NCBI GenBank assembly: GCA_963855995.1
Contig: OY979725.1
Span: 12,752,383-12,816,382 of the forward strand
Length of the DNA: 64,000 nt
Direction: 5' to 3'
Source of the DNA: Muricea muricata
Taxonomy: Eukaryota; Cnidaria; Anthozoa; Malacalcyonacea; Plexauridae
Positions 1 to 64,000 of this stretch are shown here, in pieces. Position 1 is the first letter of the stretch. Every line of letters starts with the position of its first letter. The translations under genes were made by a program, and so were the position numbers. The notes under the pieces were generated by a model, which saw only the letters and a program-made list of their open reading frames with translations, had not been told where the DNA came from and searched no databases.

Positions 1-3000
1 TGAGTTGGCTGGACAGGAATATTTTTTCTCCGAGCATTCGTCAACATCTGTAAGGCAAAAGAACACAAGTACGAAATGATGAGAAGGGTATTTGAAACAG
101 TTTTCATACACGGACTGCTTTCGTTAAATCTCTCCGAGCCTTCTTTACACTGACTTCTTTACACACTTAATGCGAGATGACATTATTGTGTTTATTGGTT
201 TTGCATTCATTTACGTCTATTTACACAAGGAGAGAACAAAAACAAAGTGGATTACAAGAAGACCGTTTGCTGGAGGAAAAAAGACAAGACAACATAACTG
301 AGTCAAAAGCAGCTTGGAGTTGACGACAAAATCATGTATGTTATGGAAATGAACACGAATAATCGAACTCATCACTTTTTACAGTAAAGCTTAAATGTCT
401 TCTGTGACTTTTCGTGAGTGCAAATCATAGATATCTCATATACACTAGATAGCGCATCTGTATAGCAAAAAGTGAAGCCAAAAATGTAAGCGGCATCCAC
501 TCATAACAATAGACAACGGCCATTTTGGTCGTTCCCACTCATAAAAAAAATGCGACAGACTATACCTTTCCTTACCAGATCCAGGAGTGTTGTGGCATTT
601 TGCGTGACCCCCGCAATCATTGCTTTTCAAGACTATACCTTTCTACTATAAAGATCAATGCCCAACATAGTGCTTTGAGTAAGGCCATAAAAACAAGATT
701 TAAAATAGAAATTATTTATTGTGACGTTTCGTCTTAACTTAAGACATCTTCAGACAAGTGGATAATATTACATACAAAGTTTAAATATATATCTATGCTA
801 ATAGTGTTGTTATATTTACAAGGTGTAAAATTACAAGGGTTAATTAAGGATATAGACGTGTGAAGGTGGATAGGACATTACAAACACACACAACATAAAC
901 GACAAATTAGAAGAGGTTAAGAGGAATAGAGTTGCCTTGAACGTTTAGATTAGGTTTGTATTTATTAATGAGGAGACTCTCGTGTATCATTAATTTATAC
1001 GTATACACGAGAGTCTCCTCATTAATAAATACAAACCTAATCTAAACGTTCAAGGCAACTCTATTCCTCTTAACCTCTTCTAATTTGTCGTTTATGTTGT
1101 GTGTGTTTGTAATGTCCTATCCACCTTCACACGTCTATATCCTTAATTAACCCTTGTAATTTTACACCTTGTAAATATAACAACACTATTAGCATAGATA
1201 TATATTTAAACTTTGTATGTAATATTATCCACTTGTCTGAAGATGTCTTAAGTTAAGACGAAACGTCACAATAAATAATTTCTATTTTAAATCTTGTTTT
1301 TATGGCCTTACTCAAAGCACTATGTTGGGCATTGATCTTTATAATAAGAATACGTTTTCCGCCTGGCACGTCTCTGGCTACAGTATTGAATATACCTTTC
1401 TACATTTGTGTATTAAATACATTTTAGCTGTATAAAAGACGACTTTTTGCCAACTTTGTCCATTTCCGCAATACAAAAGACACAAATTATCATGCTCAGT
1501 GTCAACTCCGTGCATGGAACGACAAGCGCCTGCGATCTGGCTTCAACTTTCGCCTGCACACAGTGCAGGAAGCGCCCTCCAGTGTATATGACATACCTAT
1601 GCGACAAACTCTCATCAACTCGTATCCTTGTTAGAGGCTGTCTTATGAGTTATTATAATTGCTAGTTTGCAAATTCATATGTGTTGTGTCCACTAACTGA
1701 TGATAAAGAAGGGAAGACAAAAAGAAGAAACAAAGCATACCAACGCATTTATTATTAACGTATTTTAATCCTTTATTGTAGCATTCACAGGAGAAAGAGC
1801 CAAAAGTGTTTTTACATTTTGATTCAAGATGACAGCCTTGTTGTGCACACTCGTCTATATCTAGGAGAAAAATATACGCAATTATTCAACACTAGGGGTC
1901 CCATAATTGGGAAAACCAACCAAAAAGTATTAGCCTTTGTGTGTATTATCTAATGCAGGAGATTAGATGTGACCTCAAAGGTCCCTCAGGGTAAAAAGAG
2001 CTCGGTCATGAAATGAAAAGCGAGTGTCTGGTATAATTTTTAAAAACATGCGTGCAGTCATCCTACCAATACATTTCCGATCTTTTAATATTAATCCTTG
2101 ACGACAATCACAGAAGCGGAAACCATGCTGGTTGATACATTCCGTGTGAGCCGGACAAACATTCTTCTTCTTCTTACCACCACTACATCTAACTATATGA
2201 AAACATCGAACAGAAAACTTGAATAAACCTGGGTGTATCACTAATACGATGCAATAATCTACTGTGATTTCTGGTGTCAAGATCTCATTTTTTTCTGAAC
2301 TGCGAACTCAATGCACGAAATTTTAATTGGGGTTACAGAATATCCTGATTTTTTAAAAAGATTCCTTACAGTTTCCTGTAGCTTGATGTGTGACCAAAAA
2401 AGTTCAAAGTAAAGTCTTTTAATCAATTTAAACCAGCTATAAAAAAAGTTCTTTTCAAAATTGATACGCTTGGCGTAAAGTAGTAAACATCAGGAATTTT
2501 TCGACGCATTACAACTCGATATTACGCATTAAGAGCGCGCGTTTTAATCGATTTGTATATTTCGTCAATATGCAGAGGTTTAATTTTAGTGCTGCATGTT
2601 GTTTCTTCTGTCTTGTAGTGGCATCTCGGGCTAGGCACTGTTGATAGCAATTTATGCGTCAGCCCCTAAATGCTTCCAAACATTATGGTATACAGTCTAG
2701 GGTCAGTCCTTCACATAGAGCATGCACTACAGAACATACAAGCGTGTATCTTCCTACTTACAGGAGACGTTTTTCTTCAAGGGAGAGTGCTTATAAATCT
2801 AAGAAATTTTAATAGTTTCTTTATCCACAGTGAAGTGTTTGTATAAAATAGCTTACGGGAACCAATCTCTTTCCAGGCATCTTCCACCCAAAAGCTGTCA
2901 AATAAATAGCGTTCTCCGATACAGTACCTGCAGTGCATATATCCTTCTCCTTCACGTGTAAAAATGATTTTCCACGAAATTTTGGAGGGGATGCACATTT

Positions 3001-3794
3001 CAGTTTCGCCATTTCCAAAGGTGGAATGATTCTCAATAATTTATTTTTGGCACGCATAAACCACACAAAATTACAGTCACAATGGATTGGATTGTTTGAT
3101 ATGCGACTGAAATTGGTAGAAAAGATAGGTTTATCACGAGAACACCTTCACGGTAAGCATTACAACAGTTATTGCCTTTAAGTTCTGAGGCAATGTCTTA
3201 GCATGGGACTTTTATAACATGTTCGTGAAAAGAGTTGGTTTGTTCCGGGTACTTAAGTTTTCTCCTACAGGAAAGGTTAGCAGGTAGGGGGACGCTTAAA
3301 TTAAAGGTGTATTTTCTAGCCTGACTGTATGTGAGTCTTGTGTTAGCTGCTCTTGGCCTTGGAAAAAAGCCTTCGACTGGGTCAGATTATAATTGCGTGC
3401 GTTGCAATTCAACTTAGTTCTCTGCCGTTTTGATTACTTTGCTAGAAATATAAGTGATGTTTGATCACTACGAATTGAAGTTGATACTTTGCATGGATTA
3501 GACTAAAGATCTATTGGATTTGCAAAGCTAGGATCATGCACCAGATGATTTGGGTAGATATCGACTCTATATAATGTAGACTACTTACATTACATATCGT
3601 CCACCATATTTGGCAACATCGAGGGGAATATGTTTGAATCCATAATTTCTACATTCCAAATAATGCGGCATTTTTTTACAATCGTCAACAGAAGGTATTT
3701 TTGCCTTGCCTTGGGTCAAAACTACACAAAAATATAATAAAGTTAAGAATGCCAATAACATGGTTCCTCGAAATGACCCAGACATTGCCGGCAT
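1..3794 (-). CDS. Gene 0: LRRNT-LRRCT-EGF surface protein, 5' part (3' end outside window)
   Basis: Exons seen on the minus strand: 3589-3794 (signal peptide and LRRNT), 2928-3106 (LRRCT), 2067-2192 (EGF), 1741-1860 (EGF) and <1-47 (start of a third EGF). The ATG at 3794 is chosen because the protein from there ([11 protein letters not shown]...) matches gene A; the longer open frame to 3821 is 5' UTR by that comparison. The leader is hydrophobic (LLAFLTLLYFCVVLT). The LRRNT-LRRCT junction is phase 2 and joins to [20 protein letters not shown] exons are phase 1-1 with six cysteines, opening D-I/V-D-E-C. No frameshift or stop is visible in these exons. Exons and introns closely match gene A, so this is a recent duplicate. 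Compared with gene A the intron after exon 1741-1860 has about 1.2 kb inserted (410-1612). By family, an extracellular adhesion or receptor-like protein; function unknown. Confidence 0.82.
577..630 (-). pseudogene. Exact 54-bp copy of an EGF exon piece
   Basis: Identical to 4680-4733, the middle of gene A's EGF exon 4628-4747 (coding [17 protein letters not shown]). No splice sites and no rest of the exon are present. It is flanked by short direct repeats (gactatacctttc at 558 and 631) and lies against the large palindrome. Filler DNA or captured host sequence. Confidence 0.85.
647..1343. mobile_element. Palindromic element, two 341-bp arms
   Basis: Arms 647-987 and 1003-1343 are inverted copies that appear identical by eye, with a 15-bp spacer (988-1002). 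There is no open frame of note. The arm carries ctgaagatgtcttaag then ttaagacgaaac, a motif resembling hammerhead-like cores in Penelope-type elements. It lies in an intron of gene 0 and is absent from the matching intron of gene A. Foldback element, head-to-head insertion of a short retroelement copy, or assembly artefact. Confidence 0.8.
1344..1612. other. Rest of the intron insertion in gene 0
   Basis: Sequence without counterpart in gene A's intron; homology resumes near 1612. It contains another gaatatacctttct copy (1387-1400) resembling the short repeats at 558 and 631. A short frame is open on both strands, but no domain or splice context is seen. Confidence 0.35.
2278..2862. other. 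Extra intron block in gene 0 compared with gene A
   Basis: Flanks align to 7790-7800 in gene A, where this block of about 585 bp is missing. It includes a GC-richer patch (gagcgcgcgttttaatcg) near 2532. Either an insertion in gene 0 or a deletion in gene A; no transposon ends identified. Confidence 0.5.
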
Positions 3795-3842
3795 TTTATT
3801 CGTATTACATGCGGCATGCAATTACTTTTCACTAATTGAACA

Positions 3843-3850
3843 TGACGTCA
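3843..3850 (-). promoter_or_regulatory. CRE-like palindrome upstream of gene 0
   Basis: TGACGTCA lies 49 bp upstream of the ATG, within a block (cactaattgaacatgacgtc) conserved upstream of the other array genes. The same octamer is the known full CRE bound by CREB/ATF bZIP proteins. A TATATAAT-like run on the minus strand lies further upstream near 3906-3913. Confidence 0.55.
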
Positions 3851-4011
3851 TAAACAAATTTTACTGCATGCGCGCGCAACATCGGATAAGAAAATACGCC
3901 TCGAAATTATATAGCTCAGCAGTAGAGCTCATTAATCAAGTTAATTAGAACAATTAAAACCCAATTAAGATGAGAAAAAAACAACAACCAAAGTTCAATG
4001 CAAGATTCAAA

Positions 4012-4017
4012 TTTATT
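4012..4017 (-). terminator. Poly(A) signal of gene A
   Basis: AATAAA on the minus strand (in acaataaatttg), about 140 bp past the stop codon at 4153 and only about 218 bp before the ATG of gene 0. Confidence 0.6.
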
Positions 4018-4152
4018 GTATACAGTGTAGAATACAGTAGCAGCCATCATCTATTATATTTCTTCTTGTTAGGAACAGTGGTTATTGAATGTAGAATGTA
4101 ACTTCCATCAGAAGATCTGAAATGTATACGGCACAAACTCCGAAGTTTAAAT

Positions 4153-7100
4153 TTAAGCCAAAGTCAGAGAGATTGCAAAGGTGATAGCCACGATAAGCAA
4201 CGATGTCTTTTGTAGCAGAGTCACACCAGCTAAACAAATAAACAAGCAATCATTCAAGGGATATAACAATAACATACTTTAGGGACAGTAGAGACAGATT
4301 AACAACGGCATGGGAGAGGGGCGTGGAGGGAAAGAGAACTTAGATACATCTGATAAAACGATTTTGTAGCACAATAATTATCTCACCATTTTCGTCTTGA
4401 AGACGACTGTTTTTCACGCAAGGTCCTTTGCCTTTAAGTTGACTAAATCCTTTTCTGCAACGACATTTATAGCTTCCAGGATGGTTTATACAGATAGCAT
4501 TCTTGTGGCAAGCGTGGCGTTTTGTTTTGCATTCATTCACATCTTAAAATGATAGGATACAAGAGAGAATTAATCTTGAATAGACAGATCAACTAGTTTC
4601 TATAACTCGTGGAAACCACTAACAAACCTTGACATTTTCTTCCGTGCCCATGATAGCCTTTCTTACAGATACATTTGTAAGATCCAGGAGTGTTGTGGCA
4701 TTTTGCGTGACCCCCGCAATCATTGCTTTTCAAACATTCATCAACATCTACACAGAAAAACAGTGATGCGCAAAATTTGGAAGTAAAATATAATAAACTT
4801 GATAAGAACGAATATCTATAACACACAAGAAATCATATATATTCCTTACCAACGCAAAGCTTTCCATTCAGTATTTTATATCCAGGAAGGCATTTGCAAG
4901 AATACGAAGAGGCAGTGTTGACACACTTTGAGTTGGCTGGACAGGAATGTTTTTTCTCCAAGCATTCGTCGACATCGATATCTATGGCAAACGAAAACAA
5001 GCAAGAAACGATGAGGAGGATATTTGAAGCATTGTTCTGAACTTTTCTGTACTCGAATTGATAGGTAGCAGGAAACAGGGAAGTAAATAGCCACACAAAA
5101 CATACCAATGCATGAGTTATTAACATGTTTGAATCCTTGCTCACATTCACAGGAGAAAGAGCCCAAAGTGTTTTTACACTTAGAATTAGCTGGGCATGGA
5201 TTTTCTGCACACTCGTCTTTATCTAGAAAAAAGAAACACACGAAATTATTTACCGCTAGCGCTACAGGGCTGGAAAGACGCAAGTCTTGGTATTTGTGTG
5301 CATTGTTGATGTAGTGGATCAGATATGACCTCAGACGACTCTCAGTGGTTTTTTAATGTAAAGCTTAAACTGTCTTCTTTGACAATTCGTGAATACCAAC
5401 TAGCAACAACTTTCATCGTGGTTTGACCTTATTTTAGCAGTTTTGATGACTGCTTGTTTAGAAAATACAATGTGTTGTGTCTTCTAGTACTTACGAAGAG
5501 AAAGGGAACATAAAAACCAACAAAGCATACCAACGCATTGTTCATCAACGTATTCAAATCCGTGTTCACATTTACAGGAGAAAGAGCCAATAGTGTTGTT
5601 ACACTTCGAGTGAGCTGGACAGGGATTTTGTTCACACTCGTTGATATCTAAAAGAAAAACATACGCAATTATTCTGTTGAGGAAGAACCTTTAAAACAAA
5701 ACCAACACTCCTTACCATAACAAAACTCTTCATGTTTTTGATATCCAGGAAGGCATTCACAAGAATACGAAGAGGCAGTGTTGACACATTTTGAGTTGGC
5801 TGGACAGGAATGTTTTTTCTCCAAGCATTCGTCAACATCTAAAAGAACAGAGATACGAAAAGATAAAGAGGATGTTTGTTAAACCTTTGAACTGAAAAAA
5901 TAGACATTGCATGACAGTTTTCTCATTTCTATACAGGTATATTTGCCGCAAAATAACCCAGATTCTCAAAACGTACACAGCCACTTTACTTGCTACAAGT
6001 CAGTAAACTAGCATTGTCACCTACACCTGGCTATAAAATGCTTTTGAAATGACACTCATCCCTATTAAAAACGAACCTATGATCATATTAAAGTAAAAAA
6101 GACAGGACGATAGGATTTACAAAAATCACAAAATACTTTTTATAACACACGCATCGTACTCATTGTTTGAATGACTTTTTGCAGGTTTTCTTGCTTCCAT
6201 GCACGTATAGAGACACATATGCTATAGGCAGGTCAAATTTATACAATTTTCAGAAGTTCGATTTCATGCCGAAAATATTTTCACAGGATGGAAGAAACTG
6301 AACTACATGAGAGTATACAAGGACAAAGAAAAAATTGCAAGAAATATTCGTTCATCAAATTTTATCCAAAATAAAAATTTTGTGTATGTGTCGAGGAACC
6401 TGTACTAATTCAGGAAACCACTTGCACACCTTGACATTTTCTTCCGTTCCCATGATAGCCTTTCTTACAGGTACATTTGTAAGATCCAGGAGTGTTGTCA
6501 CATTTTGCGTCTTTTGCACAATCATTGCTTTTCAAACATTCATTAACATCTACAAAGAAAATTCAGCGATGAATAAATATTAATAGAAGTTCCGTACAAT
6601 AGACTTGATAGAATCTTGAAAAAAAAAGAAACCACACATCCCCTACCTTGGCAAAGCTTTGCATGCATTTTATATCCAGGAAGGCATGCACAAGAATACG
6701 AAGAAACAGCGTTGACACATTTTGAGTTGGCTGGACAGGAATATTTTTTCTCCAAGCATTCGTCAACATCTGTAAGGGAAAAGAACACAAGTATGAAATG
6801 ATGAGAAGGATATTAGTAACAGTTTTCATACACGGACTGCCTCTCAGTTGCATGCCTTCTTTACATTGACTTCTTTACACACTTTATGCCAGCTGCAATT
6901 TATTGTGTTTATTGGTTTTGAACTCACGCACGTCTATTTAGATAAGGAAAGAACAAAAAAAGAATGGACCGCTTGCTGGAGCAACAAAGACAAGAGAAAA
7001 TAACAGGGTTAAAAGCAGATCACAGTTGATGACGAAATCTCTTTCTTCTGACGAAACACTCATTCTTTTAACTTTTTCCACCATAAAGCTATTTTAGTCT

Positions 7101-8726
7101 TCTGTGACTTTCCGTGATTGCCAACTCTCATTGACCTTGTCTGACACTGTCTTAAAAGTTATTATAATTGCTAGAGTACAAATTAATATGTGTTATGTCT
7201 ACTAAATGATAACGAAGAAGGGAAAACAAAAAGAACAAACAAAGCATACCAACGCATTTTTTATTAATGTATTTGAATCCTTTACGGCGACATTGGCAAG
7301 AGAAAGAGCCGAAAGTGTTTTTACATTTTGAGTCAGCAGGACAGGCTTTTTCTTTACACTCGTCTACATCTAGAAGAAAAACACACGCAATTATTCAACA
7401 CTAGGGTCCCATAGTTGGGAAAATCAACCAAAAAGTATTAGCCTTTGTGTGCGCTATCCAATTTAGGGTTCAGATGTGACCTCAAAGGTCCCTCAGGGTA
7501 AAAAGAGTTCGGCCATGAAATGAAAAGCAAGTGTCTGGTATAATTTTTAAAAACATGCGTCCAGCTATCCTACCAATACATTTCCGATCTTTGAATATCA
7601 ATCCTTGACGACAATCACAGAAGCGGAAACCATGCTGGTTGATACATTCCGTGTGAACTGGACAAACATTCTTCTTCTTCTTCTTTTTAGCAACATCACA
7701 TTTAACTATATGAAAACATCAAACAGAAACCTTGAATGAACCTGGGTTTATCATTAATACGATGCAGTAATCTACTGTGATTTCTAGTGCCAGGATCAAT
7801 CTCTTTCCAGGCTTTTTCCTCCCAAAAGCTGTCAAATAAATAGCGTTCTCTGATACAGTACCTGCAGTGCATATATCTTTCTCCTTCGCGAGTAAAAATG
7901 ATTTTCCACGAAATTTGGGAGGAGATGCACATTTCAGCTTCGCCATTTCCATAGGTGGAATGATTCTCAATAATTTATTTTTGGCACGCATAAACCACAC
8001 AAAATTACAGTCACAATGGATTGGATTGTTTGATATGCGACTGAAATTGGTAGAAAAGATAGGTTTATCACGAGAACACCTTCACGGTAAGCATTACAAC
8101 AGGTATTGCCTTTAAGTTCTGAGGCAATGTCTTAGCAGGGGACTTTTATGACATGTTCGTGAAAAGAGTTGGTTTGTTCCGGGTACTTAAGTTTTCTCCT
8201 ACAGGAAAGGTTAGCAGGTAGGGACACGCTTAACTTAAAGTTGTATTTTCTAGCCTGACTGTATGTGAGTCTTGTGTTAGCTGCTCTTGGCATCGTGAAA
8301 AGTCTTCGACTGTGACGGATTAAAATTGCGTCCGTTGCAATTCGACTTAGTTTGCTGCCGTTTTGAATACTTTGCTAGAAATTTAAGTGGTGTTTGATCA
8401 CTATAATTGAAGTTGGTGGTTTGTATGGATTAGATTAACGATCTATTGGATTTGGAAAGCTAGGATCATGCACCAGATGATTGGGGTAGATATCCACTCT
8501 ATATAATGTAGACTACTTACATTACATATCGCGTACCATATTTGGCGACATCGAGAGGAATATGTTTCAATCCACGATTTCTACAATCCAAATAATGCGG
8601 CATTTTTTTACAATCGTCAACAGAAGGTATTTTTGCCTTGCCTTGGGTCAAAACTACACAAAAATGTAATAAAGTCAAAAATGTCAATAAAATGGTCCCT
8701 CGAAACGACCCAGACATTGCCGGCAT
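4153..8726 (-). CDS. Gene A: LRRNT-LRRCT plus ten EGF modules, GPI-anchor-like tail (573 aa)
   Basis: Thirteen exons, minus strand: 8521-8726, 7862-8040, 7574-7705, 7250-7369, 6647-6769, 6430-6549, 5716-5838, 5531-5647, 5106-5222, 4850-4981, 4628-4747, 4387-4542, 4153-4229. They total 1722 nt and all joins have GT-AG borders. Exon 1 gives the signal peptide ([17 protein letters not shown]) and a short LRRNT ([11 protein letters not shown]). Exon 2 is an LRRCT (CDCNFVWF ... C ... DICTAG). Ten EGF modules follow, most opening D-V/I-D/N-E-C with a CxNTxGSxxC core of the calcium-binding type. The last exon codes about 25 residues ([20 protein letters not shown]...) ending without basic residues, as in GPI-anchor signals, so the product is inferred to be GPI-linked and not membrane-spanning. 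EGF modules 3, 5 and 8 ([10 protein letters not shown] type) and 4 and 9 (KSNDC type) are near copies. Ligand and function unknown. Confidence 0.87.
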
Positions 8727-8774
8727 TTTATTCGTATTTTATGCGGCATGCAATTACTTTTCACTAATTGAACA

Positions 8775-8782
8775 TGACGTCA
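8775..8782 (-). promoter_or_regulatory. CRE-like palindrome upstream of gene A
   Basis: TGACGTCA lies 49 bp before the ATG at 8726, in the same conserved block as at 3843. The conserved distance argues for a promoter element and not chance, although the blocks are recent duplicates and so not independent. Confidence 0.55.
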
Positions 8783-9054
8783 TAAACAAATTTTACTGCA
8801 TGCGCTCGCAACATCAGATAAGAAAATACGCCTCGAAATTGTATAGGTTACTGAGCTCATTAATCAAGGTAATCAGAACAATTAAGATGAGAAAAAAACA
8901 CAACCACAGTGCAATGCATGATTCAAAAAGTTTAGATTACAGTAGGAGCCATCATCTATTATGTTTCTTCTTGTTAGGAACAGTGATTATTGAATGTAGA
9001 ATGTAACTTCCATCAGAAGATCTGAAATGTATACGGCACAAACTCCGAGGTTTA

Positions 9055-9168
9055 ATAATGATTTATTGGAAGAGCATCCACAAACGTGGCTCTTTGTCAT
9101 CCAATACATTACAGTAAAATAGAAATGCAAATTACAAGATATTAAATGCTAAATATAAAAATACAAAA
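9055..9168 (-). mobile_element. Retrotransposon 3'-tail-like insertion in the orphan exon
   Basis: About 114 bp are absent from the matching places at 4150 and 23190, where the flanking sequence (gaggttta / cagagagattgc) is continuous. Read on the minus strand it is AT-rich, then runs gtggatgctcttccaataaa, resembling the 3' ends of invertebrate non-LTR elements. It is too short to assign to a family. It lies exactly across the end of the terminal-exon coding sequence and so changed the C-terminus of the relic. Confidence 0.5.
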
Positions 9169-9236
9169 TCAGAGAGAGATTGCAAAGGTGATAGCCACGA
9201 TAAGCAACGGTGTCTTTTGTAGCAGAGTCGCAGCAG
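9169..9236 (-). pseudogene. Orphan GPI-type terminal exon (relic of a gene A-like gene)
   Basis: On the minus strand an acceptor (tttag) at 9237-9238 opens a phase-1 exon reading [20 protein letters not shown] then S-L-stop. It is a near copy of gene A's last exon (4153-4229), and upstream intron homology extends to about 9380. There similarity stops just short of where the penultimate EGF exon should be, so no coding exon feeds it. The final residues and the original stop are replaced by a LINE-tail-like insertion (9055-9168), which by chance supplies a TGA two codons later. Treated as a dead remnant from unequal recombination. Read-through splicing from gene B's 3' end is conceivable but has no support here. 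Confidence 0.75.
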
Positions 9237-9649
9237 CTAAACAAATAAGCAAGCAATCATTCAAAGGATATAACAATAACATACTTTAGGGACAGTAGAA
9301 ACAGATTAACAACGGCTTGGGCGAGGGACGTGGAGGGGAAAAGAACTAAGATACATCTGCTGAAAAATTGATCTGGTAGCAAATTTTGCTGCATGTGCAC
9401 GCTAAACATAAGATGTCCATAGCAATTACTATTAACGCAGCATGTCTAGTTATTTTGATGCAATTTAAGCCTGTTTAAATACCCGTAGAAGCCTAGGCTG
9501 TAATCTGATAGCCGAAAGCTTTTAATAAGTAAACATCTTCAGTCGGGAAACGCTTTACAATTCCCAAAATTATAGGAGGTCATTAATTTTGGCACTGAGA
9601 AAGCAATTAAGATTTAATCAAGAGAAAGAATCAACAGGACCAAAGTAAC

Positions 9650-9665
9650 TTTATTAAACTTTATT
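9650..9665 (-). terminator. Tandem poly(A) signals of gene B
   Basis: Two AATAAA copies on the minus strand (9660-9665 and 9650-9655), about 130 bp past the stop at 9795. The surrounding 3' UTR is alignable with that of gene C. Confidence 0.6.
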
Positions 9666-9794
9666 GTATACAGTGTAGAATATACAGATCCATCCTCTCA
9701 TATTTCCTCTTGCAAGAAACATTGACTATTGGATGTAGAATGCAACTCTCATCAGAAAATCTGATAAGCGCCAACGCCTCCTGCACTAGGTTCT

Positions 9795-12700
9795 TTAGTC
9801 CTGCAGTAAACTATCTCTCTCTTCCTCGCGTTTCTTTCTTTCTCGCTAGGAGAAGTAAAACAAGATTTAACAGTTATTTCAGGTGTACGAGCTGTAGTGT
9901 AAATTATTATCTGTTTCTAGGCAAAATTGGTCAAATTTAAAGGACTCGTATTTACATCCTGTCTATTTACTGGTAGAGGAATTCCTTGCCCAAGTTCGTT
10001 CAAACGGATAATCCGTCTGCACTATAAATTGAGCCACTAATTTGAATACAGCCCACAAAAGACAAGCTAAAAGACTGATTATATGATCCCGCTTACCCGG
10101 GATTACGTGAAGCGTAACATGATTTTGAGGTATTGAAATAAGTCATAGTTTACGTTGTAAAAAATGCTTAATCCTTGATTGCTTGAGATTTTCGTTTTGC
10201 TGAAATATGAAGTAAACAAAATGGTGTATATCGCATTAATTTTTGTTAAATCTATCTTTGTATTGATCAATGCTGAAAGCATTCCAACTTTGGTAGTTTT
10301 GTTTCATAAAATGACATTTTTCAATACCTCAAGATCATTCTACGCTTCCCTTAATCCCGGGTAAGCGGGACCATATAATCAGCCCCTAAATATAGACCAT
10401 ATCACATCATTGAAAATGACCTTGCTACGAAAGTTGCGAACAAATGGAAAACAAACTTAAGACTACACAGAGTACTTCAATTTTTTGAATTAAGTGAATG
10501 TACCTTTTTGTGGTAACAGTATACAAATCCCGCCACGAGACCCACAAATAAAACGTTATTGAATACAACGACGATAACCACCACGGTCAACGATGTCGCT
10601 CCTAGCAAGGGACATAAGAGACTTGTCAGAAATGAACACTGGCAGGGGCAGGGAGGGGGAAGGTCATAACTTTTTAAGGGAAGGTTAAGGTAAAATGAGT
10701 GCGTAAAACGCCTATTTGTGCTGACACACTTGTTAAAGAAAAAGTTGTGCTATATTTGGTTTAACCCTCGCTCTTTTGGGGTCTTATAAATCCTCCTCAT
10801 GGTTCCGCCAATCTCCTCCCTACGTTTGTAAGGATGATATATTCTAGGGACAATTACTTTTCCAGGGGGGGAGAGAACTAAATACAAGTGATAAAATGTT
10901 GCGTTAGCAAAATGCTGCATCATGGTCTCACCATCTTCGTCTTCAAGATAACTGTTTTCCACACAAGGTCCTTCATGTTTAAGTTTACCAAATCCTGTTC
11001 TGCAACGGCATTCATGACTTCCAGCGAGGTTTATACAGACAGCATTCTTGTCGCATCCGTGATCCTTTGCTTGACATTCATTCACATCTTAAATAAATCA
11101 AGCTTAACGTACTGATTAGAGCGTTCTCGTACATCTAAAGGTCTTGTCTACTTAAAGCATAATAGAACACATTCTGATGGAAACTTCGCTTGTCAACCTA
11201 AATTTAAGATGACATCTCACCGCGACAAACACCATTGTGTAACTTGTATCCATAACGGCATTTACAAGAGTATGAACCAGGAGTGTTTATACATTTCGAA
11301 CGAATTGGACAGACGTCTGTCTTGGAGCATTCGTCTATATCTGTAAGGTTGAAATGACATTTATTCACGTATGGACTCCAGGTTACTAGTCACCAAATAA
11401 TGGAAGTCCATTTTTCGATCCAAACTACTAAACTGCTCTATAAATGTAATTTACTTCGCCTCCAAATTTCTGATAGACGTAGCATTTTCTTTACTCAACA
11501 TGATTCTAATTTTCCACAAAGGAAAAAAAGACTTGCATGATTAAGAACAGGAAAATTGATTTCTGTTTTGTAGCTATATTTGTAAGCCTTTTATCAACGA
11601 TCAGATTAACCAGTTCTCTTAGAAACGATTTACAGACCTTGACATTTTCTTCCGTTACCATGATAACCTTTTTTACAGGTACATTTGTAAGAACCAGGAG
11701 TGTTGTGACAATTTGCGTCATCTGCACAATCATTGTTTTTTAAACATTCATTAACATCTACAAAGACATAGAAGTAAAGTACGATACAAACGTGGTAAGA
11801 AAGAATCTCTAAAACAAAACAAACCACTCAATCCTCACCACGGCAAAGCTTTGCATGCATTTTATATCCAGAAAGGCATTCACAAGAATACGAAGAGGGA
11901 GTGTTGACGCATTTTGAGTTGGCTGGACAGGAATGTTTCTTCTTCAAGCATTCGTCAACATCTTCAAGAGAAGAGAACACAATATTGACCAACCCACACG
12001 AGGTACAAAAAAGAGGCCAGTAAAATCGTACCTTCACAAGCTCCGGCAGCGTTTAGGGAAAAGCCAGGTTTGCAAACACAATCGAATTTACCAGGCAAGT
12101 TAGCACATTGAGTACTCGAGGGACAACGGGTTTTATCTTGACATTCATCAATATCTGATTTGTAACAAGAGCAAAAATGACTTTGAGCTTTTCAATTTTA
12201 CCACCCACCGCCCCCCCCCCCCCCCCAACTCTATCCACCCTCCACTTCTCCAGCTAACGTCCTCAGAGATTCCATGCGGGTGTGGAGTGTTTGCCAACAT
12301 AGTAATTCCAAGACAGGCGGAGATAACAGCATGGCAGGTCCAAGGGAATAAGCTCTAGTAACAAGCCTGGCTGAAATTCTGCAATAATAGAGCGAGTACA
12401 ACACCGAGACTTGATAGGTAAAAAAAATTCTACTGTCTCCGCTTCGAACTTGAAATGTTTAGATAAGCAAAGCTACCTTCACATTTTCTACCATAATTAT
12501 ATTCTTTAAATCCCGAATCACACTGACATTTGTATCCTGGTTCAGTATTGATACATTTTGCATTCTTATCGCAATCGTGTTCGTTCGTGGAGCATTCGTC
12601 AATGTCTATACATTAAGAGACACAGTATGGTAAGCAAATATGAAAAATAAAAACGTCAAACTTATTTTTAACAGATTAAATTCAGTCACTGCAACACTAA

Positions 12701-14633
12701 TGCTATCAGAAGCAATAGTTGATGAAGTAATTGCGTCTGTTATAAAGATGTTGCACGTTTTTGCTGTTTTCTTTTGAAAAACCTTACCAATACAGCGAAC
12801 TGATGCTTTGCCAGTCACTACGCACGTTGTATCGTTAGTACATGAATGGGCCTTGCAAGGATCTGGTTCTGTTTTCAAACAAATCAATAATATATGTAGT
12901 ATTATTGATACAATCAAGTGCTCTTTCCGCAGTAAATGAAACCTTTTTTACCTTTTTGAGGGCAAACATCGTTCTCCTTTAGTGTATAAACCTGTTTTTC
13001 TAACAATTCCTCTGGCTCTCTGCAAATAATGCCATCGTAGTTGGGTATCCTAAGTCTATTCGATATCAACTTCAGTCGTCGTATGAACCAAACCATGTTA
13101 CAGTCACAAATGTAGTTTCCTCTGAGCGAGCTGAAAAAAATGTCGATATTTCATCATCATAAAGTTACTGCTCAAAAGTTTGAATACGCTTGCTGTGTTT
13201 GGTCTCATTCTACGCTTGTTCTCATTCTGCAAATCCATTTCCTTGACTTTGAGATTATATGTATGCCTACCAGTTGCATTTCAATTGCAAATTGAGATTT
13301 AGAAGACGCAAGTGAGAATCTTTAGCAGTGAAAGAATTACTAAACAAAAAAGCTATTATATCACTTTATCAAAACATGAAACTGCATCTCACATCTTGTA
13401 TTCAAACTTTCGAGCAGTAACTGTATATTTTTCCTTTATGATTTAAACAAATCAAAGCTTAGTTATGACTTTGTCGTAGGTAATTTCTAAAGGGATAGAT
13501 TATATTTTAGACATTACTTTTTAAATTACCAGCTGCCATCGGCATTTGCTCACAAATCTACTTACAATCGAACTTTTGGTACAAATACATCATACGGGAT
13601 ATAACCTAAATCATTATGGTCGCAGTCCCAATGTTTCCTGTTACCACTTGGAGGGTGACAATTCAAATCTTTGTAACTGACTCTTTCTAAAAATATTTTT
13701 AATGTTTGTTAGAGGTAATGCATTATTTTATTTTCTACGTTATAACCTGTTATCTTCTGACACCTTGAGTTCTTGTGTTCTTAAGTTTTTTAAGACTATA
13801 ACAATGTACAAAATCCACCAAAATCCAATCCTAGCTTTCAGTTAGTGTAGTTTGGCGTGTACGATCACGTGTAGTGCATATGTAAATTTTTAGCTGATCC
13901 AGAAGTTCTATGTCGTATATACCTGCGTTACATATGTCTCTTTCTTTCAGATCAACAATTTTTTGTCCATGCATTTTGTCAGGATATGCACAGGTCATCT
14001 CCTTCAGATCCAAAAGATGTTTCTTCATGTAGGGATTCTCACGTAAAAACCATACAAAACTACAGTCACAGTAGTACGGATTTTTGCTCAGCCGACTGAA
14101 ATTCGTAGAAAAGATAACACGCCCATAGTAAGCACCACAACAGCCAAAAAGATAGAACCTTTCGCAATGGTAGAGCGAATAAACAGTAGAACCATTCGAC
14201 GATGTAACATGTCCGCCTATTTGTACGCAGTTTTCTGGCCACAATAAAAGCGAAACAGACAGTCCATCGTTTTTATTATCCAGAAAATACATTTGTAATT
14301 GAGTGGCCAGAATCTGCGTAATGCGACATGCGTGCCCAAACAATCTTCTGTTTATTTTCTCTTCGCCTCTGATGACGAAGGTTCTGTCTCAACATAGGGA
14401 CTTACATGAAATGTCCACGAAATGTATACTCACATTTTATACGCTCCATAATGTTTGAAGAAATCGTAAGGAACATTTTGAAATCCGTGATTTCTACAGT
14501 CCAATACAAGCTCTTCTTTTTCCTCACAATCATAAACAGAAGGCACTTTTACCTCGCCTTGGATCGAACCTACACAATATGACAATAATATCAAGAATAC
14601 CAATAACTTGGTCTCTTGAAACGACTGGAGCAT
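9795..14633 (-). CDS. Gene B: two LRRNT-LRRCT cap pairs, EGF modules, TM helix, cytoplasmic tail (557 aa)
   Basis: Thirteen exons: 14434-14633, 13923-14095, 13566-13686, 12952-13130, 12788-12868, 12477-12605, 12032-12154, 11839-11961, 11638-11757, 11221-11340, 10932-11087, 10504-10601, 9795-9845. They total 1674 nt in one frame. Order: signal peptide ([17 protein letters not shown]); LRRNT1; LRRCT1 ([16 protein letters not shown]); LRRNT2 ([18 protein letters not shown]); LRRCT2 ([15 protein letters not shown]); a short four-cysteine module (DPCKAHSC...); six EGF modules; a helix ([15 protein letters not shown]...) ending YCYHKK; then a separate phase-0 exon coding [16 protein letters not shown]-stop. 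That is a type I membrane protein with a charged tail of about 18 residues. The tail exon is supported by the same exon in gene C. A MITE (10075-10382) lies in the last intron. Function unknown; family logic suggests adhesion or receptor work at the cell surface. Confidence 0.86.
10075..10382. mobile_element. MITE with 64-bp terminal inverted repeats
   Basis: Positions 10075-10138 and 10319-10382 are inverted copies of each other (outer ends ctgattatat...), with about six mismatches over 64 bp. The arms carry cccgcttacccgggatta, itself partly palindromic. The 180-bp core is AT-rich with no transposase. It lies in the intron between the TM and tail exons of gene B. I could not define a clear target-site duplication. 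Confidence 0.8.
12205..12226. repeat. Poly-C tract in a gene B intron
   Basis: A run of about fifteen C residues follows caccg in the intron between exons 12032-12154 and 12477-12605. Homopolymer length is likely to be unreliable in assemblies. No other feature is seen in it. Confidence 0.7.
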
Positions 14634-14695
14634 TACTTTGCCGTCATTTTAGCCTAATTCCAGGCTGCATGCAATCACTTTACACTTATTGAACA

Positions 14696-14703
14696 TGACG
14701 TCA
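14696..14703 (-). promoter_or_regulatory. CRE-like palindrome upstream of gene B
   Basis: TGACGTCA lies 63 bp before the ATG at 14633. Gene B is the most diverged array member seen here, so retention of the full octamer with tattgaaca in front of it is the best sign that the site is kept by selection. Confidence 0.55.
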
Positions 14704-14760
14704 TAATAGAGCTCGCTAATTACGAAAAGATGAATAACTAGAAACAAGCTTTCGTTGAAC

Positions 14761-14766
14761 TTTATT
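14761..14766 (-). terminator. Poly(A) signal of gene C
   Basis: AATAAA on the minus strand, about 130 bp past the stop at 14897 and about 127 bp upstream of the ATG of gene B. The 3' end of C and the promoter of B therefore nearly touch. Confidence 0.6.
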
Positions 14767-14896
14767 AAAAACAGTGAATATTACAGTAAGACCATCCGTA
14801 TCATATTTCCTCTTGCTGAAAACAGTGATTATTAAATGTAGAATGTAACTGAAAATCTGAAATCTTTAAACGCCAACTTATCTTGCAACTCGCTCT

Positions 14897-17800
14897 TTAT
14901 TCTGGCAGTAAACTATGTCTTTCTTCCTCGAGTTTCTGTCTTCCTCGCTAAGAGAAGCAAAGGAGGAAATAATACTTAACATGCATTCAATGAACTCGAG
15001 TCGTATATACGTTTATGGGCTTTCATGAATCAAGTTAATGTACCTTTTTGCAGAAACAACATACGCAGCAGACCAGGAAAAGGATAACGAGAACAACATA
15101 GGCCACAGCAGCTATGAGAACGACGGTCAACGATACCGTATCTAGCATGGGATAGAAGGGACTTGTTGACGTTAATAATGGGAGGCAAGGGGGGATGAGG
15201 GGGGAAACATCGGGAGGGCATAACTTTTTAAGACTCTAAAAAGAGTTGTTGGTACACAGTATATTTAAAACAAATATTAAAAATAGTGCTATTTAACCTT
15301 TCTTTTATATGGTCTTAAAAAGTTATGATGCCCTCCCAAGTTTCTACCCGCCCTTTTCCAAAATCTCTAAGAATAATACATTTTAGCGACAGTAAAGACA
15401 GGTAGCCTTCCGAGGGGGGGGGGAGAACTAAGATACATGTGGTAAAACAATCTAGTAGGAAAATGATGCATCATTATCTCACCCTCGCCATCTTCAAAAT
15501 AACTGTCATCGACGCAAGGTCCTTTATCATCAAGTTTACTAAATCCTTTATTGCAACGACATTCAAAGCTTCCAACGTGGTTTATACAGACAGCATTCTT
15601 GTCGCAATCGTGATCCTCTGTTTGACATTCATTCACATCTTAAGACAAACCAAGCTTGATTGAGTGATCAGACTGGTGTCGTGCGTCTAAATTTGTGGTC
15701 TAATTACGGAATATTAGTTGAGAAAATTGTAATGAAAGATGCAAACTACGCTTGCCAAAAGCAAATGAAGATGACATCTTACCGTCACACAAACCATTCT
15801 GAAACTTGTATCCAGAAGGACATTTACAAGAGTACGAACCAGGAGTGTTTATACATTTTGAGCGGTCTGGACAAACATCTTTCTCTGAGCACTCGTCTTC
15901 ATCTGTAAGAAATAAGATGTCAATTTTTATCAAAGAAAATAAAGACATGCGTGATTAAGAACAGGGAAATGATTATATATTTTATATACTGTATCACTGG
16001 CCCTCTTCATTCACGGTAATTCCAAGGAGATCTTGTAGCAATTTCTCTTGGAAACGTTTTTACAAACCTTGACATTTTCTTCCGTTCCCATGATAGCCTT
16101 TCCTACAGCTACATTTGTAAGATCCACGAGTGTTGTGACATTTTGCGTCTTTTGCACAATCATTGCCTTTTAAACATTCATTAACATCTAAACAGAGATA
16201 CAGTGATGGAAAAAATATAGGAAATACTGGACTGAAAGCACAATAAACCTGACAAGAAATAATTTCTAGAAAACAAAAGCAATCACACATTCTTTACCAT
16301 GGCAACGCTTTGCATGCTTTTTATATCCAGGAAAGCATACACAAGAATACGAAGAAACAGTGTTGATACATTTTGAGTTGGCTGGACAATGTTTTTTCTT
16401 CGAGCATTCGTTAACATCTAGGAGAAAATAACACCATTATACATGGCACTTATTCTAGCACCAATCAAATTTACATTGTGAGTTGTTGTTGAAAGTTAAA
16501 ACAAACCTACCGACGCATTTTTTACCATCACGTTTGAATCCTAGTTCACATTCACAAGAGAAAGAGCCAAAAGTGTTAGTACACTTCGAGTGAGCTGGGC
16601 AGAGATTTTTTGTGCACTCATCAACATCTGGAAGATAAATAAATGTTGGAATGTATAAAAGTTGACATACAGCGAGCTACTACAAAAATATCATACCGTA
16701 CCTTTGCATACTTTTCCGTCCCCATGGTAACCCTTTTTACACGAACATTCATAAGAGCCTCGGGTGTTCTTGCATGTGGCAAACTCTGAACAACTATTCT
16801 CGCCCAAACATTCGTCAACATCTGAGAGAATTAATGTATAATAATGTATGTGCAGCAAACACAAATACACTGTTAATGGATAACAGGGTATTCAAGGAGG
16901 AAGCCAGAAGAAAAATAATCTGCGTTTTCATTGAGAAATTTATTCTAAATGTGAGGTTGTTCCACATTTCTTTCAGGGTCAGCAGATCCGCCACTTTATG
17001 ATTGCTTAAAATGGTTGTATCCATGAAACGACATTCTCCACAGTTTGAACACATATAACAGCATATCATGCAGCACTGTCAAAATATCTGGGGCAAATTA
17101 CTACCAATTAGGCATTATACAAAATACAGTAAGCATATTATGTTAACCAAGACGAGTCTGAACGAATATTGAAAATATGGTATCGACCTGATTCACGTCT
17201 GTGAAAGATGCATTTTCTGCACTTGTCTGTCATCAGGTGTTAAAAAAAGATTTAATGGACCGATTGCATTATGGACAGAATTTTAAAAAAAGTTGAAGTG
17301 GGAAAATTTATTACCACAGCATTGAAGAACATCCTAAAATTTGTAAAATTGCAAAGTTTGATCGCGAAATGTTGTAAAATGAGGAAAATATAGCCCTGCA
17401 GAGTTTGCGAATTTTGTATACTTTTGTATTGCGCACTGAAAATTGATACCGTTTTCTCGATGTTGGTATCAATTTTCCGTGCGTAATACAAAAATATACA
17501 AAATGTGCAATCGTCACCGGCTTACATTTTCCACATTTTACAACGTTTTGCAACCAAACTTTGCAATTTTACTAATTTTTGGATGCTCTTCAATGCTGTG
17601 GTAATAAATTTTCCTATTTAAACTTTTTTCAAAATTTTGCCCATAATGCAATCGGTCCATTCAATGTTCATGATATGACTGCAGCCAACACCCACATATT
17701 GTAGGACTTTCAAGGTTGTACGTTAAAACAGATTAATGATTTTGTGACGCTCCCCTCGATGTTAGATAATTTCTGAAGAGCAAATGTGTCTTCGCAAATA

Positions 17801-20800
17801 CAAGTCATACACACGTCAAGAGTGCTACAATTGAGAAAAACTTATCAACTATACGTCTTTCGGGAAGAATTAAACTTACACCGTTGCGAGACCAGCGCAA
17901 TGTTCTAAGCACTGGACTACAGATGAAGACACATTCGGCATTCAGAGTTTTACCCTGCCTCGTCGCATGCAAGCTTGATTCTTCACCGTACCTATGCAGC
18001 GTTTTCTATTTGCGCGAAATCCTTTGTCACAAACACATTTGTAACCACCAGGATAGTTTACGCACCGTCCATTCGCGGAACAGTATTTGAGATCACATTC
18101 ATTAATGTCTGGAAGAGATGAAAAGACAAAAACAAGAAACAATGTAGGTGGTGTATACTTCTACCAGTGGGCCCGAAGTTGCAATGCAATACGAATTTAT
18201 CTATTAATCCTGTTTCAAACGTCGAGCTTTTTATTTCCTAACCTAATGTAAATAAGCTAAACAAAGCCCCGCGACGTCTAAAACAGGTCTTGCACGCGTA
18301 AATGCACAAGCATTCTATCAAGTACGGTTTGCAAGGCTTTTTCCAAGTTGTTGGAACAAGTTTGAAACAAGATGTTGGCAACAAGCCTGACATCAATGCC
18401 AGGTTGTTCTAACAAGACCGATACAGTCATGTTATAAAAATATTATTGTTACAACCTTGTGTTGTCGACAATCTTGTTACAACAGGTCTGTATCAAAATT
18501 GTTTACAAGTAAGGTAGTTATAATTTGAAAAATGTAAGCTTAACAGGAATGATATATGGGTACAAAATGGAAAAGTCTAGCGGGTAGAAATGTCCGTATG
18601 CAACGCTTTAAAATATAAAGAATTCCATTCTTATACTAGGTACGGTACAACTTCCCTTATTTTGACAAATACTTCTTAACCAAAACTTACCTTCACATTT
18701 TTTTCCGCGGTTATATTCTTTGAATCCCAAATTACACCGACATATGTATCCTGGTTGAGTATTAATACATTTTGCATTCTTATCGCAATTGTTTTGATTC
18801 GTCGTGCATTCATCAAAGTCTACATTAAAAAAGATGCAAGATAGACAAATAAAAAAAATGATGCTATTTTCACACCAAAGCTACCAGTAGTTATAGTTGA
18901 TGATCATGTTATTGCGTGTGTTATATAAAGTCACACGTTTTTGGTCTCTTCATTCGAATCTTACCAAGACAGCGATAAGATGTGCCATTGGATTTGCATC
19001 TTGAATATTCAGGACATCGATGAATCGTACAAGGATCTAGTGCTGTTTTCAAACAAAAAAATATAATATTCACCATTATTAATCTTATCACGTCAGAGGC
19101 AATTCATAAAACTAAGCGACAAAGAGTACGTTGCGTTGATGAATCTTAAAGAAGAATAATTGTTTACTATAGCAAGTATCAGTAAATAAATCAGCGTGAC
19201 AAAGAAACCAAAATTACGTGGTAGTAATTAGTAATTAGCTAGGGTCGGTTATACATGAGGTGAATAGCGTTTAAAAATTTTTAGTAACTGGTAAAACCAT
19301 TTTAAAGTTCACAACTTTGAAATTAAATTCAATGCACTGCTTAATATCGATCCCCGCGCAATTGCCCGCTATCCTCTGAATACTGCCTTTCGTACAATTG
19401 GCTCCAGATCTGCACAGTGGTCCAAAGGTGGAGCTTCCGAGTCTTCGCTGAATTGTTAAAACCCTTTTTACCTCCTTCAGGACAAACATCCTTCTCCTGT
19501 AACGCATAAATCTTTTTTCTGCGAAATTTATCTGGCCCCTGGCACTTAATGCTACCGAATTTTCATTTTACATCACGTTCCGACATTTCACTCATTTTTC
19601 GTATGACCAAAACAATGCTGCAGTCACAAGTGAAGCCTCGTTTGAGCGGGCTAAAAGATATTTCATTAGAATATATTTTTAACTTCAGAATTTCATATGA
19701 CCAAAATCAATTATGGCATCTTTTGGCATGTTTTTACACTATTTTTTAAATTGTTGGCTGGCAATGTTATTTTGTCACAACTCTACTCACGATTGCTTTC
19801 CTACATTAATCGGAAGATAACCTGAGTTCTTGCTATTGTCTCTTTCAGGGTCATGCATTATTTTATTTTGTACATTTTTAAGAAGAACTAAGCAGAATAA
19901 AAATTGCAACGGTATAAGCTGCTAATCTTCTGACACTATCGCAAGTTCTATTCATAAAGAATTTCAGATTTTAGTTTTCAAGCCTTTTGAGCAAATTTCT
20001 TTACAAAGCAATATGTCAATGTAGACAATCCATCATCGTTGCCTACGGCTCGCGATCGTTCTCCTATCATTTCAGTTATTGTTATCCATCTGTGGTTTGT
20101 CCACACGATTTGCAAATTTTGCGAGTGTGTGGACACTCGGTTCTACATATTGGAAGAGTATACTGAAGGTCTGTTACTACATGGGTCTTGGCTGGCAGCC
20201 TTGTTGTACTACATTACACAACGAGCTCGGCCACATGCAGAGCTCAAACACAATATTATTCTGTTATTGTCACACTGAGGTTCACGAATTGATTACCAAG
20301 TCACTGCGTGCGCGTTATGGACGAATTTTTTCTTTGGACTAACCTTACCTATTACATTACATCGAACTGTTTCTTTGCCAGCGACTTCGCATGTTGTTAA
20401 TTTGGGGCATGGACGAGACTTGCAGGGATCTGGTATATCTGGAATAGTTAGCTAGACTCGGTTGTACGAAAGGAGAACAGACTCCGAACATGTTCAGTGA
20501 CTCCATTCATTAAACCCATTTTAAAGTTTAGCGTATTCAAGTTAAAGCCAGTTCCCATCTCTCGCGATTTCAATATCTTTGGTGCACGTCATTGCATGCT
20601 TTTTGTAGCTTGCTGTTGCAGTTGAAAAAATCTAGCGATCTTTGCCGCTGAATACCGCTAGCCACCTTATGTACAAATGTGTAAAGCAGTCGGCAAAGTG
20701 GCTAACATAAAGCTTTTGAGTTGATCGCTGTCTTGTTACAATCTATTTATTCATACCTCTTTGAGGACAAACTTCTCTCTCGGTTAACGTATAAATCTTT

Positions 20801-22838
20801 TTTCCGTCAAATTTATCTGACTTTTTGCACAAAAGGCGATTGAAGTTCAGTAATTTACTTGGCGACTCTCGTTTCAGCTGTCTCAGTCGTCGTATGACCC
20901 AAACCATGTTGCAGTCACAGGTGTAGTTTCCTTTGAGTGACCTAAAACAAGTTGATATTTTCATTGTAATATATTTTGCCTCAAGGCTTCATGACGAAAA
21001 TCAATCATCACACTGTGGTGCGTGATGGGTAATCCCTAAAAGGCTCTTCAGGTCATGTTTTCTACAATTGTCGGCTGGCGATAATATTTTGCCACAATTC
21101 TACTTACGATTTATATTTAAAAACGTCCTTTGGGATAAAGCCCAAAGCCTCATAGTCGCAGACCACATCTTCGCTGGCACCACTTGGAGTATGACATTTT
21201 ACTTTCTTCCGATTGTCCCTCTCTAAAAAGTGATTATCATTTTCTCTTTAGCCTCATGCATTTCTTTATTGTCTATCGTCTCTTTCTAAAAAGTGATTAT
21301 CATTTTCTCTTTAGCCTTTAGCATTTCTTTATTCTCTATCGTCCCTTTCTAAAAAGCGATTATCATTTTTCTCTTTAGCCTCATGCATTTCTTTATTCTC
21401 AAACGCATGCTAATTAGTTGCACATCAGTGAACATTTTAAATTTGTTATATTTTGAATTTGGGTTGTAACCGTCCAAAGTTATACTTCTCGGTTAAGTTT
21501 GTTTTTAACCGTCTAACGTTATACATCTCTGTTCAGAGGTATGCTGTATAATTCAACTATATTATGACTTATGTTTAGTTTCTTCTTTTACTTCTGGTGT
21601 TTTTCTCCGAGTGAGAGTATCTATAACCTAACAGAGTCTAACTGTAAGCGTTTCCACTTAGTGGAGTGTTTTTTGGAATAGCTAAATAATCTCGTTTTCG
21701 GTTGTTTCCTGCTGCAAGAGGTTTTAAGACAAAAGTGTCGAAACGAACCTGTCAAATAAATAGAAAATAGTACATACGTATGTGGAAATACCATATTTAT
21801 TTCGATTGTTGCACATATCAACACGAGAAATAAATCTGGTATTTCCAACCACCCATGTATTTTTCTGCCAATTTTAAATACCCAGAAGCTATGTTTAATG
21901 ATTGTTTGAAAAAGCGATAATTTGTACATGTGAAATTATCATAAATAATCTTACATGTAAAATTATCAGTTTTATCAGTGCTCGAAATCCCTGTAAAGCA
22001 TTGCACTTTATAAAATAAATAGCCTTTTTTCAATACAATACCTGTACTGCATATGTCTCTTTCTTTCATTTCAACAATTTTTTGTCCACGCATTTTCTCA
22101 GGATATTCACATCTCATCTCCTCCAAATCCAAAATGTGTTTCTTCATGTCGGCGCCGTCACGTAAAAACCATACCATACGACAGTCACAGTAGTACGGAT
22201 TTTTGCTCAGCCGGCTGAAATTCGTAGAAAAGATAACTTCATGAAACGAACCCTGAAACAGAGCCTTTCGCTTTTGAGGTTTGTTTCGCTTTGTTTTAGC
22301 ATAGGAATTATATAACAGGTTCGTGAAAAGACGGGTTTGCACCGGGTATTCCGGTTTTCTGCTACAGGAATTGTTAGCAGAGTAGAAGACTTGAAGAGAT
22401 GAAGTTTCTAATAGAAAGTCCTTCGACTGGATCCGATTGAAATTGCGTCTTCGTAATTCAGCTCAGCTCTCTGTTGACGTGATTACTTTACTTGAAAGTG
22501 GTGTTTAGTCGCTACGAATGGAAGTTTATAGTTTGCACGCATTGGATTAAAGATCTAGTGGATTTGGAAAGCCAGACACCAGATGATTGAGGTAAATATT
22601 CATCATATATAATGCGTACTACTTACAGTTCATGTTTATACAGCCTATTATATTTGGCGTAATCGTAAGGAACATCTTGGAACCCGTGATTTCTACACTC
22701 AAATGTACGTCCACTTCTTATACAATCCAAATAAGAAAGGACTTTAGCTTTGACTTGGATCAAACCTACACAACATAACAATAATATCAAGAATAACAAT
22801 AAACCGGTCCCTTGAAACGACCCAGGCATGGATGGCAT
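14897..22838 (-). CDS. Gene C: LRR-cap/EGF type I membrane protein with a broken third LRR module (666 aa if skipped)
   Basis: Exons: 22627-22838, 22042-22214, 21108-21222, 20757-20941, 20349-20438, [19791-19841, 19472-19650 decayed], 18965-19042, 18691-18819, 17992-18108, 16702-16821, 16511-16627, 16298-16417, 16068-16187, 15783-15902, 15483-15638, 15044-15141, 14897-14947. Without the bracketed pair the total is 2001 nt, in frame. Start ATG 22838 ([12 protein letters not shown]) is chosen by match to genes 0 and A; the frame extends upstream to 22913. Domains: signal peptide; LRRNT1-LRRCT1; LRRNT2-LRRCT2 ([15 protein letters not shown]); two short DPC modules ([16 protein letters not shown]); eight EGF modules; TM helix ([20 protein letters not shown]) running into CCVCCFCKK; tail exon [16 protein letters not shown]-stop. 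The cysteine cluster at the inner membrane face suggests palmitoylation (inference). Large introns carry a foldback element and repeats. Confidence 0.84.
17254..17661. mobile_element. Long foldback (inverted-repeat) element in a gene C intron
   Basis: The ends at 17254-17274 and 17641-17661 are inverted copies (atggaccgattgcattatgg). Imperfect complementarity continues inward through most of the 408 bp to a centre near 17457, for example tggtatcaatttt against aaaattgatacc. There is no coding capacity. Such whole-length hairpins are typical of foldback or MITE families. The open frames predicted here are by-products of the palindrome. Confidence 0.78.
18340..18510. repeat. Inverted-repeat-rich intron sequence (possible MITE fragment)
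   Basis: The stretch alternates forms of gttgt/acaac and carries complementary pieces such as aacaagaccgatacag and ctgtatc...aacaggtc around a centre near 18440. A similar acaacattgaacaatgttgg style occurs at 54985-55035. It is probably a degraded inverted-repeat element; ends not defined. Confidence 0.4.
19472..19841 (-). pseudogene. Decayed third LRRNT-LRRCT module inside gene C
   Basis: Exon-like 19472-19650 is clearly an LRRCT copy ([15 protein letters not shown] ... CQGPDKF ... EKDVCPEGG) with normal splice borders, but it has an in-frame TGA at 19563-19565. The matching LRRNT-like piece 19791-19841 has lost its cysteine half, and its length (51 nt) does not fit the phase 1-to-2 pattern of its relatives (115 and 121 nt). 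Because the module starts and ends in phase 1 it can be skipped as a block without harm. It may be spliced out, or the transcript including it may be truncated. Confidence 0.72.
20000..20342. other. Unassigned intronic stretch of gene C
   Basis: Between the decayed LRRNT-like piece and the DPC exon at 20349. Two overlapping plus-strand frames run through it (20039-20278 and 20079-20342), but neither shows a recognisable domain or splice context. An internal inverted pair (gtttgtccacacga / gcgagtgtgtggacac) near 20096-20144 suggests repeat origin. Nothing further can be supported. Confidence 0.3.
21215..21404. repeat. Three-copy 63-bp minisatellite covering a splice acceptor of gene C
   Basis: Units start at 21215, 21278 and 21341, each 63-64 bp and highly similar. 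On the minus strand each contains the pyrimidine-rich intron end, the acceptor (ctttttag) and the first bases of the LRRNT2 exon. Unit 1 provides the acceptor used in the gene C model (exon start 21222). Units 2 and 3 offer decoy acceptors upstream. Confidence 0.85.
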
Positions 22839-22886
22839 TTCATTCTTATCCCACGCAGGATGCGATTGGTTTTCACTAATTGAACA

Positions 22887-22894
22887 TGACGACA
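22887..22894 (-). promoter_or_regulatory. Mutated CRE-like site upstream of gene C
   Basis: Same position (-49) and flanks as the TGACGTCA sites of genes 0 and A, but it reads TGACGACA on the plus strand. One base breaks the palindrome, so binding by CREB/ATF-type factors may be weakened (inference). Confidence 0.45.
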
Positions 22895-23193
22895 TAAACA
22901 AATTTTGCTGCATGCGCGCGCAACATCACATCAGAAAATACGCCTCGAAAATGCACATAGGTTGTAGAGCTCATTAACCAAAATAATTAGAAGAATTAGA
23001 ATCTAATGAAGACGAGAAAGAAACACAACCGAAGTGCAATGCATGATTTAAATTTATTGTATACAATGTAGAATACAGTACCAGCCATCATCTATTATAC
23101 TTCTTCTTGTTAGGAACAGTGATTATTGAATGTAGAATGTAACTTCCATCAGAAGATCTGAAATGTATACGGCACAAACTCCGAGGTTTAGAT

Positions 23194-23483
23194 TTACGCC
23201 AAAGTTAGAGAGATTGCAAAGGTGATAGCCACAATAAGCAACGGTGTCTTTTGTAGCAGAGTCACACCAGCTAAAAACAGCTATAAAACACCAGCTATAA
23301 ACAAACACAATGATTCAAGGGATATAACAATAAAATACTTTAGGGACCGTGGCGACAGATTCACAACGGCTTGGGAGATGGGCGTGGAGGGGAAGATAAC
23401 TAAGTTATATCTGATAAAATGATCTAGTAACACAATGATGCATTATTATCTCACCATTTTCTACTTGAAGATGACCGATTCTG
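23194..23483 (-). pseudogene. Gene D relic: 3' end of a gene A-like gene
   Basis: The terminal exon 23194-23270 reads [20 protein letters not shown] and ends LTLA-stop, matching gene A. It is preceded by a conserved intron and by the last about 25 bases of a penultimate EGF exon (from 23455, HLQVEN then a normal donor). Upstream of about 23479 homology ends abruptly and a diverged tandem repeat begins, so all LRR and EGF exons are missing. A matching AATAAA lies at 23053-23058. Non-functional unless spliced to an unseen upstream exon. Confidence 0.8.
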
Positions 23484-24300
23484 AGACAGCAATAGAATAG
23501 GTTGTTCAGCGTCCCAATCAAGTTTTTTTATGACGATCACTGATTTGACATTTTTAAGCGTTTCAAGCAATTTGATTCCACTTCGCAAACTTTCAAAAAT
23601 TCACGCAAATTTTCAAAAATTCGCGCAAATTTAGGTGAAAAAAGTCTGATCAATACTAGTTCTCAACCGTAGTACACTCCTCGCAGCAGATCTTCACTAC
23701 CCCGAACTTAGCTCTCAAAAAAAGGCGAGTTGATTTGGTGATGCTCCAAGATTTTTACACGATTTCAAAGTAATATAGGAAGACGCAGAATGAAAACAGA
23801 TACCACAAACAAAACCAGTGGTTAGCTAAAATAGGTTAAATGAGTAGGCCCATTCTTAAACAGCAATAAGATCGATGGTTCAAGGTCCAAAGGCAAAGTA
23901 TTGTATTTCATATATGAAATGAACGATGATTTCATCGTTTTTTCTAAGTTTCAAATAATTTCATCGCACTTTGCAAACTTAAAAAAATTCAGGTAAATAC
24001 AACAAAGCAGAACGAAGTCAAACCTAGTGCTCAACAGCAGCATTCTCTCTGCAGTATATCTTTGCTGTGCAAAACTTAGCTATTACACAAGGATGAATTG
24101 TTTTAGTGATGTTCAAAGAATTTTACACGATTTCGATGTAATATGGGAAGACGCAGAATCAAGACAGATACGACATACAAGGCCAGTGGTTAGCAAAATA
24201 GATGGAACGAGGCAGATTCTGATACAGCAAAAAGATAGGTGTTTCAGTGTCCAAAGTAAGTGTTTTCATGTACGCTAAATGATTTGATAATTTTTGCGAA
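23479..24300. repeat. Diverged ~370-bp tandem repeat (two full units and a partial third)
   Basis: Units begin at 23479, 23853 and 24217 with related starts (ttctgagacagcaatag, ttcttaaacagcaataag, ttctgatacagcaaaaag). They share internal landmarks such as tttttacacgatttc, gaagacgcagaat and ccagtggttagc. Similarity is clear but the units are well diverged, so the duplication is old. The first unit starts where relic D is cut. Confidence 0.75.
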
Positions 24301-27300
24301 GGGAAATCCCAATCCTAATCCGACTCCGTGTTTTCCATGTTACAATCGCTGTATAGCAATGTCGGTATCAATGACGAGGTAAAAGTCTACACACAACAGC
24401 ATCTTCGGCTGACTGCAATTCTAGGTCTTATTCAAACCTGTTTTGAATCTTACCGCCATCCTAAAAATACGTTTTGCATGTCAAAGCATGTGACAATTAT
24501 TGCTCGATTTATTTCGAAGTTTATAAACGTAATTTGCAAAAAACTTCGAAATAAACCAAGAAACTGTATCTAATCTTTTGAGATGGCGCAGACGTGAGCT
24601 TGACCGATTGCAGTGCGAAAAATAGGAATGGTTTTTTTGTATAAATATATTTTTACCCGGGTACAGCATGTAGTCTGTTAGTGAATTTGCGAACACTTCA
24701 CTGCATGGGTCCTCATCAGATTGTCTAAATGACCACTTTTTTCACTGTACTAATTCTCACACGCTCTACTGAAAGTACGTTGCCAGTTATGTGGTGCAGT
24801 CAAAACAACCCGAAAGATACAGGTTCTAGAACTAGCTGAAACACTCAAAAATAGAATTCGACGTTTGGGGCGTATGCCTTTCGTCGAAAATTTAGTAATG
24901 AAGGTATTAACTTTAGTAATGAAGGTATTAACTTTAGTAATGAAGGTATTAACTTCCTGACGAAAGCACTTCGCTCAAATCATCGAATTCTCTTATCTTT
25001 TCAGGAGTATGCATCTTTGCTTTATCGAAATTCATGTTGCAAACATTTATCGTTCAGAATATCGTTACGCATACCAGTACTGAACCACGACATTAAACAA
25101 ACCATAAATCTTATACTGGATAGCTCTGTCAATTCTAGACCGTTTCCCTTCGACAAGGTTCAGTACAAACGACTTTCTAATTGCCTGCTGAAGAAACGCG
25201 TCAAAAACAAACATGATGTCATTTTCGAACTGTTCTCTTTACATACTTTTTTTATTTATAACAGAAATACATTGACAATAAATTATTTATAATGTGCAAA
25301 TGATAATTTTACAAGGATGAATATTTTTAACCTGAACTAGAAATGATCACATATTTTAGTCTTTCGGATAAATTAATTCAAAATACACGTTTGTTCTGTC
25401 CGTCATGTAATCAGAGGAATAAATGTATAAATAGCTATCAGTTCGTGCACGCAAAACGACGGTTTTAAGACAACATTTACAACCCATTTAATTAGAAGTT
25501 AACTAAAAGTTAAGCGTTCATTTTGAGCGCACTACATGTCTTTCCTACGCATAAAATTTTCCTAAATTTTGACATAGAAGCTAGCATTGTACTTCAATTG
25601 GGCAAACGCTTGTTCATTGTTCAACGAAGCAATTATGCCAAAACACAAGCAGGAGCCATATTGTCGTTTTGTTGAATAGTAAAACAATCGGTCAAGCTCA
25701 AATTCGCACGAAATATTATTCACTGTGTTTGAATAGTACAGAAAGACACGAAAATCGACCGAAATGAAGTTATCCATAAAATCATTGAAAAATAATTCAG
25801 TTTATAAAAATAAATTAGCTCTGTAAGCTTTTCGTTAATCGATCCAGTCCTACGGTATTAACACAAAAAATATATGTCAAAATTAATCAAGTTTAGTGAC
25901 GCCGAATACGCTAAATCTGCACTAGACGCGATTTATTAGCGAAAATATCCCACAGCGTATGAAGTTATCCATCCTGCTGTTCGCCTATAGAAGTCTGGTA
26001 AATTTAAAGACAAATTCAGTGTTATTTTCCAGGCGAAGCCCTCAACACCCACGGTGAAAAATTGTTAAAGCGTGGTTAGAAAACAAAGCAGATGCGGTTC
26101 GGAGCTTTCTGAAAAGAAAGGCAATGAATACAGACAATGCCCAATTTATTTAAGAGCTCAATTTTAACAAAGGAGAGATAGGAAAGAGCCTGGTGACGAA
26201 GTGCTGGCAATTTTATTTTGTTTTTCATCCAGTCAAAATATTTTTCTTTCACTTTACACAAACATGACTCGTACGTGTCCCAAAGGCGTCAAGCACACTA
26301 CTCATTAGCTGTAAAATAAGCGACAAGCGACCTTATTTGTCATTAACAAGTCGGGTTACTTTAATTATGCAGTCATTACCATTAACAAATTGAGTTAAGC
26401 GTAGACTTGTATTGATTACCGTTTAAATATGTGTCACAGGTAATTGTCAATATTATAACCGTATGGTAGTGTACGGCTTTTTGAAAAGGCTTTCTTTTAT
26501 CCGAATCTGCCCATCGCGGACTTCTCCCCATTATGCTTTCCTGTGTTTTAGGCAAACTGCGTTGATGTCTATGTTTCCGGTCGAAGACTGGCCGCGAAAT
26601 CATCGGCGAAAAATTTTGCCTCGCATGAATATTAAAAGCATTTTGCTCAAAGACTTATTAACCGTGTTTACAAAGTCAAAAGCAATTTAAGTTTAAGTAA
26701 AGACCATTTGTTTGGACATTAATACGGCTGTGTATATTGACAATCCTGTGCGTTTTCATGTTGGTTCCGCAAGGCGGGGGGGAGGGGAGTTTTCGATTAA
26801 CGAATGATTCCACAATACACTTTCTAGATATCCAGTAATATTCGTCAACGAAACGCATTTCCCCCGTGTTTGTGCAACATTTTGAAGGACAAATGCGCAG
26901 CCTACGGATGAGATCAAAACTCAAACTTTGTCGTACCCCCCCCCCGTCCAGGAGTGACAACTGCGCACATTTGCATGAAAATCAATTATCGATTCCTTCT
27001 CAAACACTCATCATTGACGTGCCATTACGCAACTCTTGAGCTAATAACGGAGCCAAAGAGGCCGCCCAGAAGTCCCTCTTAAACATTTGTGAAGGCAATT
27101 ATTACATACCAGCTTTTAAACGCATCCACAAACAAATCAACAGTAGCACGCAAGTTGCAAACGGGCCACAACGACAACCCGAGCTTATTTCACTGAGTAA
27201 AAAGGCAGGTACGTTTGTAACTCAGTAGATGTTATTTTCAAATTTTCAAATTAAACAGCTTATTTTAAAGACAAACGGACGATTGCGTTATCTTCAATAG

Positions 27301-27959
27301 AAAATGAACAATTCTGAACAGGATAGGGGAAGCCCTACAGATAAGCGTGATTGTCTCATTTCAAAGAAGTTCATTTACTAAATGTTTGTAATCGAAGTAA
27401 CAAGATTAAGGGTGAATATTTTTTATCAAAGTACGAAAAAATATATTGTACTTTTTCTGGTAATGATATGTATTCTGCATATATAATTCGTGCGATGTTA
27501 TATACCCTACTGACCGCACAACTCCTGACGCAGCCATAATATTTAAAGGAAATGAAACGCAATTTTTCGTCAGACAATGACTTTTGGCGTAAGTAGTATA
27601 TGGCAGCTTGATTTGCATCAGAAAAATGACAACGTAATATTCAGTACGAGATCAAATCTACAACTTATCAGCGGGAACACAAAGGTAAAAACAGAAGAGA
27701 TGACAAAACGAATCACGTCCAATGCCAAGCGTCATCTACCATTCCTCTCTTTTAACAATCAGATTGTATAATAATCATTGTGTATCGAATGACCCATGTG
27801 CATTCTTAAACAACACTCTTCTCGGTTTTTCTTTGAACCAAACATTTAAACGGTAACATTTTGCTTTAAAAACCCACTGTAGTAACGAGGAACAACCCTT
27901 GCTAGACCTTCGGACAGAGCGGTTACGAAAACACATCAAAGTATACAAAGTTCAAAACT
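24301..27959. other. No gene seen, 24.3-27.96 kb
   Basis: AT-rich sequence with short open frames that show no domains or splice context. It contains a small hairpin at 24507-24556 (gatttatttcgaag / cttcgaaataaa) and the 21-bp triplet repeat listed separately. It could hold upstream control sequence for the first DMRT gene; nothing specific can be shown. Confidence 0.5.
24891..24953. repeat. 21-bp unit repeated three times
   Basis: Three perfect copies (24891-24911, 24912-24932, 24933-24953) of a unit beginning tttagtaatgaagg. They lie between related inverted motifs, gcctttcgtcgaaaa on the left and ttcctgacgaaagcac on the right. The right flank again has a ctgacga...caaa shape seen in retroelement-associated ribozyme-like motifs. 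Confidence 0.85.
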
Positions 27960-27964
27960 CAAAG

Positions 27965-28105
27965 GATCACGATTTTTTTGTGTGTGTCCTGTAGTCAGGC
28001 GAAAATCATGTTTTCATGTTATTCTGCATAACCATGGGAATGAAACCTACGACCTGTAATTGGAATTCTAGTCCCAAATGCTCTGCCAAATGAGCTGCGG
28101 GGTCA
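27965..28105 (-). mobile_element. tRNA-derived SINE-like element upstream of the first DMRT gene
   Basis: On the minus strand gcagctcatttggcagagca (28098 down to 28079) resembles a pol III A box within a tRNA D arm. ggtcgtaggtttcattcc (28054 to 28037) resembles a B box / T arm, with an anticodon-arm-like segment (gggactagaattcca) between. A run containing cacacacaaaaaaa at the far end could be the tail. Stems are imperfect, so it is not a functional tRNA. Confidence 0.6.
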
Positions 28106-28292
28106 GGTCGCTTCGTACGTGACATATTTCGAAATTTTGCTTCCTCAGCCCAGTCGCCCGAAACCTCAAAAGCTCCAGCTGTTTGTGCTCAGGGGAATAT
28201 CTAATACCTTTGTGGGATTTTGACGCTGTACTAGCGGGCGCCTGTTAGTTATTTAGTTAGTTTATTTTGATGATGATGTTTTCAGGTCAAGC

Positions 28293-29176
28293 ATGTCCAG
28301 CAAGCGTAAACGACGTATTCCTCAATGCGCGCGATGTCGCTCGCACAACGTCTCGGCGACGGTGCGAGGCCACAAGCGGGAATGTCAGTGGAAAGATTGC
28401 ACATGCTCTAAGTGTTTGATGGTGACCGAGAAACGACGCGTGACCGCAGTTCGTGTTGCCGTGCTCAGGCGAGAGAGAAAGCAACGAATGACGCACAGGA
28501 TGGGCCTCGATGCTTTCCATGTTGGTCTCCATGGTGCAAGCCCTTGGGGAATGATGGGACGTATGCCGGGACCGTATGCTGAACCACTGCAAGGTATTGC
28601 TGGCTCGTAATAGGGAATAAAATAAAATATTTATTTCCTTTGCAAGCATAGAGTCGTGCTCTCAATTGACCCTTATAACAAAACTTTTTATTTATTAACT
28701 TTCTTTACCTTGTTTTATTAGACAGCCATTACAACGGAATGCTTCACATGAACTACCGGGGAATGTACCCACACTACGAGAATGCATACCATCACTTATA
28801 CCCGAGGGATCTTGTAGCTTATCACGACGACGAACCACAAGATGACAGCGGTATCACGCACAGTCTAGAAAGTTTCCAACATGAATACGACAGTTTGATG
28901 CGAAAATTAAACGATGGTCAATTTTCTCCTGGCAACAAGACCGAAATATCCTCGCCACATAAGTCCTCGCCAGGCCCTCACCGAGTTTTTTTTCGCCCAA
29001 CAAGTCCACATGGCCCAGTGGATGTTTACAGATCCCCAGTTACACATGGCGATATATGCCAACCCAGATTACCCTATGATAACCACAGATACCTCCCAAT
29101 GATGCTCAATAGCCCACGTACCCTAGCCTGTCCCTGTCCAAAGTCAACTGAATTTCCTTTCGGCGTGTGCATGTAA
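28293..29176 (+). CDS. DMRT-family transcription factor 1 (DM domain), 251 aa
   Basis: Two exons, 28293-28593 and 28722-29176, joined by a GT-AG phase-1 intron of 128 bp (CAA G|gtattg ... ttattag|AC). Total 756 nt in one frame. Residues about 10-62 form a DM domain: PQCARCRSHNVSATVRGHKR, then CQWKDCTCSKC and a basic tail (RRVTAVRVAVLRRERKQR). The spacing of Cys and His fits the intertwined two-zinc module that binds the DNA minor groove in the Doublesex/Mab-3 family. Exon 2 is rich in His, Tyr, Pro and Ser and I see no DMA motif. An acceptor-like ttttcag ends at 28285, so an upstream 5' UTR exon is likely and ATG 28293 would be the first codon after it. Likely a nuclear regulator of sexual or developmental programmes by family; the specific role is unknown. 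Confidence 0.88.
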
Positions 29177-29386
29177 CTGGAGTATGCAAATCTCAAAAAG
29201 TATTTTAGCTCCGGGTATGGAATAGACTGCAGTTGGAAATACTTTTGAAAATACATTATATTAATAGCAGTTTTAATACAATTAATCATATATGCACATA
29301 AAAACATTTAAATTCAGTTCATTGAGTATAATAACGTCCATCAGGCATTTGTATTTGCTTTCTGCTACTTAACCTTATGTTAACAC

Positions 29387-29578
29387 TTGAGGTCTATACA
29401 AAATACTCATTCTTTGCGACTGCCAAGTCTACCGAGTGGTTCACGAAAGCACAAAGAAAACTTTTATCCATTAGGTGACAACGGGTCTGAACAAGACGCT
29501 TGTTCAGATGTTTACCGTAGTTTGTCTGATGCGGCATCACATCATTTATTACAATCAATCACACGACTTTTTTGCTAG
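29387..29578 (+). other. Possible additional 3' exon or UTR frame after DMRT 1
   Basis: An open frame with ordinary-looking composition (LPSGSRKHKENFYPLGDN...) starts about 210 bp after the DMRT 1 stop. An acceptor-like aacacttgag lies just before it. It could be an alternative last exon, 3' UTR, or chance. No domain seen. Confidence 0.2.
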
Positions 29579-32500
29579 ATAAATGTCGATGAAATATACA
29601 GCGGAGTTTTTTTTATGTTGGTAAATGTGATTGATATCTTTAAATATATTTGAAATATAAATCGCATCAGTTAAATATATGTGAAATATAAATAGCATGA
29701 CACAATTGTCGAAGGTTTTCTAAAGTCCAGTTTCCATTTGAACGTAACTGTCGCAGTAAAGGCATTCTCGACGATGTGATATAGTATAGATCTACCTTTT
29801 CTTTTGTGTGCTGTATTTAAATTAATATTACAGTAAGTGCAGATAGGCGTGTCACATCGGTCACTTTGATATATTCACGGCATTCACGACAAATGGATAA
29901 ATTAGGCTTAACATTTAGTCAATTTTGAACTATGGGAGACTTTAGTGCAAATGACTCATAAAACAACTAAAATCAAGTATATCTCTCAAATAAAACAAAA
30001 ATTGACTCTCGGGTAGAAAAGTTAGTAAGCTAACGATGCAAAGTTATCGGTAGCCTAGTAACAGAAAAAAAGCAGAGAAAACATTGGTATATTTTTATCA
30101 ATATCGATGTACTAAACAGAACATCGCATCTCGAACTAACGTTGCCGATGTTGGCAGTGCTGTTGATGGTACACGAAAGGTATAGGTTCTTAAACTACTT
30201 GAAACGACGGATAGAGCGAGAGATCCGAGCGAGGATCCTTAAGCGGGAAGTTAATGCTGAGAACTGCAATGGTCATGTATACATCCTGCACGCCTGCTCT
30301 TTATTTGCTGCTGGACTGTTCACACGGAGGTCCTTATAAGGGAAGTCTTCATTGCTATATCAATGCTTCAGCCCCGAACGGCTCTTTTTTAAGCAGCACC
30401 TGCTTGAAAAGAATGGAACTGTTATAGACTCCGTCTCATTCGTGACAATTGCTTTTGAGTTTGATTAATTAAAGAGAACGCTTCCTTTGAAAAAATCCGC
30501 AGATTAGGCGGGAGCATGGAAGCAGCTGTCTAATACAATACTTCAATATTGAATACTTCTATACGGGGCTCAATGGAGCACGGGTCGTCTGGTATATACT
30601 TCCCTACCAGCGCCCTGGTAACAAACATAATTACCGGATAAGGTTCGTCATCGAAGGCAGGGCATTTGCGGTCGACATATTAAATATCTCCAATGTTTGG
30701 GGCATATTTGTGGTTGTAGTCGATGGCCCCAATTGTACAGCGTGGAGACATGTTAAGTTCGAGCACAACTGGTATCACCGAAGTTTTAAATACCCATTAC
30801 CATGACAACAAAAGGAAAATGGCTCGCGTTAGAAAAAAAGCTACACGAAATTGCTTTGGACTTGCCTTGGTCGCGAACGAAGCGTTTTTACGAGGTTTTC
30901 CCGCCTAAAACTGGCCGCGGCCAAATTAAGACGAGGCCCGAACCATGGGCTAAAGTTAGCCGCGGCTTATTTTAGTCGCAAAGAATTTGTGCGTTTATAC
31001 AGACGTTCTCGACTTATTTAAGCCGCGGCTTATTTTCGCTCGTATAAATGGCCCTAATCTCTCTCGAAGATACATGTAAACGAGAGTTGTGACAGAAGAC
31101 ATTTCAGCTTCACATTAAAAAAATAAAAGAATGAATGTTTTCATTTCAATAAAATACATGATTGTGTTAAGAATGTATCAAGTAGAGTCTCTAAGCACGA
31201 TCGCGTGACTGCCAAGTGCCAACTCTCATCAACCCTCATCCCTTTTGACCCAGCCTTGAGTTAAGGATCGAGTCAAGCGAGAATAAGAGTTGATGGGAGT
31301 TGTAGTCTTATCAACTCTAATCAACGTCAGCAATTCCAAACGAGATTTTATTAATAATCTTGTATTTCAATTCCACATCCGTCATCTTAGCTTCACCATG
31401 CATGTAAGAATTCAGCCGGAACTAAAACTCTCACGCAAACTCTCTCTTCTTCTCTCGACAAACGGAGACGACATCAAAAATTAGAAAGCACCTTAAAATA
31501 TCTCCCCAGTGAGTATGAGCTTAAAATTATCGCTCCAACTTTACCAGCTAAGTGAAGCTTCTCCTAAAGAACAAACTAGGCTGACAACATTGTAAACAGA
31601 AAGTCAGTTTGGTCCTTCAAGGGCAAGGTCAATTAACCACATATTACAATAACACCTTTATTGTCTTATTAGACGGCTGACTCCTAGTTTACCAGTCGAC
31701 AAACATGTACAGAAGGTAATTTTGAATCAGATGCCTCAAATGGCTTAATATTACTTTCAGCTATGAGGAACTTATATGTGACCCAGCGTGCTGACGTCAA
31801 TGTACTTAGATTAAAAGATATTACGTACATTTAAATATATACATTCAATGTAATAAACACTGCCATCGTCTCAATCGAAACCAAGCTTTGTACAGGTGAA
31901 TTCAACGTATTGAAGAAAGGAAGATCGTGTAGAACCAGAGCAGGATTTACTGTAGCCAAGCAATGTAAGTATTGCGTTGTTTTTAACGTGAAATGTACAA
32001 AATCTAAAGAGCAATTGTACTGCCGAGCCGGGAGGCTAAAAGGCTTATCGCCGAAGACAATGGTCAGTGAGGTTTTTGTTACTCTAAATCTATCGCAATG
32101 ACTTGAAATTAAGATAGTGCAACTACAAGATGGCAAAATTATATTTTGGTTACGAGATAGACTGGCAAACGATTCAGTAAGCTTTTTAATTCTGAAGGCA
32201 GAAGGCAAAATGTGAACAATTGTCAATACGGCACCGCTGGCAATTTATTCAGAAGTCAGACGAAACAGTCTGAATAGCTGAGTCTTGTCTTGCATGGCTT
32301 AAAAACATCACTAATCCACGCGCGTACTCGTCACGAATTTTCAAAGACAGTCTTTTCAAGAAAGAATCATTGAATATAATGCTTATAACGAGATTTCTTC
32401 ACCTTGTATTCATATATTGTTATTATATCATTTTCAAACGCTGCATGCCTACAGCACGTGTGCTCTTCGCATTTCAGACAGCTCTTTCATGTTTCCACAA

Positions 32501-32929
32501 TTTCGCTTCGCGTTAACACAGGACTGCGTTTTCCGCTCTACAATATACAGTGAATGTCAGTGCACTTGTGACTTGTAGTACGATCCATTTTGACGTATGG
32601 AGACTACTGCTGTGAGGTCATATTTCATCTGTGTTAACTTGATTCGTGCAAAATATGAATCACTTCATGCATGCTTTTACAATACATGCGCGAGAATACG
32701 AATTGTGGTGAACAGTGAATGGCAGGGTGTAAATCGTGCCCGAAAGTCAAGGTGAACTAGTAAACAACAATAATTCTAGGTAAAGCTCCATGTTTGGGTA
32801 ACCAAAGAGGGTGCAAATCTCTTTCAGAGAAGAGTGCATGCACATCTCTTTCAGACTCTGGTTGTAAATTCAGTTTCAGATTGTTGATATGAAATACTGG
32901 TAACACCCAGTTGCGACCTCAAATCTATC
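29579..32929. other. Intergenic region between the two DMRT genes
   Basis: No supported gene. A canonical AATAAA at 29989-29994 could serve DMRT 1. Around 30895-31060 there are repeated gccgcggcttatttt motifs that look like a degraded transposon, and near 31209-31320 inverted forms of caactctcatcaac. The rest shows nothing I can name. Confidence 0.45.
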
Positions 32930-34565
32930 ATGAACGAAAACGATGACAGCAACCCCCCTGATTATGACGATATATCCCCAAATGATCCATTATATCATCG
33001 CATACCCAAATGTGCGCGTTGTCGTACACATGGTACGGTGTCGTGGCTCAAGGGGCATAAACATTTATGCGAATGGCGGGATTGCACGTGCGCAAAATGT
33101 ATGGTGATCACTGAACGACAACGGATCACGGCCGCTAGGGTTGCGCTTCTTAGGCAGCAACGCAAAGGCTATGAAATTACTGATGGAGAAACGGACGAAA
33201 GCAAAGAATGGAGACAGGAGGATTTTGCATCGGAGTCGAGTGCCTTTCAAAGACCTTCCATGGTTTCGGTCGCTACTGAACAGATCTCGGAAAGGTCTAA
33301 CCAAGGTTAGTTCAGATTCACTCAGATTCTTCACTCATTAGTAAAGATATTTTCCCCGAAAGATTACCGCCTAATGAGCCTTTCTCCATGCTATGCCACG
33401 TTTATCGATTATTTTTTATCAAAAGAAAAAAGATAATTTTTTTTCGCTTGCACACAATTGTTTGACCGTTTTTAATCGTGCGCGATTATTTAGACAATGA
33501 CACAATGCCCAACCCTGAAGGTCCATGCAGGCACAATATATAATATATACCTGCAACAGTTCCTCATCAATATAGCTGTTCTGTCCATTAGTTTTTCGCA
33601 TGTTCCATGTTTTGATACTAAAAAAATAGTAAATTCAATAATAGTACTCTTAAACACTAGCTACTGGCAACTGTATGAAATTGACATGCTGTTCACTCGA
33701 AATCGCATATTAGAACATGTTTTGTCTCTGAATAAACGCGGCAATATTATTTTCTATTATAATGGTATTGTTTGCCATAACTCCATTGATCTAACATTCG
33801 ACAGGTAGCCTAACCTCGCCAATAGAACAACCCAGTTCTTCAGACGATGTCAAAGGAACACATCAATCCCAGTCACCTGAGGACAAAGATAGTAATCCAA
33901 AAATCAAAGTGGAGTCGACCGACGATCAAGCGGCGTATCCCGAACACCCACCGAGATCAACTTCGCCACCTCAACGGATAACAGCCCGAAAACGACCACA
34001 CAGTGTCGACTCGCCGTTTTTCTCCCAGGTGACGGGTCGGTGGGGGAGAGATTCTCTGCTGAAGCGAGTTAAGCCTGATCCCCTCGAGGTAATGTGCAAA
34101 GCGTTTCCCGGCCACGGTCGAGATGTACTTGAAAGAATCCTTCAGGGGTGTGGGGGGAATGTGGTGCAAGCTATTGAGTGCATCTTAGAGAACGAGGGAC
34201 CAGCACCCTTACATGCCCCCATACCCATCATGCCAACCCCCGTCCCCCCACCGCCCGTCATCTATTCAGGATATTCACCTCAGAATAGAATTCTACGAAA
34301 TGCTGAGAGTTTGCCGATGGACGATAGGATGGCAGTGCAGTATCACCGCTACCCACACACATCGCGGGCGAGGGACGAGCCGGCACAAGCTCTGATGCCT
34401 TACGCGCGCACACCGACCTACAAACACATTGCAAGTGATAACAAGCCTGAAGAAAACGGGTCGAAGTCGAAATACGACGTGAAAAAAGTCTATTGCACAA
34501 ACTGTGGACATAAATTTCAAGAAAACGACAACTTTTGTGGAAACTGTGGACAGAGAATAACATAG
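32930..34565 (+). CDS. DMRT-family transcription factor 2: DM domain, DMA motif, C-terminal zinc ribbon, 378 aa
   Basis: Two exons, 32930-33305 and 33805-34565, phase-1 intron of 499 bp (CAA G|gttagt ... gacag|GT). Total 1137 nt in frame. The DM domain spans residues about 26-78: [31 protein letters not shown], then [18 protein letters not shown]. Residues about 215-254 hold a DMA (CUE-like) motif with [20 protein letters not shown] and [14 protein letters not shown], the mark of the DMRT3/DMRTA (4/5) class. The last residues (about 355-377) form C-x2-C-x10-C-x2-C ([20 protein letters not shown]), a zinc-ribbon fold candidate I do not recall as standard for DMRT proteins. The linker is proline-rich. 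Shares strand, exon layout and intron phase with DMRT 1, 3.8 kb upstream. A possible AATAAA lies at 35402-35407. Confidence 0.9.
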
Positions 34566-35685
34566 TAAATACGACAATTTGCAATTCGCGTTTTTGGCTG
34601 TGTAAACTGTGTGTAGTGCAGACTAGGAGACAAGCTAGGGGTAATTGTGTGCAAACATGAAGTATAACGGAAATTTTGACTAGAGATGAAGTGAAGAGCA
34701 ATTGTTCTTCCAACTACCAAAAAGATAAGCTTTTGGAACAGGAGTATATTTTCCTAGATAAAGACAAATGGCTGGGTTAGACATTGAGAAATTTTAATGA
34801 ATTTAGGACCGGAAGAGTTCCTGCCGCACAACAAATAATGACTTAGCATAGTATTGTATTTTAAGTTGTCTTGTTGTTTTTGTCTCAAATTACTTATCAT
34901 AAGTATTAACACAATAGGTAACTGTATAGTCTGATGCACTCGTATAATTTCCTTGAACGCAAGTTAGTGGAAATAATAATTTCCTGGGGTCGGTTGTGGT
35001 GCATAGAGCTATCAACTTCCGCAGAAAGGGATAAAAAGCAACCAGGAGTATTGAACTCATATAACGTAAAAGTGATCTTAACTCGAAAATGCTGAAATTT
35101 AATGTAGATTTTACCAGTTACCAAACATGTTTAGAAAGTTTGAAAAAATCACTATCCGGTGGATACATAGCGCTATTCACCCTTCGTAAAAACGACCCCT
35201 GGAACGCGAAACGAGTTGAAGGATTAAACTTTCAATCAATCCACCGTCAAAGAAAACACCTTTTCTTAGGTTAATTACACAAACATATACACGCCAAGCG
35301 CTCTTATTTGCCCTATGAATTCATGGCTCTTAAATCCTTGTTTCTATTGTCCTCCCTATGAAGAACGGGTCATCTTTTAATTACTCGAGAAACTATAGAT
35401 GAATAAATGCGTGATCGTCTTCTCGAAGCTTCTTGAGCACGTAAGAAGTACCATGTGTCTGAACAGAGTACAGTCAAATCCCGTCTTGCAAACACCCCAC
35501 TAATAAGGACATGATCATTATCAATCCCCGGCAGAGCCAGCAAACCCTATTGGCTCTCAGTCTCACTATCACGGACTCTCGCTATTACGGCATTGTGGAC
35601 TCTTTGGCTACGTGTGCAAACGGTGCCGTTTTCGAGCGTTTTCATTCCGAAAAATTTCGAAATGCTCTCGACGTGTTGACATACT
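34566..35685. other. No gene seen after DMRT 2
   Basis: Likely 3' UTR at the start, then non-coding sequence. At 35471 cagtcaaatcccgtctt resembles the ends of pogo/Tigger-type DNA transposons, but a partner end is not clear. Confidence 0.4.
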
Positions 35686-36087
35686 TTAAGGTGGCTCGAT
35701 AGTCAGAATTCATTAGAAATTTTATGTCTCTACGATTAAATGTTTTGTCGTGAATGCTTGAGCTTCATTTTAGTTCATTGCACAGCTCTATAGCACTGTT
35801 TGCTGTATTTAAAAAAGAATTTCTTAAAAGTTTGCCTGAACATAGAAATCACGTTTCTTGTTGGAACTCGTTTCTAATTATAAGTTCATTTGCACAAACT
35901 CCACACCTTACCTATGACAACAATATCTCTGGACATACGAACGGTAGGAGTATAAAACTTTTCCAATTATGAAGACAACCAGCAGAGCTATGCAATGAAC
36001 TAAACTAAGCTTTACACGTGCACTGTAAAAGATTCTATAGCGAAAGAAGTATTATGTGCTATGAGCTAGACTATCGAGCCACCTTAA
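35686..36087. mobile_element. TTAA-flanked MITE (piggyBac-like target)
   Basis: 19-bp ends 35686-35704 (ttaaggtggctcgatagtc) and 36069-36087 are perfect inverted copies. They include TTAA at both outer edges, the target duplication expected of piggyBac-type elements. Inner inverted pairs (ttagttcattgca / tgcaatgaactaa) extend the symmetry. No transposase; ORF-like stretches inside are not genes. Confidence 0.8.
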
Positions 36088-36442
36088 TGAAAACCAGCAC
36101 AAACCCCATCTAAGGATAAAAACTACAAACTCCATGCAATGAGAATTTTTACAGTTCATATCGTTTTCATTTTGATTTTTGTGAAAACGCTCGGACACGA
36201 CCTCGTGGGTACATAGTCTTTATGCCCTCGACAAAAACATTTATTGTGTTTTATAATAACGTTATAACGGACACCTTGGAAGTATTTTGTCTCTGAAAGC
36301 AACATGAAGATTTTTTCCACAATGACATATTTTTACTATATTGTTTCTGTTTATAAGCGGAAGTGCGAGTCACACAAATCTCCACTGGAAGTTAGAAATC
36401 CTCGATTTCAAGACAAAAAGCACTACGTACCCTTTTATAATG

Positions 36443-37263
36443 ACATTCTACGCCCTAAAATAGGAAGTTTTTCGCATCCCACTACTGTAGACTGTCACTT
36501 TTACGGACACTAAACGATCGCACCCTAGCTGAGTGTCCGCTAGACTGTAACTCTGTCATTATGTGTGTGCATGGGTTCATTTCCTCTCCCCTCAAAAAAA
36601 AAGACACCCCGGTGAAAACGAGTGCCCAAGAGCAATATAATTCCGCCGAAATATTTTGATCGGAATTTTGAAATCTCGTGACCGAAGAGTATTCCTGAGA
36701 CACTCATTCCCCGAACCGCTCCCGGAGAATGAGGAGTTGTTTGCGGGAAAGATTAGGCTGTTTGCTTATTCAATCAGTCCATGTTTATTTCAACTTAATG
36801 AATGCCTTTGTATTAAAACTTATATATAGCCACTGTATATATATTTGAAGCAATTTTTTGCTTGCGAACGATGAATGGATGGGTTAGGTAGCATGTTTTT
36901 TCACACACTTTCTCCCCAGGTCATTCCCTTCGCTGTTTGGTTGTTGATTATTTGGGTTATCTTCCTAATAACATTCTACGCCCTAAAATAGGAAGTTTTT
37001 CGCATCCCGCTACTGCAGACTTTCACTTTTACGGACACTAATCGATCGCACCCTAGCTGAATGCCCGCTGGACTGTAACTCTGCAATTATGTGTGTGGGT
37101 TCATTTCCTCTCTCTCCTCAAAAAAAAGACACCCCGGTGAAAAGAGTGCCCAAGAGCAATATAATTCCCCCGAAATATTTTAATCGGAATTTTAAAATCT
37201 CGTGACCGAAGAGTATTCCTGAGACACGCATTCCTCGAACCGCTCCCGGAGAATGAGGAGTTG
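36443..37263. repeat. Duplicated ~295-bp repeat flanking a 230-bp dispersed unit
   Basis: 36443-36740 and 36971-37263 are direct copies (start cattctacgccctaaaatag, end gagaatgaggagttg) with scattered substitutions. The 230 bp between them (36741-36970) recurs at about 40098-40305. The arrangement of long direct repeats around a short non-coding core recalls terminal-repeat miniature elements, but the ends lack TG...CA, so it is listed only as a repeat. Confidence 0.7.
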
Positions 37264-39453
37264 AAATTGAGCTGATGAATGAATGAAAACTATGCGGAAG
37301 AACAGAAGTTCTTCCAAGAAAACTTCTTCCAAGAAAAAGGAAAATTTCTGTTGAAAACTAACCAGAGGCCTAGTTTCCTGTGCTATTTTATCAAAGATCG
37401 CCACTTTCAGCGCATCATTTGGAGCATCATCGCGCTGAGGAAAGATTCAGTTCATGCAGAGATATTTTTCTTTTGGTAAAAAGTGTTATGTGGATGGATC
37501 TTTACTGCAGTACAATGTAAGGTGCGATTATTTCTTTGTATGCCTATTTTGTAACTTAATCACAGCAGGTCCTGCTGCAATTGAAATACATTGAGTTTTA
37601 TCAATTAAATAATCGACTACAACAAGGAAAACCTATTTTCATCATGTTTATATGAAGTATTTGTAACTTACGCACAATAAATATACATTGTATACGGGTT
37701 CGCTATTTAATCATACCACTAACAATATCTAATCCGTAACTATATTTATCATCACATGGAAGAATTCGTCAATCGAAGTTCTAGCTCTGTCTCACACCCG
37801 GGCCCGGGGTAGTGCAAAAATTGTATGTTTTATTGAAGCATTTCTATATTCTTGATCCCCCAATCCTGGTCTCAGCAACGCTTTCACCAGATTTTACCCT
37901 AACGAGTCACTTAAAGGTACCGTTTAACAAAGAAAACTTTTAAAAGCGGAAGCAAAACAAGGTTAAAAGGCTTCAATGGTAAAAGCAATACCATGATGTA
38001 TCTGTTTACGTTTAAGGCAACATTGAGTAGAGAAGGCGAAGCGTAAATATTTTTTAGCTGATATTAATGCATCAAAATTAGTCCGCCTCTCAATCCGTTC
38101 CGGCAAAAACCGAATCATTGAAAATGTGCCTTCATTTCGGAAATGGATTTCAATGTAGCTGCTTTCCTCGTTTTCACTTCACTGCAACTATTGAAATGCT
38201 GTTAGACGCGAATATCAAATAGCTGCACATAATGCGAAACAAAAACAATGCATTAAAAATAGATAATTGCGTACATGAACTCGGTGCATTCCCTATCTTA
38301 AGAGCATGAAAAACAGGAAGAAATGACTAACATTATGAAACAACATGGTGCTAGGCCGCAAGACAATAGCTGGGTAAATCTTAAAATGATGACGATAAAC
38401 AAGCTAAGTTTATAGATGAAATCTTTTGCAGCATTATATGCATTCACACTTCTATTTCTAACGTTTTCACAATCATGCTAGGTTATTCCGCAACTAAGAA
38501 AATCAGATATTGAAATAGTGTGTTGTTTAGGTTTGGTATATATTTGTATATTTTACAGCGTGACGTCAGCAAATGGTCACGTGGTAGATCACGTGCTTGG
38601 TCATGCAATCTTAACCGAAAGGCCAACTACAGATAGCAGTCCAATATGTCCCTCTATTTGTATTGCAGTTTACTGGCCAGATTTATGGCGAAACACCCAG
38701 TTTTAGTATTTGCAACATGCGTAAGGAAAAATCTTTAAAGTTTTGACCCTTGAGTGACCCTTATGTTTATTTTATAAGCCTAAGTCATGCGCCAGTCATC
38801 AGATAATAGCTACAGGTTAAGTACTAAAAGTGCAAGGTTAAAAAATGCACAAACAACTTAAAATGTTGAATTCATGCAAAACGCGGAAAATTTGGCGTAG
38901 AAGAAAGCCAGACTAAATCTTTTGCGAAGGTTATAAGTTTATTACAGCATTCAAGGCAACCATGCTCATAGACTTACTGAATTTAAGATCTACTGATACA
39001 TGATCATAAGATGAATATTGAATTTAAAAGGTTGTGTGAAAAATACTGACCCGCCTGTGAGAACAACGTGATGAATAGGGATTGCAGAGTCTCACATTGT
39101 TTGCAAATTATAAACAACGTTTATAGCGCAAAAGACAGGATGCAGTTAGAGTCTCAGACTATTTTTGCCACAGAAATAACTGGTAATTGAGGAAATAGCA
39201 TTGGTACATGCGGGTGAACGATCAGTTCGCTGATACTTTTGACAAAGTCTGACAGGTTTAGCAAGGTGTAGCTCGAAAACAACGGACACCAGATATACCG
39301 CAGTACAGAGCCGCACTTGAAAAAGCTTTGCGTACACAGAGTAAAACTGTAAGAATGAAACCGGCGTGGGTGTGTATTGGAGTGGTTGTTGCTCACTTTG
39401 TTTGCATGGATTCCCTTTGAAGTGCTCGATTAGATTAACTCGGAAAATATAAC
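37264..39453. other. No gene seen, 37.3-39.4 kb
   Basis: Short frames only, none with a recognisable domain. No tRNA, hairpin or tandem repeat of note detected by eye. Confidence 0.4.
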
Positions 39454-39501
39454 ATTAGATTCATATTAATCTGACACTGCAGAGAACAACGAAAAATTCG
39501 T

Positions 39502-39573
39502 TGTCTCGAGCGGGATTCGAACTCGCATCTTCGGGTTACTAGACCGCCGCTCTACCAATTGAGCTATCGAGCC
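39502..39573 (-). pseudogene. Degenerate tRNA-Thr(AGT)-like sequence
   Basis: Read on the minus strand it folds as a cloverleaf: acceptor ggctcga/tcgagac (one mismatch), D arm gctc...gagc, loop ctagtaa with anticodon AGT, T arm gcgag-ttcgaat-cccgc (one mismatch). The anticodon stem has two mismatches. A functional tRNA is unlikely; tRNA pseudogene or SINE head is more likely. Enclosed by 15-bp inverted repeats at 39454-39468 and 39633-39647. Confidence 0.6.
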
Positions 39574-39654
39574 AACTGGGATTGGTAGCGAGTCTTATCC
39601 AATTTAAGTGCACGAAATGTTTTCGTGACGACTAATATGAATCTAATACGAATA

Positions 39655-39712
39655 AATAATAATCTAATATTATAATAATCTAATATTATAATAATCTAAT
39701 ATTAATATGAAT
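39655..39712. repeat. AT-rich short tandem repeat
   Basis: About three copies of a 16-bp unit (taatctaatattataa) directly beside the tRNA-like element, possibly its tail. Confidence 0.7.
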
Positions 39713-40097
39713 CTAGTTTTTCATATCTCTGAGGATGGTTCTGAAATATAACATTGTCAGAAGAATTTTCGCAGTCGCATTAATGAAGACGCATTGTGAA
39801 AGTGAATTGAACATTTATTATGTCAAAGCGTCTTCTTCTACAGCAGTACTTTCTTTTCGAGCAATTATCAATATTTGTTTTATTAATCTACCTCGCCACG
39901 CGTCATCTAAGCCTCGTCGGATTCGAGAAGGGTTCGAGAAGTTTTCCGACTAAATCCACGCTGTCAACATTTCCTGCGGTAGGAAAGCAGCATTCCTGAA
40001 GATAACCCACGACCTATGTTTCGCTTCACTACACTACCTTCTGGTGCCCAGCGCGCGCAAAAAAAGCCCATGCGGGGGAGAGTGAGTAGCTGTTTGT

Positions 40098-40305
40098 TCA
40101 ATTTAATCAGTCCATGTTTATTGCAACAATATGAATGTCTCTTGTATAAAACCTCATACATAGCCACTGTAAATATATCTGAAGCAATTTTTTGCTTGCG
40201 AACGATGAATGGATGGATTAGGTAGGATGTTTTTTCACACACTTTCTCTCCAGGTCCTTCCCTTCGTTGTTTGGTTGTTGATTATTTGGGTTATTTTTCC
40301 AATAC
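40098..40305. repeat. Second copy of the 230-bp dispersed unit
   Basis: Matches 36763-36970, sharing gaagcaattttttgcttgcg, gatgaatggatgg and the tail tgtttggttgttgattattt. No coding frame. Confidence 0.75.
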
Positions 40306-41521
40306 AATAATTTGACGTCATATTTGACGTAATTTACAAGGTCAACGAGAACAATCTTCACACCGGCGTACCTGGTTCAAAGCTTCTTTACCGCAAACCA
40401 AACAATTTGTCGACTGAGAAATGCTTCATGCTTGCATTGGTTGCGGGGGCAACAGTGATCAAGATCTCGCCCGCGCATTATAAGCTCTACAAAATAAATG
40501 CAAAGCAGATGCGGGAGACGACCCATGACTTCACTAATGAATACATTTAATTCTTTTTAAGAGATGATGCTCCTCACACTCCGTGAAACGACTAAACAGA
40601 TTTCGATGTTTCTAGCGAAGGTCCTTCGTTGTGAACTAATCAACTGCCTACATCCTCACGAACTGTCTTCGCTCGAGACGTCGAATTCTGTTTATCGTTC
40701 AACTGAAGAACCTAAACCCTTCGTGTACTTTAGACTGCGCTACCTACGCTGTTAGCTACTTCTCGACTCAATTGTTGACACTAAAATGGCACAGGCATAC
40801 TTTACAGTCATACTCGGAACGACGCAACGCATTCTGCCACATTTTGTTAAACTTATTTTAAGTCTATTACGCAAGGTCAGCTGCCGCAACTTGGCTCGGC
40901 AAGAGAATACGTATAGCTACAAAGTCTTGAGACGTGCATATTCGCCTACACAATAGCTCGTACAAATCTCGTGAGTGATGAAATTGTTCATGATTGGCAG
41001 CGGGTCACCAGATCAATACAAACTATGGAGATTAATCTAATATTTTAGTCTGACGTCAAGAGGCGGTGTTATATCTTACTCCCTCGCATTTCGCGACAAG
41101 GAGATTTTCCTTATGCATACCTTTGTCAGCATTTCAATTTCACCGGTTTAAATTAGCAAAGTGAGTGGATTTTGTTTGCCTTCTCATGCGTACAATAACT
41201 ACATTGGGTTATGTTGATACTAGGTTGAGGGCAAACCGATTAAAATTATGATTGTGTATAGCACTTCATTAAATGTTGGATAATTTGTAAAGGATAAATA
41301 CGTCTTTAATCTCGAGCAGGAATCATACACATGTTTCCCGAAGAGTTGAGAAAAATTCCATTCAACTCTGGATCGTCCTTCTAGAATCTGAGCAAAAGAG
41401 GCAGCAGACAAAAGCAGGTGTAACTTGATGCTTGTTGTTTAATTGAAACCACGCAGTTTAAAACACTATTTACCACGCTGCAGTAGACGGAAGGTTTTAA
41501 CAGTTTTAGGAATCTTAAAAT
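40306..41521. other. No gene seen, 40.3-41.5 kb
   Basis: Two tgacgtca-like pieces occur near 40313-40330, otherwise nothing identifiable. Open frames are short and lack splice context. Confidence 0.35.
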
Positions 41522-41658
41522 CCTAGCCAGCTGGTAACATTCCTTGTGAAAGCCGGAAGGAAACCATAGTACCCGGAGAAAACCCACGACTAATTTTCAA
41601 GAGTGGAATCCGTGATCTTAGACGTGAAAAGTCCTTTCCCTAGGTATTGCGCCACAGA
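41522..41658 (-). mobile_element. SINE-like element with tRNA-type head
   Basis: On the minus strand tgtggcgcaatacctaggga (A-box region) and an altered B-box region are followed by gtcgtgggttttctccgggt and tggtttccttcc. That body is typical of widespread invertebrate SINEs. The left end is approximate. Confidence 0.5.
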
Positions 41659-44600
41659 AGAAACTTAAAATTAAAACTATAAATGCTGCAAGCCAGTAGC
41701 CACTCAGTCTCTTTCGTTCGCACGACGACAAGTCTGATTGTACTTACTAATTATTGCAAGTTTTGAGTGTTTGTGAAGAGAGAGAGAGAGAGAGAGAGAA
41801 GTTTCACTTAAACAAGCATTACTGTTGTGAAAATAGGGAAAGGGCTTCATAAACAGGCATTACTTGATATTCTACAGGATGAAATTTGAACTGACAAAAT
41901 ACATCAACAAGAGTGTAAGCATGTGTAGTTTCTTAGGCCGCTTGGTTTATTATTATCGACACGTACGAAGCCTGGTTTTTCCGACAAAACAATCAATAAC
42001 AGTAACACTTTTGCCCATCCTTTAGTTGACATACAAGTTAAGTTATATTCGTGATGTTAAGCTTCCATGATATAAAACAGACTTCATGCAAACGTGCGCA
42101 TTGAAGGTATAATAAGCTGTAACGCCAAATATCGTCACAAATATGCAAGAACTATTTAGTGTTCGTTCAGAGAGAGCGTGTTGCCGGCAGCCAGGAAGTA
42201 GATGGTCAGTTGCTTAGAGTACTTAGTATAAACCTACATGAAAAACTAAAAATACACTTGTAAGAATTGGCATTGCGATTAAGTGCACTTTATATCTATC
42301 CATATTTATACCTGAATGGTCTAGTACCGATATCCAGATTATATAACTGTCAGTAGTGGGTACAGCACCGGACTCAAAGATACAGTGAAATACTAACGGT
42401 AATAAAGAAATAAAAGGGCACGTTTATGGCCTGGTAACTTTTATGACATGAAAAATCCAGCCAAACAAGAAATTCGAATTGATTAAAAAACAAGTTTACC
42501 TGAACGCGGAAGTTACACCGGAAGTGCTTAGGAAAGCGAGAATGGCATCATTAAAAAATAAACAGGAAACCCAACCAAACATCTCTTTTTTTATTTGTCT
42601 GACATTGTATTGACGTCATTAGCTTACTATACCGCGGATCATGAGTGGTTATAAGAATGCGTTAAACGGCGCTAGACAAAACATAGGAAAATTCACAAGC
42701 CATAACTCACAAGAACGACAGAAGGTCAGACAACAGTTTGTACGATCATAAGGGACCAGCGAGAACGAAAGTTGTCTTTATAATAAGGTACGAGTCTGTT
42801 TCAGCTTGTTTTTGACTAGTTCCGGTCGTCAGACTTTGTTAAGTGAATAACCGCAAGTAAAAATGTGGAAAGTAACATCTTTAACACGAAGAATAACATT
42901 GTGCTATAAAACTAAATGCTGTTGGGCATCGTTTCAAGATATATCAAGTTTTCTTGAACTACATTTCGAACGAGTTACGCTGTGGTTATTTACTGGCACA
43001 AAGTTACTAAACGCTAGCCAATAAACATGAATAAATTTAATCCACAACTATAATTGGCCCAAAGTTAACAAGTAGAAGTCAATAATAATTGCTGACTAAA
43101 AATGACCCACTCTTTTGTAACACAGCGAGGTGCTGGTTTTATTGAAAAAGAAACGAGTTTTCATCTGAAGTCATGCGTATGAAGCGTGGTGTCTCCTACA
43201 ATAAACAACGTTTGTTAAAAGTAAATTTAGATTGCGCTGTAGACATTAAAATATATGGGTTTCTAAGCTGTAGCTATAGGTACTAACATTAATTGAAGGC
43301 TCAGACAAGAGGGAAAGTAAGAGGTCTTGAACGCTGCGATGAAAACGTGTACATCTGTAACTCAAAAACACTACACATATTCAAGATAAAAGCCATAAAA
43401 TTATAACCATAGATTGACTATACATTCATCTATGATCAAGAAATCATTTAGTATCACAGTTCTATATGTTACAAAAGATCTGCCGCTTGACACGCTCTGT
43501 GTATTAGACAATACGTAATGTTTGTAGATAAAATGACGTAACTTTGCCACGTTATGATAGAGATCGCGTAGGATGATAAGGATAAAACTTGAGACTCGCA
43601 TTCCATGCTGTGCATGATTGTGCATGTTTTATGCATATTGTATGTACGTGTGCATACCATGTGACATGCATGTGGTTACACGGGCTTAGTGACATTCATC
43701 TTACCCCCGTGACCAACTGCGGATCAAGGATCTTACGATACCACCGTAATGCGCTAATTGAAAATACGGACATGACAAATAGGATTAGCTAATTAGACAA
43801 TGGCGCAACTATGCCAGGAGAATTATATATGCCTTTCTGGCAGCAAGCTCCTGGTTTAAAAATTTCTTCCAGTGATATTTTGTGATAACCCATACAGTAG
43901 CTGCTATATTGCCACCACATTAAACATGAAGAGAGCGAGATTGGATGTTACAGTTTTGTGTCGCTAAGCATGTTAAACACTGCACAGTGTCATGCTAAGT
44001 TTAAGTTTATACATTTGTCACACACATTTGTCTTTTTTCCCGATGCCATCGTCTGGTCTGCAAGGTCAGAGAAATTTCGTGGCATCAGTTATTGGCGGGC
44101 AATGTCAGGAAGTCAAGCAGGTCTCGTGTTCTGGCGTCGAAGGATTGCCAGGTCCTCGAAAACCACAGCCTACACGAATCCGGAGATCGGTTACAGTTCG
44201 GAATCAAAATGCTCATAATCACTTTGAAAAAATATTTTTTTGTGAAGCATATGCCATATGGAGAAAAAACATCGCGGAATATTCAGAAATTTTTTTTAAT
44301 TTTCCTCTCTACTTATCACCCTCGCACAAATTTCACATGACCGTACCAAAACCACTCGCGATCATGTGTATTTGACATGTGACCACATGTGATCTTTGAG
44401 CATGTCATTCCTTTTAAATACTCTTTAAAATAGTCAGATTTAAAAGCATGTGGGGGGAACTTAATATTGCATTAAAGTCTGCCCACTTCAAAATAGTTCA
44501 GTTTCTTGACTGCGGCTTTACTCGAAAAGAATAATTGAACGAAGCCATAATTAACGTTAATTGCGCCCTAAACGAGATATTCTTTCCTGGCTTAAACGAG

Positions 44601-47600
44601 ATATTCTTTCCTGGCTTAAACGAGATATTCTTTCCTGGCCTAATTAAGTTAAGTTAGCCAATTGGATACGATGTGTGCAGCGCTCACTCGCAGCGGTTTT
44701 TGTAATTTAGGTCAAGGTAAGACCTTCGAGTAGCCAAGTAGACCACAGCATATATCAACCGCCACAATGGGATATATCAATTAAGTCTAATTAATACCTA
44801 AAATCTATCTAATACCTAACTATCTAACGATAATTAAATTGTCTCAGATTCAAGTTGGATCGTACAGTTGAATGTTGATTGACCTTTCCCATTTTTCATC
44901 TCCGAAAGATCTTGCAATGCTTTACTCCTCAGGTCTCAGACTGTTGTGCATTCGACGTATTTCTTTCCAACACCCAGCAGTCAAGACCTGGTCCAGTTTA
45001 TACCATATTTGGATATAATCGGTGGAATCTCGGTACTTTACGTATCGTATTTCCGGCCTGCAGAAAACAAACAAACTTGTTTGCCGGAAGTTATATTTGC
45101 TTTCAGAACCTGTCAGCTTAAGACAACAAGATATCCTGATCGTGGGCAGGAGTGAATGAATAATTACAGTATGTCAACATCATTTGCATAACTTAACTTA
45201 TGTTGCAATATTTGCCTTATAATAATGACACGTCATGATTGAGATTCGACCAGGCTTACTGTCAAACTACTGAACTTGAACAATACTTTGATGAAATACT
45301 TTTCGTTCAGACTGGTATTAAAAAGTTGTTTGATTTGAAAATGCAAAGGGTTAATGCATGCCAGTATTTCTAGCGGCATTCACTGAATCAACAGACGGGC
45401 AATATCATGCATCCTTACTTTCCATGTCGAAATTCACATTATCATTACATGTGTGACCACAGAAAGAATTTCATATGGTAAATTCTAGTTTGTGTGTCTA
45501 ACGCGGAGTCACCACTCACCACAAGTAAGCGCTCGTTCAGCTTTGAAAGACTTGCTCCTTATGCATGACAAATTATTGCACAAAACCATTACAATCAGCA
45601 GTGGGTGTGGTATGAAGTGTGACAATAAAAATTAATTGCGACATTCTACTGCCCCCATCGCAAGTACCTTCAAGGGCACAAAGGGATGTTTGAGATTGCA
45701 TGGTTTTATATCCAGTAGGTCTCATCATTACACTGCACATCCACTCAACTCAAGTCTCAACTCGACTCTTGCGACGAAGATTTTATTAGGTTGTTGCGTT
45801 TTTTACCGACATTAGTGTAGCGCCTGAAGACGTTGAACGAAGACGTGGATTATTGGAAATTATCATAGCGGAGGTAGTACGCTGGGAAGCAAGACATCCT
45901 TTTCCGCGACGCCCTTGAAAATACTTGGGAGAAGTACCAGCATGTCATTGTAATTAATGAGTCACTTCATCCCACCCACACCTTCATCCTTATAGAATTG
46001 TGCTTTAACTTCACTATCCTTGCCCTCTATCATGATAAATACTTTGATGTTTCTAGCGAGATTGTCGATTAACTTGTTGCGGAGGAATTGTCTCTGTGAA
46101 AGTCGAATTCATTAACCTTGTAAATAAACAAACCGCAATCACTTCACAGTTCTTACCTACAGTGCATTCACAATAGAAATTCCTTCGCGGTAGGAAAATT
46201 AAGGAAATCGTCCATATGTCCAGGAATTGTGGTGTACACTTGAGCGGACGTTTACGGCGTCAAAACTGACATGAGTAAAATTCCAGTAACGGATACACAC
46301 CTTCACCTGCAGTTCATGTTTCACAAGAGGGATGAGATTACTTCATGTATGCTATTCTGTAATTGTTCTAGGACCATCAATAATGATCAAAATTGCAATA
46401 AAAGTTAAATGCTATAAACAACATCGATAATTCTTGTAAGGTGAAATACCAAACCCTTAAACTACTTGAGATGTTCCACAAAGATTGACCCGTCATGGCG
46501 TCTGTGGAGGGCTGAGAATGCACAAGCCATTCTGAGACGAATGGAAGTTTTAATGAAGAAGTGATGGTGCCTATATGATTCCAATTGTATCCCTACGTCA
46601 ACAGTTAAAACATTTCACAATATAACAAATTTGTTACCAAATAACGGCAGATTTTCGGTGGGCGTTAGCCTGAGTGTTGCTATCCGGTCTAGTGTAAGAT
46701 CTTCCTTGTCTGAACTGATAATATCCCGCGTTACCAGCCTTGGCAGGGCCGCCACAACCACGCATACAAATCAAATTTAACTGAAAGTTATCGTAGACAT
46801 GCCTAATAGGAAACGCATGAAAGTACAGAATAATTTCCCTGGAACCCCACCCTAATCTCTTTGCCCAGAATAGAAGGCGATCCCGCCGGAATCAAGACTC
46901 ATGCCTCTGTACGAGTATTCACAATATACAACATGGGAACTAATTTTGGAAGTCGTTTTAGATTATTTACTTCTTCAATAGATAGCGCCTTTGTTGTATC
47001 TCACAGCTAGATGAATATCACTTTCAAAAGTTTTCTATCTTGAATTATTTTCACTATTGGTCAATTATTGTGGTAGTTGTTTAAGCAAGCTTTAAGATAA
47101 TCAATTAAAACCCGTCTAGCTCTGTAGCAAATATCCCATTGTTTCACCAAGCCACTGCTTATATTAACATCCCAACCGCCCATAATAGCGCCTGCTGTGC
47201 CGAAGGTAACTGTCGAAATATCACGAAGGATTGAATTTGGTTCCCTGTCACGTTTCATCATTATCTTCCTATAACTAGACCACATCTTCCTTCTGTGCAG
47301 AAATGTCAGGCAAAACGTTTCAACGTCTAGTCTAAACCATTGTATGACTGGAAAGCTTGGTGAAATACCTGTTCAACATGGTTTTATCTTAGTAGAATAG
47401 AAAATTGACTCATAGCTTGAAGGGCAACATGGCGTTTAGAAAATGTTCCCCTTTTATATAGCTATAATCAGGCTTTTGTTTAACAAAACTAAGTTAACCA
47501 ATACAGCAGACTTTCGATGAAAAACTAAAGTCACTTATTTACTGATTTCATCGGGTGACTGATCATTTATGTAAAACATCTTGACAGTACAAAATACATG

Positions 47601-50600
47601 ACATGAATATTTTAATTTTTGTCACACTTTTTAAATAATGCTCTTGCTGTCTCGCATATTACGTGTGATTTGCACTCGGATATCCAAGTGCAAAAGTGGA
47701 AAAAAGTCCACTAGATGAAAAACGCGTCGCAAACATCGGGTGTGACACTAAGTACTCGGATATGCGAACGGTTTATTTGATTCAGCACGTAACATATTGT
47801 ATCATTAAATATTTATTGAACTGTATAATTATAGCCCATTGTCTTCTACTGCTATAAAAATAACATCCAGCCGAGCGGGGCTATTTCGAATAGCATCAGC
47901 TGTGGTTAATTTAGTTACTATAAAGGAAATAATCTGGGGATATATACAAATATATACTAGTTGCTCTGACCTATATCATATTGTATTGTTTTTGTAAACC
48001 AAAACAAACTTATCTAAAATATTGCTATATCATCATAAAGATCTGATAATGACTGGTCAACTCTAAGCTTATTCATACGTAATAAATACATATAATTAAT
48101 TCCAATACATTACCAAAAAAGGTACAAATGCGGCTAATATATCAAAACAATACTTTGACGAGATTTTTACGATATTTTTGTCTTTCATGGCCAAAACGTA
48201 GAGACAAAGGTCTTGTGTGTTGAATAGCATCAAAGATTTGTTAATTTTATATAAGTTATCTATAAATTTATTTTCTACTAAATGATCATTTAATATAATC
48301 AGTAATAATATGGAGAAAGCATATAACTTACATCGTAAAATTCGCTAAATCTCGCTAAGCTAAATGCTACACGAAACACATTTTGATAGAGTGGAATAAA
48401 CACTATAATTCAAGGTTAATCTTCGTGTTAGCCGCTACAAACACTCAATATTATCGCCATGATAAATACCAATATAAACATACTAGATCCACTTTCTTCC
48501 GTCATTGTCACTTCTCAGCCTCGTTACAGCTGATGTCAAAATAATTTATTACTTAACAGGAGAATAATACGTCTTTCTAGCTATGAATACGTCTTATCAA
48601 GTTCGCTGTGTTCAATGCCGACCATACGAGAGTAACACTAAGAGGAAACGAATTACAATATCGGTCTCGTTGAAAGCAAGTATATATAGATAACTCTTTT
48701 CATACACACGCACACAAAAGACAATGTTGCGATGCACGACTGCCATGTCCGGATGACGTCATGGTGACGTCAACGTGTCGCTTACAGGATAGCAAAATAT
48801 GTAAAATAGTTTGGAACTTCGCATACAGCTTATTGCATGTACACGCTAAGTAGGGAAAAACATGTAAGGGAACTCGGGATAATGACTGGAAAATATACTA
48901 GCATTGTTGTCAATTTGTCTCGGAAAGTAAAGAATGTTTCTTTTGGCCGGAAATTACATGCTAAGACGAACAAAAGCCGTTTAAATACTAGCGACAGCTA
49001 ATAGGCTCTCAGCTTATTTTCTACGTCATCTTATACGGAACGAAAGAATTTAGTGAACGTTATACAACAACAGTACAGCAGTACAGCTGTAAACAGTAAT
49101 ATTGGATATCAGTCAAGAGAGTTTTGAGGTCTCGCAAGAAGCGCAATCGTAAATTTAAGGTAGGATTTTGCTAGTTTCTCATGTATCACGATGCAAAAAT
49201 GGCTCTGGGCACTCCTGGTCGACTTCAGCTTTCGGCAAGACTCGGATTAAAATGACATCCGTAACAAATTTGCTTGGCGCTGTTCGGCTTGTTATCTGTT
49301 TAGCTGTGATTTTCATCACCAAACGTGAATTAAGAGCTTTGAATTGGGAAAAGTGCTCACAATTTAGCGAAACAATCTTATATAGATATATTTGTATATA
49401 TATAATAAGTATATGCTTTATATATATATATATTTGTTGTGTTTTGTATTGACACGTCGTAGTTTATATAATTTCAGTGTTTGTATGTACATCAAATATA
49501 TTCGTAATAATTCTGGCCTACATGAAATACATTTTTTTTTTCAGTCCGTGGACGTCATGTTTTTTAACCTTTGCCTTCGAGGCTTAAGTTCTAAGCTCTG
49601 CAGTCAACGAAAAAATGTCAAATATGCGTCCTTACGTAATTGCCCTAGGGGCTGGTAAATATTTGATACACTAATATACCAATAATGTTTACGTGATGAG
49701 AAAAACCCTGTCAAATAAGTTCGCATTGTTACTCAACTCATTTCTCGAAGTGCAAACACGCACGTTCACTCAGAACGAGGAAATAAAGTATAGGCCTGCT
49801 ATGAGTGTGAAAACAATAACACCAGTATTGCTCACTTGTTTCCATCATGCACGAGAGAACACAAGTACTATAACATTTAAAATATGTTTATTACTACTCA
49901 ATTATATATAAAAATATGTTCGTATAATTTAACTGCCTCTGGTGGAATATAGGGACATCAGTAATAAAACCTTCTGAAATTACATCTTCAATTAAAAGTA
50001 TCATACAAGTACTCTCTTTGCACCCCAGCCCCGCCTCTATCACCAAAGATACTTTACCAGTCTCGAACTGCGCACTTTTCCCCCGAGAGACAGAGGTCCT
50101 CCATTCGTGTATTTTTGCAATGAATTAACGACGTATTCCGTGAGATTTCATATCGGTAAGGTTAGAATACGCAGTGATTACAAATACGCGTTCGTGTGTA
50201 CGCGGAAGTAGCACGACAAAGCCGGTTAATAATGTTCTTAAAACCACTTGATCACTTTCAAATTCAAATTTTGTAACATGTATAACACCCCCTCGCTAAG
50301 CAATATTTCTTGTTTAGCGAATCGGAGACGAGTATCCCAGACAATATTAGAATCAGCAATTCTCTAGTTCTTGAAGTCGTTTTTTAAAGGCATTAAGGCC
50401 CTGATAGTGACTTTCTTGCGATTAGCGAGATTTTAATTCGGCACTAATAACCTGGTTACATACATTATTAATTCATCAGAATTCTCTCAGTTTGTGGATA
50501 AAAAAACGGCAACAAAAATCTTATAGCAAATGGAGAATCGCCGCGCACGAGCCGATTAAATTCATCCGCCTTTTCCGGCATTGGAATTCAAGGAAGGTTT

Positions 50601-50631
50601 TTCTGTATAATAATACTGGTACGTGAACTTC
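41659..50631. other. No gene seen, 41.7-50.6 kb
   Basis: Contains a (GA)n microsatellite at about 41779-41800, the 24-bp triplet at 44569-44640 and a (TA)n-rich patch near 49386-49436. The longest open frames (43992-44375, 49168-49452) show no domain, codon pattern or splice signals that would support a gene. Confidence 0.45.
44569..44640. repeat. 24-bp unit repeated three times
   Basis: Copies at 44569-44592, 44593-44616 and 44617-44640, differing only in the final base of the third copy. The unit begins taaacgagatattctttcct. Confidence 0.88.
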
Positions 50632-51152
50632 TTAAAGGGAAATGGCAACAAAAAATTTTATTGTCTCATTTGAAAGAGACTCTAAAACAATAAATAGAAG
50701 TCTATTGCAAAATTTTTATATCTGTTTTACTTCGGGAGATATGCTAAATCAACAAACTGTCCGCCATCTTGGATTAATTTTTCACCTCATTAACAATGTT
50801 TTAGTGACGTCACAACAGGGATAAGACTGTCGAAAATCCTCCTAAATACCAACCAACAATCAAATATTGTTTGAAATCTTCTCAGTCCGTGCTGAAATCC
50901 GAAATACTTGCCGTACATGCGGTTATGAGAGCATATTAACCATTGTGCCGTAAGAAAAAAAATCGCGTGATCCCAGTTGTGACGTATCGTGCATATCCAC
51001 AAATATCCAAGATGGCGGACAACTAAAGATTTCAAGTCAAAATATCTCACCAAATAAGGCAGATATAAAAATTCTGTAATAGACTTCTACATATTGTTTT
51101 GGAGTCTCTTTCAAATGAGACGATAAAAAATTTTGTTGCCATTTCCCTTTAA
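50632..51152. mobile_element. TTAA-flanked foldback MITE, 521 bp
   Basis: Outer ends ttaaagggaaatggcaacaa (50632 on) and ttgttgccatttccctttaa (to 51152) are inverted copies with TTAA at both edges. Complementarity continues inward (tttgaaagagactc / gagtctctttcaaa; gtccgccatcttgga / tccaagatggcggac). Nearly the whole element is a hairpin. Frames predicted inside are by-products. Confidence 0.85.
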
Positions 51153-54100
51153 CTACCACAATTAATAACTCACGTTAATCCATGGGTCTGTGCGGAGACG
51201 CCTTAAAATCACAATTTCTGTCTACATCAATCTTTTTATAACACAGATCGGCGATCTATAGAAATTATTAAGACAATGTAATGAGATACGATGGTTTAAA
51301 AGCTATACTCTATAATATTATGCACATTAGTATTCCTGGATAAATTTGGTACACTTCACTCGATGTTGGTTTAACATCTTTAATCCAGTAATTCAATAAT
51401 AATACTAAATAAGGCTGGACACGAACGGGACAAGTCCCATGCAAGCTGTCAGCCTGACTACTGGCGTTTACTATTAAAAAACTATTGTAATTATTACAAA
51501 CAGACATTTAAATAAATAAAATTGTAACAACAACACGTTGGGGAAATGTGATTGCCAATTAGACACATTCCACGTGATATTTTGAGACAATTTATCCTTT
51601 AGACACATGTAACTTCTGAACTCATACATTTCTAAGAGAGCGACGCTTAGTATAATTAGGGAGATTGAATCACGAAGGCGGTTCTGGGAATGATAAGGCG
51701 TGATCTCTCAAGTTATATGACATCATATCCAGGACTGCTAGATTCTATATTTGAAAAGGGCTTCGCCCATAGAGAAATAGGTTGAAAATGAGACAAGGAA
51801 TGAGATCGAAAGCATTTTATAATATATATGTTACTAAATTGATTTCTCATATAGTTATAGCCCTCTCTAATGAACAATGCTAGCCTTGAGGATGACTTGG
51901 TGGAAGCCAGATTCTCTTCCTGTGGCCACTGAGTGTCCGTGATACAAATCTGTGTTAAAACTTAAAAGACATAGCAGGCAACAAGCAAGTTCGTAAATTT
52001 TGTAACATACTTCTATACACGATATGTTCAAACACTTTGTGACATTTTTCCCTTCATGGATAAACAAAGTTATATGTGACAATTTTATAATTGGCTATAT
52101 CCAGTGTACTAGGAAATCAGTTAACGAATTTGTGATTACAAGGCGGCCACTTTAAGTGTCAAGGTCAAGGACTGACGTTTAAAACTTGAGTCTAATAACT
52201 GCAGTAAATACTTGCAAAAATTGCTTTGTTATGACGCATATTCGGATGTGGACTTAGAATTAGATCCTCTCCAACTCTGACCTACATGTACAAGCCCTGA
52301 CAAAATATGTACGTATACGTATGTCACTATCATTTATGGGATCAACGTTTGTCATCATAGGATATCAATTAATTCCACACAGAAAGAGTCATCGACATTG
52401 TTCAGGTTTCTAACTGTAACAAGTCCGGGATTCTGTGAATGTCATTCTTAGCAGCGATGCTAAACCTGCTCCTCATTAGCGACATAAACACAGGCACAAG
52501 CTAAAACAAAAGACAATACAAAGAAATGCAGTGACGTGTTCGACTAAAGTATCGATACAAGCTTCAGCATAAGACTACGAGCATAAGCGATGGTAGAACA
52601 AAGCAAATTCTTTCTGAAATGAAAAAAACTCTTTCTGCTTTCTCTTCGTAAACCTCAGAGGAAAAGCTATTCTTTGTCATGTCGGTTGGACTTACGTATT
52701 TTCAATTACGTATTTTCACTTCTCACAGGAGTATTTCTTGAAGTCGAACGTTTTAGGCAAAGTCGTTCTAGGTGACGCATTTTCTTTAGAGCATAAATTG
52801 GCTTAGCATTATATATTCTTAAATTTGACGGCGTCATAAATCTGGTGACGCAACCCATAGCACTAGATGTTAAGCTCTTTATAACTGGATTAGAAGATGT
52901 CATACAGATATCCAAGCTTTTGCTCTTCCTGGCATGAAAAACACTGATGTATTTGTATTCACCGAAGCCTTTCAATTCCTTACGGGAATACTCTGTCTTA
53001 ATGCTAGAACTAAAAATAACTGCATCTTATTGAAAGACATCACAAACTTTTTAAAGATCTTTGATAGATAAAGAACATCATTAGGAGTTAGTAATACACA
53101 CATTACATCAATTAAATTTAAAAAAAGGAAGAAAACTTGACTTGACTCGCACCCAAAAACTACATAGACTTGTCTTCGATTCGAAAATTTTCCATTAATG
53201 TTGTGGACACATGATGAGGCCACATAGATCACTTCGGTATGCCAATAACGGTAGTCGTCCAAGCGAAGAAAACGAGAGACTGTAGAGGTGTAAATGATGG
53301 TGTGCTGCGTGCATAGAGTAACTTGAGGTTTTCATCGTCACCTATTTTACATACTTCTATCTGCACTTCCTCCTTATTGTGGGTCTGAAAATTGTTCCCA
53401 TAAAACATCTGTTCTTAAGAATACGACATGATAAACAATACTAACGATCAGCGATTATAAGTTAATTCCTGAAAAAAAAACTACGGTTTCTTGAAGATTT
53501 TGTCCCATTTTCCATATATGGAAATGAGCAGCAAAACCCTCAACTATGACAAATGATGTGATGTAAAAATGCTCTTCTTTCGTCCGAAAGGACACACTGC
53601 CCTTCATGTTTATGACAGCTATATTCATACAAGTCATCAAGTTTCTTCTGCGTATAGTTTTTTGTACTGCTGAACAGTAACAAGTTCCCGTGTAGCACTC
53701 ACGTGGAGGTAATCAGCAATGACATCACAATAAATATCAGTTCCCCAAGGAAAAGGCGTAAACAGGTCTATCAAGAACGTGATCTTTCAAGATACATCAC
53801 GTCGAGTGTCTTAAATACTCAACACACTACACCGATAATAGTCAAACGAAACGAGCTGGTAAAATATGAATACGCCAATGCAAAGGTGAGCTTGTTAGAC
53901 AATTTACATCATTACCAAGAGCTGTAAGAGCTTTTTGAATTGTGTAGAGGAACATATCTACGACACTACAGGCTATTAGTTAAGAATTGATATTCTACTG
54001 TTGTTAAGCTTTGTTGAAAAACAACGAATACACTTGGGATTTGCTGCTAGCCTATACAACATATAGTGGATACGTAAAACCGACTTTACATTGATGTATT

Positions 54101-57100
54101 TAAAAACAACGGTCAATAAGCTCTAAGCATGTGAAACCTATTCAAGCTAGGCATTTTGTAAAGGATTACAACTGAATACGCCTTAACGAATACACATTGT
54201 ATCGTACATAAAGTTGATTACATTTTTTACTCAGTAAGTTATTTCATAAACATTAAAAACGTACACGTTAACGGAGGCTTTCTGTCGTACACCCTGTATG
54301 CATGTGTCGAAAAAAACACCCAAACGGAAAACATTTTTTACATCAAATAAGTTGTTTATGACAAACTTTTCGAATTAGCGAGCTTTGCGACGGGACTATG
54401 AGATTAGCACAGTACTGATACATAGCTCAGTTTGATATATACTATATAACTGGTGTGTTTATCATACCATACTGTAGTTGTTCGTCTGCTTCGTGACCCG
54501 TAGGCTCTTTATGAAAATTTCAACTGTGTTGTGCATGCTGGAAGCCATATTTCTTGCACACTGCTGAAGCGATCGATGATTGTAAACAGGTATCAAAAAG
54601 CAACAATTAATCTAATTGGTCAGTTTTGTTCCTGTTTTTCGTTTGCGTCACTTGTTTTTTATTGGAAAACGGTCAAAATAATTGTAGTACCGCATGCTTC
54701 AAGAAAGTTTGAAATAAAATCGTGCAGTTGACTCGAATAAGGATGTTCTTCATAAAAGCTTAAATATTGTGAGCGCAAGGAATGATGGGTAGGTACTTCC
54801 TTCATTACAACCGTGGACAAATTATTAACTTATTGAATCCAATACATGAAATATGTATGTCATATAGTAATTAAAAAAGATACACCAATAATAAGAATTT
54901 ACCATATTTCACCACATGGCTTTATGTAACATTTAAACTTTAGTAACAACAATGTTATACCTGATTGCAGGCTAATTCAGGCTCAACAAACTGAACAATA
55001 TTGTTGACAACATTGAACAATGTTGGCAGCAAAACATAATTGTTCAGGCCTGTTTTCATCAGCCCCGAACAGGTTGCTCATTTTTGGCTGTGTAGCTGCT
55101 ACGGTTGAATTCGTTTGTGTTTTTAATGATTTTTGAAGGGCATATATAATAAAGAGTGGAGTTCGTTAAATCGTTGCGCTTGTGAAACGTGAGATTCAAG
55201 TAAATGTTTTTCATATTAAATGAATCCCGAATGTGACTCACGGCGCGCATGCGTCAAACGATTTTGCAAGATTGCTGTCTGACAAACAAAATTCTCAACA
55301 TTTGGCTAAGCAGATTAAGCCTACTAAACTACACACACGTCAATATACAATAATAAGTGATTAAGGATCTTATAATTTACTAAAGTAAACGGATCTAGAT
55401 AATATTTTTCTCCTCTGTGATATTGAACTATAGTTTTTAACTGGTGTAACGAAAACTTATATATTTTCATAGTAAACTTTATGTACTATCGGTATAGCAA
55501 TAGGTAATAAGGGCACATATTAATAACTGTGTTTCATACACTGAAATGTCCACCTCTTTACATATTTGAATAATAACAATTGAAGCTTCATGTTGGCAGC
55601 TTGCTTGTGTTTAACAAACTAAAACTTCAAAAGAACCCATATTCAACCAGTTCATCTACATGTATTTACACATGTTTCCAAACAAGTATATGTAACTTTA
55701 TATTATGTATCCAATTACGTTATAATCCTCGCTATACATGCACGTATCACTGTTACTGTTGTTTTGTATTTTGTAACAATACTCGACGGTTTTGGAATCT
55801 CAAGTATTTCGGTAAACTAGAAGTGAACTTGACCTTTTCTAGAAAAACAAGCAAATCCGAAAATAATCAGATTCGAAGCCAGATTAAAGCGGTTTACTTC
55901 ACTAAGAAAGGGTTTTGTAGACAGCCGGAGAGGCAACACAATGTCCTCCGTTTATTTCATTGACGAAAGAAATATAGTCGTTTTGCATCGAGATGAATTC
56001 ACATTCCACTGAACTCTTTGTGAAACTGGAACAGTTACTCAATAAAATTGGTGACGGCATAGTTAATAGAAGAAATGGTTTGAAAACTCATTAGAATAAG
56101 GATATTACTCATTATCTATGTTGATCAATCTTTATGAAAATATGGTCCTTCATCAACACGTGTGTATTGTGCTTTTGCCAAATCCACGAATAGCAGTTGA
56201 TGAATTGCCAAATTGTTCATGTCGCGGATGACCAACTTTCCTAGAACGTTGGCATTGGTAAGCTAAGCGATAATACACCAGAACAAAAACGACTTGATAA
56301 TGATAATGACTTGTATTGTAATTCTCACGAGTTTCCAAACCATCTCTTGGATTGAGTATGGATTGGCTGATATTTCGTGTTACATTCAGCGACTATAATT
56401 ATCAGATCACTTACTCTCAAGATTTCTTAACTTCAAGTTCTTTAGTACTCGTTATTAAATCTTATATCTATATATTCATGTCTCCTTTATGATTATCATA
56501 TTGGGCACTGATCTCGTACGATCTCGTCACATGAAAGTAGTACTGAAACGCTTTATATAGGATGCTGTTAATGACGTTCATAACCTGAGAGTCTAAAAGC
56601 GAACAGTTCTACGCTTAGATTTAGAGAAAACGCTTGGTGTTGTACTAGTATTGCTGCATAGCTATAATGTATAATGACAATACTGTTTGTTTTGATGCCT
56701 TGAAATATTTCTACTTCACCATGGCAACGCTAATGATGTGTAAATATCCGAATCAACCGAATACATATATTACAAATGCTATGGGCAAGGAATATACGCT
56801 TTCAATTAATACCGCTAAAAACACACTAATTGTAAGCTATTGAAAGTAACTAAAGTTTGCGTGGGTAAAAGCAAATCCTTCGGAAATAGCTACAAACGAC
56901 CTCCCACATGTTCCATATCTCGGAAACGCACCAAAATACCCGAAATACCTCACCCTTTGTTTTCCCATTGTCAAAACAATACAAGAGTAATTGTGTATGT
57001 CGTGACCTTATCATTAGAAAGTAACGATTCGCTACAACGCACTTCTGTTGTGAAAGTGACATTACGAGGAAGTTTCTGGAAAAGGCTAAAAAATTTATGA

Positions 57101-60100
57101 TAAGTGACATGGCAAATTATTATATATAAAGAATGATGACTTGGGTGGTCGGTAAACACATCGACACCTGTAAGCAGTACGGTCTGGGTGATATCTTCTG
57201 AGAGATTTTTATACTCATGGTATATCTTTACCGGTATGTAATCGACTATTCTTAACTCTCCTCAATCCATTTCTCTCAAATGACTACATACAATAACTTG
57301 ACTTCTTCATTAGTTACTTTTTACACGATTCAATTCCACTCTCTATGCACGTGCTATTGAATAATCCATACGAATGTTTTGTTCGTTACTACTTCTTTAA
57401 GAAGTCATTAAATCATTACTTTCTAATATGTAAGGTTACTCCCACACAGCAATCATGGAAACCAGTTGTAATGATATCTTTGTTTACTTATTGTAGTGAA
57501 GATTTCACGATCGCATGAAAACATTGTTTTATATATATTTTTTCGATTTCAATGACATATTTGCGTCATGGCGAATTACTTGGCGAAGTTCTTAAATCTC
57601 TTCTGAGTGCATTACACTAACTTAAAGACGGCTGAGGTAGTTCGTTTCGTAGAGGTGTCCCAACATCCACAAAACTATGAGTAACATCTTTGCTTGCTGC
57701 TTGTCTTCGGTTCTTTGAAAAGCTTTTTTCGGGGGGGAGCATATGCAGGGGGCAGCTGTTATCATGCAATCCATTGGGAACTTGGTTCTCTTGGTTGTGG
57801 AAGACCTACGCCATGAACAGAGACTAATTCTGTTAATCACGTCATGGTATTTGTTTACATGCTCCTATGGAAACGCGGGGAAAACAGAAAGAATTATAAA
57901 AAAGTCTCGGGAAAAAAGCACATACCAGTGATGAGTTATTCAATATACAACAGACATATTGACCCGTCTGGTTTTAACGATTTTTTTCAAGTACACATCA
58001 ATAAATTTCTATATAAGCACTGCCAAGGTCATTTATACCTATTAAACCATCCAACAAGGCAAAATTGATCGATGGAGAACGATCATTGCATGACATTGAA
58101 AGATAACTGAGATTGAATGTGCATGGAATACAATGCAGACTTTCGAGTGATTTCATGAATACTCAGCTACCCAAGAGACACAGAGAGGTTTGTGTTTGTT
58201 TTATGGTTAGAGGCTGACTCGTCTTGTGACTCCCAGCGGAACTCACAAGACCGATCGTTGCTGCGTCCTCATAATGTTTTATCACGGAGACATGTAGCAT
58301 AGTTAATCCGCAGTTTATATGAATGTTGTCAAGGACAAATAACAAAATGATTTACGAATTATGCAACTTATACTTTTGTGGAAACACCACATCAATTTGT
58401 GATTGCAAAGCTTTCGATCCGTAGAGTCCAAAAAATAAATAAGCATTGTATAGTAGGTTAAGCCATTCTATATAGGAGTTGGCGCGCTCTCTCTGCCATG
58501 GCGAAATCCATTTTGAATTCTCTTCCTTCCTGGCGCATGAGTGCGTAGTTGATTTGATCATTCAATTAAACTTTCAAATAATAAGATACGAGTTTACGCC
58601 TCAAAGGCCTTGCAGGAATAAATTGATGTTTCGTGTTGTTTCCACAAAATATGAACTTAGATGTTGTTGTTCACAACAGCAAACCTATGCAAAAAACTAG
58701 TATTCGAAAACTAGTATTCGAAAACTTTTAATACATTTGATTGTCTCCTATTTTAAATTGTTCTTGAAGCATCATTTTATTTTTCTGCAGCTAAATACTT
58801 GTTGTATGTAAAAAATAGCGCTAGCATTTGTCTTAATTTTGGAAATTTAGTGTGTTACAAGTGACTTGATATGGATGAATATGATATGTCGTGTAGGTCT
58901 CATAGAAACCCCATATCATAGCGAAATATAAAAATAAAAAATCCAATTATCCAATATTCCAAATAGCTAATTAGTTAGCTATAAGGATATAAAAACACAG
59001 AGCTGCTAATAAAGCAAACTGCTGATAATTCATAACTCATCAACTTTGCCATTTATTAACTTCTACAACCTTCCTGTAATATGAATTATGATACACCTTT
59101 GATGAAAACTGTTGAAAAAACGGTCATGCGACCTTGGGTCTTACTTAATCTATCTAAGCTTCCTCTCTGGTTGAAAAAAGTTGAAATTGTTGCAAATAGG
59201 TTCCGATGTCTAAGGCAACTACTATAACCACGCAGTCTGCATTCATCAAGTTCAACAGTAAAAATGAAACATCCTATAGCTTCATTATTTATCTATATTG
59301 CAATTCGATTGGTTGAGAGGCATGCAATTATTTATCAATCGTAGCGACTTGTACAGCAAATGTCAGTAATTTTCTCACGAGATATAATCAACACATAATC
59401 ACAAGGGAATCTCGTGTAGGTAATGATTAATATGATGATTAATATTATATACTCGTGATTTTTTTAAAAATGTGCCAAATTGACACGACTGGTATTTTTT
59501 GCATATCGTTTAAAAAATCACTTGCAAGTAATCACCAGTTGCACTCTGTCTGTAGCGCATGTGGAACTCTATACTAATATAACATAGGATCATCTTGGTA
59601 TTTTTGTTTGCAATTTCTGTGACTAAATAACACCCTTGGCAACCAACTTCCGTCAAACGTGTATATAGAAAGAAAATTAACTAATATATAGCCACCCACA
59701 TATGATTCGCACAATCATGCTCAAACAACAAAAAAGCATGCACGGCCCGTTCATTGGAGATTAAAAAAACCCACGCACAATATCAGAGTAAAATACAATT
59801 TAAGGTACATCTCATGTTATAGCGATCTAGAAGCAACCTTGTAAATACATAGTTTTGTCTATGGTTTGACCATAAGATGTCTGCATAGTTTGTCAATTTG
59901 TGATATTAGAGCAGTTGGTTTGACAAGGGCTTTGCAACGAAGTCATAATATCACCAGGTTTTTTTTTGTCCTGTCTTTTTTTTAAAGAACTCGAATTTCT
60001 AAGATGATAATATTCGGAGTTTGTTTTGTCTTTTGTACAATATCAGACAAGCTATTGACCATTACTGCTACTGCTAAAGTAAAAAAAAACACATTGGAAT

Positions 60101-63100
60101 GCAAAGACAACCATGGATACTGCAGATCTATATATTATCCTCTTCAGGATACTGTTTCACAGATCTATATTATCCACTTCAATAAATTGATACAGATACA
60201 TAAATTCCTGTATGTATATAAATATATATTGAAGATACAATACATTATTACAACAAGGGTTGCCTGGCATCCTAACATCTTCATGTTTTTTCTTTGTTTT
60301 GCCTAAGTGAATCTAAAAAAATGCCGATTCCGGTGTACAATCCCATTCCAAACTTGTTACAAGTATACAGTTGTCTTGACACGAGAAATTAAACTACAAA
60401 ACTAGGACAAAATGATTTGCACTTCAAAATATTTCTACTATATTTAAATACTTCAAAACTTTGGCTATAGCTTTTTATAGCAATATTGGTTTGTGAGTAT
60501 CGACTCTCAGCGACTCTGCATCTTACTGTATTTAGTTCTGGTATTGACTGTCTTTAGATCCACAGGTATTCAATTTATAGCGATGACATATAATATATAT
60601 GTAACTGGAGAAAAGCATATCCATGTACAAGCGTATGTGGTAGCAAAGAATTATCTATATATATACACGCTAGTTTTATGTTGTTGCACGATTTCAGTGT
60701 TGTTGCCTGCTGTACTTCGTCTTTCTACATGCACAGAGTCTTAAACTATTTCGAAAAGAGATTAGACTGGGAAGAACAGTCTGCTATTCAATGTATTTGA
60801 CACATGTGACGAGTTCGGAGTTGTAAAGATAGTGGGTTATGGACGGTGGAGTTATCGGAGCATGTCTGATTTGTTATCATAAACCTATTCACCACATAAG
60901 TTTCGATAATCAATATAATATGACATGTTCTGTTCTGTTGCTAAAATTGTGAGTGTTCTGCTAAGCTACAGCGAAAAATTGCAGATTACCCAATTCGTTT
61001 TGTTGTTTACGCGCACGCACAGAAACAAATTCCGAGTGCCAACAAAATCCTTGCAATCAGTTTGAACCGTAGCCGGAAATGTTGAATCCGGAAACACATG
61101 GCGCGCGTATATGTGCTGTAATGCTCGTTCGACGATTTCCTGGAAATCAATCCTGTTCAGCATCAATCTAATTTCTCCATGATACAAACCACCGAGTTTT
61201 GCAAAGATGATAGTGTTTCGGTGTAGAACGAAATGTGAGTTTGATAGGTATTTCCTGATTAGAGCGCACCATTTGCCTGCCATGCATGCGTGGACGCACG
61301 AGTGAGTCAATTGTTTCAAGGTTTCGATTCTGTGTTCCGATTACGGCTACAAGCACGAGAGTGTAATCTTGAACGCAATATTCGAAATGTTTTTGTGATA
61401 TTGAACTATGAATAAATTAATCAACAAGTAATAATGGTAATCTCTGTTTAAAGTTTCATTGCACACACAATAACTTGACACATTTGATCAGGCTTGCTGA
61501 GTTAAACCAGAGCACCCGGACCGAGAAAGGCATAAGAGATGGGTCCGAACTCATCCTTTTCATTACTGTAGTTGCAGGTGAGGACACAAGGGTGATCCCA
61601 GTAAAAGCTGGTCAGTTATTTCCTCAAAATAACCATCTCAATAAAACATTGAAATTCAGTGAAGAAATATTACTTTAAAATACAAACCCAGCTTGTAATA
61701 TACGATGTTTGTCAATAACAAAGACTACCTGTTAGTATTGTGACGATTTTTTTACAATGAAAAAGCTAATTGATCATTACGTTATGAACGAAATATTATA
61801 AAAGTGCTTGGAGAGGAGTCTATTTGCATTCAATTTCTCTGACCATTGTGGAACTTAGACTCGCAGGCGCCACGTACTTAACCTTCTTTCAGAAAGTAAT
61901 TGACACCAACTCATATCAATTCCATGCGCGCTACCCTACAATAGTAGCTATAGGCTTGTTGCCAAACAAAATAATAAATGCTTTGGAAACCAGACCAGGC
62001 TACTTAAGTGGAAACTTGTTCCTCGTCGGTTATTTGAAAATGCACAAAAACGAATAGAAATCCAGGAAATAAAAGCATATTGACAAAAAGATAACGCATC
62101 TGATTGCTTGAGAAACTAAAGTTTACAAACTGATGGTTTCAGGCTCACTTAGAAAGGAACTAATGAATTCAATAGGTATAATCCTTGGCTAATCATGACA
62201 ACGTTACAGAACTATTGAATACGATTAGTTCGCGAGCTAGAATTTTTGAGAAGTCTGGAGGATGACAACTCTGTGATTATCCCAAGAACATTACGAAATT
62301 CACCGATCACATTCCAAGCTGTGAATGCGAGTATAACAGTGATGACAGCTTCAAAAGTAATGTGGAATTACACGTGGGCTGGTATGTTGAGTTGGTCTTT
62401 TGGAATGTTTAAATTGCACCGAAATCTAATTTACGTCAAGCAGTCTTTATTTTGCTGATGTAATAAGCTACATCATCATAAGCTAATGCAATAAGCTACA
62501 TCGAATGGACACTGTTAGAAAACCTTTTGAAATCAAATATGGTCCCAGTTCATTTCGTTTTATAGATGATTACTTGGTTTAGTTTTGTTTTTTCCCATGC
62601 TGGAACAATTATTTCTGTCTAGTGTCTAAGATAAGGTCATAAACGGTGAATATTTGCAGCATTCTGAGTTTATTAGACGTTGTTTGATAAAGTGAGAACC
62701 AAAGTGGGCCAAAGAAGGAGCCTTGCCAATACCGTGCAAAACTACCTTGACACCACAGATGTTCTTGTAATTTATTTAAAGGACAATTTAACTGAATGTG
62801 AAAATTAAAACTATACACTTAATAATGGAAAGTAGAAAGAGTCGTGCACACTTAGCTGACAGACAAATCAATGCATAATCATAAATGAAGACCTCACACA
62901 ATCTATATTAAGAAGTTTCTGGACAATAACCTCACTATTTGCACAACCAGCCTGAAGGGTTTAATATTATTTCACACAATCCTAAATGTTGGTTTAGCAA
63001 CTATTACTAGTGACCTTGTACATAAAAGTAGATCATTTTAAATGCGTGATAAGCCGAAGTGGAAAGCTGCAAGAAAAGCATTTTTATCCCAGATAAGTAA

Positions 63101-64000
63101 CTTAGATGTCAGTTACCAGGTTTTTTTTCCAAAAAGTTCGAACACCAACGAATATCAAAGTGTTGATAAATAACAGTACAGTTTTTAAAACCCATATATC
63201 ATTTACTAAGAGCTTAAATTTTTTAATATATGCTTTACATAAACCAGTTACGTATTCAACTTACTGTAATTTCGAATTAATTTTGTTTTAAATGACCGGT
63301 TACAAACCGTCAGACAAAATTAAAATAACGGTTCTTTCTTCTGATGATTATCTTGAATGTACGCTGCAGGTCGTTCAGATACACTATCTTAAAAGTCATG
63401 TTCATATCGATTGAGTAACACCTATCTGCCAGTCAGCATCGTGTGAGCCGGCAAACGTTTCGTGGGTGTTTCAAAACATTTTTATTTTTGACTTACGAAA
63501 CACCCCACGACTCTTTGATCTTAGAGTCCTCACAATGACAAAAGGTTTTCCTATTTTAAATTTTGGCAATATTGAAAGATTTCTTAAAATACTTAAAATC
63601 TCTTAATTGTTATGTGCATGCAAGTTGGCAGTGTTTTACCGAGTCTGGTTTTTATTGATTCAGACTTGAGTCGAGTTGAGTTGAATCCGCTAAACAAAAT
63701 GCAACGACTCGAATCCGCCGAATCTTGGTTGGAATCGAATCAATGGCTTGACTCGAACTTGGTGTATATATGACTCGTTACAACACTGTCCTCAATATCT
63801 TCCCTGTAACCAAAATTCTACGAGATTTTGAGTCGAAGTATACCATACTTAACATTTTTGCTTTCTTTATAACTTTATGCCACTAAAATTTAGCATACGA
63901 TGACTGAACTTGCCCACACATGAATTTTAAAACAGACACATTGTACAATATCAACACTTACTCTGCCGGTGGCTATATATAAACTTGAACATGTTCTCAC
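51153..64000. other. No gene seen, 51.2-64 kb
   Basis: Long AT-rich stretch. Noted within it: inverted short repeats with acaacattgaacaatgttgg at about 55001, and a hairpin at 63455-63511 (tttcgtgggtgtttc / gaaacaccccacg). No tRNA, EGF, LRR, DM or transposase signature was found in any frame by eye. Confidence 0.45.

What the first reader, a model, noticed from the sequence alone, without database searches (positions are those of the whole stretch)
1..23483. Tandem family of LRR-cap/EGF surface proteins with no leucine-rich repeats
In every gene the LRRNT cap is spliced (phase 2) straight onto an LRRCT cap, giving a cap-only module placed before EGF chains. Module number differs: one in genes 0 and A, two in B, two plus a dead third in C. 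LRR caps normally close the ends of a repeat solenoid, so a cap-only unit multiplied as a cassette is unusual. I do not recognise this architecture as a named family.
Basis: partly seen in the sequence, partly recalled or inferred. Interest (0 to 1): 0.75.

Follow-up and report, generated by a model that had tools for sequence, protein, structure and literature searches.

The report
LRR caps joined without any repeats
A large tandem family of animal surface-protein genes carries the two end-caps of a leucine-rich-repeat domain fused directly to each other with the repeats missing, followed by a chain of EGF domains, which suggests that the caps alone can work as a small protein module.

Summary
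On the minus strand genes C, B, A and 0 each splice an LRRNT exon (out phase 2) onto an LRRCT exon (in phase 2, out phase 1), followed by EGF exons; B and C carry two such modules and C a dead third. The window cuts the array: 7 more genes lie to its left, 11 in all; 5 further modules lie elsewhere in the genome. All 18 NT-CT junctions that I read are cap to cap in phase 2; the introns are 123-533 bp and LRR-like exons in them do not exceed chance, while the same scan finds the 72-nt phase 2-2 LRR exon at both of 2 control loci. Family profiles match Slit LRRNT and LRRCT. One LxLxxN-like strand is shared by both caps, so complete repeats are absent, not all LRR-like sequence. Best reading: LRR exons were lost in frame, leaving a phase 1-1 cassette that serves as a compact head on an EGF stalk with a GPI-type or transmembrane end. 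Ligand and role are unknown. New variant of a known kind; no RNA evidence and no fold of the spliced module.

The parts
14897..22838 (-). Gene C: signal peptide, NT-CT module 1, NT-CT module 2, two 4-Cys 'DPC' exons, 8 EGF_CA, transmembrane segment, short tail (666 aa, 16 exons)
   Evidence: model; EGF_CA, 8 stretches
22627..22838 (-). Gene C exon 1: signal peptide + LRRNT 1, out phase 2
22042..22214 (-). Gene C LRRCT 1, in phase 2, out phase 1
21108..21222 (-). Gene C LRRNT 2, in phase 1, out phase 2
20757..20941 (-). Gene C LRRCT 2, in phase 2, out phase 1 (intron to NT2 only 166 bp)
20349..20438 (-). Gene C 4-Cys DPC exon, phase 1-1
19791..19860 (-). Gene C degraded LRRNT 3 (cysteines lost), approximate bounds
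   Evidence: by inspection
19476..19646 (-). Gene C dead LRRCT 3, in-frame TGA
18965..19042 (-). Gene C second DPC exon, phase 1-1
15483..18819 (-). Gene C eight EGF exons, all phase 1-1
15044..15141 (-). Gene C transmembrane exon
   Evidence: by inspection
14897..14947 (-). Gene C cytoplasmic tail exon [16 protein letters not shown] (acidic dileucine-like ERHSLL)
   Evidence: motif meaning recalled
9795..14633 (-). Gene B: two NT-CT modules, DPC exon, 6 EGF_CA, transmembrane segment, tail (557 aa, 13 exons)
14434..14633 (-). Gene B exon 1: signal peptide + LRRNT 1, out phase 2
13923..14095 (-). Gene B LRRCT 1, phase 2 to 1
13566..13686 (-). Gene B LRRNT 2, phase 1 to 2
12952..13130 (-). Gene B LRRCT 2, phase 2 to 1
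12788..12868 (-). Gene B DPC exon, phase 1-1
9795..9845 (-). Gene B cytoplasmic tail exon [16 protein letters not shown]
4153..8726 (-). Gene A: one NT-CT module, 10 EGF_CA, GPI-type C-terminal hydrophobic tail (573 aa, 13 exons)
8521..8726 (-). Gene A exon 1: signal peptide + LRRNT, out phase 2
7862..8040 (-). Gene A LRRCT, phase 2 to 1; the AF2 model of this exon alone has LRRCT-bearing proteins as its Foldseek hits
   Evidence: aligned ranges not shown there
4153..4229 (-). Gene A last exon: [24 protein letters not shown] then stop, GPI-signal-like
   Evidence: GPI reading is by inspection
1..3794 (-). Gene 0 (A-type), 5' part; continues left of the window to a GPI-type tail about 2.5 kb beyond
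3589..3794 (-). Gene 0 exon 1: signal peptide + LRRNT, out phase 2
2928..3106 (-). Gene 0 LRRCT, phase 2 to 1
9172..9264 (-). Orphan A-type tail exon downstream of gene B (95.7% over 92 bp to gene A's tail): trace of a lost A-type gene
23017..23275 (-). Orphan A-type 3' end upstream of gene C (93.8% over 260 bp to gene A's tail)

Best explanation
These genes encode membrane-anchored extracellular proteins: signal peptide, one or two compact modules made of an LRRNT cap joined to an LRRCT cap through a single shared LxLxxN-like strand, then a stalk of calcium-binding EGF domains, then a GPI-type tail (8 of 9 A-type genes) or a transmembrane segment with a short acidic-dileucine-like tail (B, C). 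The module arose when phase 2-2 LRR exons of 72 nt were lost from an ordinary capped LRR gene; this keeps the frame and joins the split last codon of the NT exon to the CT exon. The result is a phase 1-1 cassette that fits between phase-1 EGF exons and so can be duplicated inside a gene; whole genes multiplied by unequal crossing-over. Most likely the cap module is the distal adhesion or recognition head and the EGF chain the calcium-stiffened stalk. Shown: architecture, phases, no LRR exon above chance in the NT-CT introns, copy numbers, coding constraint. Inferred: exon loss as the origin, membrane topology, EGF stiffness. Guessed: binding role.
For: Gene models and phases. Array of 11 genes with 13 intact cap pairs, 13 of 13 junctions phase 2. 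Five further modules (L022, L023, L024, L029, L036) in phase 2 as well. LRR-like exons in the 18 introns: 2 overlapping hits in 1 intron against 1.38 expected from shuffles, while the same scan finds the LRR exon in both of 2 control loci: (pattern written after seeing the controls). In those loci (L066, L067) the exon before LRRCT is exactly 72 nt and phase 2-2; a four-cysteine LRRNT exon elsewhere in the genome (L001) also ends in phase 2. PMC11378527 (passages) states 72-bp phase-2 LRR exons in brown algae and phase-2 introns throughout gonadotrophin receptors. Homology: the module profile hits Slit2 (2v9s) separately at NT (10-46, 15.0 bits, i-E 0.19) and CT (23-95, i-E 1.2e-5), whole-sequence E 7.2e-11; NT-only profile E 4.7e-5 to a Slit2 LRRNT. 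CT model: the 50 Foldseek hits shown are LRR proteins such as TLR8, GPIb-IX, 5T4 and Slit. Coding constraint: pooled pN/pS NT 0.77 and CT 0.45 over 36 pairs; 0.62, 0.37 and EGF 0.48 in five genes. Array turnover: 16.3 kb at 98.7% with offset 6,954 and two orphan tails.
Against: No transcript evidence: splices are inferred from consensus sites, frame and conservation. No fold of the joined module was computed. LRRNT matches are below Pfam's cut-off and the NT cap has 2 cysteines where each of the six ordinary LRRNTs that I aligned from this genome has 4. Of 204 Foldseek hits of the CT model none has E<=0.001 (best 0.015), and its five AF2 models range from mean pLDDT 80.9 to 54.1. No intermediate gene with one or two LRR exons and this EGF tail was found, so exon loss is inferred. 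Nothing here tests ligand binding; the caps are not more diverse than the EGFs overall, apart from one codon. In PMC3542428 (passages) short Toll truncations fused to a VLR LRRCT did not express, so such short fusions are not generally tolerated.
Confidence: 0.62

Rival explanations
1. The module is an ordinary short capped LRR domain whose few LRR exons are unrecognised (diverged, in the intron, or alternatively spliced), like GPIb-beta or GPIX with their one or two repeats.
For: Relatives with very few repeats exist: Gp1bb and Gp9 are listed with 2 LRRs in Table 1 of PMC2235866 (passage), and PMC8976409 gives GPIb-beta a single LRR (passage). GPIX and GPIb-beta chains are among the sequence hits and GPIb-IX among the fold hits. 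One of 18 introns (L022) does hold two overlapping LRR-pattern candidates, at the rate expected by chance.
Against: Introns are as short as 123 and 166 bp, too short, by inference, for two introns plus a 72-nt exon; 17 of 18 introns hold no candidate while the scan finds both controls; the continuing frame is closed by stops in 18 of 18 introns, so they cannot be read through.
Confidence: 0.08
2. Only the LRRCT part is LRR-derived; the first exon is an unrelated signal-peptide exon with two cysteines, so this is a CT-only domain with a new N-terminal arm rather than two fused caps.
For: The NT exon is short, has 2 instead of 4 cysteines and does not reach Pfam's LRRNT cut-off; in the module profile the Slit2 NT stretch alone has i-E 0.19.
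Against: The NT-only profile's top three PDB hits are Slit LRRNTs (E 4.7e-5, 4.2e-4, 0.022), aligned from a cysteine near the chain's start to, in the first two, the first LxLxxN strand; profile-profile match to six ordinary LRRNTs of the same genome, probability 85%, E 5.8e-6; the second modules of B and C carry the NT exon again, without a signal peptide; the NT exon ends in the same phase as a four-cysteine LRRNT exon.
Confidence: 0.1
3. The caps are only a degenerate N-terminal leftover without a function of their own; the EGF chain is the working part and the array is a rapidly turning-over, partly decaying family.
For: One module in C is dead, two tails are orphaned, NT pN/pS 0.62-0.77 is weaker constraint than CT, g-6 has TAG in place of the first ATG (a second Met stands at residue 4).
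Against: Ten positions incl. all six cysteines are invariant in the 13 modules aligned, down to 26% identity; CT pN/pS 0.37-0.45 is below that of the EGF exons, 0.48; the cassette was kept in two copies in B and C.
Confidence: 0.2

Closest known systems
Slit (capped LRR domains followed by EGF repeats)
   Same: Closest LRRNT sequences in the PDB; the module profile matches NT and CT of one Slit2 chain in two separate stretches; caps before EGF repeats (Slit's EGFs recalled).
   Different: LRRs stand between the caps in Slit (about 95 residues between the two matched stretches in 2v9s); here none. Slit is secreted and ends in LamG and CTCK domains (recalled); here GPI-type or transmembrane ends.
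Platelet GPIb-beta and GPIX
   Same: Small LRRNT-LRRCT units next to the membrane with short tails; GPIX and GPIb-beta are among the sequence hits (E 0.0099 and 0.081), GPIb-IX chains among the fold hits.
   Different: They keep one LRR (GPIb-beta in PMC8976409, passage) or two by another count (PMC2235866 Table 1), have no EGF chain, and are not cassettes (recalled).
Extracellular LRR superfamily as catalogued in PMC2235866
   Same: Signal peptide, LRRNT, LRRCT, membrane anchor.
   Different: In the part of its Table 1 that I saw the smallest number of LRRs between an LRRNT and an LRRCT is 2; no zero-LRR protein is in that part.
Calcium-binding EGF (EGF_CA) stalk proteins
   Same: 10, 6 and 8 EGF_CA stretches in A, B and C, EGF exons phase 1-1.
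   Different: The cap module in front.
Polycystin-1 N-terminus (capped pair of LRRs, recalled)
   Same: Weak NCBIfam match over the CT of C module 1 (TIGR00864, E 0.014).
   Different: Far below that model's cut-off; polycystin keeps LRRs (recalled) and is a large channel-like protein.

Membership tests
Extracellular LRR proteins with cysteine-rich caps | LRRNT cap | tested here: met
   NT-only profile: Slit LRRNTs first, E 4.7e-5; hhalign to own-genome LRRNTs, probability 85%; but below Pfam's LRRNT cut-off and with 2 cysteines instead of 4
Extracellular LRR proteins with cysteine-rich caps | LRRCT cap with CDC, W and the last two cysteines | tested here: met
   Invariant in the 13 modules aligned (in the wider CT alignment of 18 exons the cysteines and D are invariant, W nearly so); profile hits LRRCT-bearing proteins, whole-sequence E to 3.6e-12; 2 array CT exons reach Pfam's LRRCT cut-off; Foldseek hits shown are LRR proteins, none with E<=0.001
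Extracellular LRR proteins with cysteine-rich caps | At least one complete LRR between the caps | tested here: not met
   LRR-pattern exons in 1 of 18 NT-CT introns, at chance level (2 hits, 1.38 expected); 2 of 2 controls found
Slit | Several LRR domains with repeats, EGF repeats, LamG, C-terminal cystine knot | tested here: not met
   Pfam shows EGF families but no LRR, LamG or knot at its cut-offs in A, B, C
GPIb-beta/GPIX-like minimal LRR domains | One LRR between LRRNT and LRRCT | tested here: not met
GPIb-beta/GPIX-like minimal LRR domains | The joined caps fold as one unit | not tested
EGF_CA stalk proteins | Consecutive EGF_CA domains | tested here: met
   10, 6 and 8 stretches in A, B, C
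GPI-anchored proteins (A-type genes) | C-terminal hydrophobic signal, no cytoplasmic tail | tested here: inconclusive
   Sequence of A's last exon fits by inspection; a tail exon like it follows 8 of 9 A-type genes, not g-7; no predictor was run

The most novel reading that the evidence does not exclude
The fused LRRNT-LRRCT pair is an autonomous, mobile domain in its own right, a 'zero-repeat' LRR fold of about 95 residues with six conserved cysteines and one shared strand, that spread by exon phase through this genome (at least 16 genes at several sites) as the recognition head of a GPI- or membrane-anchored EGF receptor family; one hypervariable residue beside the shared strand (T, G, M, R, D, K among nine A-type copies) is its specificity site.
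Probability: 0.25. Interest if true: 0.68.

Novelty: new variant of a known kind. Interest (0 to 1): 0.5.

Why it matters
LRR caps are regarded as covers for the ends of a repeat solenoid; [quoted passage not shown] A natural family, kept in many copies, whose caps are joined with no complete repeat between them would set the lower limit of the LRR fold. The 72-nt phase 2-2 exon logic gives a simple, testable route by which a domain can shed its core and keep its ends. It would also add a tandem, turning-over family of surface proteins to look at for adhesion or recognition in what is probably an early-branching animal.

Tried and rejected
A first scan for LRR exons in the introns used a motif that spans the exon boundary; run on the two controls it found neither, so its zero result is discarded (the notebook entry still quotes it) and replaced, whose pattern was written after seeing the two control exons and so is fitted to them. 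A relaxed form of the first motif gave candidates in 2 of 18 introns and also missed both controls. Pfam on whole proteins misses the caps nearly completely (one LRRNT match, E 0.13) and would have wrongly suggested EGF-only proteins. Positive selection on the caps as a whole was considered and rejected (pooled pN/pS below 1; single pairs exceed 1 for NT, such as 0 against g-3); the one hypervariable codon is significant under random placement of 28 changes over 99 residues (P 0.0008), but the test was chosen after seeing the codon, so I treat it as a lead. Loci on C1, C16, C3 and C5 brought in by the CT query are LRR proteins with repeats and were left out of the family; C15 (L005, L038), C8 and C10:3119481 were not classified. 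L063 and the second modules of L029 and L036 were not counted because I could not read a clear NT exon in front of them. Subscription journals and domain databases such as InterPro were not searchable. Other species could not be searched: no animal genome but the window's own is held. The phage search and the NCBIfam scan added little.

Full report
What is in the window. On the minus strand between 22838 and the window's left end lie four genes. Hand-built models with GT-AG introns are open throughout for C (22838-14897, 16 exons, 666 aa), B (14633-9795, 13 exons, 557 aa) and A (8726-4153, 13 exons, 573 aa); gene 0 (from 3794) runs off the window and was modelled only in part. Each begins with a signal peptide (by inspection) and an exon that ends in phase 2, followed by an exon that starts in phase 2 and ends in phase 1. 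The first has the C..CRN.G...IP.D pattern of an LRRNT, the second the NP..CDC..VW...C...C pattern of an LRRCT. B and C have a second such pair, entered in phase 1. In C a third pair is broken: the NT part has lost its cysteines and the CT part has an in-frame TGA. After the caps come short 4-Cys 'DPC' exons (B, C) and EGF exons, phase 1-1; Pfam counts 10, 6 and 8 EGF_CA stretches in A, B and C. B and C end in a transmembrane exon plus a short tail containing ERDSLL or ERHSLL; A ends in a hydrophobic stretch and stop that looks like a GPI signal.

The array is bigger than the window. The window is G000:C10:12752383-12816382 of a 453-Mb assembly in 74 contigs. Fetching the left flank showed seven more genes with A-type caps, down to about 46 kb left of the window: 11 genes and 13 intact cap pairs. 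A GPI-type tail exon follows 8 of the 9 A-type genes; the leftmost, g-7, lacks it and has an open, strongly hydrophobic segment about 0.5 kb after its last EGF exon, perhaps a transmembrane exon. Copies g-3 to g-5 are recent: 16.3 kb aligns to itself at 98.7% with an offset of 6,954. Orphan A-type tails after B and before C suggest that A-type genes have been lost there. With the CT exon of A as query the genome gives 32 matches at E<=10, with two further CT queries 21 and 31 at E<=1; the tool calls such counts lower bounds. Of the 32, 14 are in the array (the dead copy included), 5 belong to further cap-only genes (L022, L024 and L029 at C10:12.99 Mb, L023 at C10:11.90 Mb, L036 at C2:18.47 Mb), 10 are LRR proteins with repeats (C1, C16, C3, C5) and 3 were not classified (C15, C8, C10:3119481).

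Are the caps really joined? The 13 array junctions and the 5 others (read) are donor phase 2 to acceptor phase 2, 18 of 18. The introns are 123-533 bp, each with stops in the continuing frame. A scan for open, phase 2-2, AG/GT-bounded exons with an LRR pattern gives 2 overlapping hits in 1 of 18 introns against 1.38 expected from shuffles. The same scan finds the LRR exon in both control loci, L066 and L067, where it is exactly 72 nt and phase 2-2 and precedes a phase-2 LRRCT exon; only that much of those two genes was seen, and the pattern was drawn up after seeing those exons. An earlier scan failed its control and is discarded. A four-cysteine LRRNT exon elsewhere in the genome also ends in phase 2 (L001). 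PMC11378527 (passages) reports 72-bp phase-2 LRR exons in brown algae and phase-2 introns in gonadotrophin receptors. So removal of any number of LRR exons would leave NT in frame with CT.

Are they really caps? Thirteen of the 18 spliced modules (the others are near copies) align with ten invariant columns: both NT cysteines, P28, N45, the CDC and W, and the last two cysteines. Pfam alone is weak: LRRCT for 6 and LRRNT for 3 of 13 modules at E<=1, though two CT exons of the array just reach Pfam's LRRCT cut-off in the genome scan. The module profile matches LRR proteins of the PDB (134 sequences at E<=0.01, best 60 shown) with whole-sequence E down to 3.6e-12, mainly over the CT; in Slit2 (2v9s) it matches NT (positions 10-46, i-E 0.19) and CT (23-95, i-E 1.2e-5) in two separate stretches. 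An NT-only profile finds Slit LRRNTs as its first three of 14 hits at E<=10 (E 4.7e-5, 4.2e-4, 0.022), and hhalign to six ordinary LRRNTs of the same genome gives probability 85%. Positions 39-45 of the module thus align both with the first strand after Slit's LRRNT and with the last strand before its LRRCT: one strand serves both caps. The AF2 model of the CT exon alone (18 sequences, best mean pLDDT 81, five models 81 to 54) has LRR proteins as all 50 Foldseek hits shown of 204, none with E<=0.001; the table does not give the aligned ranges. The joined module was not folded.

Constraint. Over nine A-type genes (36 pairs) pooled pN/pS is 0.77 for mature NT and 0.45 for CT; in five genes 0.62, 0.37 and, for ten EGF exons of which some lacked genes, 0.48. 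The caps are under purifying selection, CT more than NT. One codon stands out: residue 65 is T, G, G, M, R, R, R, D, K, with at least 5 changes on the tree where other mature positions have 0-2 (P 0.0008 for random placement; chosen after the fact). It lies four residues before the codon that the splice splits.

Mechanism. Most likely the protein is a surface adhesin or receptor: cap module at the tip, calcium-stiffened EGF stalk, membrane anchor. Architecture and phases are shown; origin by loss of LRR exons is a strong inference without an intermediate gene in hand; the binding role is a guess from domain kinds. The cassette being phase 1-1 explains its duplication in B and C between EGF-type phase-1 introns.

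Known or new. In the part of Table 1 of PMC2235866 that I saw the fewest LRRs between two caps is 2, as in GPIb-beta and GPIX; PMC8976409 gives GPIb-beta one. The literature searches brought up no cap pair without repeats in the listings and passages that I saw, but subscription papers and domain databases were out of reach. I call it a new variant of a known kind: caps of the extracellular LRR family without their repeats.

Noticed in passing
28257-28610, 32888-33310 and 33795-34565 (+): Two DM-domain (DMRT-like) exons in tandem, the second followed by an exon with a DMA motif and a zinc ribbon, right beside the array (Pfam).
   Followed up: partly
10075-10382: Inverted repeat, 72-nt arms 89% complementary with 164 nt between, inside the last intron of gene B; looks like a small non-autonomous transposon.
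   Followed up: partly
8532-8534 (gene A residue 65), and the same codon in eight other A-type genes: Six different residues among nine copies at one codon beside the cap junction; other variable mature cap positions have two.
   Followed up: partly
Left of the window, gene g-6 (window coordinate -35950): TAG stands where the other copies have the first ATG; a second Met follows at residue 4.
   Followed up: no
Left of the window, gene g-7 (window coordinate about -47041): No GPI-type tail; instead an open hydrophobic segment after the last EGF exon, so this gene may be transmembrane although its caps are A-type.
   Followed up: no
9172-9264 and 23017-23275 (-): Orphan GPI-type tail exons with 3' flank, traces of lost A-type genes.
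   Followed up: partly
G000:C1:100068659-100069087 (-): GFP-family match with three TAA in frame across it, E 9.2e-12; may span introns or be a pseudogene.
   Followed up: no
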